Part shown: in pieces, positions 1 to 64,000 of the stretch
Position numbering within the stretch: the first letter of the stretch is position 1
Layout of the letters: each line of letters opens with the position of its first letter
Assembly: GCA_027450185.1 (NCBI GenBank)
Contig: DAIDKF010000009.1
Location: 1 to 64,000 of the forward strand
Direction of reading: 5' to 3'
DNA from: Granulicella sp.
GTDB lineage: Bacteria > Acidobacteriota > Terriglobia > Terriglobales > Acidobacteriaceae
Length of the DNA: 64,000 nt
Program-made: the position numbers and the translations under genes
Notes under the pieces: generated by a model
The model's database searches: none
Seen by the model: the letters and a program-made list of their open reading frames with translations, nothing else
What the model was told of the DNA's origin: nothing

Positions 1-419
1 ACGCCAACGCCCACTGCCTGATACGCCTGATAGTGCGCTCGGTCCCATCGCCCAAGCTCCCGCTCGTCATTCCTCCATCCCGGCTCATCGGTCTGCAGCA
101 GCGACTCCGGCGACAACTGCAACCTGACCAGCGTCACCGTCGAAGGCTCCGGGCGCGGCGGCCTGTTCGCAAATGGCTTGACCAATCCCCACCGCCCTCC
201 CAGTCCCCCAATGCCCCCAAACACGAAGATCCCTGCCGCCAGCGCCCCATAGATCGCAACGCTGTACGGCAGAACCGCGTTGTCGCCATACATCAGGTGC
301 AGCGCAAACGTTGTTCCGCACAGCATCAGTAGCACCGAGTACGCTGCCATCACCAACTTCCGCCGTGCACTCCGCTTATGCATCGGTATTCCAAAAATCC
401 GGTACGTTGCAGCCGTCAT
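1..419 (-). CDS. Two-TM membrane protein, 3' end beyond window
   Basis: The frame opens at an ATG that overlaps the stop of the upstream XRE regulator gene by four bases (ATGA) and stays open for 139 codons to the window edge, so the C-terminus is missing. Two hydrophobic helices are visible at about residues 22-41 and 50-74, the second glycine-rich (GGIGGLGG at its end), followed by a hydrophilic tail with PRPEPST and an Asp/Glu/Arg-rich stretch. I do not recognise a family. The translational coupling to an XRE regulator with its own operator suggests a small regulator/membrane-protein pair, a common bacterial arrangement, but the role is unknown. Confidence 0.6.
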   Translation of the reverse strand, partial: MTAATYRIFGIPMHKRSARRKLVMAAYSVLLMLCGTTFALHLMYGDNAVLPYSVAIYGALAAGIFVFGGIGGLGGRWGLVKPFANRPPRPEPSTVTLVRLQLSPESLLQTDEPGWRNDERELGRWDRAHYQAYQAVGVG

Positions 420-694
420 CGCGCCCTCCCCCTCATCGCCTTCTTCTGTTCCACCGCCTCGCCGTACACCGTCTCGCTCAACGGCCGCAGCGGCTTGCGT
501 GAAAAGATCGCCTCCACCGGCAGCCCGAAGTACGCGCTTAAATCCAGCGCCAGCGTCAGCGACGGGTTATAGTCTCCGCGCTCCAGAAATCCCACCGTCT
601 GGTAATTGATCCCCACCGCATCCGCAAGATCCTGCCGCGAAAGATCTCTCTCCGCTCGTAGCACCGCTATCCGGTTATATAAATCGTTCCCCAT
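416..694 (-). CDS. XRE-family HTH transcriptional regulator
   Basis: A 92-residue protein with one Cro/C1-type helix-turn-helix at about residues 8-62: RIAVLRAERDLSRQDLADAV, then the recognition helix INYQTVGFLERG. The C-terminal 25 residues are basic and outside the fold. I chose the ATG at 694 over the upstream alternative at 748 because the conserved HTH begins just after it, and because a 7-bp inverted repeat (ATATTGC-N6-GCAATAT) sits 11-30 bp upstream, the expected place for an autoregulatory operator. No Shine-Dalgarno is visible, so the message may be leaderless. It is coupled by ATGA overlap to the membrane-protein gene that follows. Confidence 0.85.
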   Translation of the reverse strand: MGNDLYNRIAVLRAERDLSRQDLADAVGINYQTVGFLERGDYNPSLTLALDLSAYFGLPVEAIFSRKPLRPLSETVYGEAVEQKKAMRGRAR

Positions 695-704
695 AGTCAA
701 TAAA

Positions 705-724
705 ATATTGCTAATACGCAATAT
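705..724. promoter_or_regulatory. Inverted-repeat operator candidate upstream of XRE gene
   Basis: A perfect 7-bp inverted repeat, ATATTGC-taatac-GCAATAT, lies 11-30 bp upstream of the regulator start codon in an AT-rich patch that contrasts with the GC-rich surroundings. Size and symmetry fit binding of an XRE-family dimer, so autoregulation is likely. This is inference from position and symmetry. Confidence 0.5.
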
Positions 725-769
725 ATTCTTAAGCACGCCAACCCGCAAGAAAAATCGTTCGATCCCGCT

Positions 770-1699
770 TTACGTCCCGATCGAAGCCGAGTACACACTC
801 AACTGCGCATACGCCGCTCGCACCAGCGGAGCCTCTACCCCATGTTTTCGCCCGCGCTCCAGCAGGTCTCCCAGGATAGGATCGGCCTCCACCCGCGTGC
901 CGCGCAGCAGGTCGCGATACATCGAAGCCGTCAGCGGCGACCCCGCCGCAGTCAGCCGTTCGGTCATCATCGCCACCGCCGTCGCCTCTGGGGGATACCC
1001 ATTGGCCGTCGCCATCGCCACGCACTCCGCAATGATCGCCCGCGCCGTCTCCGCCCCGCCCGGTGCGGCAACCACGGCTCCTATCGACCCGCGCATCAGG
1101 CACGTAATCGATCCCATCGCCGCCAGCAGCGCCCACTTCTGCCACATCGCCGCCAGAATATCCGGCTTCAGATACGTATCGAACCCCGCACCCTGCACCG
1201 TCGCCTCGATCGCCTTGATCCGCTCCGTCACCGTCTTATCGCGTTCCCCAAAGCTGAAATCATGCAGGGGCGTCATCGAGTGCACACCGCCCTCCGCATC
1301 CATATCGGCCACGATATACGTGAACCCTCCCACCACCTTCTCTCCGCCGAACCTCGCATCCAGCGCATCCAGATGTCTTATCCCGTTCAGCAGCGGAAGA
1401 ATCACGGTGGCATCTCCCACGGCTGGCGCAAAGTCCTCTATTGCCGCCTCCAGCGCATAGGCCTTGGTGCTCACCACAATCAGATCGAACATCTGCGGTC
1501 GCGCCTTCAACTCCTCGGCCAGCAGCAGCTTCGGCTGCACGCTCACATCCCCATGCGGGTCGAAGATCTTCAGTCCCGACCGCCGCAACTGCTCCGCGCG
1601 CGTGCGCCGCACCAGGAACGTCACATCGCGGCCGGCCGCGGCCAGCCGTCCGCCGAAGTACCCGCCCACTGCACCTGCGCCTATCACCAGAATCCGCAT
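770..1699 (-). CDS. panE: 2-dehydropantoate 2-reductase (ketopantoate reductase)
   Basis: 309 residues. Reduces 2-dehydropantoate to D-pantoate with NADPH in pantothenate/CoA synthesis. The N-terminus MRILVIGAGAVGGYFGGRLA is the Rossmann dinucleotide-binding motif (GAGAVG) of the ApbA/PanE family. Further family features are the internal VSTKAY segment (PanE VKAY region), LLNG, and the C-terminal helical domain with KWALLAAMGSITCLMRGSIG. I preferred the start at 1699 over 1717 because the strand-loop motif begins there. Family length is about 300. Several PanE paralogues with unknown 2-oxo acid substrates exist, so the exact substrate is likely but not certain. It reads in the same direction as the ABC-F gene, with 44 bp between them. 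Confidence 0.85.
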   Translation of the reverse strand: MRILVIGAGAVGGYFGGRLAAAGRDVTFLVRRTRAEQLRRSGLKIFDPHGDVSVQPKLLLAEELKARPQMFDLIVVSTKAYALEAAIEDFAPAVGDATVILPLLNGIRHLDALDARFGGEKVVGGFTYIVADMDAEGGVHSMTPLHDFSFGERDKTVTERIKAIEATVQGAGFDTYLKPDILAAMWQKWALLAAMGSITCLMRGSIGAVVAAPGGAETARAIIAECVAMATANGYPPEATAVAMMTERLTAAGSPLTASMYRDLLRGTRVEADPILGDLLERGRKHGVEAPLVRAAYAQLSVYSASIGT

Positions 1700-1743
1700 A
1701 CATTCTCTCCAATCCATCCGCGCAAAGCCTTACCCATCCAGCC

Positions 1744-3795
1744 CTACGCGATACTCTGTTCCTCAAGCTGCATCGCCAGCTCTTCCCACTCGGCCGTGCG
1801 CGCCGCATGTTGTTCGCGCAGTCCATCCAACTCTGCCGCGAGCGCCTGCGCCGCCTCTGCCGTCGTGAAAAAAGCTTGCTGCTGCTCGGCTGCAAGGATA
1901 CGCGCTTCCAGCACCGGCAGCTCATGCTCCAGTGCCGCCACGCGCTCCTCCAACTGTTTCAGCTTGATCGGATTCAGCCGCTTCACGTTCGCCTTCGCAG
2001 CCGCCGGCTCCTCCGTCACTGCTCCCCCGGTCCCGTCCGCTCCCGCCTCAACTTCGCTCGCCGAAGCCACCTGCTTCACCGCCTTGAACATCCCCGTAGC
2101 CGCATCCACCTTGGCATTCGTCGCCGCATCATGCGTCAGCATCTTCACTGCCTCGGCCGTATTCGTCGGAATCCCACCCTGCTTGCGGAACAGATAATCC
2201 TCATAATTTCCCGGATAGATATGCACCCGCCGGTCCTCCACCTCGAACACCCGCGTAGCCAGCCCGTCAATAAAGTAGCGGTCATGCGAAACGAACAGAA
2301 CGGTCCCGCTGAAGTCGCGAATCGCCTCCAGCAGCACATCCTTGGCGCGCAGATCGAGATGGTTCGTCGGCTCATCGAGCAGCAGAAAATTCGCCGGGCT
2401 CACCAGCATCTTCGCCATCGCATACCGATTCCGTTCGCCGCCGCTTAGCACGCCCAGCGTCTTGAACACATCGTCGCCCGAGAACATGAAGCATCCCAGC
2501 AGCGACCTCAGCGTCACCACATCCACCCTCGGATTGCTGCCCGTAATATCCTCCAGCATCTGCGCCGCGCCATCCAGCACCTTGTACTGGTCCTGCGCAA
2601 AATAATCCGCCAGCACATTGTGTCCCAGCCGGATCTTGCCCGACGTCGGCGCCTCCAGCCCGCTCAGCATGCGGATCATCGTCGATTTCCCGGCGCCATT
2701 CGCTCCCACCAGCGCAATCCGGTCGCCGCGTTCAATCGTAAAGCTCACGTCGTCGAGCACTACCTTCTGCCCGCCGTCCGGAGTCGGATACACCTTGCGC
2801 AGGTTATTCACTTCAATCACCGTGCGCCCACTCGCCGGCGGCTGCGGGAAGCTGAAGTGAATCGTCGCCTCTTCCTCCGGCACCTCGATGCGTTCAATCT
2901 TTTCCAGCTCTTTGATCCGCGACTGCACCTGCTTGGCCTTCGTCGCCTGATAACGAAACCGATTGATGAACGTCTCCAGCGCCTCTATCCGGTCACGCTG
3001 ATTCTTGTACGAGCTCATCAGCAGCGTGCGCCGCTCTTCCTTCAACTGCAGGTACTTCTCATAGTTGCCGTGGTACACATGCATCCGCTTGTTCCACACC
3101 TCAACCGTCTTGTTCACCGTCACGTCCAGAAAGTACCTGTCATGCGAGATCAGCACAAACGCGTTCTCGTAGTTGTGCAGGTAATCCTCCAGCCAGTTGC
3201 GCGACTCCAGATCCAGATGATTCGTCGGCTCGTCGAGCAGCAGCAGCGACGGCTTCTGTAGCAGCAGCTTCGCCAGCGCAATCCGCATCTGCCATCCGCC
3301 GGAGAACTCCTCGGTCCGTCGCGCCCAATCTTCCTTCGTAAATCCCAGCCCTCCCAGCACCGCCCCCACCTGCGAGTCCAGCGTGTAAATATCGTGATGA
3401 TGCAGCAGCTCCGCAATCTCCGAGTACCGATCCGCCGCCGCCGCATACTCCCGCGACTTCGGGTCCGTATCGCTCAGCACATGCGTCAGCGCTTCCTGCT
3501 CGGTCTCCATGGCGCGCAGCTCGTCAAACACCGACAGGCACTCCTCGAACACCGACCGCCCCGACAGCGCCAGCCCGTCCTGCGGCAGGTAGCCCAGCGT
3601 CATGCCCTTGATGTGCGTGCGCTGGCCGTAGTCCAGCGTCTCAATCCCCGCCAGGATCTTCAGCAGCGTAGACTTGCCCGTGCCATTGCCGCCCACCAGG
3701 CCCGTGCGTTCATTGGGCGTGACCAGCCAATTAACATCTTCGAAGAGGAGTTTGTGGCCGTATCGTTTGCCGGCGCCGGAGAGTTGAAGCATCAT
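1744..3795 (-). CDS. ABC-F family ATPase (Uup/EttA-like)
   Basis: 683 residues with two ABC ATPase domains and no membrane segments, the hallmark of ABC-F proteins, which act on ribosomes rather than as transporters. Domain 1 has Walker A GGNGTGKST (35-43), signature FSGGWQMRIALAK and Walker B LLLLDEPTNHLD. A charged linker with the KAKQVQSRIKELEKIE coiled region (the P-site tRNA interaction motif region) follows. Domain 2 has Walker A GANGAGKST, signature LSGGERNRYAMAK and Walker B LLLDEPTNHLD. The last ~75 residues form a Glu-rich coiled coil (ABC_tran_CTD-like), as in Uup. The start may be either of the two leading Met codons. Subfamily (Uup, YdiF, antibiotic-resistance ABC-F) is not decided here. 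Confidence 0.9.
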   Translation of the reverse strand: MMLQLSGAGKRYGHKLLFEDVNWLVTPNERTGLVGGNGTGKSTLLKILAGIETLDYGQRTHIKGMTLGYLPQDGLALSGRSVFEECLSVFDELRAMETEQEALTHVLSDTDPKSREYAAAADRYSEIAELLHHHDIYTLDSQVGAVLGGLGFTKEDWARRTEEFSGGWQMRIALAKLLLQKPSLLLLDEPTNHLDLESRNWLEDYLHNYENAFVLISHDRYFLDVTVNKTVEVWNKRMHVYHGNYEKYLQLKEERRTLLMSSYKNQRDRIEALETFINRFRYQATKAKQVQSRIKELEKIERIEVPEEEATIHFSFPQPPASGRTVIEVNNLRKVYPTPDGGQKVVLDDVSFTIERGDRIALVGANGAGKSTMIRMLSGLEAPTSGKIRLGHNVLADYFAQDQYKVLDGAAQMLEDITGSNPRVDVVTLRSLLGCFMFSGDDVFKTLGVLSGGERNRYAMAKMLVSPANFLLLDEPTNHLDLRAKDVLLEAIRDFSGTVLFVSHDRYFIDGLATRVFEVEDRRVHIYPGNYEDYLFRKQGGIPTNTAEAVKMLTHDAATNAKVDAATGMFKAVKQVASASEVEAGADGTGGAVTEEPAAAKANVKRLNPIKLKQLEERVAALEHELPVLEARILAAEQQQAFFTTAEAAQALAAELDGLREQHAARTAEWEELAMQLEEQSIA

Positions 3796-3966
3796 CTCAT
3801 TTTCTCATCCCCACCCCCGGCCGCAGCGAATCCACACGGCAACCCCAAACTTGCCGGCAACAAGCCGCGCCGCCAGCATCGCCCTCGCCATCGCATCCAC
3901 CCTGCGCCTGTCTCGCAGGACTGCAGGGCTCGCCCTCCGCGCGCGACCCTGCTAACGTAGGAGACG

Positions 3967-4323
3967 ATGGCAGTGCCACACGAGTCCACCCTGACGGACG
4001 CGCAATCTCCCCGCGCCGACTCCGCGCCGCAATCTCCCGCGCCGCGAGCCCTCGTGCCGCAGGCTCCCCCTCTCGCGCCCGTCTGGCTGCAGCGCATGAG
4101 CCTCATCGTCCTTGTCCTCTTCTGCTTCTACATCGGCGGCCTGCTCGCCATACTTCCCTGGTCGCCGCGCTACTGGGACCACAACGCCTGGCTGCTCGCC
4201 CACCCCACGCTGGAGACGATCCTCGGCAAAGGCTGGCTCCGCGGCGTGGTCTCCGGCATCGGCCTGCTCGACATCTGGGTCGGCATCAGCGAACTCCTCC
4301 ACTACCGCGACCACCGCGCCTAA
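3967..4323 (+). CDS. Small two-TM membrane protein, unknown function
   Basis: 118 residues. A Pro/Ala-rich cytoplasmic-looking N-terminus of about 38 residues precedes a strong helix (LIVLVLFCFYIGGLLAIL) and a weaker hydrophobic segment near residues 93-110. The order resembles small acidobacterial membrane proteins, but I do not recognise the family. It is the first gene of a plus-strand pair with the LOG-family gene 15 bp downstream, so the two are probably cotranscribed. A long frame on the same strand (4112-5353) overlaps it and is a shadow. Confidence 0.6.
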   Translation: MAVPHESTLTDAQSPRADSAPQSPAPRALVPQAPPLAPVWLQRMSLIVLVLFCFYIGGLLAILPWSPRYWDHNAWLLAHPTLETILGKGWLRGVVSGIGLLDIWVGISELLHYRDHRA

Positions 4324-4338
4324 CGAAAGCGAACCCAC

Positions 4339-5346
4339 ATGTCTCAAGACAACTCCGCCCCAGCCGCAACCTCAGCCATACCCTCTCCCCTCCCCCTCGA
4401 CAACGCCCCGCTCGCCTACGAGAACCCCGACTTTCTCAACTCTCCCGACGCCCGCACCCTCCGCATCCTCGCCGAGTACAACGAGCCCATGGCCCGTTTC
4501 CGTCGCGAGCGCATCCAGGACACCGTCGTCTTCTTCGGCTCCGCCCGCTTCCGCGCCCTCGACGTCGCCAGCCAGCAGCTCGAGCTCCTCGACAACACCG
4601 GCTCCGCCCAGCCCGCACCCGAAGCCGAGCAACCCGCCCGCGACGGCGAAACCTCCCAGCTCCGCCACCGCCGCGCCGAAGCCGCCGTCGAGATGGCCCG
4701 TTACTACGAGGACGCCCGCACCCTCGCCCGCCTCACCACCCAGTGGGCCCGCACCCTCCCCGGCCGCCGCCACCGTTTCGTCATCACCTCCGGCGGTGGC
4801 CCCGGCATCATGGAGGCCGCCAACCGCGGCGCTCACGAGGCCGGCGGCAAAACCATCGGCCTCAACATCAAGCTCCCCTTCGAGCAGCTCCCCAACCCCT
4901 ACATCACCCCTGCCCTCAACCTCAACTTCCACTACTTCTTCATGCGCAAGTTCTGGTTCGCCTACCTCGCCAAGGCCCTCGTCGTCTTCCCCGGCGGCTT
5001 CGGCACCCTCGACGAGATGTTCGAACTCCTCACCCTCGACCAGACCCACAAGCTCTCCAAACCCATCACCATCGTCATCTACGGCTCCAGTTACTGGAAG
5101 AACGTCATCAACCTTGAGATGCTCGCCGAGAAGGGAACCATCGCCCTCAAGGATCTCGACCTCTTCCAGTTCGCCGACACTCCTGAAGAAGCCTTCGCCA
5201 TCCTCAAGGACGGCCTCATCCGTAACCACCTCGACATCGAGCACGCCCGCACCGAAGCCCCCATCCCCGACACCCCCGAAGCCAACGCCCAGGAGCTCCT
5301 CGGCCCCGACATCGCCCAAACCCGCTCCAGCCAGATCAACTCCTAG
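4339..5346 (+). CDS. LOG-family (TIGR00730-type) Rossmann protein
   Basis: 335 residues. The core carries the LOG signatures: VVFFGSARF near residue 60, SGGGPGIMEAANRGAHEAGG, and PGGFGTLDEMFELLTL, which supplies the catalytic Arg/Glu region of cytokinin nucleoside 5'-monophosphate phosphoribohydrolases (often misnamed lysine decarboxylases). Reaction by family: release of a nucleobase from a nucleoside 5'-monophosphate. It is longer than canonical LOG (about 190 residues), with about 55 extra N-terminal residues and an insertion after the first strand, matching the long bacterial subgroup of unknown substrate. A second, canonical-length LOG gene lies at 27910-28464. Confidence 0.85.
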   Translation: MSQDNSAPAATSAIPSPLPLDNAPLAYENPDFLNSPDARTLRILAEYNEPMARFRRERIQDTVVFFGSARFRALDVASQQLELLDNTGSAQPAPEAEQPARDGETSQLRHRRAEAAVEMARYYEDARTLARLTTQWARTLPGRRHRFVITSGGGPGIMEAANRGAHEAGGKTIGLNIKLPFEQLPNPYITPALNLNFHYFFMRKFWFAYLAKALVVFPGGFGTLDEMFELLTLDQTHKLSKPITIVIYGSSYWKNVINLEMLAEKGTIALKDLDLFQFADTPEEAFAILKDGLIRNHLDIEHARTEAPIPDTPEANAQELLGPDIAQTRSSQINS

Positions 5347-5454
5347 CTCTTAGCTGGCCGCGGGTAGCTCTTAGCTGGCTGCTGACAGCCAGTTGCTGGC
5401 TGCGGCCGCCACCCGGATCAGCCACGGCCAGCAGGGGCTTCAGCCACGGCCAGC
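5344..5454. repeat. Two short direct-repeat pairs in the LOG / tRNA-Ser spacer
   Basis: TAGCTCTTAGCTGGC occurs at 5344-5358 and 5365-5379 (period 21). CAGCCACGGCCAGC occurs at 5419-5432 and 5441-5454 (period 22). The first copy begins inside the stop codon of the upstream gene. Nothing else is evident in this 130-bp spacer. They are too few and too short for a CRISPR array and look like local slippage duplications. Confidence 0.6.
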
Positions 5455-5476
5455 GCGCGATCCACGACTCTTTGAT

Positions 5477-5566
5477 TGGCGGAGGGAGAGGGATTCGAAC
5501 CCCCGTAGCCCGTTAGGGCTAAGCGGTTTTCAAGACCGCCTGTTTCAACCACTCACACATCCCTCC
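5477..5566 (-). tRNA. tRNA-Ser (anticodon UGA)
   Basis: A 90-nt class II tRNA on the minus strand. The acceptor stem GGAGGGA pairs with TCCCTCC, followed by discriminator G and an encoded CCA (5477-5479). The anticodon loop is CTTGAAA on a GCGGT/ACCGC stem, giving anticodon TGA, which reads UCA. A long variable arm (TAGCCCTAACGGGCTA) and a T-loop with GGTTCGAATCC are present. The long variable arm and anticodon both say serine. Confidence 0.96.
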
Positions 5567-5658
5567 GCGCCGGGTTGTGCCGCAACTTCAGGGTAGCAGC
5601 AGAACCACCCCGGCGATAGAGCCCTTCTTCCCTTCGCCGTCCGAGCAGGACCGCCCGC

Positions 5659-7353
5659 CTATCGCGTCTCTTCCACCACCACGCTGCCCGGCGCAACCGT
5701 CAGCATCTCCGCCGGCGCCGGGTTCAGCAGCGACCGCAGCCCCTCCAGCCGAACACCTCCCACATCTCCCAGCCCCACCGTCGTCCCCGACAGGTTACAC
5801 CCCATCACCACCGTCGTCGACGTCCTCGAACTCGCCGGAGCCCGCCTCACCCACACCAGCGCATCCTCCGCATCGCGGTCCAGCACCGCCTGCGACCCAC
5901 TTCTTACCGTGGCATTGTCATGGTGCATCTGGATCAACTGCCTGTACAGATTCAGCAACGACCCCGCATCCTCCGTCTCCAGCGCCACATTCGCCGTCGC
6001 CCCATTCCCAGCCGCCAGCGCCGCATCGAAATCCCCCGCCGTAAACCCCGGCAGCGCCGCCACGTCCACCGCCTCCGGTTCAAACGACTCCACCACCACC
6101 ACCGGCATCACCGGCGGCGTAAAGAAGTCCCTCGGCAGCGGACGCACAAATGGTTGAAACCCCGCATACGCCGGCTTCTTCTCCGGCTTCGGCGCAGCAG
6201 GCTCCACCTTCGGCGGTGGCTTCCGCGTCAGGTTCGTCGGCGTCCACTGCATCAGCGGCGCTTGCGTCCCCGCCATCTCCAGCCCCAACTCCTGCCCATA
6301 CTCCAGCAGCACCGCCGAACGCGAGCCCAGCAGCATCGCCGCCAACGCCCTCTCCACCGCCAGCCTCTGCGCCCGGTCCGTCATCGCCGGAACCCGTACC
6401 GCCATCAGGAACGGATTGCCAGCCCCACTGCCTGCCTCCGAACGTCCTCGCCTCCTCCACGTGCTCCCCGGCTCGGCCTCCGCGCTCCCCGACGCATCGC
6501 TCAGGTCCGCCATCCACTCCGCCCGCAGCCTCGCCGCCGTCACCGCCTCGCCCGTTGAACTCCCGCCCATGCTCCCCAGCGGCTCACTCGCCGTCAACTG
6601 CGTGCTCTTCGCCAGCGCATTGGCCAGCACCAGGTCCTGCTGCCGCGGTGCATCGGCCAGCAGCACCCGCTCCCCCGGAAAGCTGTCCGTCATCGCCCGC
6701 AGTTGCCGCAGCAGCAGCGCAATATGCTCCACCCCATCCACCTGTTCCAGCGCCTGCGTGGGCACATACAGCCCCGCCGCTCCCTGGTTCAGCCACGCCC
6801 GTGCCAGCGCCAGATACTGTGCATCCGCTTGCTGCGACGCCGGAGCCCCCAACTCCACCAGCACCCGCAGATGCCGCCCCACAGCCGCCCTCACCAGCCC
6901 GTCCAGTTCATCCGGCGCCAGCGCCGCTGACGGTGACGAGGCAGTGGACGAGGCCCTTGACGACGCAGTGGACCAGGCCCGCGACGACGCACTCTTCTCC
7001 TTCTGTTCCCCGCTCGCCGACTCCACAATCAGCGCGTCTACCCCCAACGACTGCACATAGTCCAGCCGCTGGATAACTCCCGCCAGGTCGCCCCGCCCGT
7101 CCCCCTTCGAGTCCTGAAACTTCGCCGGATCGATCCGGTAGAACACCGCCCGCCGCCACCACACCTCGACGGTCACGCCGGACCCCGCCCAGTTCTTCTG
7201 CGCCAGCACCTGCCCCCGCGCCGTCCCCAACCCCGCCGCGAACAGCACAGCGGCCCCCAGCCAGAGTGGAGCGATGTCCGACCAGCGCAGAGCGATGTCC
7301 GACCAGCGCAAACCGACGCCCCAACGCCTTCGTGTTTTAGCAGATCCCTGCAT
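5659..7353 (-). CDS. GH13 (alpha-amylase family)-like protein, apparently catalytically degenerate
   Basis: 564 residues with an N-terminal hydrophobic export segment (31-46). Residues 65-110 follow the start of GH13 glucosidase/trehalose synthase domains closely: [20 protein letters not shown] then [20 protein letters not shown]. Later blocks also match the fold: [12 protein letters not shown] and [10 protein letters not shown], then the C-terminal [15 protein letters not shown] beta-domain entry. The catalytic landmarks are missing: the nucleophile strand (normally GFRxD) reads GAAGLYVPT, the acid/base strand (normally xxGE) reads ERVLLADAP, and no NHD motif is visible. Low-complexity Ser/Ala and Pro/Lys inserts are present. 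It is either a pseudoenzyme or an unusually divergent GH13. It reads away from the Dph6-like gene. Confidence 0.7.
7269..7310. repeat. 21-bp tandem duplication inside the GH13-like gene
   Basis: Two exact, adjacent copies of a 21-bp unit (7269-7289 and 7290-7310) in frame near the 5' end of the gene. They encode the heptapeptide ALRWSDI-type repeat twice, in residues 14-27 before the hydrophobic export segment. The perfect identity indicates a recent duplication. Confidence 0.85.
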
Positions 7354-7464
7354 AATCCTTCGCTACAGAAATAAGGGGCGAGGGCTTCAGTCCCGCCGCT
7401 ACGTCCCCCGGATCAACGCTGCTTGAGCCGCTGAGAGAATGCCTGGGCCTGACCCAGGTCTGCT

Positions 7465-8133
7465 TCAGGCCGGTAGCAGGTCCGCATACACAAAGCCATC
7501 GCGCTCGACGACCTCGCCGGGCAACACTCCGATGCTACCCGAAAACATCGGCCCCGCACTCACAAACGTGTGAAACTCCCCACGCTCGCCGCAAGGGTCC
7601 ACCGTCTCGGGCAGCTCCGCCAGCAGCTCCGCGTCCAGCACGCGACCCGCAAACTCCCGGCCCATCTTGCGCGGATCGACGCACACCAGGTGCGCCCGGA
7701 TACCGGCCGCAATCATCTCCCGCGCCAGCACGTCGGTCGGGATCAGCCAGCACGGAAAGATCGGCTCCAGCCCTGTCCCCGTCATCTTCTCCACCCGGTA
7801 TGCCCGAATGTCCTCCAGGAACAGGTCGCCATACGCAATCCCGTGCAACCCGTCGGCCACCGCCCGCGCGCACACCTCAGCCATCAACCCCTCATACACG
7901 GAATTGGAACACGGCCACGGCAACGGCACCTTCCACAGCGGCAGACCTGCCGCCTCTCCCTGCATGTCCAGCAGCTCCTCGCGGAACCCATGCATCGCTA
8001 CCCGGCCAAAATACTGGTTCACCGTCGTCAACAAACCGACCACCTCGTACTCCGGCTGACTGCGGAGCAGGTGCAGGGCCCAGGCGCTGTCCTTGCCGCC
8101 GGACCAGCTCAGGAGGATGCGTTTTCTGTCCAT
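7465..8133 (-). CDS. Dph6-like ATP pyrophosphatase (adenine nucleotide alpha-hydrolase family)
   Basis: 222 residues. The N-terminus RILLSWSGGKDSAWALHLL carries the PP-loop SGGKDS that adenylates substrates. The later GDLFLEDIRAYR and DPCGERGEFHTFV segments are the conserved Dph6/DUF71 signatures. In archaea and eukaryotes Dph6 amidates diphthine on EF2. Bacteria lack diphthamide, so the substrate here is unknown; a nucleotide-activated amidation is the safest statement. Length matches the bacterial family. It stands alone, with a 111-bp gap to the GH13-like gene. Confidence 0.85.
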   Translation of the reverse strand: MDRKRILLSWSGGKDSAWALHLLRSQPEYEVVGLLTTVNQYFGRVAMHGFREELLDMQGEAAGLPLWKVPLPWPCSNSVYEGLMAEVCARAVADGLHGIAYGDLFLEDIRAYRVEKMTGTGLEPIFPCWLIPTDVLAREMIAAGIRAHLVCVDPRKMGREFAGRVLDAELLAELPETVDPCGERGEFHTFVSAGPMFSGSIGVLPGEVVERDGFVYADLLPA

Positions 8134-8167
8134 AACTCATCCTACCCGCACCCCATGTGCACAAAAC

Positions 8168-8208
8168 CGTGTTGAGAGTGCCCGATTGCAACCCAGAATT
8201 GCGTTGAG
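8168..8208. repeat. Left arm of a 41-bp inverted repeat pair
   Basis: The blocks CGTGTTGAGAGTG (8168-8180) and GCAACCCAGAATTGCGTTGA (8188-8207) are separated by 7 bp. The same two blocks, same spacing, occur in reverse orientation at 13622-13662. The arm also contains GTTGAGAGTG twice (8171-8180, 8203-8212). It lies in the gap between the TolC and Dph6-like genes. Confidence 0.8.
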
Positions 8209-8227
8209 AGTGACGTGAAATTCGCGC

Positions 8228-9772
8228 TTATTGGCCCAGATATGCCCGATACCGGCTCTCGACCACGCCCGTATTGCGCGCCAGCTCCAGCTTCGCCACG
8301 TTGTACTGATACAACGACTGCACCAGTTGGGCCTCAGCGCTTGCCACCGACGCCTCCGCATCCACTACCGCCAGATTGTCGTCCACGCCCGACGAAAAAC
8401 GCTCCCGCTCGTCGGCCAGCTCCTGCTGCGCCAGCTCCACGTTGCTCTGCGCCACCTTCACTAACTCGTTTGTTGTGTTCACATCCAGCATCGACGAGCG
8501 AATCTGTGCGTCGATGGTCACGCGCAAATCCGCCTCCTCCTGGCGCAGCGCCGTCAACTGCGCCTCCGCCACATCCTGCTCCCCACGCTGCGCCGCCTCG
8601 CGGAAGATCGGCACATTCAGCGACCCCACAGCCGAGAAATCCCCGTGATACGGCCCCGTCGTCAGGCCAATCACGCCATAGTTCCCATTGAATGCAAGTG
8701 TAGGCAAACGCTGGTACTTAACCGCTTTGACCTCGCGCTGTGTCAAGGCAATCTGCTGCTGCAGACTCAAAAAATCCTTGCGGTGCCGGTACGCCGTAAT
8801 CTTCGCAGCATCCAGATCCATCATCGCCAGTTGCGCAAAGGGTGCAGAATCAGTAAGTTCCAACTTCTGCCCCGCCGGAATCCCTAGAATACGCGCCAGT
8901 TGGATCCGATCCTTCTCCATCTGCGATTGCGCCGCAATCACATCCTGCTCCCGCAGTTGATACTCCACCTGCCCTCGCAGCGCATCCAGATCGGTGCCCA
9001 CTCCCGCCTCATGCTTCTGCTTCGCCTGATCAAAGAGCGTTCGGGCCGACCGCTGCTGCGCCTCGGCGTTGGTCAGATTGGCCTGATCCGCCTGCACCTG
9101 CAGGTAAGACATCCCGACCGTCAGAATCAAGTCGCCATCATCGGTAAGTTTCTTTAAATCAATAACCTTAGCCTCATTCGACGTGCCCCGATACAGTTCG
9201 TAGTCGGGCAAGTTGAAGAGCACCTGACTAGCCCCGATCGAGGCCTGCGTGGTGTTGACTTTGACAACCTGAGAGAAGGAATAACCCGGCGGCAACAGGC
9301 CCAAACTCGCAAAACTGGAGATCAGCGAAGGCTTGAAGCCCATGGCTGCAAGATCAATCTCCTGCGCGCTGCTCTGCGCATTGACGCTCAGATTCGGAAG
9401 CAACGCACTGAGCACCCCCAGCGTATCGCCTTTGACCGCACGCTGATTGGCCCGGTCGTACTTCAGGCGCACATTCCGTTCGAGGCCAATGGAGATCGCA
9501 TCGTCGAGAGATAGCCGTAGCGCGGCATCGCTGGCACGATCCACCGAGAGGCCGCCGGGAGTGGTAAAACTGCCCGCCGGATGGAAGACATACCCTGACC
9601 CTTCCGGTTTTGCAAGTGCCTCATTCTGTGCGGCTATCACGGCGCTTGGCGCTGAAGGCAGCGGCTGTGTTGTCTGTGCACCGATCGGCAGCGCGGTTGC
9701 CCCGCCTAGAGCAATCATCAGCACTCGTGCCAAGCGGTCGAGCCATTTCAAGTTGGAGAGAATCGTTGTCAC
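8228..9772 (-). CDS. TolC-family outer membrane efflux protein
   Basis: 514 residues, signal peptide at the N-terminus (hydrophobic LMIALGGATALPIGAQ). Two long repeated alpha-helical hairpin regions typical of OEP domains carry heptads such as LTNAEAQQRSARTLFDQAKQ and LVKVAQSNVELAQQELADE. The C-terminal half has the SVASAEAQLVQSLYQYNVAKL signature. Trimeric outer-membrane channel of a tripartite pump or type I secretion system. No inner-membrane pump or adaptor gene is adjacent, so its partner must be elsewhere. Length is at the long end for TolC homologues. Confidence 0.9.
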   Translation of the reverse strand: MTTILSNLKWLDRLARVLMIALGGATALPIGAQTTQPLPSAPSAVIAAQNEALAKPEGSGYVFHPAGSFTTPGGLSVDRASDAALRLSLDDAISIGLERNVRLKYDRANQRAVKGDTLGVLSALLPNLSVNAQSSAQEIDLAAMGFKPSLISSFASLGLLPPGYSFSQVVKVNTTQASIGASQVLFNLPDYELYRGTSNEAKVIDLKKLTDDGDLILTVGMSYLQVQADQANLTNAEAQQRSARTLFDQAKQKHEAGVGTDLDALRGQVEYQLREQDVIAAQSQMEKDRIQLARILGIPAGQKLELTDSAPFAQLAMMDLDAAKITAYRHRKDFLSLQQQIALTQREVKAVKYQRLPTLAFNGNYGVIGLTTGPYHGDFSAVGSLNVPIFREAAQRGEQDVAEAQLTALRQEEADLRVTIDAQIRSSMLDVNTTNELVKVAQSNVELAQQELADERERFSSGVDDNLAVVDAEASVASAEAQLVQSLYQYNVAKLELARNTGVVESRYRAYLGQ

Positions 9773-9856
9773 TGCACTCTTAGATTGCCACGCATGGCGT
9801 TGAGATGCGAAATCGTTCAGCTCGCGCTGGGCGAGTCTGATTTCGCCGACGCCCCC

Positions 9857-10576
9857 CTACTCAGGAATGATCTTGACGAAGACGCCGTCAGGAAGAACAG
9901 CGCCGCCCAGCAGGTGAATGGTGCCGCCGCGGGTGAATCCGCGGAGCATGGGCCTAGTTGGACTCACCCGTGCGCCATCTGCTGGGCGTTCCTGCACGCC
10001 GCCAAAGCTGGAATGTGCTGGAGGAGTGGCGGATTTCGCCGGATACGGCGTGGCGCGCACCGGTTGCGAAGGATCGCTGGATTGGCGCGGGCGTTTGGTT
10101 CCGCGATCCATGGCGTCATTTGCGAGTCGATCTGCTGCTTTGTTCTTGTGACGCAGGGCGTGGGTAATCTCGAAGCGTTCTAACTGCGCGATCCGGCGGC
10201 GCGCCTCCTCCCATAGCGGTCGCAGATCAGGCGAATTGACCTTGTACTTGCCCTGAATCTGTTTGACCATGAGTTCAGAGTCGGAGACGACGCGCAGGCG
10301 GCGATGATCGTGATCGAGCGCCCATTGCAGGCAGCCGAGCAGACCGGAGTACTCGGCATAGTTGTTGGTGCGGATGCCGAGGAACTCGGACAACTCGGCC
10401 AGCACCCGCCCAGCCTCGTCCTGCAGAAGCGCACCGTAGCCTGCGGGCCCGGGATTGCCGCGGGCACCGCCGTCGCAGTGGGCGATAACCCAGTCAGTCC
10501 GGGTTTCTGCATGGGCGTCGGGATAGGCACCGGGAGTTGAGTCGTCGGGAAAGAGATTCGCGGAGGATCGGGGCAT
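9857..10576 (-). CDS. rnhA: Ribonuclease HI-family protein with C-terminal extension
   Basis: 239 residues. The central RNase H fold starts at VIAHCDGGARGNPGPAGYGA (first catalytic Asp, GGARGNPG motif), with catalytic Glu in TNNYAEYSGLL, Asp in VVSDSELMVKQ and the last Asp in NKAADRLANDAMD. This is the short, Rv2228c/YpdQ-like type rather than E. coli type (no basic protrusion seen). Cleaves RNA in RNA:DNA hybrids. After the domain comes a Pro/Ser/Arg-rich linker and a hydrophobic C-terminus (GGTIHLLGGAVLPDGVFVKI), about 80 residues of unrecognised extension. I chose ATG 10576, preceded by GGGAG, over the TTG three codons upstream. Confidence 0.88.
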   Translation of the reverse strand: MPRSSANLFPDDSTPGAYPDAHAETRTDWVIAHCDGGARGNPGPAGYGALLQDEAGRVLAELSEFLGIRTNNYAEYSGLLGCLQWALDHDHRRLRVVSDSELMVKQIQGKYKVNSPDLRPLWEEARRRIAQLERFEITHALRHKNKAADRLANDAMDRGTKRPRQSSDPSQPVRATPYPAKSATPPAHSSFGGVQERPADGARVSPTRPMLRGFTRGGTIHLLGGAVLPDGVFVKIIPE

Positions 10577-10665
10577 CGCTCCCAAGTTTACTGTGAACGC
10601 GGAAACTTTCGCGCACTGATGCTTACGTTTGTCGGCGGACGTGCGTCTATCGATGTGTAGTTACC

Positions 10666-10681
10666 CTGACTCCGGAGTCAG
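10666..10681. promoter_or_regulatory. 16-bp perfect palindrome upstream of ECF sigma gene
   Basis: CTGACTCCGGAGTCAG is fully self-complementary. It lies between the divergent RNase HI and ECF sigma genes, 8 bp before a possible ATG at 10689 and 119 bp before the start I prefer. No T-run follows, so it is more likely an operator than a terminator. The binding protein is unknown. Confidence 0.45.
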
Positions 10682-10799
10682 AAATAGTATGAGCAGCAGC
10701 GATGCGATTGTTCTCGTCGGCGATGGCCGTCGGCGTCCCAGCCCCTTCAGCCTTAGCTTGAGCGAGGAGGCAGTGACCGGCGCGGTAAAATCGACGGCA

Positions 10800-11453
10800 A
10801 TGATGCCGAACGCCGCAGCCCAGCCTGGAACCCGTACGAAGCTCACTGCCGAGCAGATGGACGCCCGTCAGCAACAGCGTGCTGAAGATGATGAACTGAT
10901 TCGCGCGGCACAGAAGGGCGACCGCCATGCCTTTGACGCCTTGGTACGGCGTTACGACCGCAGCGTGTTGCGACTCGCACTGCACATGCTCGGCAACGAG
11001 CAGGATGCGCAGGATGTTCACCAGGAGGCCTTCTTGAAGGCTTATCGTCACCTGTCGAACTTCCGTTTTGAGTGCTCGTTCTACACCTGGCTGTATCGCA
11101 TCGTGACGAACCTGTGCCTGGATCAATTGCGCAGGCGCAAGAGTCGGCGCGAGGAGCCCTCAACGACCCTGGACGGCACTGGCGACGAGATCGATCTGCT
11201 GGCGAATTTGACCGACGGGCGTGCCAGCGCAAACCCGGCCCGGGAACTGGAACGGAAGACGATGAACACGGCGATTCAGGATGCTTTGAACGAGTTGACG
11301 CCACGCGAGCGCACCGTGTTTGAGCTGAAGCACTATCAAGGATTGAAGTTGAGAACGATTGGCGAGATGCTTTCGACGACCGAAGAGACAGCCAAGAATA
11401 CGCTGTTCCGCGCCACCCGGAAGCTGCGGGCAAAGCTCGCCGATACAAGGTAA
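10800..11453 (+). CDS. ECF (extracytoplasmic function) sigma factor
   Basis: 217 residues. Region 2: ELIRAAQKGDRHAFDALVRRY, then DAQDVHQEAFLKAYRHLSNF and FYTWLYRIVTNLCLDQLRRR (regions 2.2-2.4). Region 4: LNELTPRERTVFELKHYQG and a recognition helix in LRTIGEMLSTTEETAKNTLF. This is the RpoE-like layout. Several start codons are in frame (10629, 10689, 10800, 10803); none has a clear ribosome site. I chose the one leaving a typical short N-terminus. It is followed by its likely anti-sigma factor 116 bp downstream and a PDZ protein, forming one operon. Confidence 0.9.
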   Translation: MMPNAAAQPGTRTKLTAEQMDARQQQRAEDDELIRAAQKGDRHAFDALVRRYDRSVLRLALHMLGNEQDAQDVHQEAFLKAYRHLSNFRFECSFYTWLYRIVTNLCLDQLRRRKSRREEPSTTLDGTGDEIDLLANLTDGRASANPARELERKTMNTAIQDALNELTPRERTVFELKHYQGLKLRTIGEMLSTTEETAKNTLFRATRKLRAKLADTR

Positions 11454-11569
11454 GGAACACGAGGTACGATCGGGCCATTAGTGGGCAAGTAAGGCTGGTA
11501 AGTAAAGCTAAAGACCCGCATAAGGCAAACAAAAGCCGCAGGACATTCGAGGCCGTAGAGGTACGCAAT

Positions 11570-12535
11570 ATGAAGTGTGAAAATGCACAGCAAAACATCG
11601 TTCTGGCGCAGTACGGAGAATTGCCGGATGAGTTGCAATTTCCTTTAGAGCAGCATCTGGGAGCGTGTGAGGACTGTCGCCGCGAATGGAACGCACTGAT
11701 GGCGCTCAGCGAGGAGCTGGCATTGACGCCGATGGTGGAGCCCTCACCGAATCTGCTGGCAGCATCGCGCATGCGGCTGGACGAAGCGCTCGATACGATT
11801 CCTCCACAGTCACTCTCTCAGCGCTTCTTTGGTAATGCATTTCGCTGGCTGGGATTTCTTCAGGGAGCTCCGGCGCTGGCCACCTTGCTGCTGGGCGTAG
11901 GGTTTATCGGCGGGAATTTCATTGCCAAATATGAGGCCGCGCGCGCTCCTCAGTTGCCGAGGCCCGTCATTTTATCGAATGCCGCGGACGGTGCCATTGC
12001 GAATGTCTCGGGCATTGTGCAGACGCCGAACTCCGAGCTGGTGCAGGTGAAGTACAACCGCCTGGTGCCGGAGATGGTCCAGGGTTCGCTCGATGATCCC
12101 CAGATTCGCCAACTGCTGTTGCTGGGCACGAAGCTGGCGACAAACAATGATGTTCATGCCGACTCCGTCGCGCTGCTGGCAAGTGAGTGCCGCGCGGGGC
12201 ACAGCTGCGAAGCCGGCAATGACGGAACCAATGAGATTCGCGCCACACTTGTGTCGTCACTGCGCAATGACAAGAGCCCAGTAGTGCGGTTGAAGGCGCT
12301 CGATGGACTCCAGCCCTACGTGGCGCAGGATGAACATGTGCGCGATGCTGTTCTGGATGCGCTGCTGTATGACAAGAACGCAGAGGTGCGGGCACAGGCG
12401 ATCTCGATGCTCACGCCGGTGCAGGCCGACTCCAGCGTGCGCCAGGTACTGAGAACGGTTTCGTCTCAGGATGCGAACCCTGCAATCCGCAATGCGTCGT
12501 TCCAAGTGCTGCAGGGATCGGCAGATATCCAGTAG
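11570..12535 (+). CDS. Zinc-finger anti-sigma factor with C-terminal HEAT repeats
   Basis: 321 residues. The N-terminus CENAQQNIVLAQYGELPDEL with HLGACEDCRREW gives an H-x3-C-x2-C motif plus upstream Cys, the zf-HC2 ZAS domain that holds ECF sigma factors. A single membrane helix lies near residues 100-118 (LATLLLGVGFIGGNFIA). The periplasmic part ends in two or three HEAT-like repeats (SPVVRLKALDGLQPYV and NAEVRAQAISMLTPV), an uncommon sensor arm for an anti-sigma factor. Its stop codon is immediately followed by the ATG of the PDZ gene (TAGATG), implying coupled translation. Confidence 0.82.
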   Translation: MKCENAQQNIVLAQYGELPDELQFPLEQHLGACEDCRREWNALMALSEELALTPMVEPSPNLLAASRMRLDEALDTIPPQSLSQRFFGNAFRWLGFLQGAPALATLLLGVGFIGGNFIAKYEAARAPQLPRPVILSNAADGAIANVSGIVQTPNSELVQVKYNRLVPEMVQGSLDDPQIRQLLLLGTKLATNNDVHADSVALLASECRAGHSCEAGNDGTNEIRATLVSSLRNDKSPVVRLKALDGLQPYVAQDEHVRDAVLDALLYDKNAEVRAQAISMLTPVQADSSVRQVLRTVSSQDANPAIRNASFQVLQGSADIQ

Positions 12536-13573
12536 ATGCGCATGCTGCGGGTGGCGATGAGGCACACGATCGAATTCGGTGGGCTGGCCCAGTCGCGGAG
12601 CGTTGGTGCCCAACCACGTACCTGTGCGGGGTCCGTGGTTGGGCTGATGCTGGCGGGTGTGCTCGTGGTCTGGGCAACTGTGGCTCGATCTGAGAGCTTT
12701 GCGTGGGCTCCAGCAAGGCAGGGGGGGAGTATTTCGGCTTCCCACGCGAACCCTGCGAAGGGAATTCCATCTCATGCTCCCGGATACTTAGGCATTCTTT
12801 TTCAAAACCTTAGCGACGAACAGGTTGCAGCGTTGCACCTGAAGGCCGGATGCGGGGTTGAGATTGTGATGGTGGATCATGATGGGCCGGCGGGGAAGGC
12901 AGGGTTGAGGCCGCATGATGTGATTGTTAGCTTAAATGGGCAAAATGTTGCGGGTGCGGAGGGTTTGCGGCGGATGATTCATGACGCCGGGGTGGGTAGT
13001 GCGGTGGCTCTGGTGGTGCTGCGGGACGACTCGCAACTTGTTGTTAATGTGCAGCTTGCATATCGCGGGGAGGTGGAACGAGAGGCTGTGGCGCGGATGG
13101 CGGCGGCGGACCCTCCAGCCGAGGCCGATGCACCGGGGATGGAGGGGGCTGGGGAGGGCGATGTGGGCGGCCAGGTGGCGGCGGAGACGCCTTCCCGGAG
13201 CAAGAGTTTTTTACTGCAAATGCTTCATAGTACACCGTTTACAGGCCTGATACTGGAGGGGATGGAGCCCCAGTTGGCGGGATTTTTCGGGGCCCCGGCG
13301 GGGGTGGGATTGCTGGTGGATACGGTGACGCCGAACAGTCCGGCGGCGGCGGCAGGATTGAGGGCCGGGGATGTGATCTTAAAGGCTGATTCTGTTGGAG
13401 TTAAGACGACAGGGGAGTGGGTGCGGCGGCTCCAGGCGAGCCGCGGACGAGGGATTGCGCTGGTGGTGCTGCGGGACAAGCAGGAACTGCGTATGATGTT
13501 GATTCCAGAGCTTAAACGACACTCCGTGGTGGTTTGGCCCATGCTGCGGGCTGCGCCGCCGACGCTGGCCTGA
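12536..13573 (+). CDS. Secreted/anchored protein with two PDZ domains
   Basis: 345 residues. An N-terminal hydrophobic segment (about 34-50) is followed by PDZ 1 (GYLGILFQNLSDEQV to LVVLRDDSQLVVNVQL), an Ala/Glu/Gly-rich linker with no trypsin-like or other protease domain, and PDZ 2 (APAGVGLLVDTVTPNSPAAA to LVVLRDKQELRMML). PDZ domains bind protein C-termini; in envelope-stress circuits they regulate DegS/RseP-type proteolysis. Lying directly after a sigma/anti-sigma pair, it may present misfolded-protein signals to them, but that is inference. The start could also be the Met seven codons later. Confidence 0.85.
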   Translation: MRMLRVAMRHTIEFGGLAQSRSVGAQPRTCAGSVVGLMLAGVLVVWATVARSESFAWAPARQGGSISASHANPAKGIPSHAPGYLGILFQNLSDEQVAALHLKAGCGVEIVMVDHDGPAGKAGLRPHDVIVSLNGQNVAGAEGLRRMIHDAGVGSAVALVVLRDDSQLVVNVQLAYRGEVEREAVARMAAADPPAEADAPGMEGAGEGDVGGQVAAETPSRSKSFLLQMLHSTPFTGLILEGMEPQLAGFFGAPAGVGLLVDTVTPNSPAAAAGLRAGDVILKADSVGVKTTGEWVRRLQASRGRGIALVVLRDKQELRMMLIPELKRHSVVVWPMLRAAPPTLA

Positions 13574-13621
13574 GCGCGGCAACGCCTGCTTCAGCCGCAG
13601 ATGTTGCGATTTCGTGTAGGC

Positions 13622-13662
13622 CTCAACGCAATTCTGGGTTGCAAATCGACACTCTCAACACG
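13622..13662. repeat. Right arm of the 41-bp inverted repeat pair
   Basis: The reverse complement carries GCAACCCAGAATTGCGTTGA and CGTGTTGAGAGTG with the same 7-bp spacing as the arm at 8168-8208; 34 bases in the two blocks are identical. It lies 48 bp after the PDZ gene, so the pair encloses exactly TolC, RNase HI and the sigma/anti-sigma/PDZ operon. Confidence 0.8.
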
Positions 13663-13742
13663 ATTTTGATACGCACACCTTCAAGCACGCAAGGTTTTTG
13701 CGCGGAGACCCTGCCGGGGGGAAAGTTCGACCCAGAGTGCGA

Positions 13743-14177
13743 CTATTTTTTGACGGCGGCAGGCTTGCCTTCCTGGACGTAGTTCTTGTTCCAGGAGGGG
13801 ATCTCGGCGACGTAGGCGCCGGGCTTCTCGATGACGCACTGGCAGCCGAGGCGGGAGTTGAGCTGAAGGCCGGGGGAGAGTTCGAGGCGATCGAGCTCGA
13901 GGTCTTCGGCCTCGGAGACGCCCTCGGCACCCTGCTTCAAAAAGATGTGGCAGGTGGTGCAGGCGGCGACGCCACCACAGGCGTGGTCGAGGAAGATGCC
14001 GTAGTTCTCTGCAACGTCGAGGAAGCTCATGGGCTGGCCGTGGCCCTCGTAGGGGAGAGAGTTGAAGGGGAACTCGACGGTCCTGTTTTCGGGTTCGAAG
14101 GTGACGCGGACCATGTTCTCGGCGGGAGGCTTGGAGAGGTCGACTACGGGGAGAGAGGTGGATTCGTGATCTGACAT
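13743..14177 (-). CDS. fdx: ISC-type [2Fe-2S] ferredoxin
   Basis: 144 residues. Cluster ligands are C-x5-C-x2-C (HACGGVAACTTCH) and a fourth Cys in LGCQCVIE. The ACTTCH wording and the adrenodoxin-like spacing are characteristic of the Fdx of ISC assembly, which delivers electrons to IscS/IscU during cluster formation. It is somewhat longer than E. coli Fdx (111), with an extra N-terminus and a Lys/Ala-rich tail. All other isc genes of the window lie on the same strand 30-42 kb upstream in reading direction, and this is the gene that would follow hscA in the classical operon. Confidence 0.85.
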   Translation of the reverse strand: MSDHESTSLPVVDLSKPPAENMVRVTFEPENRTVEFPFNSLPYEGHGQPMSFLDVAENYGIFLDHACGGVAACTTCHIFLKQGAEGVSEAEDLELDRLELSPGLQLNSRLGCQCVIEKPGAYVAEIPSWNKNYVQEGKPAAVKK

Positions 14178-14380
14178 GGCATCTCCAGTTTAGTGCTTGC
14201 GGAGGGGATCGCGCAGGGGAATGCAAAGAATAGCGGGGTGTTGCAGATCCTGGAGCCAGCAGTGGATGAGGGCCAGTGCGAATGCGAGGGCTTTTCGCTT
14301 CCAGCCAGAGGGTGCGCGATGGTTGGCGGATTGGGTTGAGGGCGTGCGGAGGGGAAGAGTTGCGCGATAGTCTGGTGGGT

Positions 14381-15316
14381 ATGACGGGTGCGCGGCGAAC
14401 GCTGGGGGTGATGGCAGTGGGGGCGGCGGTGGTGGGGCTTGTGGCCCAGGCGATCCGGCCGTCGCTGGGGAGGCCGGAGGGTCCGCGGGTGGAGATGGCT
14501 GTGCCTCCGCAGGTGAGAGAGATTCTGGTGAGACGGTGCTATGCGTGCCATTCGGACGAGCCGCGGCTGGTGTGGTGGGATGAGGCGGCGCCGATGTACT
14601 GGGTGGTGGCGTCGGATGTGCAGAGGGCGAGGGCGGCGGTGAACTACTCGGAGATGGGGACGAAGCCGCTGGCGACGCAGCGGGCGGTGCTGTTTGAGTC
14701 GGTGAACCAGATCGAGCTGGGAGCGATGCCGTTGAGGATTTATCTGCTGGGGCATCCTGATGCGGAGGTGACCGCAGAGGAGTTGGCTACGCTGAAGAAG
14801 TACCTTGCGCCGTTTGCAACAGGACCGGCGAGTGCAGGAGCGGGGGCGAGCGAGAGTGCGCACGAAGACGTGACGGAGGCCGCCGGGCCTTCGCCGAATG
14901 GTGTGCCGTTTCTGCCGGGGTTTGCGAACTGGCGCGTGATCAGCACGACGGACAGAGGAGACGATCACACGCTGCGGATGATTACGGGCAATGAGATTGC
15001 GATGCGGGCGATTGCGGCGCATCAACTGCCGTCGTGGCCGGAGGGTGCGGCGTTTGCGAAGAGCACGTGGCAGGCTGTGGATGATGGGCATGGGCGGCTG
15101 GTGCCGGGGAAGTTTTTGCAGGTGGAGTTTATGGAGAAGCATCGCGTGCAGTACGCGGGCACGGGGGGATGGGGATTTGCGCGGTTCGTTGGAGCGGATC
15201 TGAAGCCGTATGGGAAGGACGCACACTTCGAGAATGAGTGCCTGGGCTGCCATGAGCCGGTGCGCGATAACGACTACGTGTTTACGCTGCCGCTGCCGAG
15301 GGGGTCAGAGCGATGA
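14381..15316 (+). CDS. Heme-binding-domain / cytochrome P460-type c-type cytochrome
   Basis: 311 residues with an N-terminal signal anchor (LGVMAVGAAVVGLVAQAI). An N-terminal heme-binding domain has CYACH near residue 50 and the typical WWDEAAPMYWVVASDVQRAR stretch. A C-terminal P460-like domain has FANWRVISTTDRGDDHTLR and a second heme site CLGCH in ENECLGCHEPV. So two c-type hemes, periplasmic. P460-family proteins oxidise hydroxylamine or NO-related compounds in some bacteria, but most are uncharacterised. The start is uncertain; 14381 was picked because the signal sequence starts there. It overlaps the next gene by ATGA. Confidence 0.75.
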   Translation: MTGARRTLGVMAVGAAVVGLVAQAIRPSLGRPEGPRVEMAVPPQVREILVRRCYACHSDEPRLVWWDEAAPMYWVVASDVQRARAAVNYSEMGTKPLATQRAVLFESVNQIELGAMPLRIYLLGHPDAEVTAEELATLKKYLAPFATGPASAGAGASESAHEDVTEAAGPSPNGVPFLPGFANWRVISTTDRGDDHTLRMITGNEIAMRAIAAHQLPSWPEGAAFAKSTWQAVDDGHGRLVPGKFLQVEFMEKHRVQYAGTGGWGFARFVGADLKPYGKDAHFENECLGCHEPVRDNDYVFTLPLPRGSER

Positions 15317-15795
15317 GAATGCGCGTAGTTGGGTGCGTGGTGATGCTGGCGATGGTTTGCGGCTGCAAGGGGAAGAAGATTGCCGATGCGGATTTGTATA
15401 ACGTGCAGGCTGCGCTGACGACGGGGTTGCCGTATCCGGTGCTGGAGTGGCGGGCGATAACGACGGCGGTGAATCGCGGGCGTGAGGACGGCGAGGGGAC
15501 CGCGGAGGCGACAATGGATACGCTGTTTGGAAACGATGCGGCAGTGGCGGCGGCGAGGGCGGGGACGGCGTATCCGGCGGGTGCGGTGCTGGGATTGGTG
15601 ACGTGGCGGGAGCGCGAGGACCCGCACTGGTTCGGAGCGCGGATTCCGGGTGCGGTGGTGTCAGTGGATTTTGTGGTGGTGGGCGCGACGACGGTGTGCC
15701 GGGAGTTTGCAGGGGAGCCGCTGCGGGAGGTGACGAACTGCGGCGCGAAGAGAGCCGCGGAGATGGAAGGGATGAAGGCGGCCTGGACGCCGTAA
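15313..15795 (+). CDS. P460-like lipoprotein without c-type heme motif
   Basis: 160 residues starting inside the stop of the upstream cytochrome gene (ATGA). The N-terminus MRMRVVGCVVMLAMVCGCKG is a short signal ending in a lipobox-like VCGC, so a lipoprotein is likely. The body, with AGAVLGLVTWREREDPHWFG and a Phe/Val-rich core, resembles the P460 fold, but there is no CXXCH. Function unknown; the overlap indicates that the two proteins work together. The family assignment is tentative. Confidence 0.6.
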   Translation: MRMRVVGCVVMLAMVCGCKGKKIADADLYNVQAALTTGLPYPVLEWRAITTAVNRGREDGEGTAEATMDTLFGNDAAVAAARAGTAYPAGAVLGLVTWREREDPHWFGARIPGAVVSVDFVVVGATTVCREFAGEPLREVTNCGAKRAAEMEGMKAAWTP

Positions 15796-15992
15796 GAATG
15801 CGGGCGGAGCAGCGTGGGGTGGAGGAACGGGTGCAGCCTGCGGAGAGGGCGCGGCAGGGGTGCTCGCTTGACAGATTGATTCGCCGCTCGCAGACTACTT
15901 GCCAGTGAGAGTTGGCTCACGAACATGCGCTCACCCTCATAGAGCTGGCTTCGGCAACGGGGTTGGCGCGGCGCAGGCCGTGGGAGCAGACT

Positions 15993-17447
15993 ATGGCACG
16001 AGTCGTCGTTTTAGGAGCGGGGGTTGCTGGCCATACGGCAGCCTCCTACTTGCGGACGTGGCTGGATACGTCACACGAGGTGGTGGTCGTTTCGCCAATC
16101 TCCCACTACAACTGGATTCCATCGAACATATGGGTGGGCGTGGGGTTGATGACGGAGAAACAGGTCACGTTCCCACTGGCGCCGGTGTATCAACGCGCCG
16201 GCATACGCTTTGAGCAGGGACGCGCCGTGGAGATCCATCCGGAAGGAAACACCGACAGCGGCACTCCGTTTGTGGTTGTGGAGAAGAGGCGAACCGGCCA
16301 GGAGCCCGAGCGTATTCCGATCGAATACGACTACCTGATTAATGCGACCGGGCCGAGGTTGAACTTTGCAGCGACGGAAGGTCTTGGGCCGGAGAAGTTT
16401 ACGGTCTCGGTGTGTACGGCCGATCATGCGAGCAAGGCTGCACAACGATTTCTTGAGCTGGTGGAACGGATGAAGCAGGGCGAACACTGCCGCTTTGTGA
16501 TCGGCACAGGCCACGGACAGTGCACCTGCCAGGGCGCCGCGTTCGAGTACGTCGTGAACCTGGAGTTTGAACTGGGACACCATGGCGTGCGCGATAAGGC
16601 CGAGGTCATCTTTCTGACCAACGAGTACGAGCTCGGCGACTTCGGAATGGGCGGCGCGTTCATCCGCCGCAATGGATACATCACCCCAACCAACATCTTC
16701 ACTGCGTCGGTGATGGCCGAACGCAATATTCTTGCGGTTACACGCGCCCACGTGCGGAAGGTCGAGGAGGGGAAGCTGACCTACGAGACGCTGGATGGCG
16801 AAGAACACGAGTTGACCTTCGATATGGCGATGCTGCTGCCGCCGTTTGCAGGCGTGGGATTGCAGGCCTTTGACCGCGCGGGCCAGGATATTACCTCGCG
16901 CATGTTCGCGCCAAATGCGTTCATGAAGGTCGATGCCGACTACACACAAAAACCGTATGAGCAATGGAAGGCAGCGGACTGGCCGCACACCTACCAGAGT
17001 CCCGTGTATCCGAACGTCTTCGCGGCAGGGATTGCGTTCGCGCCGCCGCACCCGATCTCGCGGCCACACATCAGTACGAAGGGGACGCCGATCTTTGCGA
17101 CCGCGCCGCGCACCGGCCAGCCGTCGGCCACGATTGGGCGCGTGGTGGCGCGCAGCATTGCGGACAAGATCACCGGGAAACAAGGCCCACTGCACGCGGC
17201 ATCGATGGCGGAACTGGGCGCTGCGTGCGTGGCGTCTTCCGGCGCAAGCCTGCTCAAGGGCACGGCCGCATCGATGACCGTCTATCCCATCGTGCCGGAC
17301 TATGAGCGCTATCCGAAGTACGGCCGCGACCTCAAGTACACGACCGGAGAGATTGGGCTGGCCGGCCATTGGATCAAGCTGATGCTGCACTACATGTTTC
17401 TCTACAAGGCGCAAATGCGCCCGGGATGGAGACTGATCCCGGAGTAG
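15993..17447 (+). CDS. Sulfide:quinone oxidoreductase-like flavoprotein
   Basis: 484 residues. The N-terminal MARVVVLGAGVAGHTAASYL is the FAD-binding Rossmann motif (GAGVAG). A second nucleotide fold and the VYPNVFAAGIAFAPPHPISR segment are the two-dinucleotide-binding landmarks. Overall order and the HYNWIPSNIWVGVG segment match the SQR/FCSD flavoprotein family. Candidate redox Cys residues are in VSVCTADH, GQCTCQGA and GAACVASSG. The C-terminus with KLMLHYMFLYKAQMRPGW suits membrane-surface attachment. Sulfide oxidation to the quinone pool is the family reaction, but many members have other substrates. I chose ATG 15993; the frame extends 27 codons upstream without a recognisable start. Confidence 0.8.
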   Translation: MARVVVLGAGVAGHTAASYLRTWLDTSHEVVVVSPISHYNWIPSNIWVGVGLMTEKQVTFPLAPVYQRAGIRFEQGRAVEIHPEGNTDSGTPFVVVEKRRTGQEPERIPIEYDYLINATGPRLNFAATEGLGPEKFTVSVCTADHASKAAQRFLELVERMKQGEHCRFVIGTGHGQCTCQGAAFEYVVNLEFELGHHGVRDKAEVIFLTNEYELGDFGMGGAFIRRNGYITPTNIFTASVMAERNILAVTRAHVRKVEEGKLTYETLDGEEHELTFDMAMLLPPFAGVGLQAFDRAGQDITSRMFAPNAFMKVDADYTQKPYEQWKAADWPHTYQSPVYPNVFAAGIAFAPPHPISRPHISTKGTPIFATAPRTGQPSATIGRVVARSIADKITGKQGPLHAASMAELGAACVASSGASLLKGTAASMTVYPIVPDYERYPKYGRDLKYTTGEIGLAGHWIKLMLHYMFLYKAQMRPGWRLIPE

Positions 17448-17486
17448 CCACGCAGCATATCGACGAGTGAAGCTATCGAAAGGACC

Positions 17487-17642
17487 GTGCAGGCTGTGGG
17501 AGAGATCAATACCAACGTATACGCAACGCAACCAACGCGCTTCACGCTGTTCATGCGGACGTTTATCCCCTGGCAGTTGTGGCGATTTGCAAGCATCAAC
17601 CTGAGGATGATGATGTTGATCGGCAGGGAGAAGCGCAAATAG
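17487..17642 (+). CDS. 51-residue GTG-start membrane-surface protein
   Basis: A small frame opens with GTG four bases after an AAAGGA Shine-Dalgarno and runs 51 codons to TAG, 39 bp after the SQR-like gene on the same strand. The C-terminal half, TRFTLFMRTFIPWQLWRFAS then INLRMMMLIGREKRK, is aromatic-rich and amphipathic with a basic tail, a convincing protein-like composition. I recall similar short tails beside SQR-type genes but cannot verify it here. Likely a membrane-associated partner of the flavoprotein. Confidence 0.6.
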   Translation: MQAVGEINTNVYATQPTRFTLFMRTFIPWQLWRFASINLRMMMLIGREKRK

Positions 17643-17732
17643 GCGCGGCAGATCCGGAGGCTGGAATGCGCGCGGAACCATCGTGGGCAACGGCCATGGA
17701 GCTATTGCCCAGGACCGTAGATCCGCACAACG

Positions 17733-18449
17733 TTATTCCGGTTCGGCGAGCGCGATGGCCCTCGGGAACAGCACGTTGTTTTCAAGGTGGACGTGGCGAT
17801 GGGTAAGCCGCTCGAAGTCGGCGAGCGTTGTGTAGAGGGCGTGGTAGGTGGGGCAGGCTCCCTCGGGTAATTCAAAATTGTGGGTGAGCTGACGAATCGA
17901 CGCCAGGGCGCCGCCTACGATGTCGTGCTCGGCCATCATGGTTGCGATGGGATGAGCGACGCTGCCGAAGAAGGCGTAGGGCCTGGGCGCACCAGCCTGA
18001 TGTGCCCGCTCCAGCGAGACGATGTAAGGGAAGAGAACTTTTTCCTCCTTGTCCATGTGCGGCATCATCTCGTCGGCAACCTGCTGGACGAGAGCTTCGA
18101 CTTGAGACAACTCAGGATGGTTTGCTCCGTGACGGTTCCGCACCTTGTACGAGAGCGCATCCAGACGCGCAAGTTCGGTGCGCGTAGGCGCATGGCATTG
18201 GTGGACGATGTGCTCGACAAGGTCGGAGCAGGAGCGGGTAGTCCAGGGTTCGACGGGCTCGGGGGCTGCCTGCTCGGCCTTCGCCAGCATATCGAGCACC
18301 TGTGTGAGCGAGATCTGCTGCTCATTGCAGACCTGCTCGAGCGGCTTTCTTCCACCGCAGCAATAGTCAATTCCAAAGCTCTCGAACACCCGCACGGAAG
18401 ATGGTTGTTCAATGGCCAGATCGCGAACTTGTTTTACGGCAGTCTGCAT
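17733..18449 (-). CDS. ric: Di-iron iron-sulfur cluster repair protein (Ric/ScdA/YtfE)
   Basis: 238 residues. The N-terminal ScdA domain has FGIDYCCGGRKPLEQVC (residues ~25-41). The hemerythrin-like domain has the metal-ligand His/Glu set: VEHIVHQCHAPTR, MMPHMDKEEKVLFPYI, MMAEHDIVGGAL and RHVHLENNVLFPRA. Repairs Fe-S clusters damaged by NO or oxidants, cytoplasmic. The start at 18449 begins at the conserved core; the frame extends 23 codons further. A GTGAC-N4-GTTCC dyad lies 48-61 bp upstream. It belongs with the PAS, hemerythrin, radical SAM and nnrS genes around it. Confidence 0.92.
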   Translation of the reverse strand: MQTAVKQVRDLAIEQPSSVRVFESFGIDYCCGGRKPLEQVCNEQQISLTQVLDMLAKAEQAAPEPVEPWTTRSCSDLVEHIVHQCHAPTRTELARLDALSYKVRNRHGANHPELSQVEALVQQVADEMMPHMDKEEKVLFPYIVSLERAHQAGAPRPYAFFGSVAHPIATMMAEHDIVGGALASIRQLTHNFELPEGACPTYHALYTTLADFERLTHRHVHLENNVLFPRAIALAEPE

Positions 18450-18494
18450 GGGTATGTCCTCATCGACAACACTAGAGGAATGCAAGACGGAACT

Positions 18495-18510
18495 CAGTGA
18501 CTTAAGTTCC
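18495..18510. promoter_or_regulatory. CRP/FNR-like operator candidate upstream of ric
   Basis: CAGTGACTTAAGTTCC contains GTGAC-TTAA-GTTCC (18497-18510), centred at 18503.5. A TAGTGT box sits on the minus strand at 18474-18469, placing the centre at about -41.5 relative to the inferred start of transcription. The 14-mer CAGTGACTTAAGTT differs by one base from the copy at 21146-21159 between the radical SAM gene and nnrS. It sits inside a wider GGAACT...AGTTCC repeat (18489-18510). Confidence 0.5.
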
Positions 18511-18520
18511 CACCGCAAAA

Positions 18521-18540
18521 AAGATTTTCAGGATCATCTT
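18521..18540. promoter_or_regulatory. NsrR-like dyad candidate upstream of ric
   Basis: AAGAT at 18521-18525 and ATCTT at 18536-18540 bracket ten bases; the right half reads CATCTT. The outer half-sites resemble NsrR boxes (AAGATG...CATCTT), which control NO-repair genes elsewhere. Only the outer bases match, so this is weak. Confidence 0.25.
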
Positions 18541-18552
18541 GCGGACGAACGC

Positions 18553-18584
18553 TCCCCGGTTGCAGTCGTAGTTGCAACCGGGGA
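18553..18584. terminator. Strong hairpin between PAS gene and ric
   Basis: A perfect 12-bp stem, TCCCCGGTTGCA paired with TGCAACCGGGGA, encloses an 8-nt loop. It lies 55 bp beyond the stop of the PAS gene on its strand. No T-run follows on either strand, so this is a Rho-type or stabilising hairpin rather than a classical intrinsic terminator. It probably separates the PAS transcript from ric. Confidence 0.5.
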
Positions 18585-18638
18585 ACATTCGGGCGTGCGG
18601 GTATGCGACTGGCTACAGTTATCGTGCAGTGCGGCAAC

Positions 18639-19070
18639 CTACGATGCGGGCCTGGCTTCCAGCTCGGCCAACCGTTTGCGGAGGCTGCGCTCTTCGTTGA
18701 AGCGCGCGGTGTCATCGCGAATCACGGCGACGATGCCGGTTATGGCGTGCGTATCGGAGTGCAGCAACGCTACGGTGAAGGCGATGGACAACGCGCGACC
18801 GTCCTTATGCACGGCGGGCACACGCAGCAGATCGTTGCCGTAGCGCGTCTGGCCGGTCTGCATGGTCTTGTGATAGCCGTCCCAGTGACGCTGCTGCAGG
18901 CGTTGCGGGATGATTAAATCCAGCGACTGGCCAAGCGCTTCACTTTGGGTAAAGCCGAAGATGCGCTCTGCCGCCGGGTTCCACAACGTGATCGCACCGT
19001 TCGGGTCTGCGACGATGATCGCATCGCCGATGGATGAAACCAATTGCTCGAAATCAATGTTTGCTGGCAT
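18639..19070 (-). CDS. Single PAS-domain protein, possible heme sensor
   Basis: 143 residues, essentially one PAS domain: FEQLVSSIGDAIIVADPNGA, LWNPAAERIFGFTQSEALGQ, then IIPQRLQQRHWDGYHKTMQT. His62 in QQRHWDGY sits where FixL-type PAS domains carry the proximal heme His (RSRHDSYI). The C-terminal core has VPAVHKDGRALSIAFTVALL. A short coiled helix (EERSLRKRLAELEARP) ends the protein; there is no kinase, cyclase or HTH output domain. It may be a gas- or redox-sensing adaptor. I chose ATG 19070 (GGGAG ten bases upstream); the longer frame to 19292 encodes non-conserved residues. Heme binding is inference. Confidence 0.75.
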   Translation of the reverse strand: MPANIDFEQLVSSIGDAIIVADPNGAITLWNPAAERIFGFTQSEALGQSLDLIIPQRLQQRHWDGYHKTMQTGQTRYGNDLLRVPAVHKDGRALSIAFTVALLHSDTHAITGIVAVIRDDTARFNEERSLRKRLAELEARPAS

Positions 19071-19355
19071 AAGCGTGGCATCTCCCTGGAGCGATTGAAG
19101 ATCGGCATCAGGCGGCGCAGGGCCCTGATACGGCGAAGGAAAGCGCGAGGCACCGGGCCGCACGCCATCACCATGACGGCCGAGGACAGATGCCCTTGAT
19201 GGAATGAGTGTACGTCGAGCAAAGGAGGCGTGCTGTGACTTTAGTCGCAGGCCCGCCACAATCGCTGGAGCCCGGAATCTTGCGCGGAACACGCTTCAAC
19301 ATCACGTATCGTATTACGTCGTTGAGGGCTTGCAGAGAGATACCTTCGCTGCATG

Positions 19356-19892
19356 CTACTTGCGCCGTGCGCTGAACTCGTCTCCCATGCAGGCGATCGC
19401 TTCGCTGCTCAATACCTGCGCAGCATGCGGAAATACAATCGTCTCTTCGATGTGGATGTGCTCGGCATAGAGCTGCTTCAGCTCGCGCGTTTGGGACACA
19501 AGTCGTTCCTCATCATTGACCTCGAGCACACCGGCGGAGATCCACGCCGTGTAGAGCCAGTCCACGGATTGGTGGAGGTCCTCGGCATGACGATGGTCGC
19601 CTTCGAGGCGATCGATCACGTCCATGCTGTCCATGGGAGGCTCGGCACGCAAACGCGGGAAGAGCGACTGTTCTTCATCGGCCGAATGCCGCTGGCCGCC
19701 GACATGGAAGTAGCGCAACGCAGCCTGCACGGCGGACTGCTCCTCCTCGGTCAGGCTTCGCCTGCGCGCGCGGCCAGCCACCAGGAAGAGAATGTCGAGG
19801 AAGTGCTCAATCCTCCGATGGCAGTCCTTGAGCATACCAATTGGGTCAGTGAATCCGCTGTCTGGTTTCGCACCGATCTGTATGGCCATCAT
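19356..19892 (-). CDS. Hemerythrin HHE-domain protein
   Basis: 178 residues, four-helix hemerythrin-like bundle. Ligand motifs in order: LKDCHRRIEHFLDIL, HVGGQRHSADEEQSLFPRL, LEGDHRHAEDLHQSV and YAEHIHIEETIVFPHA, which give the H-HxxxE-H-HxxxE pattern of a di-iron site. Likely binds oxygen or NO, or stores iron in the cytoplasm. GAGAGG precedes the first of two adjacent ATG codons; either may be used. It follows the radical SAM gene on the same strand after 71 bp, so they are probably one transcript. Confidence 0.88.
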   Translation of the reverse strand: MMAIQIGAKPDSGFTDPIGMLKDCHRRIEHFLDILFLVAGRARRRSLTEEEQSAVQAALRYFHVGGQRHSADEEQSLFPRLRAEPPMDSMDVIDRLEGDHRHAEDLHQSVDWLYTAWISAGVLEVNDEERLVSQTRELKQLYAEHIHIEETIVFPHAAQVLSSEAIACMGDEFSARRK

Positions 19893-19963
19893 TCACCTCT
19901 CTCCCTTTGATTGTCATTGATCATTGAGACTTCGAGCATCCATCGTTTGTTGTGACGGCATCA

Positions 19964-21112
19964 TCATGCACCCTGCAAGACATGAAGCGTGGAGGCCTGC
20001 TTGAGAGCTGGCGGCGGCGCAACATAGCCCTTGGGAATGTAGGAGCAGCAGGGTTCCTCGGCATTCGGGTTTCCGGTCAGCGCATAGGCACGCGACCGCG
20101 ATCCTCCGCAGATCTCCTTGAACTCGCAGGCGCCGCATTTGCCCTCCAGCCTGGAGGTGTCGCGGAGGCTCAGAAAGAGTGGCGACTCGCGATAGATGGA
20201 GGCGAGTGCGTGCTGGCGGATGTTGCCTGCGCCAAGCGGCAGGAAGCCGCTCGGGTAGACATCTCCGGTGTGCGAGATGAAGACGAATCCCTTGCCGTCA
20301 TTGAGGCCACGCGGCGCGCGGCCAATTGCGTCGGCGGACTTCTCCGATGTTGCTGCGGAGTCGACGCCAGCCTTGCGCTCAGCGACTCGCTGCTGCAGAA
20401 GATAGCGGCGATAGTGCTGCGCCTCGGTTGTCTTGATATCAAAGCCTGCGGTCTTCGAGAGGGCATAGATGGTGGCGAAGATCTGCTCGAACTCGTCGGC
20501 GCTGAGCAGGTCATGGAGTTTTCCGCGGCCAGTGGGGACCAGGAAGAAGACGCTCCATAACGTGATGTTGAGGCTCTCCAACAGCGCGACCATGGCATCG
20601 ATCTCCGCGATGTTGCGGCGGCTGAAGGTGGTGTTGATCTGCACTGGCAGCCCAATTTCATTGGCCCAGCGAATCGCGTCCAGCGTACGCGCGAAGGAGC
20701 CGGACATTCCCCGGAAAGCGTCGTGCGTCTCGGCGCAGGCTCCATCCATGCTCACGGCCAGACGCGCGAGACCGGCTTCCTTCAGGCGAATCACCATCTC
20801 CCTTGTCAGCAGCGGAGTTGCGCTTGGAGTGAGCGAGACGCGAACACCCACGGTGTTGGCGTGACGAATCAGATCGAACAGGTCGGGGCGCTTGAGCGGG
20901 TCGCCACCGGTGAGTACGAACACGGGAATCTTCATGGCGGAGATCTGATCGATGAGATGCTTGCCTTCCTCGGTGCCAAGTTCCATCGGATGGCGGTCAG
21001 GCTGAGCAGAGGCGCGGCAATGCACGCAGGCAAGATCGCAGGCCTGCGTGACCTCCCAGATCGCGATGAAGGGACGTTCGTTGAAGTCGACAGTGTGGAC
21101 GAGCGGATTCAT
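19964..21112 (-). CDS. Radical SAM/SPASM enzyme (TIGR04053-like, NirJ/AhbD relative)
   Basis: 382 residues. The radical SAM cluster motif is CDLACVHC (Cys25, Cys29, Cys32), with FVLTGGDPLKRPDL (SAM-binding GGDP) next. The C-terminal SPASM region has CGACEFKEICGGSRSRAYAL and a final CC pair in AEEPCCSYIP for an auxiliary 4Fe-4S cluster. The closest functional relatives by layout are NirJ and AhbD, which modify heme side chains, and the TIGR04053 group found with NnrS-type genes; the actual substrate is unknown. ATG 21112 follows a TATAGT box so closely that the mRNA may be leaderless. It is divergent from nnrS across a shared 22-bp dyad. Confidence 0.85.
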   Translation of the reverse strand: MNPLVHTVDFNERPFIAIWEVTQACDLACVHCRASAQPDRHPMELGTEEGKHLIDQISAMKIPVFVLTGGDPLKRPDLFDLIRHANTVGVRVSLTPSATPLLTREMVIRLKEAGLARLAVSMDGACAETHDAFRGMSGSFARTLDAIRWANEIGLPVQINTTFSRRNIAEIDAMVALLESLNITLWSVFFLVPTGRGKLHDLLSADEFEQIFATIYALSKTAGFDIKTTEAQHYRRYLLQQRVAERKAGVDSAATSEKSADAIGRAPRGLNDGKGFVFISHTGDVYPSGFLPLGAGNIRQHALASIYRESPLFLSLRDTSRLEGKCGACEFKEICGGSRSRAYALTGNPNAEEPCCSYIPKGYVAPPPALKQASTLHVLQGA

Positions 21113-21143
21113 AGAACTATAAGACCGCAACCACGCTATGGTG

Positions 21144-21165
21144 CGCAGTGACATAAGTTACTGCG
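21144..21165. promoter_or_regulatory. CRP/FNR-like operator between radical SAM gene and nnrS
   Basis: A 22-bp imperfect dyad with CGCAGT/ACTGCG ends and core GTGAC-ATAA-GTTAC (21148-21161), centre 21154.5. On the plus strand a TAGCGT box at 21184-21189 puts it at -41.5 for nnrS. On the minus strand TATAG(T) at 21121-21116 puts it at about -43 to -45 for the radical SAM gene. It shares CAGTGACWTAAGTT with the ric upstream site. One site could serve both divergent genes. Confidence 0.55.
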
Positions 21166-21206
21166 GCTGCGATTGACGCTGACTAGCGTTGAGGGTGGAG
21201 GCAGTG

Positions 21207-22541
21207 ATGAGAGACGGCGCAGAGATCTCCACGCAGACCATGGTCGCTCGCGAACGGCAGAAGAGCCTGATGCTTCGTGCCTGGATTGGGAGTGGACTCT
21301 TCTTTATGGCGCTGCCCGGCACGTTGCTGGGCTTCTCCAACCTGATGGCCATTGCAACACATCACGGACTCGGCACGATTCCGGCTGCATGGATACAAGG
21401 CCATGGCCACGCGCAGATGTTTGGATGGATTGGGAGCTTTATCCTCGGCATCGGCTTCTATTCGCAGCCAGCGCATGGCCGTTCAGTGATACGGCTGCCG
21501 CTCTGGTGCTACGCGCTGTGGAGTACTGGCGTCGGGATGCGCTGGGTTGCAGGCATCTATGGCTGGCACTGGCGCATGCTCTATCCGTTGTCTGCTGGAT
21601 TTGAGTTGATTGCGGTGCTGCTTTTTCTCTTCGCTGCTTCGCACCATAAGCTGCCTGAAGGAACCAGGGGCGAACGCACGAAGCCTCCGATGGAACTATG
21701 GATGGTATCGGTGCTGCTGGGAACAGCGGGGCTTGCAGTAGCGGTCGTCTTCAATTTTGCCGAATGCGTCCACCTGGCGGCGAGTGGCAACGCTCGCGCA
21801 TTTCCGTACTCGCTCGATCAGAAGTATCTGGTGCTGACGGCGTGGGGATTTCTGGTGCCGGTGGTGTGGGGATTTTCTGCTCGCTGGTTGCACTCGTTCC
21901 TGGCCATCTCCACGCCCAACACCCGGATCATGGCCTACGCGTTGGAGCTGGATGTCGTCGGAGTTCTCTTCGGTGTTGCAGGGTGGGCCATCGCCGCGAC
22001 AATCGTGTTGGCTGCAGGCGCAGTCACTGTCGTCTTTGCGCTGCACCTGACGCAACGGCCTCATGGAAAGCCGAAAGTTATCGGCATCCATCCAAGCTTC
22101 CCGACGTTTGTACGCAGCGCGTATGCGTGGCTGGTGATTGCCGGGTCGATGAGCGTGTGGGCAGCAGTTGCGGATCATCACGGCGGCATCTGGGGTGCGT
22201 CTCGCCATGCGCTGACCGTGGGTTTTGCCGCCACGATGGTCTTCGCCATCGGGCCACGGATTCTGCCTCACTTCGCCGGCATCTATAGCATCTACAGCAA
22301 GCGATTAATGTTCCTCTGCCTGCTTCTGCTCCAGACTGGCTGCCTGCTGCGTGTTGCTTCTGAGCCGCTGGCCTATGAAGGCTTTTTCAACTTTGCATGG
22401 AAGGTGCTGCCCGTCTCCGGCACGCTGGAGTTGAGTGCCGTTCTTCTGTTCGCGCTCAATCTGCTACTCACCTTCGCGCTGGGACGCTCGTCGTTTTCGG
22501 CAGGTGCCCCGAACCACGCGGGGGCAGCAGAAGCCGCTTAG
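21207..22541 (+). CDS. nnrS: NnrS family membrane heme-copper protein
   Basis: 444 residues, about 12 membrane helices. Typical NnrS features include WIQGHGHAQMFGWIGSFILG (His-rich helix pair), GFSARWLHSFL, RHALTVGFAATMVFAIGPRI and ILPHFAGIYSIYSKRLMF. Founding members are co-regulated with denitrification genes and lower toxicity of NO and dinitrosyl iron complexes. ATG 21207 has GGAGG five bases upstream; a TTG 18 bases earlier is less likely. It is divergent from the radical SAM gene. The usual denitrification genes are absent here, which suggests a detoxification role. Confidence 0.92.
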   Translation: MRDGAEISTQTMVARERQKSLMLRAWIGSGLFFMALPGTLLGFSNLMAIATHHGLGTIPAAWIQGHGHAQMFGWIGSFILGIGFYSQPAHGRSVIRLPLWCYALWSTGVGMRWVAGIYGWHWRMLYPLSAGFELIAVLLFLFAASHHKLPEGTRGERTKPPMELWMVSVLLGTAGLAVAVVFNFAECVHLAASGNARAFPYSLDQKYLVLTAWGFLVPVVWGFSARWLHSFLAISTPNTRIMAYALELDVVGVLFGVAGWAIAATIVLAAGAVTVVFALHLTQRPHGKPKVIGIHPSFPTFVRSAYAWLVIAGSMSVWAAVADHHGGIWGASRHALTVGFAATMVFAIGPRILPHFAGIYSIYSKRLMFLCLLLLQTGCLLRVASEPLAYEGFFNFAWKVLPVSGTLELSAVLLFALNLLLTFALGRSSFSAGAPNHAGAAEAA

Positions 22542-22650
22542 CAAGATGATCCGCTCCTTGTTGAGAAGAGGGTGCGGACGGAATCCATCACCCTTCCGTG
22601 TGGTTCCTCTCAAAGCGAATCGATGGACCGGGTGCGCTAGGTGGTTGATC

Positions 22651-24858
22651 TCAGACCGCGGACGCCTGCTCCGTCTTCGCCACCTCGACCAGCGTGGAGT
22701 AGAACGTCGCACCGCCGCCAAGATCCGACAGCCGCTCGCTGGTCAGCATGTTCACATTCGCTCCGTTCGGCGACAACTTTTGCCAGTCCAGCCGCGAGGC
22801 CACCACGCCCTCCGGTACAGTCTGGCCTACGCTCGCGGTCAGGGTAATGCGTCCGCGCCCATTCCACACCGAAACGCTGTCCCCGGTGGACACGCCGCGC
22901 GCAGCAGCATCCAACGGATGCATCTCCAGCAAGCCAGCGGTCTTTCGCTCCATCCACCGATGCCCGGGCAGATTCGCAAACGTCGAGTTCATGTAGTTGT
23001 CGGCCTTACGCGGCAGGAACTCGAGCGGAAATTCTCCGCCGCCCTCGGCTCCACTGCGCGACTCGTGCGGCACAACCCACGCTGGCAACGGGGTCAACTC
23101 ACCGCGTCCGCTGGGCGTCTTGAACCACTCGCGTGAACTGAAAGGCAGGCTTTCGCCATGCTCATTCTTCGGCAAGGACAGCGGTACATGCCCCTCTCGT
23201 TCGAGCCGCTCGCTGGTGATTCCGGCGAAGAACGGATGGGCGGTATCGAGGGCCTGCGCGATCAACTCGTCTTCACCGTCCTGAAACGCCGTGTCGCCGA
23301 AGATGCGCCGGCCCAGCTCGCCGAACAGCCACACATTCGAACGCGCGTCGCCCAGCGGCGCAATGGCCTGCTGCGAGATCTGCGCGTACAGATGACCGTA
23401 GGCTCCCATTACGTCCTTGTGCTCGAGGAACGTCGTCGCAGGCAGCACGACGTCCGCGTAGTCGGTGGTGTCGTTGAAGAACTGCTCATGCACCACCGTA
23501 AAGAGGTCCTCGCGGCGCAAACCTGCGAGCACGCGTGCGGAATCCGGAGCCACGGCCGCAGCATTGCAGTTGTAGACGAACAGAGCCTTCACCGGAGGGC
23601 CATCGTTCGGGCCGGCTGATTCCTGACGTTGTCCAAGCTCTGTGAGCGCCTCGCCCAACTGATTCATATTCACAACGCGCGAGGCCCGCTGCAACGCGCT
23701 GCGCTGCATCATCTCCGGCATTTGCAAGCGCGACGAATTGAAGGGGAACGCTCCACTGGTGGAGAGCTGTAATCCGCCTCCGCGCTGCTTCCAACTTCCC
23801 GTAATCAGCGGCAGCATCGCAACAGCACGCGCGGCGGTTCCCCCATTTTCGCTGCGTTGAATGCCGTAGTTCAGACGAATGGCCGCGGGCTTGCGTCCAT
23901 TCCGCCCGGCATTGCCGTAGGCCTGAGCGAGCCACTCGATGCGTTCAGCAGCGATGCCTGTCACCACCGCCGCACGCGCCGGGGCATGCTCTTCACGCAG
24001 CGCAAACGCTCGTAGCTCCTCCGATCCACGGGTACAGCCGTGTAGATATTCCGCGTCGTCAAGACGCTCGCGAAAGAGCACATGCATGATGGCGAGTGCC
24101 AGCAGGCCATCGGTGCCGGGCCGGATGGCCAGATGCTCATCGGCAAGCGCTGCGGTGCGCGTTCTGTACGGATCAATCACGACGAGCGACGCTCCGTTGC
24201 GGCGCGCCTCTTCAATGAAGGGCCACAGGTGAATATTGTTGCCGTGAATGTTTGCGCCCCATGCAATGATCAGGCCGGAGTGCGCGAAGTCCTGCGGAGT
24301 GGTCCCCAGCTTGACCCCGTAAACCTGTTTCAGCGCCTCACCACCAGCGGTCGAACAGATAGCGCGGTCGAGTTGCGACGCTCCGAGCCGATAGAAAAAT
24401 CGCCGATCCATTGAGCCGTAGCCCAACTGGCCAATTGTACCCGCGTAGCTGTAGGGGAGTATGCTCTCCGGCCCATACTCCGCCGCCATTTTCTTCAGTT
24501 TCATCGCGACGAATTCGAGTGCCTCATCCCACGAGATGCGCTCGAACGCATCCGCCTCGCAGCCTTTCGGCAGTGGCCCTTTGGGAACGCCAGGCTTGCG
24601 CCGCATGGGATAGAGCAGCCGGTCCGGCGAGTAGACGCGATCCAGATAGCGCGCCACCTTGCCGCACAAAAATCCGCGCGTCACCGGATGCGATGGATCG
24701 CCCTGCAGCTTCGTCGCGCGGCCTGCCAGGGTATCGACGGTGACCAGGATGCCGCACGAGTCCGGGCAATCATGCGTGCAAACCGCATGCACTGTCCGAG
24801 TGCCGGCTGAGGGCTGGTCGCTGGATGAGAGATTCGAGTTGGCGGGGGACGTGGACAC
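22651..24858 (-). CDS. Molybdopterin-dependent oxidoreductase (DMSO reductase superfamily)
   Basis: 735 residues. An N-terminal 4Fe-4S motif C27-x3-C31-x3-C35-x29-C65 (CTHDCPDSC and GFLCGK) is followed by the molybdopterin domain: SWDEALEFVA, AICSTAGGEALKQVYG (the Cys is the candidate Mo/W ligand), WGANIHGNNIHLWPF, VVIDPYRTRTAALAD and RPGTDGLLALAIMH. The C-terminal MGD-binding beta-barrel has HPLDAAARGVSTGDSVSVWN. No Tat signal is visible, so cytoplasmic. Substrate unknown; no small or membrane subunit is nearby. The GTG at 24858 has no ribosome site but has TACAAT seven bases upstream, hinting at a leaderless transcript. Confidence 0.85.
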   Translation of the reverse strand: MSTSPANSNLSSSDQPSAGTRTVHAVCTHDCPDSCGILVTVDTLAGRATKLQGDPSHPVTRGFLCGKVARYLDRVYSPDRLLYPMRRKPGVPKGPLPKGCEADAFERISWDEALEFVAMKLKKMAAEYGPESILPYSYAGTIGQLGYGSMDRRFFYRLGASQLDRAICSTAGGEALKQVYGVKLGTTPQDFAHSGLIIAWGANIHGNNIHLWPFIEEARRNGASLVVIDPYRTRTAALADEHLAIRPGTDGLLALAIMHVLFRERLDDAEYLHGCTRGSEELRAFALREEHAPARAAVVTGIAAERIEWLAQAYGNAGRNGRKPAAIRLNYGIQRSENGGTAARAVAMLPLITGSWKQRGGGLQLSTSGAFPFNSSRLQMPEMMQRSALQRASRVVNMNQLGEALTELGQRQESAGPNDGPPVKALFVYNCNAAAVAPDSARVLAGLRREDLFTVVHEQFFNDTTDYADVVLPATTFLEHKDVMGAYGHLYAQISQQAIAPLGDARSNVWLFGELGRRIFGDTAFQDGEDELIAQALDTAHPFFAGITSERLEREGHVPLSLPKNEHGESLPFSSREWFKTPSGRGELTPLPAWVVPHESRSGAEGGGEFPLEFLPRKADNYMNSTFANLPGHRWMERKTAGLLEMHPLDAAARGVSTGDSVSVWNGRGRITLTASVGQTVPEGVVASRLDWQKLSPNGANVNMLTSERLSDLGGGATFYSTLVEVAKTEQASAV

Positions 24859-24925
24859 GAATATATTGTAGGCGTATCGGCGTACATTCCGCGCCAGCAA
24901 TCCACGTCAGGAGAACCCTCTGTCT

Positions 24926-25399
24926 ATGCGCCTCATTCGTGTACTCGTCTGCTTCCTGGCTGTCGCATGCACCTTCGCGCTCGCACAGACCGCTGTCCCA
25001 CATCGCGGCAGCAGCGACGCCATCCTCAGCGTGCTGAATCAATCTGTTGATGAGTGGAACCGTGGTGATCTGGATGCCTTCGCCACCAGCTACAAGAATT
25101 CACCGGACATTCTCTTCATGGGCCGCACGATCCAGCATGGTTATGCGCAGATGCTGGCACGGTATAAGGAGTCGTATCCTACGCGCGCGGCGATGGGCGT
25201 ACTCAGTTTCACGCAGCTTGCGGTGCAGCCCGTCGATGGAAACGTCGCCACCGTCACCGGCAGCTACCATCTGGAGCGCACGACCGCAGGCGGCGGCAAC
25301 GCCGATGGCTTCTTCCTGCTGGTCATGGAGCGAACACCGCAGGGATGGAAGATCATCCGCGACGACACGACGACGATATCGCCAGAGGCGGCGAAGTAG
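24926..25399 (+). CDS. Secreted SnoaL/DUF4440-like (NTF2-fold) protein
   Basis: 157 residues with a clear signal peptide ([17 protein letters not shown]). The mature part has the DUF4440 layout: [35 protein letters not shown], then [13 protein letters not shown] and [20 protein letters not shown], ending in the typical WKIIRDDTT strand. NTF2-like cone fold, ligand unknown, periplasmic. It is divergent from the molybdopterin gene (67 bp) and reads toward the ABC ATPase 32 bp downstream. Confidence 0.85.
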
Positions 25400-25431
25400 G
25401 CCGATGAGGTACGCTCTCTTCAGGAGCCTGC

Positions 25432-26256
25432 ATGACCACTGAAGCTATGCTCGAAGCCCGCGATCTGATCAAGGACTTCGGCTCGAAGCGCGTGATCGAC
25501 GGCGTCTCGCTCCACCTGATGCGGGGCGAGACGCTGGGCCTGGTGGGCGAGTCCGGCTCCGGCAAGAGCACAGTTGCGCGTATGCTGCTGCGGCTCATTG
25601 AGCCGACCAGTGGCAGCATTGTCTTTCGCAACGCGGACAAATCCGAGAATGACGGCAGGCCGGGCGAGGAAGGGACGCGCTGCTACGATCTGCTGCGCGT
25701 ATCGCCGCGCGAGATGCGCCGCCTGCGCCGCAAGCTCTCCATTGTCTTCCAGGATCCGTATGCTGCGCTCAATCCGCGTATGACCATACGGCAGATATTG
25801 GTTGAACCCTTCGCGATTCACAACGAACAACCGCCGCAAGGGCTTGGCGCGCGGCTCAACGAACTTCTTGCTGAAGTGGGCCTCGAACAGTCCGCGCTGA
25901 GCCGCTATCCGCATGAATTCTCCGGCGGCCAACGCCAGAGAATCAACATCGCGCGCGCCATTGCGCTGCGCCCGGAGCTGCTAGTCCTGGACGAACCGGT
26001 CAGCGCACTGGATGTCTCGGTTGGTGCGCAGGTGATCAATCTGCTGCGCGACCTGCAACGGCGTCATGGACTGACCTGTCTGTTTATCTCGCACTCCATG
26101 CCGCTGGTGCGCTACCTGTGCCACCGCGTTGCTGTAATGCAGCGTGGCCGCGTCGTCGAGGTTGGAACGTGGAGCGAGGTGTGCGAGAATCCCCGCGAGG
26201 CCTATACCCAGCAACTGCTCGCAGCCACGCCGGAGTTACCGGCGCTGGCAACATAG
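25432..26256 (+). CDS. Orphan peptide-type ABC transporter ATP-binding protein (OppF/DppF-like)
   Basis: 274 residues. Walker [11 protein letters not shown]-loop [14 protein letters not shown] (the NP-rich wording of the OppD/F family), signature [19 protein letters not shown], Walker [15 protein letters not shown] and H-loop [14 protein letters not shown]. The substrate family is di/oligopeptides or nickel by homology. No permease, binding protein or second ATPase accompanies it, so it must work with components elsewhere or in another role. The oligopeptide C-terminal extension is short. Confidence 0.88.
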
Positions 26257-26303
26257 TCAGGCGGCGGCGGCTCGTGCCAGGGAGATGCATCCTGGGATGC
26301 CGG

Positions 26304-26732
26304 CTACTTCGCGCCCTGCTTCCGCACCTCAACGTCGCACACATTGCGCAGATAGTCCCACGAGTACAGGCCTGCCTCGTGGCCATCGTTCCACTTGAAC
26401 TTCAGCGCATAATTGCCCACCGGGGTCACTTCGACCGGTCGTGGCGGCGCCTCATACATGGGCAGCAGCGCCGCTGACTTTGGCTTTGCGGCACCGGGAG
26501 CGCGACCCTCTTTACCGCGTTCCTCATGGCACGTCGCGCAAGGACAGGCCTCGCGCAGCCATGCAAAGTTCCACGAACTTCTGTGACCATCCTTCCACTC
26601 GATCACGACACCCGTGCCGCCGCTCTTATCTACGCTCACCTTTGCCGGGCGAATCGCATCGCCGACGAGCCGGGGCTGATCTTCTCTCTCAACGTCATCC
26701 GCACTTCCAAATCGAATTCCTTCGTGACTCAT
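26304..26732 (-). CDS. DUF971 (gamma-butyrobetaine-hydroxylase-like N-terminal domain) protein
   Basis: 142 residues. The domain has VVIEWKDGHRSSWNFAWLRE, a metal-binding-type CPCATCHEE and later YALKFKWNDGHEAGLYSWDY. In eukaryotic gamma-butyrobetaine hydroxylases this domain binds zinc; in bacteria it also appears near Fe-S carrier genes, and its role is unsettled. ATG 26732 has AGGAGAG three bases upstream. An alternative ATG at 26759 overlaps the stop of the SemiSWEET gene (TAATG) but has no ribosome site of its own. It is the last gene of a three-gene minus-strand operon. Confidence 0.82.
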   Translation of the reverse strand: MSHEGIRFGSADDVEREDQPRLVGDAIRPAKVSVDKSGGTGVVIEWKDGHRSSWNFAWLREACPCATCHEERGKEGRAPGAAKPKSAALLPMYEAPPRPVEVTPVGNYALKFKWNDGHEAGLYSWDYLRNVCDVEVRKQGAK

Positions 26733-26758
26733 CGTCTCTCCTGATTCCAGATTTTCCA

Positions 26759-27067
26759 TTATCGCGGCGCCTGGGCCAACTGAGGTTGCTGCGTGGCGCG
26801 CCGGTCGAAACGCAGCTTCAGCCCGAGGATGGATGCGGCGAGGACGAACGTCACCGCATTCGCAATCCATACCGGGGCCGAATGCGCCAGTACGCCGTAC
26901 ACCAACCAGGTGAACGTGCCTGCGGAAAAGATCAGGAACATGCCCAGCGAAATGTCGCGCGCAGAACGCAGCCGAATCACACGCAGCAACTGCGGCACGA
27001 ACGACACCGTCGTCATGGTTGCGGCAGCGTAGCCAATTCCATCGATTTCGATACGCGATAAGTTCAT
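26759..27067 (-). CDS. SemiSWEET-family (PQ-loop) small membrane transporter
   Basis: 102 residues, three membrane helices with the PQ motif in TMTTVSFVPQLLRVIRLRSA and the family's SLGMFLIFSAGTFTWLVYGV and WIANAVTFVLAASILGLKL segments. SemiSWEETs dimerise to move sugars or other small polar solutes. The basic Gln-rich C-terminus is cytoplasmic. ATG overlaps the stop of the TSUP gene (ATGA), so translation is coupled. Substrate unknown. Confidence 0.88.
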   Translation of the reverse strand: MNLSRIEIDGIGYAAATMTTVSFVPQLLRVIRLRSARDISLGMFLIFSAGTFTWLVYGVLAHSAPVWIANAVTFVLAASILGLKLRFDRRATQQPQLAQAPR

Positions 27068-27855
27068 CCCTGCGCCTGGCTCCAGAAAAAGTACGCTGCA
27101 ATCACAACTCCGGTTACGACCACAATGGCGCGCAAGACCTCTCCATTTACGCGCCGCGCAAAGCGTGCGCCTACCCATCCGCCAAAGGCTGCAAACACCA
27201 TTGCGATCAGGCAGTAGTGCCAAACGACGGCTCCCTGCAGGATGAACGTAATGATGGCGCACAGATTCGAAAGCATTGCAGCGACAACCTTGAGCGCATT
27301 GAGCGAGTGCATTTGCTCCATGCCGAACAGCGCGAGGATGGTCATGACCAGAAATCCCGCGCCCGCGCCAAAGTAGCCGATGTAGAAGCAGACCGGGAAC
27401 AACGCGCATGCGAGCCAGAAGCGGGGAATGTGAGGCTCGGCGTGCTGATGTGTGGCGCGGCCGCGAATCCACTTCGAGACCCATCCGCTGACACCGAAGA
27501 TGAGGGTTCCAACCAGAATGAGCCACGGAATCATGTGCATGAAGGTGCGCTGCGCCGTGTGCAGCAGCACCTCGGCACCGAGGACGCCACCCAGAATGGA
27601 GGTTGCAGCAATGGTGGGAAGCAGATCCTTGCGAATATCGCCACGGAGCGTCACCATGGATGTCAACTGCCCCGGCCAGAGCGCGACGGTGTTGGTCGCA
27701 TTGGCCTGCACCGGAAGCACGCCCACGCCCAGCATCGCCGGAAACGAGAGGAACGAGCCGCCGCCGGCCATGGCGTTCATCACACCTGCGATGGTGGAAG
27801 CGACGACCAGCCAGATGTAGTGCAGATGGGGAATGTGCTCGAAGATCATACTCAC
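27064..27855 (-). CDS. TauE/SafE (TSUP) family membrane transporter
   Basis: 263 residues, about eight helices, with the two half-repeats of the family: STIAGVMNAMAGGGSFLSFP (Gly-rich half-site motif) with NATNTVALWPGQLTS, and CFYIGYFGAGAGFLVMTILA with ALKVVAAMLSNL. Exports or imports sulfite, sulfonates or related organic anions in characterised cases. A cytoplasmic loop with HQHAEPH lies mid-protein. First gene of the overlapping TSUP/SemiSWEET/DUF971 operon. The start is one of two Met codons at the N-terminus. Confidence 0.9.
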   Translation of the reverse strand: MSMIFEHIPHLHYIWLVVASTIAGVMNAMAGGGSFLSFPAMLGVGVLPVQANATNTVALWPGQLTSMVTLRGDIRKDLLPTIAATSILGGVLGAEVLLHTAQRTFMHMIPWLILVGTLIFGVSGWVSKWIRGRATHQHAEPHIPRFWLACALFPVCFYIGYFGAGAGFLVMTILALFGMEQMHSLNALKVVAAMLSNLCAIITFILQGAVVWHYCLIAMVFAAFGGWVGARFARRVNGEVLRAIVVVTGVVIAAYFFWSQAQG

Positions 27856-27909
27856 TTCATTGTAGTCACGCGCTTGGCCTTGACCGCAGAGGGTCGATGT
27901 TTCACGGGT

Positions 27910-28464
27910 TCAGGCAATTTCGGCGAGACGCAGCGCGTCTTCCGGCGTATCGGCCACCAGCAGAATGCCGCGATTGCCACGCAGCATGCCCTCCCGATCG
28001 CAGGCGTCCAGAAACTCCAGCATCGGGTCGTAAAAGCCTGCGACGTTGAGCAAGACTACGGGCTTGGAGTGGATCTTGAGCGTCTGCCAGGCGAGCACCT
28101 CGAACATCTCCTCGAAGGTGCCGTACCCTCCGGGGAGGATGAAAAATGCGTCTGCCTTGTCGGCCATCATCGCCTTGCGGGTGTGCATGGTGGTGGTCAC
28201 ATGCAACTCCGAGAGGCCGGGATGCGCGATCTCATGCTCGATGAGGAGATGCGGAATCACGCCCACCACGTGGCCGCCCGCAGCCAAAGCGCCATCGGCA
28301 ACAGCGCCCATCAGGCCGACCTTGCCACCACCGTAGATCAACCCCAATCCATGCTCGGCCAGCGTCTTGCCCAATGCTAGCGCCGCTGCTCGATACTCCG
28401 GCCGCGTGCCCTCCGCAGACGCGCAGAATACCGCTACGTTTTTGCCTGATCTTGCCTTTACCAT
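27910..28464 (-). CDS. LOG-family cytokinin riboside 5'-monophosphate phosphoribohydrolase-like protein
   Basis: 184 residues, canonical length. NVAVFCASAEGTRPEY at the N-terminus, LIYGGGKVGLMGAVADGALA, and the PGGYGTFEEMFEVLAWQTL catalytic motif (Arg in HTRKAMM, Glu pair in FEE). Family reaction: hydrolysis of the N-glycosidic bond of nucleoside 5'-monophosphates, including N6-modified AMP. Stands alone, 54 bp from the TSUP gene. Compare the long paralogue at 4339-5346. Confidence 0.92.
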   Translation of the reverse strand: MVKARSGKNVAVFCASAEGTRPEYRAAALALGKTLAEHGLGLIYGGGKVGLMGAVADGALAAGGHVVGVIPHLLIEHEIAHPGLSELHVTTTMHTRKAMMADKADAFFILPGGYGTFEEMFEVLAWQTLKIHSKPVVLLNVAGFYDPMLEFLDACDREGMLRGNRGILLVADTPEDALRLAEIA

Positions 28465-28534
28465 GAACTCAGGATACCAAGCGTGACCGCGATATCATGA
28501 CCACGCAGCCAGTTCACCGTCAGGATCCTCCGTC

Positions 28535-29173
28535 ATGCGCGCTTGGCAACGCTATCTCGACTTCGTCCTTCTATTCATGGCCTGTCTTTTGTTTGCCCGC
28601 CCTGCACCTGCGCAGGAAAGGGGCGTGCCCGGAAGGTTTGACTTCTACCTGATGAACCTCTCGTGGTCGCCGGAGTTTTGCGGGATCCACGGCACATCGC
28701 CTGAGTGCGTGGCGCGTCCGGGCTTCATCCTGCACGGCCTGTGGGCACAGAATGACGACGGCAGCTACCCGGTCTTCTGCAGCGAGGAAGCGGGGCCGGC
28801 CAGGCCTGAGCGGAACCTCGACATCACGCCCGACCTCTCGCTGCTTCGACACGAGTGGGCCAAGCACGGCACCTGCTCCGGCGTCGGCCCGCGGCGCTTC
28901 TTCGCAATGGAGCACCAGGCCTTTCGCTCGCTCGCGATTCCGCAAGAGTTTGAGAACGTCGATCATGAAGTCAGCATGACCCCGGATGCCATCCTCGGGC
29001 TCTTCGCGCAGGCCAATCCTGCATTTCCGGCAGGGAGCATCCTGCTAAGTTGCGGACGCAATCACCTCACTGCCATCGAGGCGTGCTTCAGCAAGGACCT
29101 CAAGCCGATCGCGTGCAAGGGGCTTCGCAGTTGCCGCGCCAGTTCGGTGAAGATTACGCCGCCGAAGCATTGA
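28535..29173 (+). CDS. Secreted ribonuclease T2-family protein
   Basis: 212 residues with a signal peptide (FVLLFMACLLFARPAPA). The two catalytic sites of the family are present: CAS I in PGFILHGLWAQND and CAS II in LLRHEWAKHGTCSG, both with their catalytic His (and Glu/Lys in CAS II). MNLSWSPEFC is the conserved start of the fold. Unspecific endoribonuclease forming 2',3'-cyclic phosphates, periplasmic or secreted, probably for nutrient scavenging. It converges with the cytochrome oxidase operon. Confidence 0.92.
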   Translation: MRAWQRYLDFVLLFMACLLFARPAPAQERGVPGRFDFYLMNLSWSPEFCGIHGTSPECVARPGFILHGLWAQNDDGSYPVFCSEEAGPARPERNLDITPDLSLLRHEWAKHGTCSGVGPRRFFAMEHQAFRSLAIPQEFENVDHEVSMTPDAILGLFAQANPAFPAGSILLSCGRNHLTAIEACFSKDLKPIACKGLRSCRASSVKITPPKH

Positions 29174-29180
29174 GTGCGCA

Positions 29181-29229
29181 GATGCAAAGAGATGGGCCCC
29201 ACCCTAAGTGAGGCCCGGCTTGCTGCATC
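29181..29229. terminator. Imperfect hairpin between RNase T2 gene and ctaF
   Basis: GATGCA (29181-29186) pairs with TGCATC (29224-29229) and an inner GGGCC/GGCCC stem can form. It lies in the 76-bp gap between two converging genes, where a two-way terminator is expected. There is no clear T-run, so confidence is modest. Confidence 0.4.
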
Positions 29230-29249
29230 ATGCATTGGAGGTATTACAT

Positions 29250-29603
29250 CTACCACAAGCCCCAAGCGCGGCTGATGTAATCGGTCATGGTCATCGTCAC
29301 CAGTACCAGAAATATGAAGAAGCCCGCACCGATGGTCATCTTGATAAGCCGCGACTGATATGCCACATGCATAAAAAACAGAATCACGATGACCGCCTTG
29401 AAACAGGCGATGGCAAGGGCGATCACGGGGTTGGCCCACCCAAGATCTACATACGCGGCGCCTGCGGTTATACCGGTACAAACAAGCAGCGTGAGGTAAA
29501 CGAACGTATATTGCAGCGGCGTCACGATGTGATGCTGTGCGTGCTCCGGGTTGGTGACGTTCAGCGGATCGTTCGCGTCGGTGTGAATTCCTGCGTGAGC
29601 CAT
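29250..29603 (-). CDS. ctaF: Cytochrome c oxidase subunit IV (prokaryotic type)
   Basis: 117 residues, three membrane helices. HIVTPLQYTFVYLTLLVCTG, then VIALAIACFKAVIVILFFMH and FFIFLVLVTMTMTDYISRAW. The KAxIVxxFFMH motif and C-terminal order match the COX4_pro/CyoD-like small subunit of heme-copper oxidases. Structural helper for oxidase assembly. Last gene of the act-sco-cta operon, 57 bp after ctaE. Confidence 0.9.
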   Translation of the reverse strand: MAHAGIHTDANDPLNVTNPEHAQHHIVTPLQYTFVYLTLLVCTGITAGAAYVDLGWANPVIALAIACFKAVIVILFFMHVAYQSRLIKMTIGAGFFIFLVLVTMTMTDYISRAWGLW

Positions 29604-29660
29604 CGTGTTTCCTTCGTGGCCGGTTTCTCGAATTTCCTTCGTTACCGGCCTGAAAATGTT

Positions 29661-30425
29661 CTAGTGCATCGGATGACGGTTGATCAGATACAGCAGCGGG
29701 AAGAGAAAGATCCAGACAATATCTACGAAGTGCCAGTACAGTCCAAAGTTCTCAATGGGAGCCACATAGCCTGAACTGAAGTCGCCTCGATGGGCTCGCC
29801 ACGTCAACCAGAAGAGCAAAGCGATGCCGATGATCATGTGCAGAGCGTGCATGCCCGTCATCGCGAAGTAGAGGAAGAAGAAGATCTGCGTCTTCTGTGC
29901 CATATCCGGAGGCAGCGGGTCTTCCTTGAGTCCATATGCCGCTGGATTGGTGAACATGGAAACGTTGAAATTGTTGCCCGGAATATGATGCAGCTCGTAC
30001 TTCTCGTGATACTCGTCGTATTTGAATCCAAGGAAGGCGACGCCGAAGACGGTGGTGAGGATCAGCATGACGACCAGGAGTGTGCGCTTACGCACCTCAG
30101 CCGCCCATACACCAACGGCCATGCAGAAGCCAGAGGTAATCAGGATGGCCGTGTTCGCTGTTCCAATGGGCACGCTCAACTGGTTGGACGCGGCAACAAA
30201 AGCCGGGTAGTACCAGTTGCGATACAGCAGATAGGCGAAGAACATGCCGCCGAAGAACATGATTTCGGTCAGCAGAAAGAGCCACATGCCGAAGCTGCCC
30301 GCCTCGCGCTGCTGCTCCTCGGTCTCAAAGTGATGACGATGCTGCGGAAGAGCGACGTGCTCGTGCTCTCCGTAAACCTCGGTCTCCGGCATGTTTGGAT
30401 CGGTCGTCGCCAGTGCGCTATCCAA
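29661..30425 (-). CDS. ctaE: Cytochrome c oxidase subunit III
   Basis: 254 residues, five or more helices in the C-terminal part: [20 protein letters not shown], then [15 protein letters not shown] and [19 protein letters not shown], with [20 protein letters not shown] at the end. The Glu in LTEIMFF and the HFVDIVW signature are subunit III landmarks. A soluble insert between helices ([19 protein letters not shown]) is as in caa3-type oxidases with periplasmic loops. Its 5' end overlaps the ctaD stop by eight bases. Confidence 0.94.
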
Positions 30426-32094
30426 CGGTCGTCACCTCATTTTTTGTCTTGTTCGCGAGCCACTCGTAATCATAGGCCTCATGATCCATGATGGGCGTCT
30501 CGGTAAAGTTTTCCGTCAGCGGCGGAGACTGAATCTGCCACTCAAGGCCAGTCGCCTGCCACGGGTTGTCGCCTGCGATGGCGCCATACTTAAGCGACCA
30601 GGCAAGGTACAGCATCGGGAGCATGTAGCCAACGCCAAGCACGGTCGCGCCGGCTGTCGACAGTACATTCAGCACCTGAAACTCCGGTGGATAGGCGTGA
30701 TAACGGCGCGGCATTCCAAGGTAGCCAAGGATGAACTGGGGTAGAAATGTAAGATTGAATCCGATGAACGTCGTTACCGCTGCGAGCTTCGAGAGCGACT
30801 CCGGATACATGCGGCCCGTCATCTTCGGCCACCAGAAATGGATGCCCGCAAGGAACGCCATCAGCATGCCGCCCACCATCACAAAGTGAAAGTGCGCGAC
30901 GATGAAGTATGTCTCGGTGAGGTGAATATCCATGCCCAGCGAGCCAAGGAATACGCCAGTCAGTCCACCGATGGTGAACAGGCCCATGAATCCAAACGAG
31001 TAGAGCATGGGCGTCTCAAAGGTGATCGACCCCTTCTGCAGCGTGAAGGCCCAGTTGAAGATCTTGATCGCCGAAGGTACGGCAACCAGCATCGTCAAAA
31101 GGGAGAACACGAGCGCCGAGTAGTTGGAAACACCCATGATGAACATGTGGTGCTCCCAAACAAAGAACCCGAACAGCGCGATGGCCACAGAGCTGAAGGC
31201 AACTGCCGTGTAGCCGAAGATTCGTTTGCGGCTGAACGTCGAGATCACTTCAGAGATCACACCCATGCCTGGCAGGATCATGATGTAGACGGCGGGATGC
31301 GAGTAGAACCAGAACAGATGCTGAAAGAGCAGCGGGTCGCCGCCCTTGGTGGGGTCGAAGACGCCAATGCCGAACAGGCGCTCCAAGGCAACCAAAACCA
31401 GCGCGATAGCGAGCACGGGCGTGCCCAGCACCATCAGCAGGGACGCAGCATAGTGCGCCCACACAAACAGCGGCATGCGGAACCACGTCATCCCCGGGCA
31501 ACGCATGCGGTGGATGGTCACGATGAAATTCAGGCCCGTAAAGATGGATGCAAAACCGGCGATGAAAATCGCCATCGCGGCAGTAATCACGTGCGTATTC
31601 AGGTAGTGCGTGGACAGCGGCGTGGTAAATGTCCAGCCCGTATCGACGCCTCCGAGGACGAGCGCCGCGAGCGTCAGCGTACCGCCAATCACATACAGAT
31701 ACCAACTCAACAGGTTGATCTTCGGAAACGCAAGGTCCTTCGCACCCAGCATGATGGGGATCAGGAAGTTGCCCAGCGTCGCAGGCACCGAGGGCACCAG
31801 GAAGAGGAAGATCATGATGATGCCATGCATGGTGAAGAACTTGTTGTAGGTATCCGATGAGACAAGGTCCGGCTGCGGCGTGAGCAACTCAAGGCGGATG
31901 AGGCCAGCAAACGCTCCGCCGATAAAGAAGAAAAACGTGATCGAGATCAGATACAGGATCGCGATGCGTTTGTGGTCGCCGGTCAGCAACCAACTCAACA
32001 AGCCGTGCTCGTTGTTGATGTAGTTGCGTTTTGGAATCTGCGCCGTACTCTGGTCAGGAAGAGAGAGGATGGTATTGCCGATCGCAGCACTCAT
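30418..32094 (-). CDS. ctaD: Cytochrome c oxidase subunit I (heme a / a3-CuB)
   Basis: 558 residues, 12 helices. CuB and heme ligands are visible: the low-spin heme His region [33 protein letters not shown] (CuB His and the Tyr of the His-Tyr cross-link), WEHHMFIMG (CuB His pair) and [12 protein letters not shown] (heme His pair). Proton-pumping reduction of O2 to water in the inner membrane, A-type family. Overlaps ctaC by ATGA. No heme A synthase gene (ctaA/ctaB) is in the window. Confidence 0.97.
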
Positions 32095-33149
32095 GGATTC
32101 ACCGTTTCCGTTGTGCCCTGTGGAGGCGTTGTTGGGGCGGATTCACCGGATGCAGAGGTCATGAAGGTCTGCTGCACGCGGTAGTTGGATTGCAGGTTCT
32201 TGATGAACTCGACCAGGTCAATCAGGCCATCTTCGCTGAGTTGCCCCTGGTACGTTGGCATGATGGGCGCAAAGCCAGCGGTCACATGCCTGGATGGATT
32301 CAGGATCGCGTCGCGTAGATATGCGTCGTCGACCAGAATCTGGCTGCCGTCGGTCAGCGTTAGCTTGGAACCATAGACCCCCGCAAGGCTTGGTCCGCGC
32401 GCGGCTGCCGTGCCGCTATGACAGGAGTTGCAGCCCATGCTTGCGAAGAGGCGTTCGCCATTCTGTGCCAGGCTCTGGCCTGATGTGGACTGCTCGAGCC
32501 ACTTCTTGTAATTTTCCGGGGTCATCACCGTCACTTCGCCGACCATGCCGGAGTGCTGCGTACCGCAGTACTGCGTGCAAAACAAGTGATACGTTCCAAC
32601 CTGCGTTGCTTCAAACCACACCGTCGTGTAGCGGCCGGGGATAGCTTCGCGCTTGATGCGGAAGTCCGGGATGGAAAAGCTGTGGAACACATCCTGCGAG
32701 ATCATGGTCAGTTGGACAGGCTTGCCAAGGGGCACGTGCAGCGCATTGATCTCGTGCTGCCCACCCGGGTGTTCCGCTTTCCACATCCACTGCTTGCCCA
32801 CAATGTAGATATTCATTGCGTTGGCCGGTGGGTCATAGATGCGGAAGTACAGCAGCGCGCCCCACACGAAGGTGACGAGGAAGATCGCGAGCGGAATAAT
32901 TGTCCATGTGGCTTCAAGCAGCGTAGAACCTTCGATCTGCGTCGCCACAGGATTTTTTTCGCGCCGGTAGCGGATGGAGAACACCAGCATCAGAACTGCT
33001 ACCAGCGCCGTTCCGACGATGGTCATCAGCACGAGAAAAAAGTACAACGCGTCGACATACGGTGAAATGCCACTCGCCTCCGCCGGAAACAGCGAGGAGT
33101 TGTGCAGCCACTTCACGAGAAATTGCCACAATACCGGACTAAGTCCCAT
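32091..33149 (-). CDS. ctaC: Cytochrome c oxidase subunit II with fused cytochrome c (caa3 type)
   Basis: 352 residues. Two N-terminal helices ([20 protein letters not shown] and [20 protein letters not shown]), a cupredoxin domain with the CuA site [17 protein letters not shown] plus [14 protein letters not shown], then a C-terminal cytochrome c domain with CNSCHSG and [10 protein letters not shown] (axial Met). The fusion defines a caa3-type oxidase that takes electrons directly or from ACIII. Last residues are Thr/Pro-rich. Start codon 33149; the sco stop is three bases upstream. Confidence 0.96.
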
Positions 33150-33152
33150 CGT

Positions 33153-34163
33153 TTAGCCTTTATCCATTTCACCGGACTTTTTTTTGTCCGGCTGAGGGGT
33201 GTCTTGTTCGTGCGCAAGCTGGATATCGCGCCGAAACATTAAGAAGATGAAGCTGCCCAGCGACGCTACCGTAACGATACCGCCCAACTGAACGGCCCGC
33301 ACCACCATGAGGGAGTGCTTGTCGGTCTGCGGATCGTAGCGATAACAATAGGTCAGAATGTTTGCTACAGGCGATCCAATCTTATTTCCGGATGCGTCGA
33401 TGAGTCCTAGAAGCACGTCCTTGGGTGAGTACTCAACGCCGAGGTAGTACTGCGCAAGCTTGCCTTGGGGAGTGGCAAGTTCAATCGAACTCGCATGCGC
33501 GAATTGCGTGAGCCTGCCATCAGGCCCCGGCACGCGCACATAGCCAAACCCGACAGCGTTGGTGACAGCGTCTATCGCGGGCTGCTGTCCGGTCAGATAG
33601 TGCCAGCCTCCGGCCGTAGCGGGATGGCCGTAGCGGCGCAGATAGAAGGCCTTCTTCTCTGCTGCCAGCCTGGGTGTTTCAGCGGGATCGATGCTGACGA
33701 TCACAATTTGGAAATCCTTGCCGGGCACCAGGTTGACCATCTCAAGCGCGCTGGTCAGGCCATCCATCTCCTCCGAGCAGAGCATCGGGCAGTTGTAGTA
33801 CACCGTGGTGAGCACCACCGGGTGCTTGCCATCGAAGTACTTCCCCAGCGTGACCGGTTGCCCGGCGTCGTCGACAAACGGAGCATCGAGGGGCAGTTGT
33901 GCATTGAGGTGTTGGGTGACCTGTACTTTTTTTAGTACGGTCGGCAACTGATCGCCTACATTGTCTCCCTCGGTCTTGTCGCCGTAGCTGGAGACCTGGG
34001 CGCCACACCGCAGCGGCGCAGCCAGCAGGCCAAGCCCCAGCACCAGACCCGCAGTGGCTGCGAGGCTGGCTACGATGCTGCGGGTTTTGGTTGCTGCGAT
34101 CACCTTGTTCCTGCTCTCTGGACTGCTGTGCGATTGCGGCTCATCGTGCGGCCGCGTTGACAC
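33153..34163 (-). CDS. SCO1/SenC-type CuA assembly factor
   Basis: 336 residues with an N-terminal membrane helix (IVASLAATAGLVLGLGLLAA), a thioredoxin-like SCO domain with NCPMLCSEEMDG (Cys pair) and FAHASSIEL (conserved His), and an unusual second C-terminal helix (GGIVTVASLGSFIFLMF). The Cys2-His set loads copper into CuA of subunit II. The C-terminal membrane tail is as found in the alternative complex III-linked SCO proteins. It sits between a membrane protein of unknown function and ctaC. Confidence 0.93.
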   Translation of the reverse strand: MSTRPHDEPQSHSSPESRNKVIAATKTRSIVASLAATAGLVLGLGLLAAPLRCGAQVSSYGDKTEGDNVGDQLPTVLKKVQVTQHLNAQLPLDAPFVDDAGQPVTLGKYFDGKHPVVLTTVYYNCPMLCSEEMDGLTSALEMVNLVPGKDFQIVIVSIDPAETPRLAAEKKAFYLRRYGHPATAGGWHYLTGQQPAIDAVTNAVGFGYVRVPGPDGRLTQFAHASSIELATPQGKLAQYYLGVEYSPKDVLLGLIDASGNKIGSPVANILTYCYRYDPQTDKHSLMVVRAVQLGGIVTVASLGSFIFLMFRRDIQLAHEQDTPQPDKKKSGEMDKG

Positions 34164-34180
34164 GCTTTCTGCTTCGCGCT

Positions 34181-34858
34181 TTATTGCTTTCCTTCAGCGC
34201 GGTTGAACTCGTTTTTCTCTTCACGTGCCGCGATGGTCTGTAGTTCATATCCAGTGCGCGCGAATCCGTTGGTCAGCGGCGCCGTCACGGTAGGCGCAGT
34301 CTCTCCTGCCATCAGAGTGCCCGAAGTTTGCGGGGAGGATGCCTGCGGCAGGCCGCGCTGGAGAAGCAGTTGCATCGCGCGATCGATCGGAATACGGATT
34401 GTACCCGCAGGCAAATCCGACGAACTGCTGTAGTAGTTCAACAACAGATCCTCGCGTGCATGCAGATCAGCAAGGTCCTGATTGCCGTCGTCCGCTTCGA
34501 GGCGTGGCGTCGCAAAGGCCTGCGTCATCTGCTGCAACTGGCGTTGTTGCATGACGGCACTGGAGGTCAGATCCTCGCGCTTCTCTCCGCGCGGGGTTGC
34601 GCCGACCGTGGACAGATTCGTGTGCCATTTATCTGCTGTCCCATCATGCTTCACGAGCGCATAGTTGATCGCCTTCCCCATGGCAAAGGCGAAGAAGAAA
34701 AAGATCACCACGAAGCCCGACAGGCCTGCAAGAAACGTGATGACGCCGCCGACGCTTACATCCTCGACCTCGTAGCCGGGGTGTTCGCTGTCAGGCACCG
34801 ACGACCGATGCGCGATGACGTCCTGGGGCTGGCCCCTGTCTGGTCCCTCAGTGTGCAT
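34181..34858 (-). CDS. Single-TM protein of the ACIII-oxidase operon, unknown function
   Basis: 225 residues. One strong helix at about 37-60 (VGGVITFLAGLSGFVVIFFF) separates a short N-terminus from a long soluble part with ALVKHDGTADKW, Gln-rich QQRQLQQMTQAF, LNYYSSSSDLPAGTIRIPID and an Ala/Thr-rich tail. The last part has RIPIDRAMQLLLQRGLP, similar to the small helper domains seen in ACIII operons. It has no cofactor motif. The gene start overlaps actF by 11 bp and it precedes sco by 17 bp, so it is almost certainly made with the complex; a helper or accessory subunit is the likely role. Confidence 0.75.
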   Translation of the reverse strand: MHTEGPDRGQPQDVIAHRSSVPDSEHPGYEVEDVSVGGVITFLAGLSGFVVIFFFFAFAMGKAINYALVKHDGTADKWHTNLSTVGATPRGEKREDLTSSAVMQQRQLQQMTQAFATPRLEADDGNQDLADLHAREDLLLNYYSSSSDLPAGTIRIPIDRAMQLLLQRGLPQASSPQTSGTLMAGETAPTVTAPLTNGFARTGYELQTIAAREEKNEFNRAEGKQ

Positions 34859-36191
34859 GTTCAGGCTCCAAAAGCTCTTCGGTGTGCGGATCGTTCAGGT
34901 TGATCAGCGGCCGCTTCATCAACTCGGTCAGGTAAAACACCATCCAGAAAGCAACGACCGAGATGGGCACGGTGACGTAGGCCAGTATCCCGATATTGCC
35001 TGCGATGTGCAGGTTGCTGGCAGCGTCTCGGAAGTTTGGCTCGATCAGCCAGAACATGTCGATCAACCTGGCGACCAGCATGAAGCAGCACAGCCAGATC
35101 ATCTTGCTCTTCGAGCGCTTGATGTCGCGCGACAGCAGCAGGGAGAACGGAATCACCCAGTGGCAGATCACGTCCAGCGAGCAGATGACCCACCAGCCGC
35201 CGTGGATGCGGTGCAGGTACCAGGGGATTTCGTCCGGTACGTTGCCTGACCAGATGATGAGGAACTCCGCAAAGGTGAGATAGATATTCAGCATGACGAA
35301 GGCGAAGGCCAGCTTGCCGAGATCGTGTTGCTCGGTGATGCGGAACATCGTCTTCATCGGCTCATAGCGCGAGAGCAGAATCAGCGTGAGAATGCCCAGC
35401 GCCAGCACGGCGTAGCCCTGCGCCACGAGAAACTGCAACCCATACACCGACGAGTACCAGGTCACGTCGAGCGACTTCACAAACAGAATCACGAAGTCGG
35501 TCATCAGAAGGACGTAGAGGAGAATGGACGGGCCGGAGAGATTTTCGAAGCGTACCCGCCACTTGTCGAAGCTCGCCTGCGTTCCAGCAGTGGGGTCGTT
35601 GTCGCGCTGTATCGACCAGTGATTCAGCAGGGTGATCACGAGCGCCATCCATCCCAACACGATGGCCGCCTGAAAAACTGCCGCGACCGGGTTCAGCATC
35701 GCTTGCTTGGAGGTTGCGGTGAGTTGTTGCTCCTGCGTCATCAACCCCTGCTTGAGAGCCTCCAATTTGGCTGCCGCAGTGGGGAACGCGGCCCACTGAT
35801 AGAGGTGCTTCATCAGCAGCAAAATGGGGAGGGTCATGGCGATGAGCACCCAGATGGTGCGGGTCATGGCTTCGAGCGGGCGGCGCAGAATCTGCCCCCA
35901 CTTGCCGCCCGACACGTATTGCACCATCAGGAATGCGAGCGCTCCGCCAACAAAGTTGAAGCAGGTCATGTAGCCCATCAGGTAGGCGCGCAGCAGATGG
36001 TTGCGGCCCTCATGCGTTCCCAGGAAGGCGAGCGAGAGGAGCGCGAAGACAATCGCCACAATGCCGGCGCGCGTGCGCCATGTTGTGACGACGCCGGGTG
36101 CTGCCAGAACGGCGGGCAGTGTGCGCGGACGATGAGCTACAGCATGTCCCATTGCCAGGTCCGCTCCATGATGTTCGTTTGCCATTTCCAT
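34848..36191 (-). CDS. actF: Alternative complex III quinone-binding membrane subunit ActF
   Basis: 447 residues, about ten helices, relative of the NrfD-like ActC fold. Segments include MTCFNFVGGALAFLMVQYVS, GQILRRPLEAMTRTIWVLIA, FVILFVKSLDVTWYSSVYGL and MLVARLIDMFWLIEPNF. ActF pairs with ActC in ACIII (quinol:cytochrome c oxidoreductase). The Asp/Glu/His-containing helix NHWSIQRD and WSGNVPDEIPWYLHRIHGGW are typical of the subunit. It overlaps the next gene; start is ATG at 36191 or three codons later. Confidence 0.9.
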   Translation of the reverse strand: MEMANEHHGADLAMGHAVAHRPRTLPAVLAAPGVVTTWRTRAGIVAIVFALLSLAFLGTHEGRNHLLRAYLMGYMTCFNFVGGALAFLMVQYVSGGKWGQILRRPLEAMTRTIWVLIAMTLPILLLMKHLYQWAAFPTAAAKLEALKQGLMTQEQQLTATSKQAMLNPVAAVFQAAIVLGWMALVITLLNHWSIQRDNDPTAGTQASFDKWRVRFENLSGPSILLYVLLMTDFVILFVKSLDVTWYSSVYGLQFLVAQGYAVLALGILTLILLSRYEPMKTMFRITEQHDLGKLAFAFVMLNIYLTFAEFLIIWSGNVPDEIPWYLHRIHGGWWVICSLDVICHWVIPFSLLLSRDIKRSKSKMIWLCCFMLVARLIDMFWLIEPNFRDAASNLHIAGNIGILAYVTVPISVVAFWMVFYLTELMKRPLINLNDPHTEELLEPEHAH

Positions 36192-36257
36192 GCGTCAGTC
36201 GCCTTCAATCTCGTAGTTGCTTATCTTGTTGACTAGTCGCTGTTGCCTAGTCGCTGC

Positions 36258-37085
36258 CTAAAATGGTTTGCCATACGGCGTGCCGTTTGAAACTGGCGCG
36301 GCCGGTTCTCCGCCAGAGTCGCGCTGTCCGGAGTTCTCCGTCGCAGCCTTGCCGTAGTGCGCTCCTGCACCTGCCGGCGGCGTCCCCATCGGCTGGCCGG
36401 GGATTCCATTATCCTGACCGTTCGGGGTTCCGTAGACGGCTGTCGAAGGCAGCGCCCACGGATCCGCAAAACCGTTTGGCATACCCAGATCCTTCGCAAT
36501 GGCGTGAAGATCTTCGACGTGACCGTTCGGCGCAACATCGCTCGGCTTTGCATCCTGGCTTAGCTGCAACGCCCGTATATATGCAGCGACGGCCCAGCGG
36601 TCTGCCGGTGTCAACTGCGCAGAGTAATCGGGCATTGCGCCATAACCATTGGTCATCACCGTGAAGAAATGTCCGAGCGGGGCATTGCGAAGACGGTCCG
36701 TGTGGAAGTTGCCCGCGGGGCGATATCCACGCTGCACGATCATGCCCGCGCCATTGCCCACGCGAGAGTGACATGGCGCGCAGTAGATGTTGTAGCGCTC
36801 CTGCCCGCGCTCAAGCGTTGCGGCGTTCAAAGGAATCGGCAGGCCGTCGCCCTCTTTTGCGTCCTGGATGCCGGTATAGAAGTAAGCGTCCTGATCCATC
36901 TGATTGCGCGCGACGGTGTCTTCCACCTGCGGCCGCACCGAGCGTCCCGATGCAAAGAACGTGGTTCCGCGCTGGGGAATAAACTTCGGCTGATTGTGCA
37001 TATCCTGGCGGCAACCCGCCAGCACCAACATCGCCGTCATAGCCGCAGGCCCCGCAATCTTGCGCATCGTCCGCATTCCTCGCAT
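36258..37085 (-). CDS. actE: Alternative complex III monoheme cytochrome c ActE (lipoprotein)
   Basis: About 275 residues. The signal peptide ends in LVLAGC, a lipobox, so it is probably a lipoprotein. The mature part has MHNQPKFIPQRGTTFFASGR (family start of ActE), a heme site CAPCHSRVGNG and an axial-Met region GYGAMPDYSAQLTPADRW. Transfers electrons from ActA/quinol site to the oxidase. Three in-frame Met codons (37085, 37076, 37067) precede the signal sequence; the first was chosen. The Gly/Pro-rich C-terminus is low-complexity. Spacing to actD is 41 bp. Confidence 0.9.
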   Translation of the reverse strand: MRGMRTMRKIAGPAAMTAMLVLAGCRQDMHNQPKFIPQRGTTFFASGRSVRPQVEDTVARNQMDQDAYFYTGIQDAKEGDGLPIPLNAATLERGQERYNIYCAPCHSRVGNGAGMIVQRGYRPAGNFHTDRLRNAPLGHFFTVMTNGYGAMPDYSAQLTPADRWAVAAYIRALQLSQDAKPSDVAPNGHVEDLHAIAKDLGMPNGFADPWALPSTAVYGTPNGQDNGIPGQPMGTPPAGAGAHYGKAATENSGQRDSGGEPAAPVSNGTPYGKPF

Positions 37086-37126
37086 CGTCTTTCGTGATCC
37101 CTGTACCCTAACCCCTGATCCCTGTC

Positions 37127-37669
37127 TCAATGGTCAACCTCCACCACGGAGACTGGCGAAAACTGCTCCAGGAACTCACGCGTCTTTGCACCCTCGAACC
37201 TTGGATCATTCGCTTCGAGACAGAGGAAGAATTTATCCGTCGTCGCTCCGCTGGCGAAGTTAGGCGCGTTGAAGAGCGGGTGATACAACTGCGGCAATCC
37301 ATTCAACGCAATCATCCCGAAGGCCGCCGAGAGGCCGGCAAACAGAATCGTCATCTCATAGGCGGGAACCACAAACGCGGGCCAACTGAACAGCGGCATG
37401 GCGCGAAGATTCAGCGGATACCCCCACACGTTGATCCAGATCTCCAGCAGCGCTCCGGTCGTGAGGCCGGCGAGTCCGCCCAGCAGGCACAGCAGCGGCA
37501 CGCGCGTCTTGTGGAAACGCAGCGCCTCTGCGGCCTCTTCGACCGGATACGGTGTGTAGCACTCCATGCGGCGATAGCCCGCACGATGGGCCATCTCTGT
37601 TGCATGCACCAACTCACTCGGCGTATTGAACTCGGCCAGCAGGCCGTAGACTCCCTCGCGCGGCGGCAT
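37127..37669 (-). CDS. actD: Alternative complex III membrane subunit ActD (DUF3341)
   Basis: 180 residues. PREGVYGLLAEFNTPSELVH and YTPYPVEEAAEALRF are the soluble N-terminal DUF3341 signatures. Two helices follow (VPLLCLLGGLAGLTTGALLE and VVPAYEMTILFAGLSAAFGM), then NGLPQLYHPLFNA and a C-terminal TDKFFLCLEANDPRF. ActD is structural in ACIII. Its ATG overlaps the actC stop by one base (TAATG), implying coupled translation. Confidence 0.92.
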   Translation of the reverse strand: MPPREGVYGLLAEFNTPSELVHATEMAHRAGYRRMECYTPYPVEEAAEALRFHKTRVPLLCLLGGLAGLTTGALLEIWINVWGYPLNLRAMPLFSWPAFVVPAYEMTILFAGLSAAFGMIALNGLPQLYHPLFNAPNFASGATTDKFFLCLEANDPRFEGAKTREFLEQFSPVSVVEVDH

Positions 37670-39108
37670 TAGAGCGCCTCCTGGACAACAACTTCTGCAT
37701 CGGCGCCACCTGGACGCACCTTGGTCTGTGGCAGCATCATCCGTATCTCCGACATGGGCACCATCGGCGCCAGCCGCGCAAACAACAGGAACAGCGTGGT
37801 GAATAATCCCCAGGTCCCGATGAACAGCATGTAGTCCCACTTGGTGGCGCGATAGGTGCCCCAGCTTGACGGCAGATAGTCTCGATACAGGCTGGTCACG
37901 ACGATGACGAAGCGCTCAAACCACATCCCGATGTTCACCACGAACGACAGGAAGAAAAGGTAGCCGACATTGACGCGCAGCTTGCGACTCCACAGCGTCG
38001 TCAGCGGAATGGCAAGGTTGGTGAGGATCAGCACCCAGTATGCCCAGCCCATTGGCCCGAACATACGGTTCCACATCATGAAGAACTCCCAGTGGCTAGC
38101 CGAGTACCAACTCATGAAGACTTCCATGCCATACCCATAGCCCACGATCGAGCCCGTGGCCAGCATCACCTTCGCCATGTTGTCGAGATGCCGCAACGTC
38201 ACCAGGTCTTCGAGGTGATAGAACTTGCGGATCGGAATCGCCAGCGTCAACACCATCGCAAAGCCGGAGTACACGGCGCCGGCGACGAAGTACGGGGGGA
38301 AGATGGTTGTATGCCAGCCGGCCATTGCGGCCACTGCAAAGTCGAAGCTGATGGTGGTGTGCACCGAGAGCACCAGCGGCGTAGACAATCCCGCCAGCAG
38401 CAGTGACGCAGACTCATAACGTATCCAGTGGCGTGTCGAACCTCTCCACCCCAGGCTCAGCATGCCGTAGATGTACTTCGCCAGCGGCATTGTTGCGCGG
38501 TCGCGCAGCGTACCCAGATCCGGAATCATGCCGATGTACCAGAACACCACCGAGATCGTTGCGTACGTCGAGACCGCGAAGACGTCCCAGGCCAGCGGAC
38601 TGCGGAACTGCGGCCACACATTCATCGTGTTCGGATACGGCAGCAGCCAGTAGCCAAGCCACGGACGGCCTACGTGCAGCAACGGGAACATGCCGGCGCA
38701 TACGACGGCGAAGATCGTCATCGCCTCTGCAAAGCGGTTGATCGAGTTGCGCCAGGTCTGTTTGAACAGCAGCAGAATCGCGGAGATCAGCGTTCCCGCG
38801 TGGCCGATACCGATCCACCAGACAAAGTTGATGATGGCAAAGCCCCACGCTCCCGGAATCGTAATGCCCCAAATTCCGACGCCCTTCAGCACCAGCCACG
38901 TAACAGCGATGACGACGCCCAGCGCAACTGTTGCTGCGAGGAACAGGCCGCCCATCCACGCGATCGGCGTGTTGGACGTCAGCACGATGCCCGCGATCTT
39001 CTGCGTCACACTCTTGAACGTCTGCCCCGGCGCAATCACCGCGTACTCGCCGGTGCGCGGGTCAATCATCGGATCAACGATCTCCGGAATGGGTCCTTGG
39101 GTTGCCAT
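37669..39108 (-). CDS. actC: Alternative complex III NrfD-like quinol-binding subunit ActC
   Basis: 479 residues, about ten helices. WWIGIGHAGTLISAILLLFK is the conserved His-containing helix of the quinol pocket; FRSPLAWDVFAVSTY, LVLSVHTTISFDFAVA and HLDNMAKVMLATGSIVGYGY are further ActC/NrfD signatures. Oxidises menaquinol or ubiquinol on the periplasmic side. The ATG at 39108 is three bases from the actB stop; the frame open to 39288 is inside actB and not used. Confidence 0.94.
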   Translation of the reverse strand: MATQGPIPEIVDPMIDPRTGEYAVIAPGQTFKSVTQKIAGIVLTSNTPIAWMGGLFLAATVALGVVIAVTWLVLKGVGIWGITIPGAWGFAIINFVWWIGIGHAGTLISAILLLFKQTWRNSINRFAEAMTIFAVVCAGMFPLLHVGRPWLGYWLLPYPNTMNVWPQFRSPLAWDVFAVSTYATISVVFWYIGMIPDLGTLRDRATMPLAKYIYGMLSLGWRGSTRHWIRYESASLLLAGLSTPLVLSVHTTISFDFAVAAMAGWHTTIFPPYFVAGAVYSGFAMVLTLAIPIRKFYHLEDLVTLRHLDNMAKVMLATGSIVGYGYGMEVFMSWYSASHWEFFMMWNRMFGPMGWAYWVLILTNLAIPLTTLWSRKLRVNVGYLFFLSFVVNIGMWFERFVIVVTSLYRDYLPSSWGTYRATKWDYMLFIGTWGLFTTLFLLFARLAPMVPMSEIRMMLPQTKVRPGGADAEVVVQEAL

Positions 39109-39110
39109 CG

Positions 39111-42100
39111 TTATGCAAGCTCCGCGTTCGGGTTGATGACGCCAGCGGTATACGTCGTGCGCGGGCGGTAGTTCAAATCTGCGAGCACCTGGTAGTCGCG
39201 CTCCTCGGCCTTGCGCTTGACCACGCGCGACTTTGGATCGTTGAGATTGCCGAAGACGATCGCATCGGTCGGGCAAGCCTGCTGGCACGCCGTCTGAATC
39301 TCTCCATCCGCGATGGCGCGATTGTTCTTGTCGGCCTCAATCTTCACCGCCTCGATGCGCTGAATGCAGTAGCTGCACTTCTCCATCACGCCACGCGAGC
39401 GCACTGTTACATCCGGGTTGCGCATGAGCTTCAAGCTCTCAGTGTCGTAATCCGAGTACAACAGGAAGTTGAACCGGCGCACCTTGTACGGGCAGTTGTT
39501 CGAGCAGTAGCGCGTTCCAACGCAGCGGTTATAAACCATCGTGTTGATGCCCTCCGGCGTGTGGACCGTCGCACCCACCGGACAGACCTGCTCGCAGCCG
39601 GCGCTCTCGCAATGCTGGCAAAGCATCGGCTGGAAGTGCGCCATGGGCGCATGCAGATCGCCTTCGAAGTAGGTGTCGATACGCATCCACTGCATGATGC
39701 GGCCGATCTTCACCTGCTCGCGTCCCACCACCGCAATGTTGTTCTCCGCATAGCAGCTCACGATGCACGCATTGCATCCGACGCAGGAGTTCAGATCGAT
39801 CGACATCCCCCACTTGTTTTGCAACACCTTGCCCGCACTCACTTCCATCACATGGTCGTAGCGCCAGTTATCGGGGTAGAAACTGTCATCGTGCGGAACG
39901 GCCTCCCCTTGCGGGTTGTAGCCGACCTTATTCACCAGCGTGTCGTTGGAATCCTTCGTGCCAAGATGCGCGAAGTCAGGATTCTTCATCGCCTCTTCGT
40001 AGGTCGCGTAGCGAATGATGGACCGCTCCATCGCCTCATGTCCCGCCAGCGAATAGGTGCCCTGCGTATCAAACTCCGGATGCTCCAGATCGCGCTGCGC
40101 GAATGCTCCGCGATGCTCTATATTGTGCACCTTGGTGACGCACAAGTCGTACGATCCCTTACCACGCGCAATCGTCAGTCCGCCCGCAGAGAGCGGCTGA
40201 TCCGAGGTCCGCAGAGCATACGCATTGAAGCCAACGCCGGCGCCAACGCGTCCGCACTCCGCGCGTCGCCCTTGCCCCAGATGCACCGTCACAACATCGT
40301 TAGGATGTCCGGGCGCCATCAGCACCGGCGTAATGACCCTGCGGCCATTGAGCGCCAGCTCGATCGCCTCATTCTCCTCGATGCCCAGCTTGCCCATCAG
40401 ATCCATATTCATGAGCGCCGCATTATCCCAGCTCATGTTGGTCACCTGCTTGGGCAGTTCCTGCAGCCAGCCGTTATTGCCGTAGCGGCCGTCATAGAGC
40501 GAAGGATCGGGGCGGAAGCTGATCTCGATGCCGCTGCCCGCGCTCGCTGGAGTGACCACACCACTCTTCGGCGCACCGAGCGTCTTCGGCACGAACGCCG
40601 TGTCCGCAACCCAGCCATCATGCAGCGCCTTGCGCCACGCCATCTGGAACGGCGTGCTGGCCCGCGCCACGCCAAGAGCAGCCTTCGCCGCAGCCTCCGC
40701 GGCCGCGCTGTTTCCGGTACCGCTGGCCGCCGGAACAGGCACACTCGCGGCCACGGTCTTCACTTCGTCTCCGCCCGGCGCGTTGATATAAGTCTTCGCG
40801 TTGGCGAGCACCAGCTCATACGCGCTCACCTGCGGATCGATCAGCGTCTGCAGAATATCGTGCGCGCTCTTGCCGCCATACAGCGGCTCAATCATCGGCT
40901 GCACAATCGAGATGGTGCCGTCGTATGCGCGGGTGTCTGTCCAGCTCTCGAGGTAGTGCGACTTGTTGATATGCCACGTCGAGTAGAAGCCGGTCTCGTC
41001 CACATGCGAGCCAAGATGCACGCTGTATGGCACCTTGTTGAACGCGTCTTCAAAGTTCAAATCTACCGGAGCGTTGTAGAGCGGATTGACGCCCAGCATC
41101 ACCAGCCACTCGACCTTGCCAGCGTTCATGTCCGCGACCAGCGCCTTCATATCCGACACATGCTCGCTCGGGATCGGCACCACCGTCTCGGTGTAGAAGA
41201 CCGTCTTGCCGACCGCGCCCAGTCCCGCATTCACCGTCAGAGCCGCATTGTGCGCCGCCTGCGAACTGGACGGTCCAACGACGATCGCAAACCGGCCGCC
41301 GGACTTCTTGATGTCCTTCATCACGACGGACAAAAACTTCTGCGCCTCGGTATTGCTCAGCGTCGAGTTCCCGCCCGCCAGCGCATTCGCAAACTGGTCG
41401 ATCTCGCTCGGCTTGAGCGCCAGGCGATGCTCGGCCTTGAAGCCCGTCACCGTCGGCATCGTTTCGACGACGTAGAGCCGGTTCATCGGCTTGTCTTTGT
41501 CAAAGCGATGGCGTCCGGCCCAGGCCGCCGACATCGGGAGGAATCCAGGGAACCCGATTCCACCCAGAAAATCCGCATCCAGCGCAAGAATCACATCCGC
41601 ATCTTCGAGCTTGTACTGCGTGTCGTAGTAATCGCCAAACGCAGCCTTTGATGCAGCACGGCCCGCGTCGTTGTTCACCGGTTCATACTGCACCAGCTTC
41701 GCCTGCGGATACTTCGCCTGCACCTGCTTCCACTGCGCAGCCAGCGTCGGCGACGTAATCGTCTCCGAGAGGAACACCACGCCGTCACCGGTCTTGCTTG
41801 CCGCAACCGCCTTCGCAAACTCCTGCTGGAAGCGGCTGAAGTCCGCCTGCTCTCCACGGAAGCGCGGAAACTGCGAGCGGTCCGGATCATACAGATCGAG
41901 CAACGACGCCTGCGTAAACGCATCCGACTTGCCCTTCGCTATCGGGTGCTCGGGATTGCCCTCCAACTTGATGGGGCGGAACGCATCCGACTTCACCAGC
42001 ACCGGAATCGCGCCCGTCGGGAACGGATGCGCCGTAGCAAAGTACATCGGCTTGCCGAGCACCAGGTCTTCAGGCTGCTTCACATACGGAAAGATCGGCT

Positions 42101-42458
42101 CCTCGGGCTGCTTGGTGCATCCGGCCAGTCCGGCCAGGGCAAAGCTTGCGCCCATCACCTTCAGGAAGCCGCGCCGCGAGACGGAGTCTACCCACTCGCC
42201 TGCCGACGCCTGGCGTGGAAACTCCTCCTGCATCAACTCCTGAAATGCCGGCGTATCGGCCAGCTCATCCAGACTCTTCCAGTAACGCTTGCCGCTCTTG
42301 CCCTGCAGTCTGGCCCGCACTTCAGCCAGCGTCATCTTCGACGTCGACGGGTGAGCCGGCGCAATCGCCGTCACAACCTGCGCTGCCTGCGCGCCTACCC
42401 CCTGCGCTTCACTCTCTACCGCCATCGCCTGCTCGATTCCTATGCGCGTCTCATTCAT
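39111..42458 (-). CDS. actB: Alternative complex III iron-sulfur / molybdopterin-like subunit ActB
   Basis: 1115 residues. A long N-terminal leader carries a Tat motif SRRGFLKVMGASFALAGLAG (94-113), as is usual for ActB. The middle is a molybdopterin-oxidoreductase-like domain that lacks a cofactor in characterised ACIII. The C-terminal ferredoxin-like domain has CVGCNACIVSCYAENN, CQHCESAGCEQVCPVGA, CVGTRYCSNNCPYKVRRFN and CSYCIQRIE with CQQACPTDAI, giving four Fe-S clusters. Start ATG 42458 overlaps the actA stop (ATGA), so I preferred it over a Met three codons upstream. Confidence 0.95.
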   Translation of the reverse strand: MNETRIGIEQAMAVESEAQGVGAQAAQVVTAIAPAHPSTSKMTLAEVRARLQGKSGKRYWKSLDELADTPAFQELMQEEFPRQASAGEWVDSVSRRGFLKVMGASFALAGLAGCTKQPEEPIFPYVKQPEDLVLGKPMYFATAHPFPTGAIPVLVKSDAFRPIKLEGNPEHPIAKGKSDAFTQASLLDLYDPDRSQFPRFRGEQADFSRFQQEFAKAVAASKTGDGVVFLSETITSPTLAAQWKQVQAKYPQAKLVQYEPVNNDAGRAASKAAFGDYYDTQYKLEDADVILALDADFLGGIGFPGFLPMSAAWAGRHRFDKDKPMNRLYVVETMPTVTGFKAEHRLALKPSEIDQFANALAGGNSTLSNTEAQKFLSVVMKDIKKSGGRFAIVVGPSSSQAAHNAALTVNAGLGAVGKTVFYTETVVPIPSEHVSDMKALVADMNAGKVEWLVMLGVNPLYNAPVDLNFEDAFNKVPYSVHLGSHVDETGFYSTWHINKSHYLESWTDTRAYDGTISIVQPMIEPLYGGKSAHDILQTLIDPQVSAYELVLANAKTYINAPGGDEVKTVAASVPVPAASGTGNSAAAEAAAKAALGVARASTPFQMAWRKALHDGWVADTAFVPKTLGAPKSGVVTPASAGSGIEISFRPDPSLYDGRYGNNGWLQELPKQVTNMSWDNAALMNMDLMGKLGIEENEAIELALNGRRVITPVLMAPGHPNDVVTVHLGQGRRAECGRVGAGVGFNAYALRTSDQPLSAGGLTIARGKGSYDLCVTKVHNIEHRGAFAQRDLEHPEFDTQGTYSLAGHEAMERSIIRYATYEEAMKNPDFAHLGTKDSNDTLVNKVGYNPQGEAVPHDDSFYPDNWRYDHVMEVSAGKVLQNKWGMSIDLNSCVGCNACIVSCYAENNIAVVGREQVKIGRIMQWMRIDTYFEGDLHAPMAHFQPMLCQHCESAGCEQVCPVGATVHTPEGINTMVYNRCVGTRYCSNNCPYKVRRFNFLLYSDYDTESLKLMRNPDVTVRSRGVMEKCSYCIQRIEAVKIEADKNNRAIADGEIQTACQQACPTDAIVFGNLNDPKSRVVKRKAEERDYQVLADLNYRPRTTYTAGVINPNAELA

Positions 42459-43330
42459 CGGTGGCACACCTCACAGCTGGACAGCTCGTTGGCCGTGCGA
42501 ATGTGGTACTGCTTCATCAGGTAATGTCCCAGTTCATCCTGGCTGGTGAACTTCACATAGTTGGCCGGCATCGCCACGGCCGGCGAAACGTCCGCAACCG
42601 TCTGCGCCTTGTCCAGTCCAGCGGAACTGCTCAGTCCGGCAGGCTGGCTCATCTGCGCCATCTCAGGATTATTCGCCGCCGGATCGGTGACTACGCACGC
42701 CACCTGCTGCGCCGTCGGTCCCGCCGCGCCGGTGGTCGAGCACCACACCGGCTTATCGCTCGAAGGCCCGGCCCACGCCATGTTGTAGATCTCCGCCGTA
42801 GGCCGCAGATTCACCGCCGGATTGCGATGGCAGTTGAGGCACCACTCCATCTGCAGCGAGTTCTGCATGTACATCAGCGGCATCTCGTCCACCCGGCCAT
42901 GGCAGCTCGCGCATCCAATGCCCTTGTTCACATGAATCTCGTGATTGAAGTACACAAAGTCCGGAAGGTCATGCACCTTGATCCATTGGATCGATGCTCC
43001 CGTCGCCCAACTCTGCCGCACGGGCTCCAGCAGGTTCGCGTTCGTCCAGATCTGCGAGTGGCAGTTCATGCACGTCTTAGTCGGCGGTATGCCCGCGTAC
43101 GAACTCTTCTCCACCGACACGTGGCAGTACTGGCATTGCAACCCAAGCCCCTCCACATGATGCTTATGGCTGAAGGGTATCGGCTGATCCGGACGCTGTC
43201 CCTGCCTGGTCACCCACGGCGACCGTTGCAAGCTGTTCAGCGCCACCCCGAGTGCGATGACGATCAGTCCCGACAACACCAGGCTTGCGCGAGCCAGGGC
43301 ATTCGAGCTGCGGTCAAATACTTGCGCCAT
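42455..43330 (-). CDS. actA: Alternative complex III pentaheme cytochrome c ActA
   Basis: 291 residues with an N-terminal anchor (LVLSGLIVIALGVALNSL). Five CXXCH sites are visible: CQYCH 66-70, CMNCH 87-91, CASCH 140-144, CLNCH 164-168 and CEVCH 286-290. Receives electrons from quinol oxidation and passes them to ActE/oxidase. First gene of the 12-gene act-sco-cta operon. Its 120-bp leader follows a promoter region with a TGTGA-N6-TCACG site. Confidence 0.96.
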   Translation of the reverse strand: MAQVFDRSSNALARASLVLSGLIVIALGVALNSLQRSPWVTRQGQRPDQPIPFSHKHHVEGLGLQCQYCHVSVEKSSYAGIPPTKTCMNCHSQIWTNANLLEPVRQSWATGASIQWIKVHDLPDFVYFNHEIHVNKGIGCASCHGRVDEMPLMYMQNSLQMEWCLNCHRNPAVNLRPTAEIYNMAWAGPSSDKPVWCSTTGAAGPTAQQVACVVTDPAANNPEMAQMSQPAGLSSSAGLDKAQTVADVSPAVAMPANYVKFTSQDELGHYLMKQYHIRTANELSSCEVCHR

Positions 43331-43708
43331 GAATACGTTCCTGCTTCCCCTGCGTCAGAGGTCCACTGTTGAGGTTGTTGACGACGATTTTGTTGCCGAC
43401 GATTCGTGTTCCCACCGGTTCAGGCCACGCCTGAAGACGATAGTTTTTGCGAAAATGAGTATAGCAGTCAAAAGAAAAAGATGTGATGGCGATCACGTTA
43501 CATGCATCGATACCCGCAATTTTAGACGCTAATCGACCAAACTGACGACTCCATCGATTTTTCTCCCGATATTTTCCCCTCTCACACCGCGAGCGAACCA
43601 AAGTGCATACTCCATGTTGCCGGAGCAAGTCTCGTTGCCGCACGAGCCTTGCGCCCTTCCCACAGATATTTCCTCAACCATCTCCACAGGGTGCCGGCTC
43701 CGCCGCCT
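43331..43708. promoter_or_regulatory. Divergent control region of the act-cta operon
   Basis: A 378-bp gene-free stretch, AT-richer than its neighbours. On the minus strand an extended -10 (TGCTATACT, TATACT at 43463-43458) and a dyad TGTGA-TGGCGA-TCACG (43482-43497; core GTGAT-GGCG-ATCAC, centre 43489.5) form a promoter with an activator site 38-41 bp before the inferred start. Only a poor -35 is present, as expected for a class II activated promoter. The 5' part next to the AlkA gene shows nothing else I recognise. Confidence 0.6.
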
Positions 43709-44449
43709 ATGATTCTGTTCATGCCCCGACGCTCCGGTCCCACCCGCAAACTTCCCTACGATGCCGCCGAGGCCATCGCGACACTCTCGGCTGCCGACCC
43801 CAAACTTGGCCGCCTGATCAGGCGCGCCGGCCCGCTCACGCTTCGCCTCGCCTCCAGCCAGTCGCCCTTCGAAGCGCTCACCGAATCGATCATCTATCAG
43901 CAACTTCACGGCAAGGCTGCGGCCACCATCCACGCCCGCATGCTGGCCGGCTTCGAACCCCTGTGCGGCGTTGGGCGCAACGGCAGCCCCGCCCATCCTT
44001 CGCCGCAGCACATCCTCGACTGCCCCACGCAGCAACTGCGCGCCGCCGGCCTCTCGCACAACAAGATCCTCGCCCTGCGGGACCTTGCCGCAAAGACTCT
44101 CGACGGCACCGTCCCCACGCTGGCCCGCATTCGCCGCATGGAGGACGCCGAGATCATTGAGCACCTGACGAAGGTGCGCGGCATCGGCAGATGGACCGTC
44201 GAGATGATGCTCATCTTCAGGCTGGGGCGCGCGGACGTCCTGCCCACAACCGACTACGGCGTCCGCAAAGGTTTCGCGCTCACCTTCCAGGACCTCAAGC
44301 CCACCACCAAGGTCACGCCCGACCTGCTGCCGAAGGCCGACGTGATGGAGCGCCGCGCAAAGAAGTGGGCACCCTGGCGCTCGGTCGCCAGTTGGTACCT
44401 GTGGCGAGCCTGCGACCTTGCCAGGCCCAGCCCGGACAATGCCTCGTGA
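43709..44449 (+). CDS. AlkA-like DNA-3-methyladenine glycosylase
   Basis: 246 residues. HhH-GPD fold: FEALTESIIYQQLHGKAAAT at the start of the helical domain, helix-hairpin-helix LTKVRGIGRWTVEMMLIFRL, then catalytic Asp in LPTTDYGVRKGF and PWRSVASWYLWRA. Excises alkylated purines; monofunctional (no Lys in the hairpin, no Fe-S cysteines). Lacks the AlkA N-terminal domain. Start chosen at ATG 43709; 43721 is equally possible and no ribosome site is evident. Confidence 0.88.
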   Translation: MILFMPRRSGPTRKLPYDAAEAIATLSAADPKLGRLIRRAGPLTLRLASSQSPFEALTESIIYQQLHGKAAATIHARMLAGFEPLCGVGRNGSPAHPSPQHILDCPTQQLRAAGLSHNKILALRDLAAKTLDGTVPTLARIRRMEDAEIIEHLTKVRGIGRWTVEMMLIFRLGRADVLPTTDYGVRKGFALTFQDLKPTTKVTPDLLPKADVMERRAKKWAPWRSVASWYLWRACDLARPSPDNAS

Positions 44450-44552
44450 AGCGCGCTGCCCGCAGTAAACCTTCGACGATCAGGCACTGCCGCTGTGCCG
44501 TCCTTCGGTCGGCAGGTCGGCACGTTGGCCGATTACACGCTGGAACGATGCT

Positions 44553-46622
<2,070 letters not shown>

Positions 46623-46715
46623 TGCTTCCTCTGCTTTCCGTCGGCGCGGTGGGGTCCCAGGGGCGAGATCAAAAAAAAAGGCGCGCCAGTAACTATTGTC
46701 CTATATCCGACGAAA

Positions 46716-46752
46716 TTTGTCCGAGATATACCTGGCATGTTTTGTCCGAGAT
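46716..46752. promoter_or_regulatory. Repeated TTTGTCCGAGAT boxes upstream of hscA
   Basis: TTTGTCCGAGAT occurs at 46716-46727 and 46741-46752, period 25, in the AT-rich gap between hscA and the VOC gene. The left copy overlaps an inverted TATATC...GATATA pair (46703-46731), with GAC and GTC flanking AAATTT. Two copies spaced about 2.4 helical turns apart fit cooperative protein binding, possibly for an hscA promoter. The regulator is unknown. Confidence 0.4.
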
Positions 46753-46855
46753 GGAATAGTGGGCGGGCGAAGCTGCCGAGGTGAAACACGAGGCTCCTGC
46801 CCGTAAGCAGCTTTTGTGCTGTACAGAAGAAGGGTTGGGGTGGATGATGTTCGAT

Positions 46856-47302
46856 ATGAGCGATATACGGAAGGTGGGGTCGGTACTGATTCCCAGCGTG
46901 CGGTATCGGGACGCACATGCGGCGATTGACTGGCTGGAGCGGGCGTTTGGGTTTGTGCGCCATGCCGTGTACGAGGGGCCGGATGGAACCGTGGCGCATG
47001 CGGAGATGAGGTTTGGGACGGGGATGATCATGCTGGGATCGGTGGCGAATCCCGGGCCCCTGACGCGGCTTTATGCGACGCCACGGGAGATTGGCGGACG
47101 GGTGACCTCGCCGCTGTACCTGGTGGCGGCCGATTGCGACCCGGTGTGGGAGCGTGTGAAGGCTGCGGGCGCCGAAGTGGTGATGGAGTTGAAGGAGATG
47201 GAGTACGGAGGGAAGGCGTTCAGCGTGCGCGATCCGGAGGGGTACCTGTGGTCGGTGGGGGAGTATGATCCGTGGGCGTTTGCCAGTGGGGTGGAGGCAT
47301 GA
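46856..47302 (+). CDS. VOC-superfamily (glyoxalase/PhnB-like) protein
   Basis: 148 residues. SVRYRDAHAAIDWLERAFGF is the beta-alpha-beta entry of the fold; AHAEMRFGTGMIMLGS and SVRDPEGYLWSVGEYDPW are the conserved later strands, with candidate metal ligands His/Glu (AHAEM, Glu in VGEYDPW). Typical of the PhnB-like group with unknown substrate. The start could also be an ATG at 46844 or 46847; 46856 gives the usual N-terminus. Overlaps the DinB gene by ATGA, so they form an operon. Confidence 0.85.
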   Translation: MSDIRKVGSVLIPSVRYRDAHAAIDWLERAFGFVRHAVYEGPDGTVAHAEMRFGTGMIMLGSVANPGPLTRLYATPREIGGRVTSPLYLVAADCDPVWERVKAAGAEVVMELKEMEYGGKAFSVRDPEGYLWSVGEYDPWAFASGVEA

Positions 47303-47766
47303 GCCTGAATCCATACGCAGAGATGCTGGGCGAGCGCGATGCGGCGAAGGTCATTGCGGAGACGCCGCGGCGGCTGGGGCTGGTGCTGGATGGTTTGAGT
47401 ACGGCGGAGATTGAGGCCAGGCCGGCGCCGGGAAAGTGGTGCGTGCGGGAGGTTGTGGCGCACCTGGCGGACTGCGAGATTGCGTTCGGCTTCCGGCTGC
47501 GGCAGGCGTTTGCGGAGGAACGCATGATTCAGCCGTTCGATCAGGATGCATGGGCGCGGATGTATGACGCGTATTCGCTGGAGGGCGCGTGGGAGTGCTT
47601 CAAGGCGCTGCGGGCCTGGAATACCGCGTTTGCCGGCGCACTCAGCGAGGACGATAAGCGTAAGACGGTGCTGCATCCGGAGCGCGGAGAGATGACGCTG
47701 TGGACGATTGTGGAGACGATGGCGGGACATGACCTGCATCATCTGGCTGGATTGAAGCGGCGCTAG
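47299..47766 (+). CDS. DinB/YfiT-superfamily four-helix protein
   Basis: 155 residues. PAPGKWCVREVVAHLADCEI and the C-terminal TMAGHDLHHLAGLKRR are the DinB metal-site signature (His in VAHLAD, HDLHH pair). Such proteins bind divalent metal and include thiol transferases; the role here is unknown. ATG overlaps the VOC stop (ATGA). The gene end overlaps the converging beta-lactamase gene by four bases. Confidence 0.88.
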   Translation: MSLNPYAEMLGERDAAKVIAETPRRLGLVLDGLSTAEIEARPAPGKWCVREVVAHLADCEIAFGFRLRQAFAEERMIQPFDQDAWARMYDAYSLEGAWECFKALRAWNTAFAGALSEDDKRKTVLHPERGEMTLWTIVETMAGHDLHHLAGLKRR

Positions 47767-48647
47767 GAGTGATGGCGGGCGGCGGCTTGCTGGCGGGCGA
47801 GATCGGCTTCGAAGTCGACGCGGCTTTGAGCGATGGCGCTCTTGTAGCCGGTGGGATCGATCCAGACTGAGGGGCCTTCGGTCTTCATGCGCGCGACCTT
47901 GCCGAGCAGGCCGAAGTAGCTGCCGTGCGAGCTCAGGAAGATGTCACAGGCGAGCGCGTTGAGGACGTCGAAGGTGTGAGCGAAGTCGCTGGCGATGCCT
48001 GGGTAGGAGGCGGGGCGGCCGGGTGTCGAGATCAGGTGGTATTCGTCAAGCGCGGTGACGCTGCCGACGATCACGACGTTGAGGGGCCTGCCGTCTTCGA
48101 TGACCTGCATGGTCCAGGTGGTGCAGCCGGGAGTGTGGCCGGGCGTCTTGTGGGCGGTGAGCGTGACCCCGCCAAGTTGGACGGTGCTTCCGTCGTGGAG
48201 GATGCGATCGACGTGGGCTGGGGGGAAGGGCGTGAAGTGGGCGAAGTCGGTGCGGCCGCCGGTTTCGATGCTGGAGACGTCGGCGTCCATGACCATGTAG
48301 CGGGCGTGGGTCTGTTTGAGAATCTCGGCGCTGCCGCCGGCGTGGTCGGAGTGGGCGTGGCTGATGAGGAGGATCTTGATGTCGGAGAAGTGGAAGCCGA
48401 GCTGCTCGACGCTGTGGCGGATCTGCGGGGGCGAGGAGGTGAGGTTGGAGTTGAGGAGGATGTCGCCCTGGGGGGTGGTGATGAGGTAGGAGGCGAGGTC
48501 GCGGCTGCCGACGTAGTAGAGGTTGGGGGCGATGCGGAAGGGCGTGAGTGGAGTGGTCCAGGCGGCGGGGTCTTCCGCATGGAGGATCGGCAGCGCGAGC
48601 AGAAGGATGGCGACGGCGGCGAGACGGACGGGAGAGAGAGATCGCAT
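47763..48647 (-). CDS. Subclass B3-type metallo-beta-lactamase
   Basis: 294 residues, signal peptide (LAAVAILLLALPILHA). Zinc ligands match subclass B3: His97, His99, Asp101, His102 in ISHAHSDHAGG; His171 in KTPGHTPGCTTW; His241 in LSSHGSYFGLLGK. The HxHxDH plus GHTPG plus SHG order separates B3 from B1/B2 and from glyoxalase II. Hydrolyses beta-lactams in the periplasm, though intrinsic soil members can have weak or other activities. It sits inside the dispersed isc region. Confidence 0.88.
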   Translation of the reverse strand: MRSLSPVRLAAVAILLLALPILHAEDPAAWTTPLTPFRIAPNLYYVGSRDLASYLITTPQGDILLNSNLTSSPPQIRHSVEQLGFHFSDIKILLISHAHSDHAGGSAEILKQTHARYMVMDADVSSIETGGRTDFAHFTPFPPAHVDRILHDGSTVQLGGVTLTAHKTPGHTPGCTTWTMQVIEDGRPLNVVIVGSVTALDEYHLISTPGRPASYPGIASDFAHTFDVLNALACDIFLSSHGSYFGLLGKVARMKTEGPSVWIDPTGYKSAIAQSRVDFEADLARQQAAARHHS

Positions 48648-48721
48648 GGTTGGTTGATAGCAGCTTGAAGGCAGCGGGTGGGAGTGATGGATGTGGTGCG
48701 AGCGGTGGATTAAGCGGCGGA

Positions 48722-49324
48722 TTACTCGAGGGCGGCGGTGACGTCGCGGACGAGGTTGCGGATGTAGTTGCGGCGATTGAGGAGGGCGACCATCGCCTGG
48801 ACGGCGGCGGCTTGGGCGGCTTCGTTGCTGGCGTCGAGGGCGGTGTCCCAGGCGGTCCAGAGGGTTTCCAGTTGTAGCTGGGCCTCGGCCAGCATGGCGG
48901 TGAATTTGGTGCGGGCGGACTCGAGTTGCTCGCGGGCTTCGGGGTCGTCACCGCCCATCTTCATCTCTTCGAGGGCCATGTTCAGTTCGAAGGCTTCTTC
49001 GAGGAGGTCGGGTGGGGCTACCTGCTTTTTTGCAGTGCCGGTAGACTTTGCGGCATCAGTAGCCGCGCGGGATTGCTCTTCGAGATGGATGCCCTGAAGG
49101 GAGAGAAGGTATTCGGTGCGGAGGACGGGGTCGCGGAGGGTGCGGTACGCGTCGTTGAGCTGCGATGAGATGGCAAGGGCTGCCTGCTGTTCGGCGAGGG
49201 GGCGCGAGGCGAAGCGGTCGGGGTGAAGCTTGCGGGATTGGGCGTAGAAGGTCTTCTCGAGGGCTGCGAGGTCCACGTGAAGATGCTGCGGGAGGGAGAA
49301 GAGGGTGAAGTAGTCGATGGCCAT
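48722..49324 (-). CDS. hscB: Fe-S co-chaperone HscB (J-domain)
   Basis: 200 residues. N-terminal J-domain DYFTLFSLPQHLHVDLAALE then KLHPDRFAS with the HPD motif, and NDAYRTLRDPVLRTEYLLSL, the typical HscB wording. The C-terminal part (LLEEAFELNMALEEMKMGG) is the three-helix bundle that binds IscU. Stimulates HscA. Located between the S9 peptidase and the beta-lactamase genes and separated from hscA by three unrelated genes. Confidence 0.94.
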   Translation of the reverse strand: MAIDYFTLFSLPQHLHVDLAALEKTFYAQSRKLHPDRFASRPLAEQQAALAISSQLNDAYRTLRDPVLRTEYLLSLQGIHLEEQSRAATDAAKSTGTAKKQVAPPDLLEEAFELNMALEEMKMGGDDPEAREQLESARTKFTAMLAEAQLQLETLWTAWDTALDASNEAAQAAAVQAMVALLNRRNYIRNLVRDVTAALE

Positions 49325-49427
49325 GGGGTTCTCAGTTCTCAGTTGTTAGATTACCTGCGGCGAAGCTGGGGCGAGTGGAGCTGAATGTGCTTTGTTGTGA
49401 CGGGAGGCCGGTGCTACACTCCCGGCT

Positions 49428-51557
49428 ATGCGAGTGCGAGTCTCCGTTTGTACTGCGGCCGTAGTGGGCTGCGCGTTCACTTTCAGTGCCTGTTGCTATG
49501 GGCAGGCGATGCCGGCCAAGCGTGGAATGACGCCGGATGACCTGGTGAAGATGGCGCGGGTGGGTGCGCCGGTGGTGTCGCCGGATGGGGCCTGGGTGGC
49601 GTATACCGTCAGCCGCGTGGACCCGCAGGATGATAAGAACCTGACGCAGCTATGGATGGTGAGCTGGGATGGGAAGCAGGATGTGCAGTTGACGTTCAGC
49701 AAGGACGGGGCGGGTGAACCGCAGTGGAGCCCCGACGGGCGCTGGCTGGCGTTTACGACGGGGCGCGAGGCCGAGGGGGCGAACGCTGCCAAAGGCGATC
49801 AGGTGTGGGTGCTGGACCGGCGCGGCGGCGAGGCTCAGCAGTTGACGAACGTGAAGCAGGAGTTGCAGGGGTACAGGTGGTCGCCGGACTCCAAGACACT
49901 GCTGCTGACGCTGCAGGAGCGCGATGAGCCGGTGGAGGACAAGGGCGCGAAGCCGAAGCCGCCGAAGCCTATTGTGATCGATCGCTACCACTACAAGGAA
50001 GACCGGGTGGGGTTTGTGACCGACAAGGAGCCGCATCTTTATTTGTTTGATGTGGCCACGAAGAAGTTGAGCAAACTGACGAATGGGCCGGTGGATGGAG
50101 CGGGCTCGTATGGGGAATCCGGTGGAACGTGGAGTCCGGATGGGACGATGGTGGCGTTTGTGAGCAACCAGTCGAAACCTGATCCTGATCGCGTGGATAA
50201 TCCGGATGTATTTGTGGTGGACGCAAAGGCTGGAGCAACGCCGCGGCAGCTGACGAGCTTTGCAGGGACGAACTCCGGACCGCTGGGGTGGACGAAGGAT
50301 TCGAAGGAGATTATCTATCGGCAGGGAACGGCGCCCCACTACTCGATCTATGACCTGCGGCAGATGGCGATGGTGCCCGCTGCCGGTGGAGAGCCGAAGC
50401 TGCTGGCCCCGAAGCTGGATGCGTGGGTGGGCGCGCCGGTGCTGGCTCCGGGTGGACGCGCGGTGCTGACCGAGGTGCCGGAGGATCGCGAGGAGTGGGT
50501 GGGCGAGATTCCGCTGGACGGCAGCGGGAGGGTGAAGCGGTTGACGCAAGACAGTGGGTCGGCGGGCCAGTTGAATGAGGCGGGCGGACATGTGGCGCTG
50601 GAGTGGACGACCGATGCCGCGCCGCCGGAGGTGTATGCGCTGGACCTGGATAAGGATGGCGGCAAGCTGCGGAAGTTGACCGGGCAGAATGATGCGTTGA
50701 TGGCTACGCTGGACATTGCGCCGACGGAGAACATTGAGGCGAAGACGAAGGACGGCAATCAGGTGCACGGGCTGCTGACGATGCCGGTGGGCTATACAGC
50801 GGGAACGAAGGCTCCGCTGATTCTGTTTATCCATGGCGGCCCGACGGCGCAGGATCAGCATGGGTTCGACGTGTCGCGGCAGATGTTCGCGGCGCATGGA
50901 TATGCGGTGCTGCAGGTGAACTACCGCGGGAGCACGGGGCGCGGACAGGCTTACAGCATGGCGATCAATGCGGACTGGGGCGATAAGGAGGTGATCGACC
51001 TGATGGCCGCGACGGATGCGGCTGTTGCGACGGGAAAGGTCGATGCCGACAGGATGGGTGTGGGCGGATGGAGCTACGGAGGCATCCTTACGGACTACAC
51101 CATCGCCAGCACGGACCGGTTCAAGGCGGCGACGTCGGGTGCGGGAATGGGGAATCTGCTGGGGTTCTATGGGATCGACCAGTACATCCTGCAGTATCAG
51201 GATGAGTTGGGGCCGCCGTGGAAGAATCTGGATCTGTATGTGAAGCTGTCCTACCCGTTCCTGCATGCGGACAGGATCAAGACACCGACGCTGTTCATGG
51301 GCGGGGACAAGGACTTCAACGTGCCCGTGGAGGGTGGCGAACAGATGTACCAGGCGCTGCGCGCGGTGGGAACGCCGGCGGAGTTGATCGTGTATCCGGG
51401 ACAGTTCCACGGGTTCACGCGGCCCAGCTTTATCAAGGACCGGTACAACTACTGGTTTGACTGGTATGACAAGTATGTGCGCGGAATCGAACCGAAGCCG
51501 AAGGAAGTGAAGAAGGCTGTGGACAAGAAGGACAAGGACGCGGATACGGACCAGTAG
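49428..51557 (+). CDS. S9-family serine peptidase (prolyl oligopeptidase type)
   Basis: 709 residues with a signal peptide. The N-terminal beta-propeller has WD40-like repeats with WSPDG motifs (QWSPDGRWLAF, RWSPDSKTLLL, WSPDGTMVAF). The C-terminal alpha/beta-hydrolase has FIHGGPTAQDQHGFDVSRQ, VNYRGSTGRGQAYSMAIN and catalytic Ser549 in GGWSYGGILTDY; Asp in MGGDKDFNVPVEGG and His in PGQFHGFTRP complete the triad. Secreted oligopeptidase, acylaminoacyl-peptidase-like. The C-terminus is Lys/Asp-rich. Confidence 0.95.
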   Translation: MRVRVSVCTAAVVGCAFTFSACCYGQAMPAKRGMTPDDLVKMARVGAPVVSPDGAWVAYTVSRVDPQDDKNLTQLWMVSWDGKQDVQLTFSKDGAGEPQWSPDGRWLAFTTGREAEGANAAKGDQVWVLDRRGGEAQQLTNVKQELQGYRWSPDSKTLLLTLQERDEPVEDKGAKPKPPKPIVIDRYHYKEDRVGFVTDKEPHLYLFDVATKKLSKLTNGPVDGAGSYGESGGTWSPDGTMVAFVSNQSKPDPDRVDNPDVFVVDAKAGATPRQLTSFAGTNSGPLGWTKDSKEIIYRQGTAPHYSIYDLRQMAMVPAAGGEPKLLAPKLDAWVGAPVLAPGGRAVLTEVPEDREEWVGEIPLDGSGRVKRLTQDSGSAGQLNEAGGHVALEWTTDAAPPEVYALDLDKDGGKLRKLTGQNDALMATLDIAPTENIEAKTKDGNQVHGLLTMPVGYTAGTKAPLILFIHGGPTAQDQHGFDVSRQMFAAHGYAVLQVNYRGSTGRGQAYSMAINADWGDKEVIDLMAATDAAVATGKVDADRMGVGGWSYGGILTDYTIASTDRFKAATSGAGMGNLLGFYGIDQYILQYQDELGPPWKNLDLYVKLSYPFLHADRIKTPTLFMGGDKDFNVPVEGGEQMYQALRAVGTPAELIVYPGQFHGFTRPSFIKDRYNYWFDWYDKYVRGIEPKPKEVKKAVDKKDKDADTDQ

Positions 51558-51608
51558 AAGCCGTGGATGCGAGCGAGCGTGACTTAACCTGGGCTTACAC
51601 TTAATGGC

Positions 51609-52364
51609 ATGAAGATGCTGAGAGTGTGGGCGCCGCTTGTGCTGTGTTTGGGGATGGCGGGTGAGACGGTTGCGTGTGCGGCGCAGAGTTCCCAAGTGCA
51701 ACAGCAAGCGACCGCGGCTACAACCGCGAGTGATGCGGATTTAGAGCATGCGACGTGGGCAGTAGATCTCGAGAAGCGTCATGCGGAACTGATTGAGCGC
51801 AATGGGCCAGGGACGAATGCGACGCTGCGCGCGAAGTTGCTGAAGATGCGAGATGAGGACCAGGCGACTCCTGAACGGGGCCTTACAAAGGTGGACCCGA
51901 AGGAGGTAGAGGCTTACAGGGCGGCGCTCAATCTCCATGCGACCGACACGAGACTTACCGCGGAGTTGAAGGAGATTGTCGCAAGGAATGGATGGCCGAC
52001 GATTGCGTTGGTGGGGATCGACGCATCCAATGCGGCGATGCTGATTCTTACCCATACGCGAGATCATGCGTGGCAGCGGTCAATGCTGCCGCAGTTGGAA
52101 ACGCTGGCGTCGAAGGGGAAGATCGACGGGTCGGCGCTGGCCACGGTGGTGGATAAAGAGCTGGTGAGCGAGGGCAAGCCGCAACGCTATGGTACGCAGT
52201 TCAAGGTGATGGATGGGAAGATGGCGATGATCGCGGTGGAGGATCCGGAGGGGCTGGACGCGCGCAGGGCGTCAGTGTTTCTGATGCCGATGGCTGTGTA
52301 TGAACAACTGCTGATGCAGATGTATCACATGGAGGTAAGCGACCGGGTGGCGAGCGACCGGTAG
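51609..52364 (+). CDS. Secreted DUF6624-like protein
   Basis: 251 residues, signal peptide (WAPLVLCLGMAGETVACA). The C-terminal half has MLILTHTRDHAWQRSMLPQL, LATVVDKELVSEGKPQRYGT and MAMIAVEDPEGLDARRAS, the pattern of DUF6624 proteins, whose function is unknown. It follows the S9 peptidase gene by 51 bp on the same strand and may be cotranscribed. The stop abuts the converging HicB stop. Confidence 0.75.
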   Translation: MKMLRVWAPLVLCLGMAGETVACAAQSSQVQQQATAATTASDADLEHATWAVDLEKRHAELIERNGPGTNATLRAKLLKMRDEDQATPERGLTKVDPKEVEAYRAALNLHATDTRLTAELKEIVARNGWPTIALVGIDASNAAMLILTHTRDHAWQRSMLPQLETLASKGKIDGSALATVVDKELVSEGKPQRYGTQFKVMDGKMAMIAVEDPEGLDARRASVFLMPMAVYEQLLMQMYHMEVSDRVASDR

Positions 52365-52583
52365 CTAGGCGGCCACCGATATGCGCTCGGCGAAGGTAGC
52401 GGGTTCGGGGATGGGGAGATTGTCTTCGCGGAGCTCTTCGATGTAGATTTGGATGCCTTCGCGGATAAGAGTCTCTACCTCTTCGCGAGTCTCGGCGGCT
52501 ACGCCCAGGCCAGGGAGATCAGGGGCGTAAGCTCCCCAGCCGCCGTCTTTGCCTTGTTCAATGATGACCAGATAATCGCGCAT
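52365..52583 (-). CDS. hicB: HicB-family antitoxin
   Basis: 72 residues: YLVIIEQGKDGGWGAYAPDL then PGLGVAAETREEVETLIREG, the typical partly degraded RNase-H-like HicB fold; no C-terminal DNA-binding domain is visible (short form). Neutralises HicA. It is the second gene of the pair, three bases after the toxin stop on the minus strand. Lies between the DUF6624 gene and iscA. Confidence 0.9.
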   Translation of the reverse strand: MRDYLVIIEQGKDGGWGAYAPDLPGLGVAAETREEVETLIREGIQIYIEELREDNLPIPEPATFAERISVAA

Positions 52584-52586
52584 CGC

Positions 52587-52772
52587 CTACTCCAGACCTG
52601 CTTGTTTGAGGATACTCTTGACGGTCCCTTCCGGCACGTCTTTCGCACCATGATATGCAATTACTACTGTTCCAGGTTTCGCAGGGTGCTTGTAGATCCT
52701 GTGGCTGCCGCTTGTGCGCTTCCAGCGCCACCCGTCTTGCTCAACCAATTTGACTATGTCGCGGTATTTCAT
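52587..52772 (-). CDS. hicA: HicA-family toxin (mRNA interferase)
   Basis: 61 residues from MKYRDIVKLVEQDGWRWKRT; the dsRBD-like fold has the catalytic His24 in TSGSHRIYKHP and a C-terminal GTVKSILKQAGL helix. Cleaves mRNA until bound by HicB. The frame extends 13 codons further upstream, but conserved residues start at 52772. The toxin-first order is standard. The pair sits within the interrupted isc gene set. Confidence 0.9.
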   Translation of the reverse strand: MKYRDIVKLVEQDGWRWKRTSGSHRIYKHPAKPGTVVIAYHGAKDVPEGTVKSILKQAGLE

Positions 52773-52884
52773 ATGCCCTGCCTCCGAAGTAGAGCCTAAG
52801 ATGGGAGGCAATCCGAGACAATGGCTTACGCGAATTTATTTGGGGGTATAGAACATTGCACCTATCGGATTAGATGGTATTCAT

Positions 52885-53382
52885 TTAGGCCGAGAAGCTT
52901 GAGCCGCAGCCGCAGGATTTTGTGCTGTTGGGGTTGATGAAGTTGAAGCCCTGGCGCATTAGCGTTTCTTCGAAGTCCAAGACCATTCCGGCTAGGTAGA
53001 GGAAGGACTTCGGGTCTACGAAGATGCGGACGGGCTTGGCTCCGCTGGGGTCGTTGGGGGTTTCGAGGCCCGCGCCGAAGATGAAGGTGCGGTCGCGCTC
53101 GCGGGGCTGGGTGTCGAAGCGGATGTTATAGCTGAGGCCGCTGCAGCCGCCGCCCTGAACGCCCACGCGGAGGCCGCCGGCGTCGGGCGAGATGCCTTCC
53201 TTGGCCATCGCGATGCGAATGCGCTTGAGGGCGTTTCTGGTGATCTCGATGGCAGCCTTGGCGCGTGGCTGCTGGCCTTCGGCGGTGAGCAGGGTCATGC
53301 CCGCGAAGGGGTCCTTCGGGGTGTCCGGCGCAGGGACGCTCATGGACTGGCTGGTGGTGGTCGAGATGGAGATCATGGACAT
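52885..53382 (-). CDS. iscA: A-type Fe-S carrier (IscA/HesB family)
   Basis: 165 residues. The HesB domain starts at KAAIEITRNALKRIRIAMAK; cluster Cys residues are in VQGGGCSGLSYNI and the C-terminal SCGCGSSF pair. FLYLAGMVLDFEETLMRQGF and FNFINPNSTKSCGCG are family signatures. Longer than IscA (107) by an N-terminal Ser/Thr/Pro extension. Delivers clusters to client proteins. Follows iscU on the same strand after a 252-bp gap containing hairpins and a repeat. Confidence 0.92.
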   Translation of the reverse strand: MSMISISTTTSQSMSVPAPDTPKDPFAGMTLLTAEGQQPRAKAAIEITRNALKRIRIAMAKEGISPDAGGLRVGVQGGGCSGLSYNIRFDTQPRERDRTFIFGAGLETPNDPSGAKPVRIFVDPKSFLYLAGMVLDFEETLMRQGFNFINPNSTKSCGCGSSFSA

Positions 53383-53410
53383 AAGAGTTTGGCCGGTACC
53401 GCGGAGAGCA

Positions 53411-53487
53411 GGTTCATTTGCTGCGCTCGAAATGACAACCAGAGGAGCAAGCGCAGATACGGAGATCCTTCGTTTCGCTCTAGACGA
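53411..53487. repeat. REP-like dispersed repeat (GAGCGAARCGAAGGATCT type)
   Basis: On the minus strand, TAGAGCGAAACGAAGGATCT (53465-53484) and TTGTCATTTCGAGCGCAGC (53421-53439) form the two-part motif common as intergenic repeats in Acidobacteria and other soil bacteria (consensus of the kind CTGAGCGAAGCGAAGGATCT). A related copy is at 63791-63820. It sits between iscU and iscA. Confidence 0.5.
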
Positions 53488-53524
53488 CAGAGAACAAAGA
53501 TCGCCCGGCCGAGGCGGAGAAAAC

Positions 53525-53613
53525 CATCAACCGGTGCGCCAGCTACCAACGCGTTCGTCTGCCAGCCGGTTGATGAACACCCATCCATGATCGCCACGGC
53601 AGTCATGGATGGG
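53525..53613. other. Two inverted repeats between iscU and iscA
   Basis: CATCAACCGG (53525-53534) pairs with CCGGTTGATG (53566-53575). CCCATCCATGA (53580-53590) pairs perfectly with TCATGGATGGG (53603-53613). The second lies 21 bp after the iscU stop on the minus strand. No T-run follows, so mRNA stabilisation or partial termination between the two genes is more likely than full termination. Confidence 0.5.
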
Positions 53614-53634
53614 GCTCCCTTGGGAGAAAGGAGG

Positions 53635-54054
53635 TTAGTGAGCGGCGACCGCTACTGCGGCTGCTTCGGCGACGCCGTTCTTCTGCTTCCAGTCGCCGAT
53701 GGCGGCGCGAATCGCATCCTCGGCGAGCACGGAGCAGTGGATCTTGACTGGCGGCAGGGAGAGTTCCTTGACGATGTCCGTATTGGAGATGGAGAGAGCC
53801 TCGGCAACCGTTTTGCCCTTGACCCACTCGGTGGCGAGCGAGCTGGAGGCGATGGCCGAGCCGCAGCCGAAGGTCTTGAACTTCGCGTCTTCGATGACCT
53901 GCGTCTCTGGGTTGACGCGGATCTGGAGGCGCATGACGTCGCCGCACTCAGGTGCGCCGACGAGGCCAGTGCCAACTTCGGCTGAACTCTTGTCGAGCGT
54001 TCCGACGTTGCGGGGATGTTCGTAGTGATCGACTACCTTTTCGCTGTATGCCAT
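53635..54054 (-). CDS. iscU: Fe-S cluster scaffold IscU
   Basis: 139 residues. Cluster ligands are Cys37 (GAPECGDVM, with Asp39), Cys64 (FKTFGCGSAIASSS), His106 and Cys107. The HscA-recognition motif LPPVK (100-104, in LPPVKIHCSVL) is intact, good evidence that the HscA/HscB chaperones act on it. The C-terminus is Ala-rich. Assembles [2Fe-2S] and [4Fe-4S] clusters with IscS. Located 94 bp after iscS. Confidence 0.97.
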   Translation of the reverse strand: MAYSEKVVDHYEHPRNVGTLDKSSAEVGTGLVGAPECGDVMRLQIRVNPETQVIEDAKFKTFGCGSAIASSSLATEWVKGKTVAEALSISNTDIVKELSLPPVKIHCSVLAEDAIRAAIGDWKQKNGVAEAAAVAVAAH

Positions 54055-54148
54055 GGTGTGTGTCCCTCGTGTACTTGTTGGATGATGCTCCGGTGCGGTC
54101 TGATGCGCCGGTTGAAACCTGGTCGCTCGCGAGCCGTGACCTTTGAAT

Positions 54149-55432
54149 CTAGTGCGCGGCCCACTCTATCTTTGAGAGGTCGATGCCTTCCTTGACCATC
54201 TCGTAGAGCGGCGAGAGTTCGCGCAGGTGTTGGACGACGTCGATGATCTTGTCGGCCACGTAGTCGACTTCGGCTTTGGTGTTGAAGCGGCCGAGACCGA
54301 AGCGGATGGAACTGTGGGCTACGTCGTCGCCCAGCCCGAGGGCCTTGAGGACGTAGCTGGGTTCGAGCGTCGCCGAGGTGCAGGCTGAGCCCGAGCTGAC
54401 GGCGATGTCGTTGATGCCCATCAGAAGACTCTCGCCTTCGACATAGATGAAGCTCATGTTGAGGTTGCCGGGGAGATGATGCTCCATGTTGCCGTTCACC
54501 TGAACATAGTCGAGTGCAGACTCCAGCTTGTTCCTGAGGTAGTCGCGCAGCTCGGCTTCACGTCTGGACTCGACTTCCATCTCTTCGCCGCAGATCTCGC
54601 AGGCCGCGCCGAGGCCGACGATGCCGGGGACGTTGAGGGTTCCTGAACGCATGCCGCGCTCATGGCCGCCGCCGTTGATCTGCTCGGCGAGCTGGACGCG
54701 GGGATTGCGGCGGCGGACGTAGAGTGCGCCCACTCCCTTGGGGCCGTACAGCTTGTGACCGCTGATGCTCATGAGGTCGATGTTGTCGGTGAGGACGTTG
54801 ACCGGAATCTTGCCGACGGCCTGCACGGCGTCGCAATGGAAGATAATGCCGTTGTCATGACAGAGCTTGCCGATGGCCTGCACGGGCTGAATGACGCCGA
54901 TCTCGTTGTTGGCGTACATGATGGAGACCAGGATGGTCTTGTCGGGACCGTCGGTGACGATGGCGCGCTGGAGGTCATCGAGGTCGATGAGGCCGTCGGC
55001 CATGACGGGAAGATAGGTGACGCGGAAGCCGGACTTCTCCAGACGCTTGCAAGTGTCCAGCGTAGCCTTGTGCTCGGTGACCTGGGTGATGATGTGGTTG
55101 CCACGCTCGCGGTACATCTCGGCAGCGCCCTTGATGGCGAGGTTGGTGCTCTCGGTGGCGCCGGAGGTGAAGATGACCTCCTTGGCGGTGGCGCCGATGA
55201 GGCGGGCGATCTGTTCGCGAGCCTTCTCGACACCCTGCTCGGCTTCCCAGCCAAAGGAGTGGTTCCGTGAAGCCGCATTGCCGAAGATGCCCGTGAGGTA
55301 GGGCATCATGGCCTCGAGCACGCGTGGGTCGAGCGGGGTCGTCGCGTGATTGTCCATGTAGATGGGCAGCTTGACGCCAGGGGGGAGAGGATGGGTCGAC
55401 TGGGTGACGTTCATTCCGAGGGTTTCAGCCAT
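54149..55432 (-). CDS. iscS: Cysteine desulfurase IscS
   Basis: 427 residues. PLP-binding Lys in [23 protein letters not shown]-type start [17 protein letters not shown], and catalytic Cys in [20 protein letters not shown] (the IscS wording). Turns cysteine into alanine plus enzyme-bound persulfide for IscU. AGGAG precedes ATG 55432 by ten bases; the upstream frame to 55723 lies within iscR and is not used. A second Met six codons later is an alternative. It lies 88 bp after iscR. Confidence 0.95.
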
Positions 55433-55520
55433 GATGTTCTTGCTCCTAAAAGGGTCGCGCTGCGCGCTGGTTCTCAGTTGTCCGTTCTCCGCTTTCGTGA
55501 AAATACTGAGAACGTTGATG

Positions 55521-56009
55521 CTAACGTTCGATGCTGACCAGGCCGCCTGCCATTGCTGCGGGGAGGTGGTCTGCGGGTTCGGTGAGATCGGCGACGCTGA
55601 TGCCGGAAAGCAGTGTGGTGATGCTGTCGTTGACCTTGCGCAACGGTTCTTTGATGGTGCAGTGGCCGGCGAGGTCGCAAGCTCCGTGAATGGTGATGCA
55701 ACTGGTGATGAAGAGGGGGCCATCTATGGCGCGGATGACCTCAAACGTGGAGATGTCTGCCGCAGAGCGGGCCAGGGCGTAGCCGCCATTGGTGCCGGCG
55801 TGGGAGACAAGGAGACCGGCGCGGGCTAGAGTCTGGAGGATCTTGGCGAGCAGTTGCGGAGGAATGTGATAGGCCTCGGCGATGTCCTTGGCGGAGCGGG
55901 CGCCGGAGAGATTGAGGTCAGCACCGGCCTGCTCGGCGAGGATGGCCTGCTCGGCGAGATATTTCAGGGCCATGAGGCCGTAGTCCGCTTTTTTTGTAAG
56001 CCTTAGCAT
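55521..56009 (-). CDS. iscR: Rrf2-family Fe-S regulator IscR
   Basis: 162 residues. Winged [19 protein letters not shown] and [20 protein letters not shown], then [12 protein letters not shown]. Three Cys in [15 protein letters not shown] give the likely [2Fe-2S] ligands (C-x6-C-x5-C). Represses isc genes when holding a cluster. I chose ATG 56009 because Rrf2 proteins start there; a GTG at 56030 is possible. Its promoter carries a perfect GACCA-N3-TGGTC palindrome. Confidence 0.9.
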
Positions 56010-56068
56010 GGGTGTGTTGGGGGAGAGCACGGCGCGGAGGAGGAGCAGCGTGGACTTCCGCCAAAATC

Positions 56069-56110
56069 AGTGTACGGAATCGCGCGACTGGAAGCAAGAC
56101 CAAAATGGTC
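56069..56110 (-). promoter_or_regulatory. isc promoter with palindromic operator
   Basis: On the minus strand, TTGCTT (56097-56092) and TACACT (56074-56069) are separated by exactly 17 bp. The palindrome GACCAAAATGGTC (56098-56110) abuts the -35 box. The inferred start is near 56062, about 53 bp before the iscR ATG. An autoregulatory IscR/Rrf2 site is the natural reading, though the sequence does not match E. coli IscR consensus. Confidence 0.55.
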
Positions 56111-56165
56111 GTAGATTGAGAGGATGGGTTTCGCACGGGAAAATCGGCTAACATGGGCTATCCCC

Positions 56166-56178
56166 GGACGTGACGTCC
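56166..56178. promoter_or_regulatory. GGACGT-N1-ACGTCC palindrome upstream of the PgsA-like gene
   Basis: A perfect 6-bp inverted repeat around one base, 20 bp before the GTG start of the CDP-alcohol phosphatidyltransferase gene. It may bind a regulator; no other evidence. Confidence 0.25.
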
Positions 56179-56197
56179 CAGCGGTTTTTGAGCGTTT

Positions 56198-56782
56198 GTG
56201 AGTGCCTTGAGACAATTCCGTGCCGCACCCAACCTGCTGACAATGCTGCGGTTGTTTGTGCTGCCGTTTCTGGTGATTACGATCCTGAACCGGCACTGGG
56301 GACTGGCGTTTGCGCTGCTGTGGGTGGCCGGGGTGAGTGATGGGCTGGATGGGTTGCTGGCGCGGGCGTTGCAGCAGCGCACCAAACTGGGCCAGTACCT
56401 GGACCCGATTGCGGATAAATTGCTGCTGAGCACGATGTTCGTAGTGTTGACGCACGTGGGAGCGATTCCGCGCTATGTGACGGTGCTGGTGCTGAGCAGG
56501 GATATTGGAATCCTGCTCATCGCGACCCTGCTGTTTGCGACCAATACGCTGCGGAACTTTGAGCCGAGCAAACTGGGAAAACTGAATACGCTGCTGCAGA
56601 TTCTGGGCGTGCTGACGGTGATGACGTGCGAGGTGATTCCGCGGTCGGGACTGGGAGATCTGCGGACGTTGTTGCTATGGACGATTGCGGGATTAGCGCC
56701 GGTATCGGCTGCGGAGTATGCGTGGATCGTGATCCGGCGGATGTCGGAACCGGTGCCGGTGGTGGCGCCGCCGCAGGGATAG
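56198..56782 (+). CDS. CDP-alcohol phosphatidyltransferase (PgsA-like)
   Basis: 194 residues, four to six helices. The family motif DGLDGLLAR (about 48-56) continues through an 8-residue gap to GQYLDPIADK, giving D-x2-DG-x2-AR-x8-G-x3-D-x3-D. Opens with FRAAPNLLTMLRLFVLPFLV, typical of PgsA, so phosphatidylglycerophosphate synthase is likely, but cardiolipin or other phosphatidyl transferases share the motif. Start is GTG. Divergent from iscR, followed by tRNA-Val. Confidence 0.88.
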   Translation: MSALRQFRAAPNLLTMLRLFVLPFLVITILNRHWGLAFALLWVAGVSDGLDGLLARALQQRTKLGQYLDPIADKLLLSTMFVVLTHVGAIPRYVTVLVLSRDIGILLIATLLFATNTLRNFEPSKLGKLNTLLQILGVLTVMTCEVIPRSGLGDLRTLLLWTIAGLAPVSAAEYAWIVIRRMSEPVPVVAPPQG

Positions 56783-56828
56783 GTTGCAGCAGAGGCGGGA
56801 GTCAAGATACACTGAAAAGACGCACCAG

Positions 56829-56905
56829 AGGCGCGTAGCTCAGTTGGTTAGAGCGCTACCTTGACACGGTAGAGGTCAGCGGTTCGAATCCGCTCGTGCC
56901 TACCA
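56829..56905 (+). tRNA. tRNA-Val (anticodon GAC)
   Basis: A 77-nt class I tRNA. Acceptor AGGCGCG pairs with CGTGCCT (one G-U), discriminator A, encoded CCA (56903-56905). D-loop AGCTCAGTTGGTTAGAGC, anticodon loop TTGACAC on a CTACC/GGTAG stem (anticodon GAC, reads GUC/GUU), T-arm GCGGTTCGAATCCGC. Upstream gene is the PgsA-like gene, downstream rpmB. Confidence 0.96.
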
Positions 56906-57034
56906 CTCACCCCATCGCCGGAAGTTTCGACTTTCAACGCAGTTTGGGATCAAGAGACCGAGCAAGGGTCGTTGATACGCGTGGAGTTCTCTGGAGACAT
57001 GCGGAACAAGGTCTGATCTATTGGGAGTGATGTC

Positions 57035-57229
57035 ATGGCACAGGTATGTGAGCTTTGCGGCAAGGGACCGCAGTTTGGGAACAACATCTCGCACGCGAAC
57101 AACGTAACTCGTCGGCGGTGGAACCCGAATCTTCAGTCGGTGAAGGCCGCGGCGCCGTCGGGCGGCGGGACCAGGCGGGTCAAGGTCTGCACCGGTTGCA
57201 TCAAGAGCGGCAAGGTTGTTAAGGGCTAA
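57035..57229 (+). CDS. rpmB: Large ribosomal subunit protein bL28
   Basis: 64 residues. [20 protein letters not shown] is the family N-terminus; the C-terminal [10 protein letters not shown] completes a CxxC...CxxC zinc ribbon (the zinc-binding version of L28). [14 protein letters not shown] is conserved. Structural protein of the 50S subunit. Followed by a strong two-way terminator. Confidence 0.96.
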
Positions 57230-57311
57230 GAGCAGGAAACGGGAGACAGGGAGTAGCGAGTGGCCTTGAAGGCTGCTACGCCCGGCTTCTTGCATCCGTA
57301 TAAAGAGTAAA

Positions 57312-57353
57312 AAGGGCTCCGGTTCTATCGCGACCGGAGCCCTTGTGTTTTCT
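57312..57353. terminator. Bidirectional intrinsic terminator between rpmB and msrB
   Basis: A perfect 12-bp stem, AAGGGCTCCGGT (57312-57323) with ACCGGAGCCCTT (57333-57344), loop of 9 nt. The plus strand continues GTGTTTT; the minus strand continues TTTTACTCTTTAT, so it can terminate both rpmB and the converging msrB. Confidence 0.9.
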
Positions 57354-57362
57354 GCTGCTGCC

Positions 57363-57761
57363 CTACTTCTCGTCCTCGAATTTGAGGGAGGCGGAGTTGA
57401 TGCAGTAGCGCTGGCCGGTGGGGTTGGGGCCGTCGGGGAAGACGTGGCCGAGATGGCCGCCGCAGGTGGCGCAGGTGACTTCGATACGATGCATGCCAAG
57501 GGTGTGGTCTTCCTGGAGTTCGACGGAGTCCCTGGCGATCGTGTCGAAGAAGCTGGGCCAGCCGCAGCCGGATTCGAACTTGGTGTCAGATTTGAAGAGC
57601 GGGGCTCCACAGGCGGCGCAGTGGTAGAAGCCGTCAGCATGGTGATTGGTGAGGGCGCCGGTGAAGGGGCGTTCGGTGCCCTTCTCGCGTAGAACGTGGT
57701 ACTGCTCGGGGGTGAGTTGGGCGCGCCACTCGGCGTCGGTTTTTTCAAGCTTGGCAGGCAT
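57363..57761 (-). CDS. msrB: Peptide-methionine (R)-S-oxide reductase
   Basis: 132 residues. [20 protein letters not shown] at the N-terminus, zinc CxxC pairs in CAACGAPLF and [23 protein letters not shown] and the catalytic Cys in [13 protein letters not shown]. Reduces methionine-R-sulfoxide in proteins, cytoplasmic. Stand-alone MsrB; no msrA adjacent. Confidence 0.96.
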
Positions 57762-57873
57762 GGAGACTCCTTCGGAACGTTAGATGCTTTGGGGATGGGC
57801 GCGATGCGGCGATGTCGTCGCCAGCCCACGATCGCAGAAGCGGGATGCAGGGACCACGGTGGGGGATTGGAGG

Positions 57874-59118
57874 CTAGCCAGAAGCACGCGCCATCTCCTG
57901 CCTCACCCTCTCCATCGTCTCCGCATAAAACGCCAGGTTATGAATCGAGTTCAGCGTAGCCCCCAACTGCTCGCCGCTCGCCACCAAATGCCGCAGGTAC
58001 GCCCGCGTATACCGCTGGCACACCATACACGCACACCCCTCGTCGATCGGCCGCTGATCTTCGGCATTCTCCAGCTTCTTCACATTCAGGCGCACCACGG
58101 CACTGCTGCGGTCCTTCGGGTCCTCGCGCCTGAAGACCAGCCCATGCCGCCCGGCGCGCGTGGGCAGCACGCAGTCCATCATGTCCACGCCCATGCGCGC
58201 GTACTCCTCAATCTCATCCGGGTACCCCACGCCCATCACATAGCGCGGCCTGTCCCTGGGCAGCAGCTCCAGCGTCAGCGCAATCATCTCGCGCGTCACC
58301 TCGCGTGGCTCGCCCACCGCCAGCCCGCCAATCGCATACCCCGGCAAGTCCATCTCCACCAGCCGCAGCGCGCTCTCCCGCCTCAAATCCGCATACATCC
58401 CGCCCTGCACAATCCCAAACAGCGCCTGATGCTTTCCCTCAAGCCCCGGCGCCTTTCTCCCCCATTCCCCATTCCCTATCCCCTCGCGCGCCCACGGAAC
58501 TTCATGCCGATGCTCCATCCAGTACGCGCGCGACCGCTCTGCCCACGCATGGGTCAGGGCCATCGACTCCCGCGTCCGCTCCCAGCTCGCCGGCGTCTCC
58601 ACGCACTCATCGAAGACCATCATCACGTCCGCTCCCAGCGCAATCTGCACCTCCATCGAGTGCTCCGGAGAGAAGAAGTGTTTACTCCCGTCGATGTGCG
58701 ACCGGAACTCCACCCCATCGGCCGAGATCTTCCGCAACTTGGCCAGCGAGAACACCTGGAAGCCGCCCGAATCCGTCAGCATCGGCCGCTCCCAGCTCAT
58801 AAACCGATGCACACCCCCCATCCGCCGGATCAGCTCATGGCCGGGCCGCAGATACAGGTGATATGTGTTCGCCAGGATGATCTCCGCACCAGTCCCAACC
58901 TCCGGCGTCCCATCCGGGTGCCCCGCATCTCGCATCCGAGATGTGGGTTTCGCGACCGTCCCAATCTTCTCCAGCACACCCTGCTCGACGGCCTTGACGG
59001 TCGCCGCCGTCCCCACCGGCATAAACACCGGCGTCTGCACCACCCCATGCGGCAGCTCCAGCTCCGCTCTTCGCCCACCGCCCGCACTGGTTGCCGCAAT
59101 CTGAAACAAAAAGGACAT
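57874..59118 (-). CDS. tgt: tRNA-guanine transglycosylase (queuosine)
   Basis: 414 residues. TPVFMPVGTAATVKAV, NTYHLYLRPGHELI, DSGGFQVFSLAKLRKI (catalytic Asp region), GIVQGGMYADLRRESA, and the zinc site CACMVCQRYTRAYLRHLV with the second Cys pair and His. DCVLPTRAGRHG is the tRNA-loop motif. Exchanges G34 for preQ1 in tRNAs for Asp, Asn, His and Tyr. A 32-residue insert with ERSRAYWMEHRHEVPW is slightly longer than the E. coli enzyme (375). Confidence 0.97.
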   Translation of the reverse strand: MSFLFQIAATSAGGGRRAELELPHGVVQTPVFMPVGTAATVKAVEQGVLEKIGTVAKPTSRMRDAGHPDGTPEVGTGAEIILANTYHLYLRPGHELIRRMGGVHRFMSWERPMLTDSGGFQVFSLAKLRKISADGVEFRSHIDGSKHFFSPEHSMEVQIALGADVMMVFDECVETPASWERTRESMALTHAWAERSRAYWMEHRHEVPWAREGIGNGEWGRKAPGLEGKHQALFGIVQGGMYADLRRESALRLVEMDLPGYAIGGLAVGEPREVTREMIALTLELLPRDRPRYVMGVGYPDEIEEYARMGVDMMDCVLPTRAGRHGLVFRREDPKDRSSAVVRLNVKKLENAEDQRPIDEGCACMVCQRYTRAYLRHLVASGEQLGATLNSIHNLAFYAETMERVRQEMARASG

Positions 59119-59179
59119 CGCCCCTCATTGTAGAGGCACACCCCTTCCGCACTCGATTTCGCCGGGTACTCCCAGTTCC

Positions 59180-59986
59180 CTACTCATGCCCCGCCGGCGG
59201 CGTTGGCGGCATCGGCGGCATAGGCGGCATAGGCGGCATCGGCGGCATCGGAGCTCTCCCGCCCATCCTACCCAACCTGCCCAGGTCCGCCAGCGACCCC
59301 TTGCCGCTCATATGAATGAACGTCAACTCCTTCGGTTCCACCGTCATGATCACCATCTCATTGCCGCCGTCATTGGGCAGAGCCCGGCTGCAGATATCGG
59401 TCGACTCCCCCGTCCGGCTCTCATACGTGTGGATGAAGCAGTTCCAGTTACCCGACTTCAGCTTCTCCCGATACGCCTCCACATCGGCCATGTTGTACAT
59501 CCCCACCCTGGGATACGTATAGCTCCGCACCACCATGAAGTTCATCTTGTGCGCCACATCGCCGCCGTGCCTGCCCGTCACCATTCCCAGCATGTCCGGT
59601 CCCAGGTTCACATTCGTCACATCGCTTGCTCCATTGGCAAACTTCTCCGTCCCCGCAAACAGCTCATCCTTCACCTGCGGGTCCCCAACGGTCATCATCG
59701 CTGCCTGCATCAACGCTCCGTGCGCCAGCATCTGCGCCTGCATCTCCACTCCACGCGCCATCATCGCCGCCTGCATCGGAGCCATCATCCCTTCCATCTT
59801 CGCTTGCAGCGGAAGCATCTCTGCCTGAAGCTTCGCCTGCTCCTTCGCCATCTGCGCCTGCATTTGTGCCTGCATCTGCCCCAACTGTGCGCTATCCAGC
59901 GTCGTCTGCGCGCCGCCTGCAGCAACCATCATCGCTGCAACTCCCGCAAGCATTCCCGTCCGCATCCATCCGTTCATCATTCTCAT
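59180..59986 (-). CDS. Secreted Met/Gln-rich protein with PPM tail repeats
   Basis: 268 residues. A signal peptide (MLAGVAAMMVAAGGAQT) is followed by a Met/Gln/Ala helical region (KLQAEMLPLQAKMEGMMAPM) likely to form a coiled coil, a folded centre with YESRTGESTDICSRALP and EKFANGASDVTNVNLG, and a C-terminal tail of MPP repeats ending MPPTPPAGHE. AAGGAG precedes ATG 59986. Function unknown; the DNA under the tail is a 9-bp tandem repeat. Together with the anti-sigma-like and ECF genes upstream it forms a minus-strand cluster. Confidence 0.8.
   Translation of the reverse strand: MRMMNGWMRTGMLAGVAAMMVAAGGAQTTLDSAQLGQMQAQMQAQMAKEQAKLQAEMLPLQAKMEGMMAPMQAAMMARGVEMQAQMLAHGALMQAAMMTVGDPQVKDELFAGTEKFANGASDVTNVNLGPDMLGMVTGRHGGDVAHKMNFMVVRSYTYPRVGMYNMADVEAYREKLKSGNWNCFIHTYESRTGESTDICSRALPNDGGNEMVIMTVEPKELTFIHMSGKGSLADLGRLGRMGGRAPMPPMPPMPPMPPMPPTPPAGHE
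59205..59249. repeat. Five-copy 9-bp tandem repeat (GGCGGCATM)
   Basis: Five consecutive units GGCGGCAT followed by C or A, in frame in the gene above, encode the PPM tail (minus strand). Such an array can gain or lose units by slippage, so the tail length may vary between strains. Confidence 0.85.
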
Positions 59987-60027
59987 CTCGATCTCCTTCC
60001 GTCCTTCATCTCGCAAACTCGCCAACC

Positions 60028-60483
60028 CTACTCGCCTAAATTCAATCCCGCCCGCTGCAACTGCTCCCGGGTCTGCGCCAGCGCCCGATCCGTAACCCGC
60101 ACCGCCGCATCAAACTGCTCATTGGCCGCAGCCGCCTGCGCCGCGCGCTCCCGCCGCAGATGAATCTGCTCCGCCCCAAACATTCCCAGCGCCAGCGCTG
60201 CCGCAATCGCCCCGCCCATCCACGCCTGCATCCGCACCGGCCACCTCCGCGGCTGCATCGCCACCACTCCGGGTGCCCCAGGCCTCGCTTCTGAGACCTG
60301 GGCCGGCGCTGCACCCATCCCTGCTGCCCCGTTCATAACCATTCCATCCTCATGCATCGGAGCCGCACACGCCCGTCCCACCACCTTTTCCGCAAACCCT
60401 TCCGGCGCATCGACCCGCCGCAGCGCCTTCGTCAACGCCCGCTCCAACTCATCCATCTCCACATCCATCTCCTGCTCGCTCAT
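60028..60483 (-). CDS. Putative anti-sigma-like membrane protein
   Basis: 151 residues. The N-terminus MDVEMDELERALTKALRRVD then APEGFAEKVVGRA is the style of small cytoplasmic sigma-binding segments; one membrane helix follows (AWMGGAIAAALALGMFGAE) and a C-terminal coiled coil (AANEQFDAAVRVTDRALAQT). No zinc finger. Its ATG overlaps the stop of the ECF sigma gene (ATGA), the usual anti-sigma position. Assignment is by context. Confidence 0.65.
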   Translation of the reverse strand: MSEQEMDVEMDELERALTKALRRVDAPEGFAEKVVGRACAAPMHEDGMVMNGAAGMGAAPAQVSEARPGAPGVVAMQPRRWPVRMQAWMGGAIAAALALGMFGAEQIHLRRERAAQAAAANEQFDAAVRVTDRALAQTREQLQRAGLNLGE

Positions 60484-61019
60484 CGCAAATACTCCTTCAT
60501 CGTCACCGCGGCCTTCCGTCGCAACAACTGCAAGCCGCGTTGCAGATGACTCTTCACCGTCGCCACCGGCTGTCCCAGCAGCGTCGCGATCTCATCCGGC
60601 GACATCTCCTCCTGGTAGCGCAGCACCACCGCCACCCGCAGCGCCTCCGGCAGCGCCTGCAACAACTCCTCCAGCCGCGCCACCACGGCCGCGTTCACTG
60701 CAGACCCGTCGCCCGCCGCGCCGTCAAACCCATGCGCCTCTTCCACAAACTCCTCTGCCGCAGCCTCCGGCCTCACCGTTCGCCGCCGCAGAGCGTCTGT
60801 CGCCCGATGCACGGTCACGCGCCGCAGCCAGAACCGCACATGTTCATCGCTCCCCAGCCCATCGCCCGCCCGGTACAGCTCCAGAAACGCATCCTGCGCC
60901 ACCTCTTCGGCAGCTCCGTACTCGCCTGTCACGCGCAGCGCCAGCGAGAACACCATTCGCTGATGCGTCTCCACCAGTCTCCGAAAATCTCCTGCATCCA
61001 TGGTTATTCGCGCGCTCAC
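60480..61019 (-). CDS. ECF sigma factor
   Basis: 179 residues. Region 2: FRRLVETHQRMVFSLALRVT, then GAAEEVAQDAFLELYRA and HVRFWLRRVTVHRATDALRR. Region 4: LLQALPEALRVAVVLRYQEE and DEIATLLGQPVATVKSHLQR. Typical RNAP sigma-70 ECF type. The two downstream genes (anti-sigma-like, Met/Gln-rich secreted protein) follow with a 4-bp overlap and a 41-bp gap. Confidence 0.93.
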   Translation of the reverse strand: MSARITMDAGDFRRLVETHQRMVFSLALRVTGEYGAAEEVAQDAFLELYRAGDGLGSDEHVRFWLRRVTVHRATDALRRRTVRPEAAAEEFVEEAHGFDGAAGDGSAVNAAVVARLEELLQALPEALRVAVVLRYQEEMSPDEIATLLGQPVATVKSHLQRGLQLLRRKAAVTMKEYLR

Positions 61020-61080
61020 TCACCTATACGCACGCGCCCACCCCGCGGAATGCAAAATCTTCACGCAGCCCCAAAAATTT

Positions 61081-62031
61081 CTACTGCTCCTCGGTTGCTG
61101 CCACTCCTGTTGCTCCCACTCCCATCGTCACCGCGCCACCTCCAGGCGACTCCACCAGCGCCACCGCCTCCGCCACCGAAATCCCCGGCTGCAGATACTT
61201 AAACTCCGACCGCGTAACATCCGTGCTCCGGCTCACCGACCTGAACAGCGCAGCCTTTCCCTGGATATCGGTCACCACATGCACCGTCCGCCAGTGCCCT
61301 CCCTCATCCGCGCGCTGGCTGCTGAAGCAACTCCCCGCCCTCACCGTAGCCAGCAGTCCGAACCCAATCGACACATCCTGGGCCAAGCGGCCGTCAATCT
61401 CCATCAGCCGTTCCTGCGCCGCGTCGATCACCACCGTCCCACTCATCCCCGCCAGCACCCGCTCCTCCACCCCATGCGGAGAGTACGTCGGGTTCGGATG
61501 AAAGTCCATCCGCCACACCCCACCCTCCAGCCGCACATTATCAAACACAAACGCCCTCTGCAGCAGGTCCAGCATCTTCCGATCCTGCGCCTCATCCCCC
61601 TTCTGCTCCCGCTCTCGCTCCACAAACACCTTCGGATCGGCCACAATCGCCGCCAGCCTTCCGCGCTCCGCCGCCACCTGTTCCGCATTTAACGGCTTCC
61701 CATCCACTGCCAGCAAAAACCGTATCCGTCCCACCGACGTCTCTACCACCCGCTCGGTCCACACATGCCCGCCTGTCCGGTCCGACCGCTCCCTGGATAA
61801 AAATTCGTACTGATCCATATGCGCGCGGTCATCATCCTCATGCGCAATCATTCCCCGCACCACCTGTAGCGGCGTCTGCGCACCGGCCTCCACCTTCAGC
61901 CCCGTCTGCGCCCTCACCCTCGCCCCACACCCGCACAACAATCCACCACACAACACCGCACCGCCCAGCAGCCACGGTCGCGCGCTCACCCCACCCACAT
62001 TCTTCGCGTTGCATGCCATCATCCTCCGCAT
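61081..62031 (-). CDS. Lipoprotein-like secreted protein of unknown family
   Basis: 316 residues. Signal peptide LLGGAVLCGGLLCGCGARV ends in a lipobox-like LCGC. The mature part has repeated acidic/Arg stretches and strand-rich segments such as VWRMDFHPNPTYSPHGVEER and GTVVIDAAQERLMEIDGRLA, reminiscent of LolA-like curved sheets but not enough to assign. Start may be the first, fourth or fifth codon (all Met). Stands on the same strand just upstream of the ECF gene (61 bp). Confidence 0.7.
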   Translation of the reverse strand: MRRMMACNAKNVGGVSARPWLLGGAVLCGGLLCGCGARVRAQTGLKVEAGAQTPLQVVRGMIAHEDDDRAHMDQYEFLSRERSDRTGGHVWTERVVETSVGRIRFLLAVDGKPLNAEQVAAERGRLAAIVADPKVFVEREREQKGDEAQDRKMLDLLQRAFVFDNVRLEGGVWRMDFHPNPTYSPHGVEERVLAGMSGTVVIDAAQERLMEIDGRLAQDVSIGFGLLATVRAGSCFSSQRADEGGHWRTVHVVTDIQGKAALFRSVSRSTDVTRSEFKYLQPGISVAEAVALVESPGGGAVTMGVGATGVAATEEQ

Positions 62032-62098
62032 CCGACTCGCATCCCTCCGCCCACCTCTCCGTCAGATGCGCAATCCGCGCCACACGCCGTTCGTGCCC

Positions 62099-62731
62099 CT
62101 ACTCTCCGCCCTGTGGCCTCCGCCTCATCTGTCGTATCCCCGCCGCCGGCAGCACCGCAAGCAGCGCAATCCACAACCCCAACCCCACATACACCCATCT
62201 CCCCGCCGCCGGATCCTGAGGCGCCCAGCCCAGCGCCACACCGCCCAGCAGCGCTACGAACATCCCCCACAGCACGCATCCCAGCATCACCACCGGCCAG
62301 CGCAGCCGCCGCCGGCCCAGCAGCGCCTCCACCCCCAGCCCCACCATCCACCATGCCGGCAGACACAGCACCGGCATCGCCACCAAACTCTCCGTCCACT
62401 GGTCCAGGTCCCGCGGATACCACACCGACGGCCGCGTCATCGCCACCCCCACCGGCATCTCCACCAACGCCCCCGGCAGATTCATCGCCGTAATCGCATG
62501 CGACCGCGTCACCACGGCAGCATTCACCGCAAACGCCAGAAACCTCTCCGGCGGAATCGTCGTATGAAACCTCCCCACCCTCACCGTGGCATCCCTCCCG
62601 CCGCCGGTCACCCGTCGCAACTCCACATACGTCCCCACCGCCGGCACCGCAACAACCAGCACCCACACCGCCAGCGCCAGCACCGGCAGCAGCAGCGTAA
62701 ACGGCACCGGAAGCATCCTCACCCATCGCAC
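62099..62731 (-). CDS. Multi-TM membrane protein, unknown function
   Basis: 210 residues, four helices: FTLLLPVLALAVWVLVVAVP, a long periplasmic loop with GRFHTTIPPERFLAFAVNAA, then VAMPVLCLPAWWMVGLGVEA, PVVMLGCVLWGMFVALLGGV and WVYVGLGLWIALLAVLPAAG. The C-terminus is basic (RQMRRRPQGGE). No family recognised. 67 bp upstream of the lipoprotein-like gene on the same strand. Confidence 0.65.
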   Translation of the reverse strand: MRWVRMLPVPFTLLLPVLALAVWVLVVAVPAVGTYVELRRVTGGGRDATVRVGRFHTTIPPERFLAFAVNAAVVTRSHAITAMNLPGALVEMPVGVAMTRPSVWYPRDLDQWTESLVAMPVLCLPAWWMVGLGVEALLGRRRLRWPVVMLGCVLWGMFVALLGGVALGWAPQDPAAGRWVYVGLGLWIALLAVLPAAGIRQMRRRPQGGE

Positions 62732-62910
62732 CCCGCCAGCTTAGCGCAACAAGCTATCCTATTGCCAAGCACCACAATGCACCGCAGGCGCCGCAGCGCT
62801 TCCCGGTGCGCAGATTTCACCTTTCAGCTCTCCGTTGCCCCTTGCTGTTGCCCTTATTGCTGCTGTTGCCTCTAACCTTCCTCTACCCTCTACTCTCTAC
62901 CCTCTGCCTT

Positions 62911-63762
62911 ATGACCCTCCGCGACGCCCTCACCGAAGCCACCGCTCACATCCCCCGCCGCGAAGCCGACACGCTGCTGGCGCACGTCCTCTTCCGCGAC
63001 CGCGCCTGGCTCATCGCCCACTCCGACGACGAGCTCTCGTCCACGATCATCTCCGCCTTCCGCGCCCTGGTCCTCCGCCGGGCAGCCAAAGAACCCCTCC
63101 AATACCTCATCGGCTCGCACGAGTTCTACGGCCTCAACCTCCGCGTCACCCCCGACACCCTCATCCCCCGCCCCGAAACCGAACTCCTCGTCGAAGCCGT
63201 CCTCCACGCCCTCGCCACCCGCCCCCACCTCACCGCTCCCCGCATCCTGGACATCGGCACGGGCACCGGCGCCATCGCCCTCGCTCTCGCCACCCACCTC
63301 CCCAACGCCCTCATCACCGCCACCGACCTCTACCCCGCCGCTCTCTCCATCGCCGAACACAACGCAGGCCGCCTCGCCCTCGGCCACCGCATCATCTTCC
63401 TCCAGTCCGACCTCCTCGCCGCCCCACAGTTCAAAACCGCCCCGCCCTTCGACGTCATCGTATCCAACCCTCCCTACGTCTCTCTCTACGAAGCCGCCAC
63501 CATGCCCGACGAGGTTCTCCGCCACGAACCCCACACCGCCCTCTTCGCCGGCCCCTCCGGACTCGACGTCTACCGCCGCCTCATCCCCGCCGCCCACAAG
63601 GCCCTCGCTCCCCAGGGCCTGCTCGCCCTCGAGTTCGGCTTCGGCCAGCTCGACGACCTCCGCAACCTCTTCAACAAGCCCTCCAACGGCCCCTGGCTAA
63701 ACCTCCGCTTCCTGAACGACTACGCCCAGATCCCCCGCATAGCCCTCGCCACCCACGCCTAG
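62911..63762 (+). CDS. prmC: Release factor glutamine methyltransferase
   Basis: 283 residues. N-terminal helical domain with READTLLAHVLFRDRAWLIA and LQYLIGSHEFYGLNLRVTPD, PRPETELLVEAVL; SAM site ILDIGTGTGAIALALATHLP and the NPPY motif in VIVSNPPYVSLYEAATM, which places the glutamine. Methylates the GGQ Gln of RF1/RF2. ATG 62911 starts the family; the frame upstream to 62806 encodes a hydrophobic run that looks non-coding. Divergent from the membrane-protein gene. Confidence 0.94.
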   Translation: MTLRDALTEATAHIPRREADTLLAHVLFRDRAWLIAHSDDELSSTIISAFRALVLRRAAKEPLQYLIGSHEFYGLNLRVTPDTLIPRPETELLVEAVLHALATRPHLTAPRILDIGTGTGAIALALATHLPNALITATDLYPAALSIAEHNAGRLALGHRIIFLQSDLLAAPQFKTAPPFDVIVSNPPYVSLYEAATMPDEVLRHEPHTALFAGPSGLDVYRRLIPAAHKALAPQGLLALEFGFGQLDDLRNLFNKPSNGPWLNLRFLNDYAQIPRIALATHA

Positions 63763-64000
63763 CCAACTTTTCACCTTCACCCTCCGTTTTCGTCATGCTT
63801 GGCGAAGCGAAGAACCTGCTTGCCGCCCTTCCCCCACCCCCCCAATCCGGGTGAAAATCTTCGGCAGACCCAAACCACCCTAAAACCATCTAAGCCACTG
63901 AAGACAAGCCAAATACAGCTTTCCCCAAAGTTCACATAGTTACATATTTCCACTTACCACAATTGAATAAAGGTAAGCAAAGAAAATAGAACCCCAGGAG
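63763..64000. other. Gene-free right end with REP-like repeat
   Basis: 238 bp after prmC. A REP-type copy, GTCATGCTTGGCGAAGCGAA followed by GAACCTGC, sits at 63791-63820 (compare 53411-53487). The last 110 bp are markedly AT-richer and carry no frame I can support; a promoter for a gene beyond the window is possible. Confidence 0.5.

Follow-up and report, generated by a model that had tools for sequence, protein, structure and literature searches.

Several regulators of the CRP/FNR family have been described that respond to nitric oxide (NO) stress or control NO genes. HcpR adjoins hcp, lacks the FNR cysteine cluster and has hcp among its targets, joined in some genomes by dnrN (ric), as described in the consulted parts of PMC1274295 and, for P. 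gingivalis HcpR, PMC12750200; its motifs are given there as wyTTGACnnnnGTCAArw, wTGTGAnnnnnnTCACAw or GTAACnnnnGTTAC. DNR of Pseudomonas and others activates NO genes, which in some genomes include nnrS and ric (dnrN) (PMC1274295, PMC8510549, same limitation), while NnrR of the alpha-proteobacteria activates nnrS and NO reductase through the motif ctTTGcgnnnncgCAAag (consulted part of PMC1274295). Quinol NO reductase has been reported from soil Acidobacteria without dissimilatory nitrate or nitrite reductases (consulted part of PMC5900883), and our literature search found nothing on the control of NO defence in Acidobacteriota. The acidobacterial system presented here is, as predicted from sequence, a DNR/HcpR-like regulon with a motif of its own, GTGACnWWAGTCRC. 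The outer GTGA..TCAC of this motif agrees with the Desulfovibrio HcpR form, but the full motif matches none of the three HcpR forms quoted above; likewise, the DNR motif TTGATnnnnATCAA does not fit the stack of 76 ric sites, nor does the NnrR motif TTGcgnnnncgCAA fit the acidobacterial sites. Compared with HcpR as described in these sources, the acidobacterial regulator mostly adjoins ric and has a wider target set.

The window, that is, the whole 64 kb stretch of Granulicella sp. DNA that was analysed, contains the following features.

17733-18449, reverse strand: ric, an Fe-S repair di-iron protein with ScdA_N and hemerythrin domains (PF04405, PF01814; TIGR03652, 220 bits against a cut-off of 204.7)
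18469-18474, reverse strand: -10 box TAGTGT of ric, first base 29.5 bp from the dyad centre
18497-18510, reverse strand: NO-type dyad of ric, GGAACTTAAGTCAC read in the ric direction, centre 54 bp from the ATG, distal half degenerate
18639-19070, reverse strand: single-domain PAS protein, 143 aa (PF00989, TIGR00229)
19207-19212, reverse strand: -10 box of the PAS gene (TACACT), at 29.5 bp from the centre of its dyad
19235-19248, reverse strand: NO-type dyad of the PAS gene, GCGACTAAAGTCAC read in the PAS direction, its centre 171 bp before the ATG
19356-19892, reverse strand: second hemerythrin-type protein (PF01814)
19964-21112, reverse strand: radical SAM/SPASM protein of family TIGR04053 (491.5 bits against a cut-off of 395)
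21148-21161, no strand assigned: NO-type dyad GTGACATAAGTTAC, common to the radical SAM gene and the nnrS-like gene, which diverge from it
21184-21189, forward strand: -10 box of the nnrS-like gene (TAGCGT), at 29.5 bp from the centre of its dyad
21207-22541, forward strand: NnrS-like membrane protein, 444 aa (PF05940 support from alignment members)
30418-43330, reverse strand: act-cta region with a multihaem cytochrome (42455-43330), Fe-S protein, NrfD, cytochromes c, COX2 and COX1 (Pfam on scanned ORFs)
43458-43463, reverse strand: -10 box TATACT of actA (extended TGCTATACT), 26.5 bp from the act dyad centre
43483-43496, reverse strand: dyad GTGATCGCCATCAC 5' of the act operon, its motif different from the NO type

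A single motif, aGTGACnWWAGTCRCtG, fits the dyads at 18497, 19235 and 21148. The initial annotation had listed the dyads at 18497, 21148 and 43483, all three exactly in place, and had read them as one shared operator; this reading holds for ric and the nnrS-like gene but fails for the act dyad, which differs in core and spacing and scores -12.2 and -15.5 on the NO-type matrix. The PAS-gene dyad at 19235 had been overlooked; it has a counterpart in the same place in another genome, G014 (L219 10948). The matrix was built from 76 of the 79 ric-orthologue loci that were examined (L057, without upstream sequence, stands outside the 79), with the window's own site left out. Its top scores in the window are 25.6 at 19235 (19.9 toward the PAS gene), 23.8 at 21148 and 15.4 at 18497 in the ric direction, followed by 12.8 at 47976, where there is no -10 box. 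When the 7 nearest relatives were excluded from training, the combined dyad and -10 scores were 28.8 for the nnrS-like gene and 22.8 for the PAS gene, against a best score of 20.8 among 150 Markov sequences of equal length. With the same exclusion, the window's ric site fell below the 8-bit dyad cut in the ric direction, its distal half-site (GGAAC) being degenerate; scored by itself this site is weak, and its support comes from orthology.

Conservation in relatives, on which the initial annotation had staked its proposal, is clear for ric and the nnrS-like gene. At least 9 of 10 scored positions of the dyad are present upstream of ric in 68 of 79 acidobacterial loci (background 88 of 1975 windows of the same size), and at least 8 of 10 in 76 of 79. 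The nnrS-like dyad is kept in all nine aligned same-genus loci, an alignment that leaves out G004 (56%-identical copy) and G011 (fragment); beyond the genus such dyads are patchy, with 5-6 credible ones among 20 loci. Additionally, the promoter geometry is fixed. In 57 of the 76 ric loci the first base of a TAnnnT -10 box follows the dyad centre at 29.5 bp, and in 13 at 30.5 bp; each other offset occurs at most once, and the spacer between dyad and box carries little information over most of its length. Among the 37 dyads of at least 17 bits in the regions of 20 relatives and the window, a TAnnnT lies within 1 bp of the 29.5-bp spacing on one side or the other in 32 (precisely at 29.5 bp in 25; about 2% expected), and five are without it at that spacing. 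Judged by the position of the -10 box (70/76 at 29.5-30.5 bp), the ric upstream sites match the predicted layout of a class II CRP/FNR promoter, with the centre near -41.5. The class II position first proposed for all the sites thus stands for ric and the nnrS-like gene and falls for act, and the distances of 38-45 bp given with it are misworded, the computed distance from dyad centre to the first base of the -10 box being 29.5 bp for the former two and 26.5 bp for the latter.

In 9/9 aligned same-genus loci, 41-42 bp separate the dyad centre from the start codon of the radical SAM gene. The box TATAG, previously suggested as the -10 of this gene, was rejected, since it would place the start of transcription within the gene. 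A box rich in T but of poor quality (TCTTAT, TTACAT, TTTCAT) near 30 bp, together with a leaderless start, would agree better with the constant spacing. The second hemerythrin-type gene lies 72 bp 3' of the radical SAM gene and possibly belongs to its operon.

As the initial annotation had stated, the window holds no CRP/FNR gene: HTH_Crp_2 has 0 matches on its contig, C9, and 6 in the organism's own genome, which is 54% complete. The candidate regulator gene (G000:C10:53801-54490) immediately follows hcp elsewhere in the genome, and its product exceeds the cut-offs for PF00027 and PF13545, which places it in the CRP/FNR superfamily. No NCBIfam family passes its cut-off for this protein, the CRP model reaching 71.9 bits against 266. 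The AlphaFold model of the orthologue in L037 (pLDDT 91.6) has CRP-type PDB matches, with query TM values of 0.63 for HcpR 9day (the highest among the best 50 matches listed), 0.60 for Thermus CAP and 0.59 for DNR, which do not decide the family; DNR 3dkw is distant (66.7 bits), behind actinobacterial and Thermus CRPs. The [4Fe-4S] cysteine group of FNR is absent from the 80 aligned regulator rows, in which only two cysteine columns exceed 30%, conserved in 77 and 78 of 80. The arginine that we take to be the cAMP-holding one is aligned with a tyrosine. Residues R, E and R of the recognition helix are invariant in 80/80 rows and fit the R180/E181 rule (consulted part of PMC1274295). Linkage of the regulator gene to ric is seen in 57 of 80 loci, 49 of which have it just 5' of ric and 8 at another place in the stretch; the gene adjoins hcp in the own genome and in G005, whereas most orthologues adjoin ric instead. 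In the own genome, both flanking genes, hcp and a Fer4_5 gene, carry dyads with a -10 box at 29.5 bp.

We consider it probable that one NO-defence activator of the CRP/FNR family, encoded beside hcp, uses the dyads at 18497, 19235 and 21148 as its operators, and that the act dyad is a separate operator, most likely that of an FNR-like protein. Specifically, a dimer of the regulator would bind aGTGACnWWAGTCRCtG with the centre of the site near -41.5. Presumably in response to NO, it would activate from this class II position by recruiting RNA polymerase to promoters with a TAnnnT -10 box. Its targets in the window would be ric, the nnrS-like gene, the PAS protein and probably the divergent radical SAM gene, and in the own genome outside the window hcp and the membrane Fe-S protein. 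In relatives the motif also occurs 5' of hcp, quinol NO reductase, the membrane Fe-S protein and a NarK-like transporter.

The act dyad has a GC core in the window and lies 25.5-27.5 bp from TATACT across loci, not 29.5 bp; the search for it reached 600 bp upstream, since at 260 bp dyads further out escape. It is most likely the operator of a cysteine-bearing FNR-like protein (G000:C3:25611-26330), which resembles FNR in its N-terminal cysteine group C-x2-C-x8-C, present in 16/17 rows (cysteine columns 17, 16 and 17 of 17), but differs in that the FNR half-site is TTGAT and that predicted for the candidate the CRP-type GTGA. A cAMP- or carbon-responsive CRP acting on this dyad instead is a lesser yet serious possibility, as TGTGA-N6-TCAC is the classical CRP form (consulted part of PMC1274295) and the later, fourth cysteine of the candidate is found in only 11/17 rows. 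Against a CRP, GTGA-N6-TCAC dyads flank the FNR-like genes themselves (28 in 15 loci, 2.5 expected), and ACIII-caa3 operons vary with O2 in cultured Acidobacteria (consulted part of PMC8407424).

For the NO-type dyads, the presence of the regulator was compared with that of the nnrS-like gene in 101 genomes: both occur in 36, the nnrS-like gene only in 5, the regulator only in 13 and neither in 47 (p=2e-11, without kinship correction). In G064, G065 and G075 (95-97% complete) an nnrS-like gene occurs and no regulator was found. The loosest regulator cut lets in paralogues of 36-45% identity; stricter identity cuts give p=1e-7 and 2e-7, again without kinship correction. A weak nnrS-like match in G052 (E 1.6e-11) was scored as absent, and G022 was left out of the following pattern counts for its repeated palindrome. 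Whole-genome counts of the exact pattern show no more than a modest rise in the 49 regulator-positive genomes (49 matches against 31 for the control), with 27 against 41 in 51 regulator-negative ones. The window's NnrS-like protein itself matches no Pfam or NCBIfam model; of the 26 sequences in its alignment, 19 match PF05940 with E-values of 1 or lower (best 5e-17), so the name nnrS for 21207-22541 is supported by its relatives. A rival view is that the NO-type operators are genuine yet serve a different CRP/FNR paralogue, the hcp- and ric-linked protein being a bystander. Several CRP/FNR genes occur per genome, the own genome is far from complete, and the regulator was not found in G014 (89% complete) and G020 (59%), which retain the nnrS-like gene and dyad; nonetheless, the linkage of one and the same protein to ric and hcp, together with the co-occurrence, makes a bystander unlikely.

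That one regulator binds all three initially listed dyads and joins respiration to NO and Fe-S repair was the central proposal of the initial annotation. The NO and Fe-S-repair logic survives for ric and the nnrS-like gene, but its extension to act-cta is, in our judgement, quite improbable, and a single operator for the three sites was rejected on the grounds of core, spacing and distribution. The outer GTGA..TCAC bases are common to all the sites, and the same R-E-x3-R helix would read both types. Within the genus the NO-type regulator nonetheless correlates with the act dyad, which is present in 8/8 genomes with the regulator and 3/17 without (25 genomes, p=1.5e-4); the FNR-like protein tracks it slightly better, at 10/10 with and 1/15 without (p=3e-6), neither value being corrected for kinship. 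Moreover, the act dyad is present in G001 (99% complete), where the nnrS-like gene and the regulator are both absent; the act operons of G035 and G046, both with a 76%-identical regulator, and of G039 and G044, where the regulator match is 36-39%, lack it.

Finally, chance resemblance can be practically dismissed: the loose pattern GTGAYN4RTYMC, about four-fold above expectation (6 matches in 64 kb; shuffle mean 1.6, with 3 of 100 shuffles reaching 6), is weak evidence taken alone, but conservation and the fixed -10 spacing reject chance for the dyad at 21148 and for the ric sites as a family. The loose-pattern matches at 18870 and 55404 lie outside the ten best matrix scores of the window and were dropped.

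For work in cultured strains, our analysis supplies a named candidate regulator along with a motif, the promoter geometry and a set of predicted targets, and it brings in two unstudied genes, those of the PAS protein and the TIGR04053 radical SAM enzyme; the separation of two look-alike GTGA dyads cautions against annotation by motif only. More tentatively, the regulator may represent an Acidobacteriota-own clade of NO-responsive CRP/FNR activators, apart from DNR, NnrR and HcpR, bearing two conserved cysteines, reading its own operator and serving as a class-wide NO-defence switch. The symmetric dyad at 21148 might drive two back-to-back class II promoters, the radical SAM one leaderless, since its start codon falls at the expected +1. 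If this reading is true, the TIGR04053 radical SAM enzyme would belong to NO defence.

The initial annotation had proposed one CRP/FNR-like operator common to ric, the radical SAM/nnrS pair and the act-cta operon, and all three of its dyads are found in the window, at 18497, 21148 and 43483. The loose pattern that they share is present, with 6 matches in the window against a mean of 1.6 in shuffles (at least 6 in 3 of 100 shuffles); being only about 4-fold over chance, it leaves the case for operators to rest on conservation.

Conservation was therefore examined upstream of ric. Public genomes were scanned with the Ric protein of the window, and the best 80 of 336 confirmed relatives were used, 79 of them with upstream sequence. 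A GTGACnnnnGTCRC-type dyad, the conservation of which had been set as a test, occurs at 9 or more of 10 scored positions in 68 of the 79 loci and at 8 or more in 76 (no such dyad upstream of ric at L094, L098 and L114), compared with 88 of 1975 background windows of the same size at 9 or more; 19 loci carry two or more sites. The 76 stacked ric sites give the consensus aGTGACnWWAGTCRCtG, here called the NO-type motif, followed by a spacer with little information over most of its length. In these 76 loci, the distance from the dyad centre to the first base of the following TAnnnT box is 29.5 bp for 57 and 30.5 bp for 13, while only three other offsets between 12.5 and 47.5 are occupied, by one locus each. 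Read from these -10 boxes, the ric dyads are of class II geometry, with a predicted centre near -41.5.

The three highest-scoring dyads in the 64 kb under the matrix built from the 76 sites (NO matrix) each have, at exactly 29.5 bp from the centre, a -10 box towards a gene:
19235, PAS gene, -10 box TACACT
21148, nnrS-like gene, -10 box TAGCGT
18497, ric, -10 box TAGTGT
The 19235 site, overlooked by the initial annotation, is also present in genome G014. When the seven nearest relatives were excluded from matrix training, the composite scores of the nnrS-like and PAS sites were 28.8 and 22.8, against a best of 20.8 in 150 Markov sequences. The ric site of the window fell below the dyad cut in this rescoring because its distal half is GGAAC; as it agrees with its nearest orthologues in the proximal half, the -10 box and the 54 bp distance to the ATG, we regard it as conserved, though weakened. 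Beside ric, long frames overlap at 16071-17690 (-), which has no matches, and 15912-17447 (+), which has a weak Pyr_redox_2 match (33.8 bits).

In nine aligned same-genus loci, 52-53 bp separate the centre of the 21148 dyad from the start codon of the nnrS-like gene, and 41-42 bp separate it from that of the divergent radical SAM gene. If the dyad were also class II in the latter direction, the radical SAM transcript would start at its ATG; the -10 box on that side is poor, and the radical SAM genes of genomes G004 and G046 each have a separate dyad about as far away. In the 20 loci compared outside the genus, the presence of a dyad upstream of the nnrS-like gene is patchy, with 5-6 credible cases. 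Neither Pfam nor NCBIfam supported the name nnrS for the window protein, and searching the genome with PF05940 gave no support either. The protein misses PF05940, though 19 of the 26 members of its alignment match (best 5e-17), and COX1 also matches 9 of its 26 relatives; the gene, at 21207-22541, is here called NnrS-like. It occurs in the fetched stretch of 29 of the best 80 of 336 ric loci. A molybdopterin oxidoreductase gene (PF00384, PF01568, PF04879; 22651-24900, -) is convergent with it.

The regulon sample comprised twenty regions, drawn from relatives and the own genome and picked by dyad matches or nnrS-like neighbourhood. These regions and the window hold 37 dyads of at least 17 bits, ric promoters counted, of which 32 have TAnnnT on one side or the other at 29.5 ± 1 bp (exactly 29.5 for 25; expected about 2%). 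Across the window, own genome and relatives, an NO-type dyad with a spaced -10 box precedes ric, nnrS-like, hcp (Prismane), Fer4_5 membrane Fe-S protein and PAS genes; it also precedes genes for a quinol NO reductase (PF22085, COX1) and a transporter closest to NarK, below that model's cut-off. At a multihaem cytochrome gene, the dyad is not accompanied by a good -10 box. Some relatives carry two NO-type dyads 70-300 bp apart, in the intergenic region of divergent ric and hcp, upstream of a NarK-like gene and upstream of an NO reductase gene (L217, 6666 and 6735; L222, 5026 and 5129; L215, 5987 and 6289). Whole-genome counts of the exact pattern are only modestly raised in 49 regulator-positive genomes (49 matches, 31 control), compared with 27 matches and 41 control in 51 regulator-negative genomes, with G022 dropped. 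In this same-genus genome, which has no regulator, the perfect palindrome GTGACTTTAGTCAC stands at eight dispersed places (contigs C2, C4, C5, C15, C16, C20), a distribution that resembles that of a repeated element.

As the initial annotation had stated, no CRP/FNR regulator gene is in the window: none of the 6 HTH_Crp_2 matches in the own genome (54% complete) is on its contig. One match, the candidate regulator, lies directly after hcp, and there hcp and the Fer4_5 gene flank it, each with a dyad. Among the best 80 of 336 ric loci, orthologues of this regulator (at least 100 bits) stand directly upstream of ric in 49 (27 divergent, 22 codirectional) and elsewhere in the fetched stretch in 8, with none seen in 23. 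Across 101 genomes, regulator (E 1e-40 or better) and nnrS-like gene co-occur, without kinship correction, as 36 both, 5 nnrS-like only, 13 regulator only and 47 neither (p=2e-11), and within the genus as 9/2/0/17 (p=8e-6). Since G013 has a second copy at 38% identity, the loosest cut lets in paralogues; cuts at 47% and 54% identity give 29/12/11/49 (p=1e-7) and 25/16/7/53 (p=2e-7), likewise uncorrected for kinship. In all 80 aligned rows the recognition helix keeps R, E and R, in line with the correlation between residues 180/181 and the half-site that the accessible text of PMC1274295 describes. The FNR cysteine group is absent from these 80 rows, whereas two other cysteine positions are kept in 77 and 78. 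Among solved proteins, actinobacterial and Thermus CRPs are closest by sequence, with DNR following; the AlphaFold model of an orthologue (pLDDT 91.6) gives query TM values of 0.63 for HcpR 9day, the highest of the 50 matches listed, 0.60 for Thermus CAP and 0.59 for DNR.

The act dyad probably does not share this operator, contrary to the original proposal: it has a GC core and NO-matrix scores of -12.2 and -15.5. Of 30 act loci, 12, all within the genus, have a GTGA-N6-TCAC dyad placed 25.5-27.5 bp ahead of TATACT; the core differs in G001 (GTGATAGAGGTCAC) and the spacing is 30.5 bp in G006. GTGAYCGCYRTCAC is matched 52 times in 41 genomes; its reversal, which serves as a crude control, is matched 7 times. 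An FNR-like protein (G000:C3:25611-26330) is found at 80% identity or more in 10 of 25 genus genomes, and the act dyad is present in 10/10 of these but 1/15 others (p=3e-6), the single one being G004, with a copy at 62%. The NO-type regulator also correlates with the act dyad in the genus (8/8 with, 3/17 without; p=1.5e-4), so that the difference between the two proteins rests on G001 and the incomplete genomes G014 and G020. In two genomes from outside the genus that have the NO-type regulator, G035 and G046, no dyad of the act type was found at the act loci. GTGA-N6-TCAC dyads flank FNR-like genes in 15/15 loci (28, against 2.5 expected). The FNR-like protein (L002) and its relatives L256-L268 and L271 have an N-terminal C-x2-C-x8-C, and a universal-stress-type gene adjoins its gene in the own genome and G019. 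These patterns suggest that the act operon most likely answers a second regulator, of oxygen or redox type; the NO-type regulator may cross-bind at its dyad. In two cultured acidobacteria, according to the available portion of PMC8407424, ACIII-caa3 superoperons respond to low O2 in opposite ways, up in one and down in the other.

CRP/FNR control of a core NO regulon is already described in the accessible text of PMC1274295, and ric control in reviews, as far as the available portion of PMC9268430 goes, includes NsrR, DnrD, NorR and SrrAB. Literature searches confined to open-licence papers found no report, in the text accessible there, of an acidobacterial NO regulon or NO-type motif. What appears new here, against a known regulon core and mode of control, is thus the predicted acidobacterial NO-type motif and regulon.
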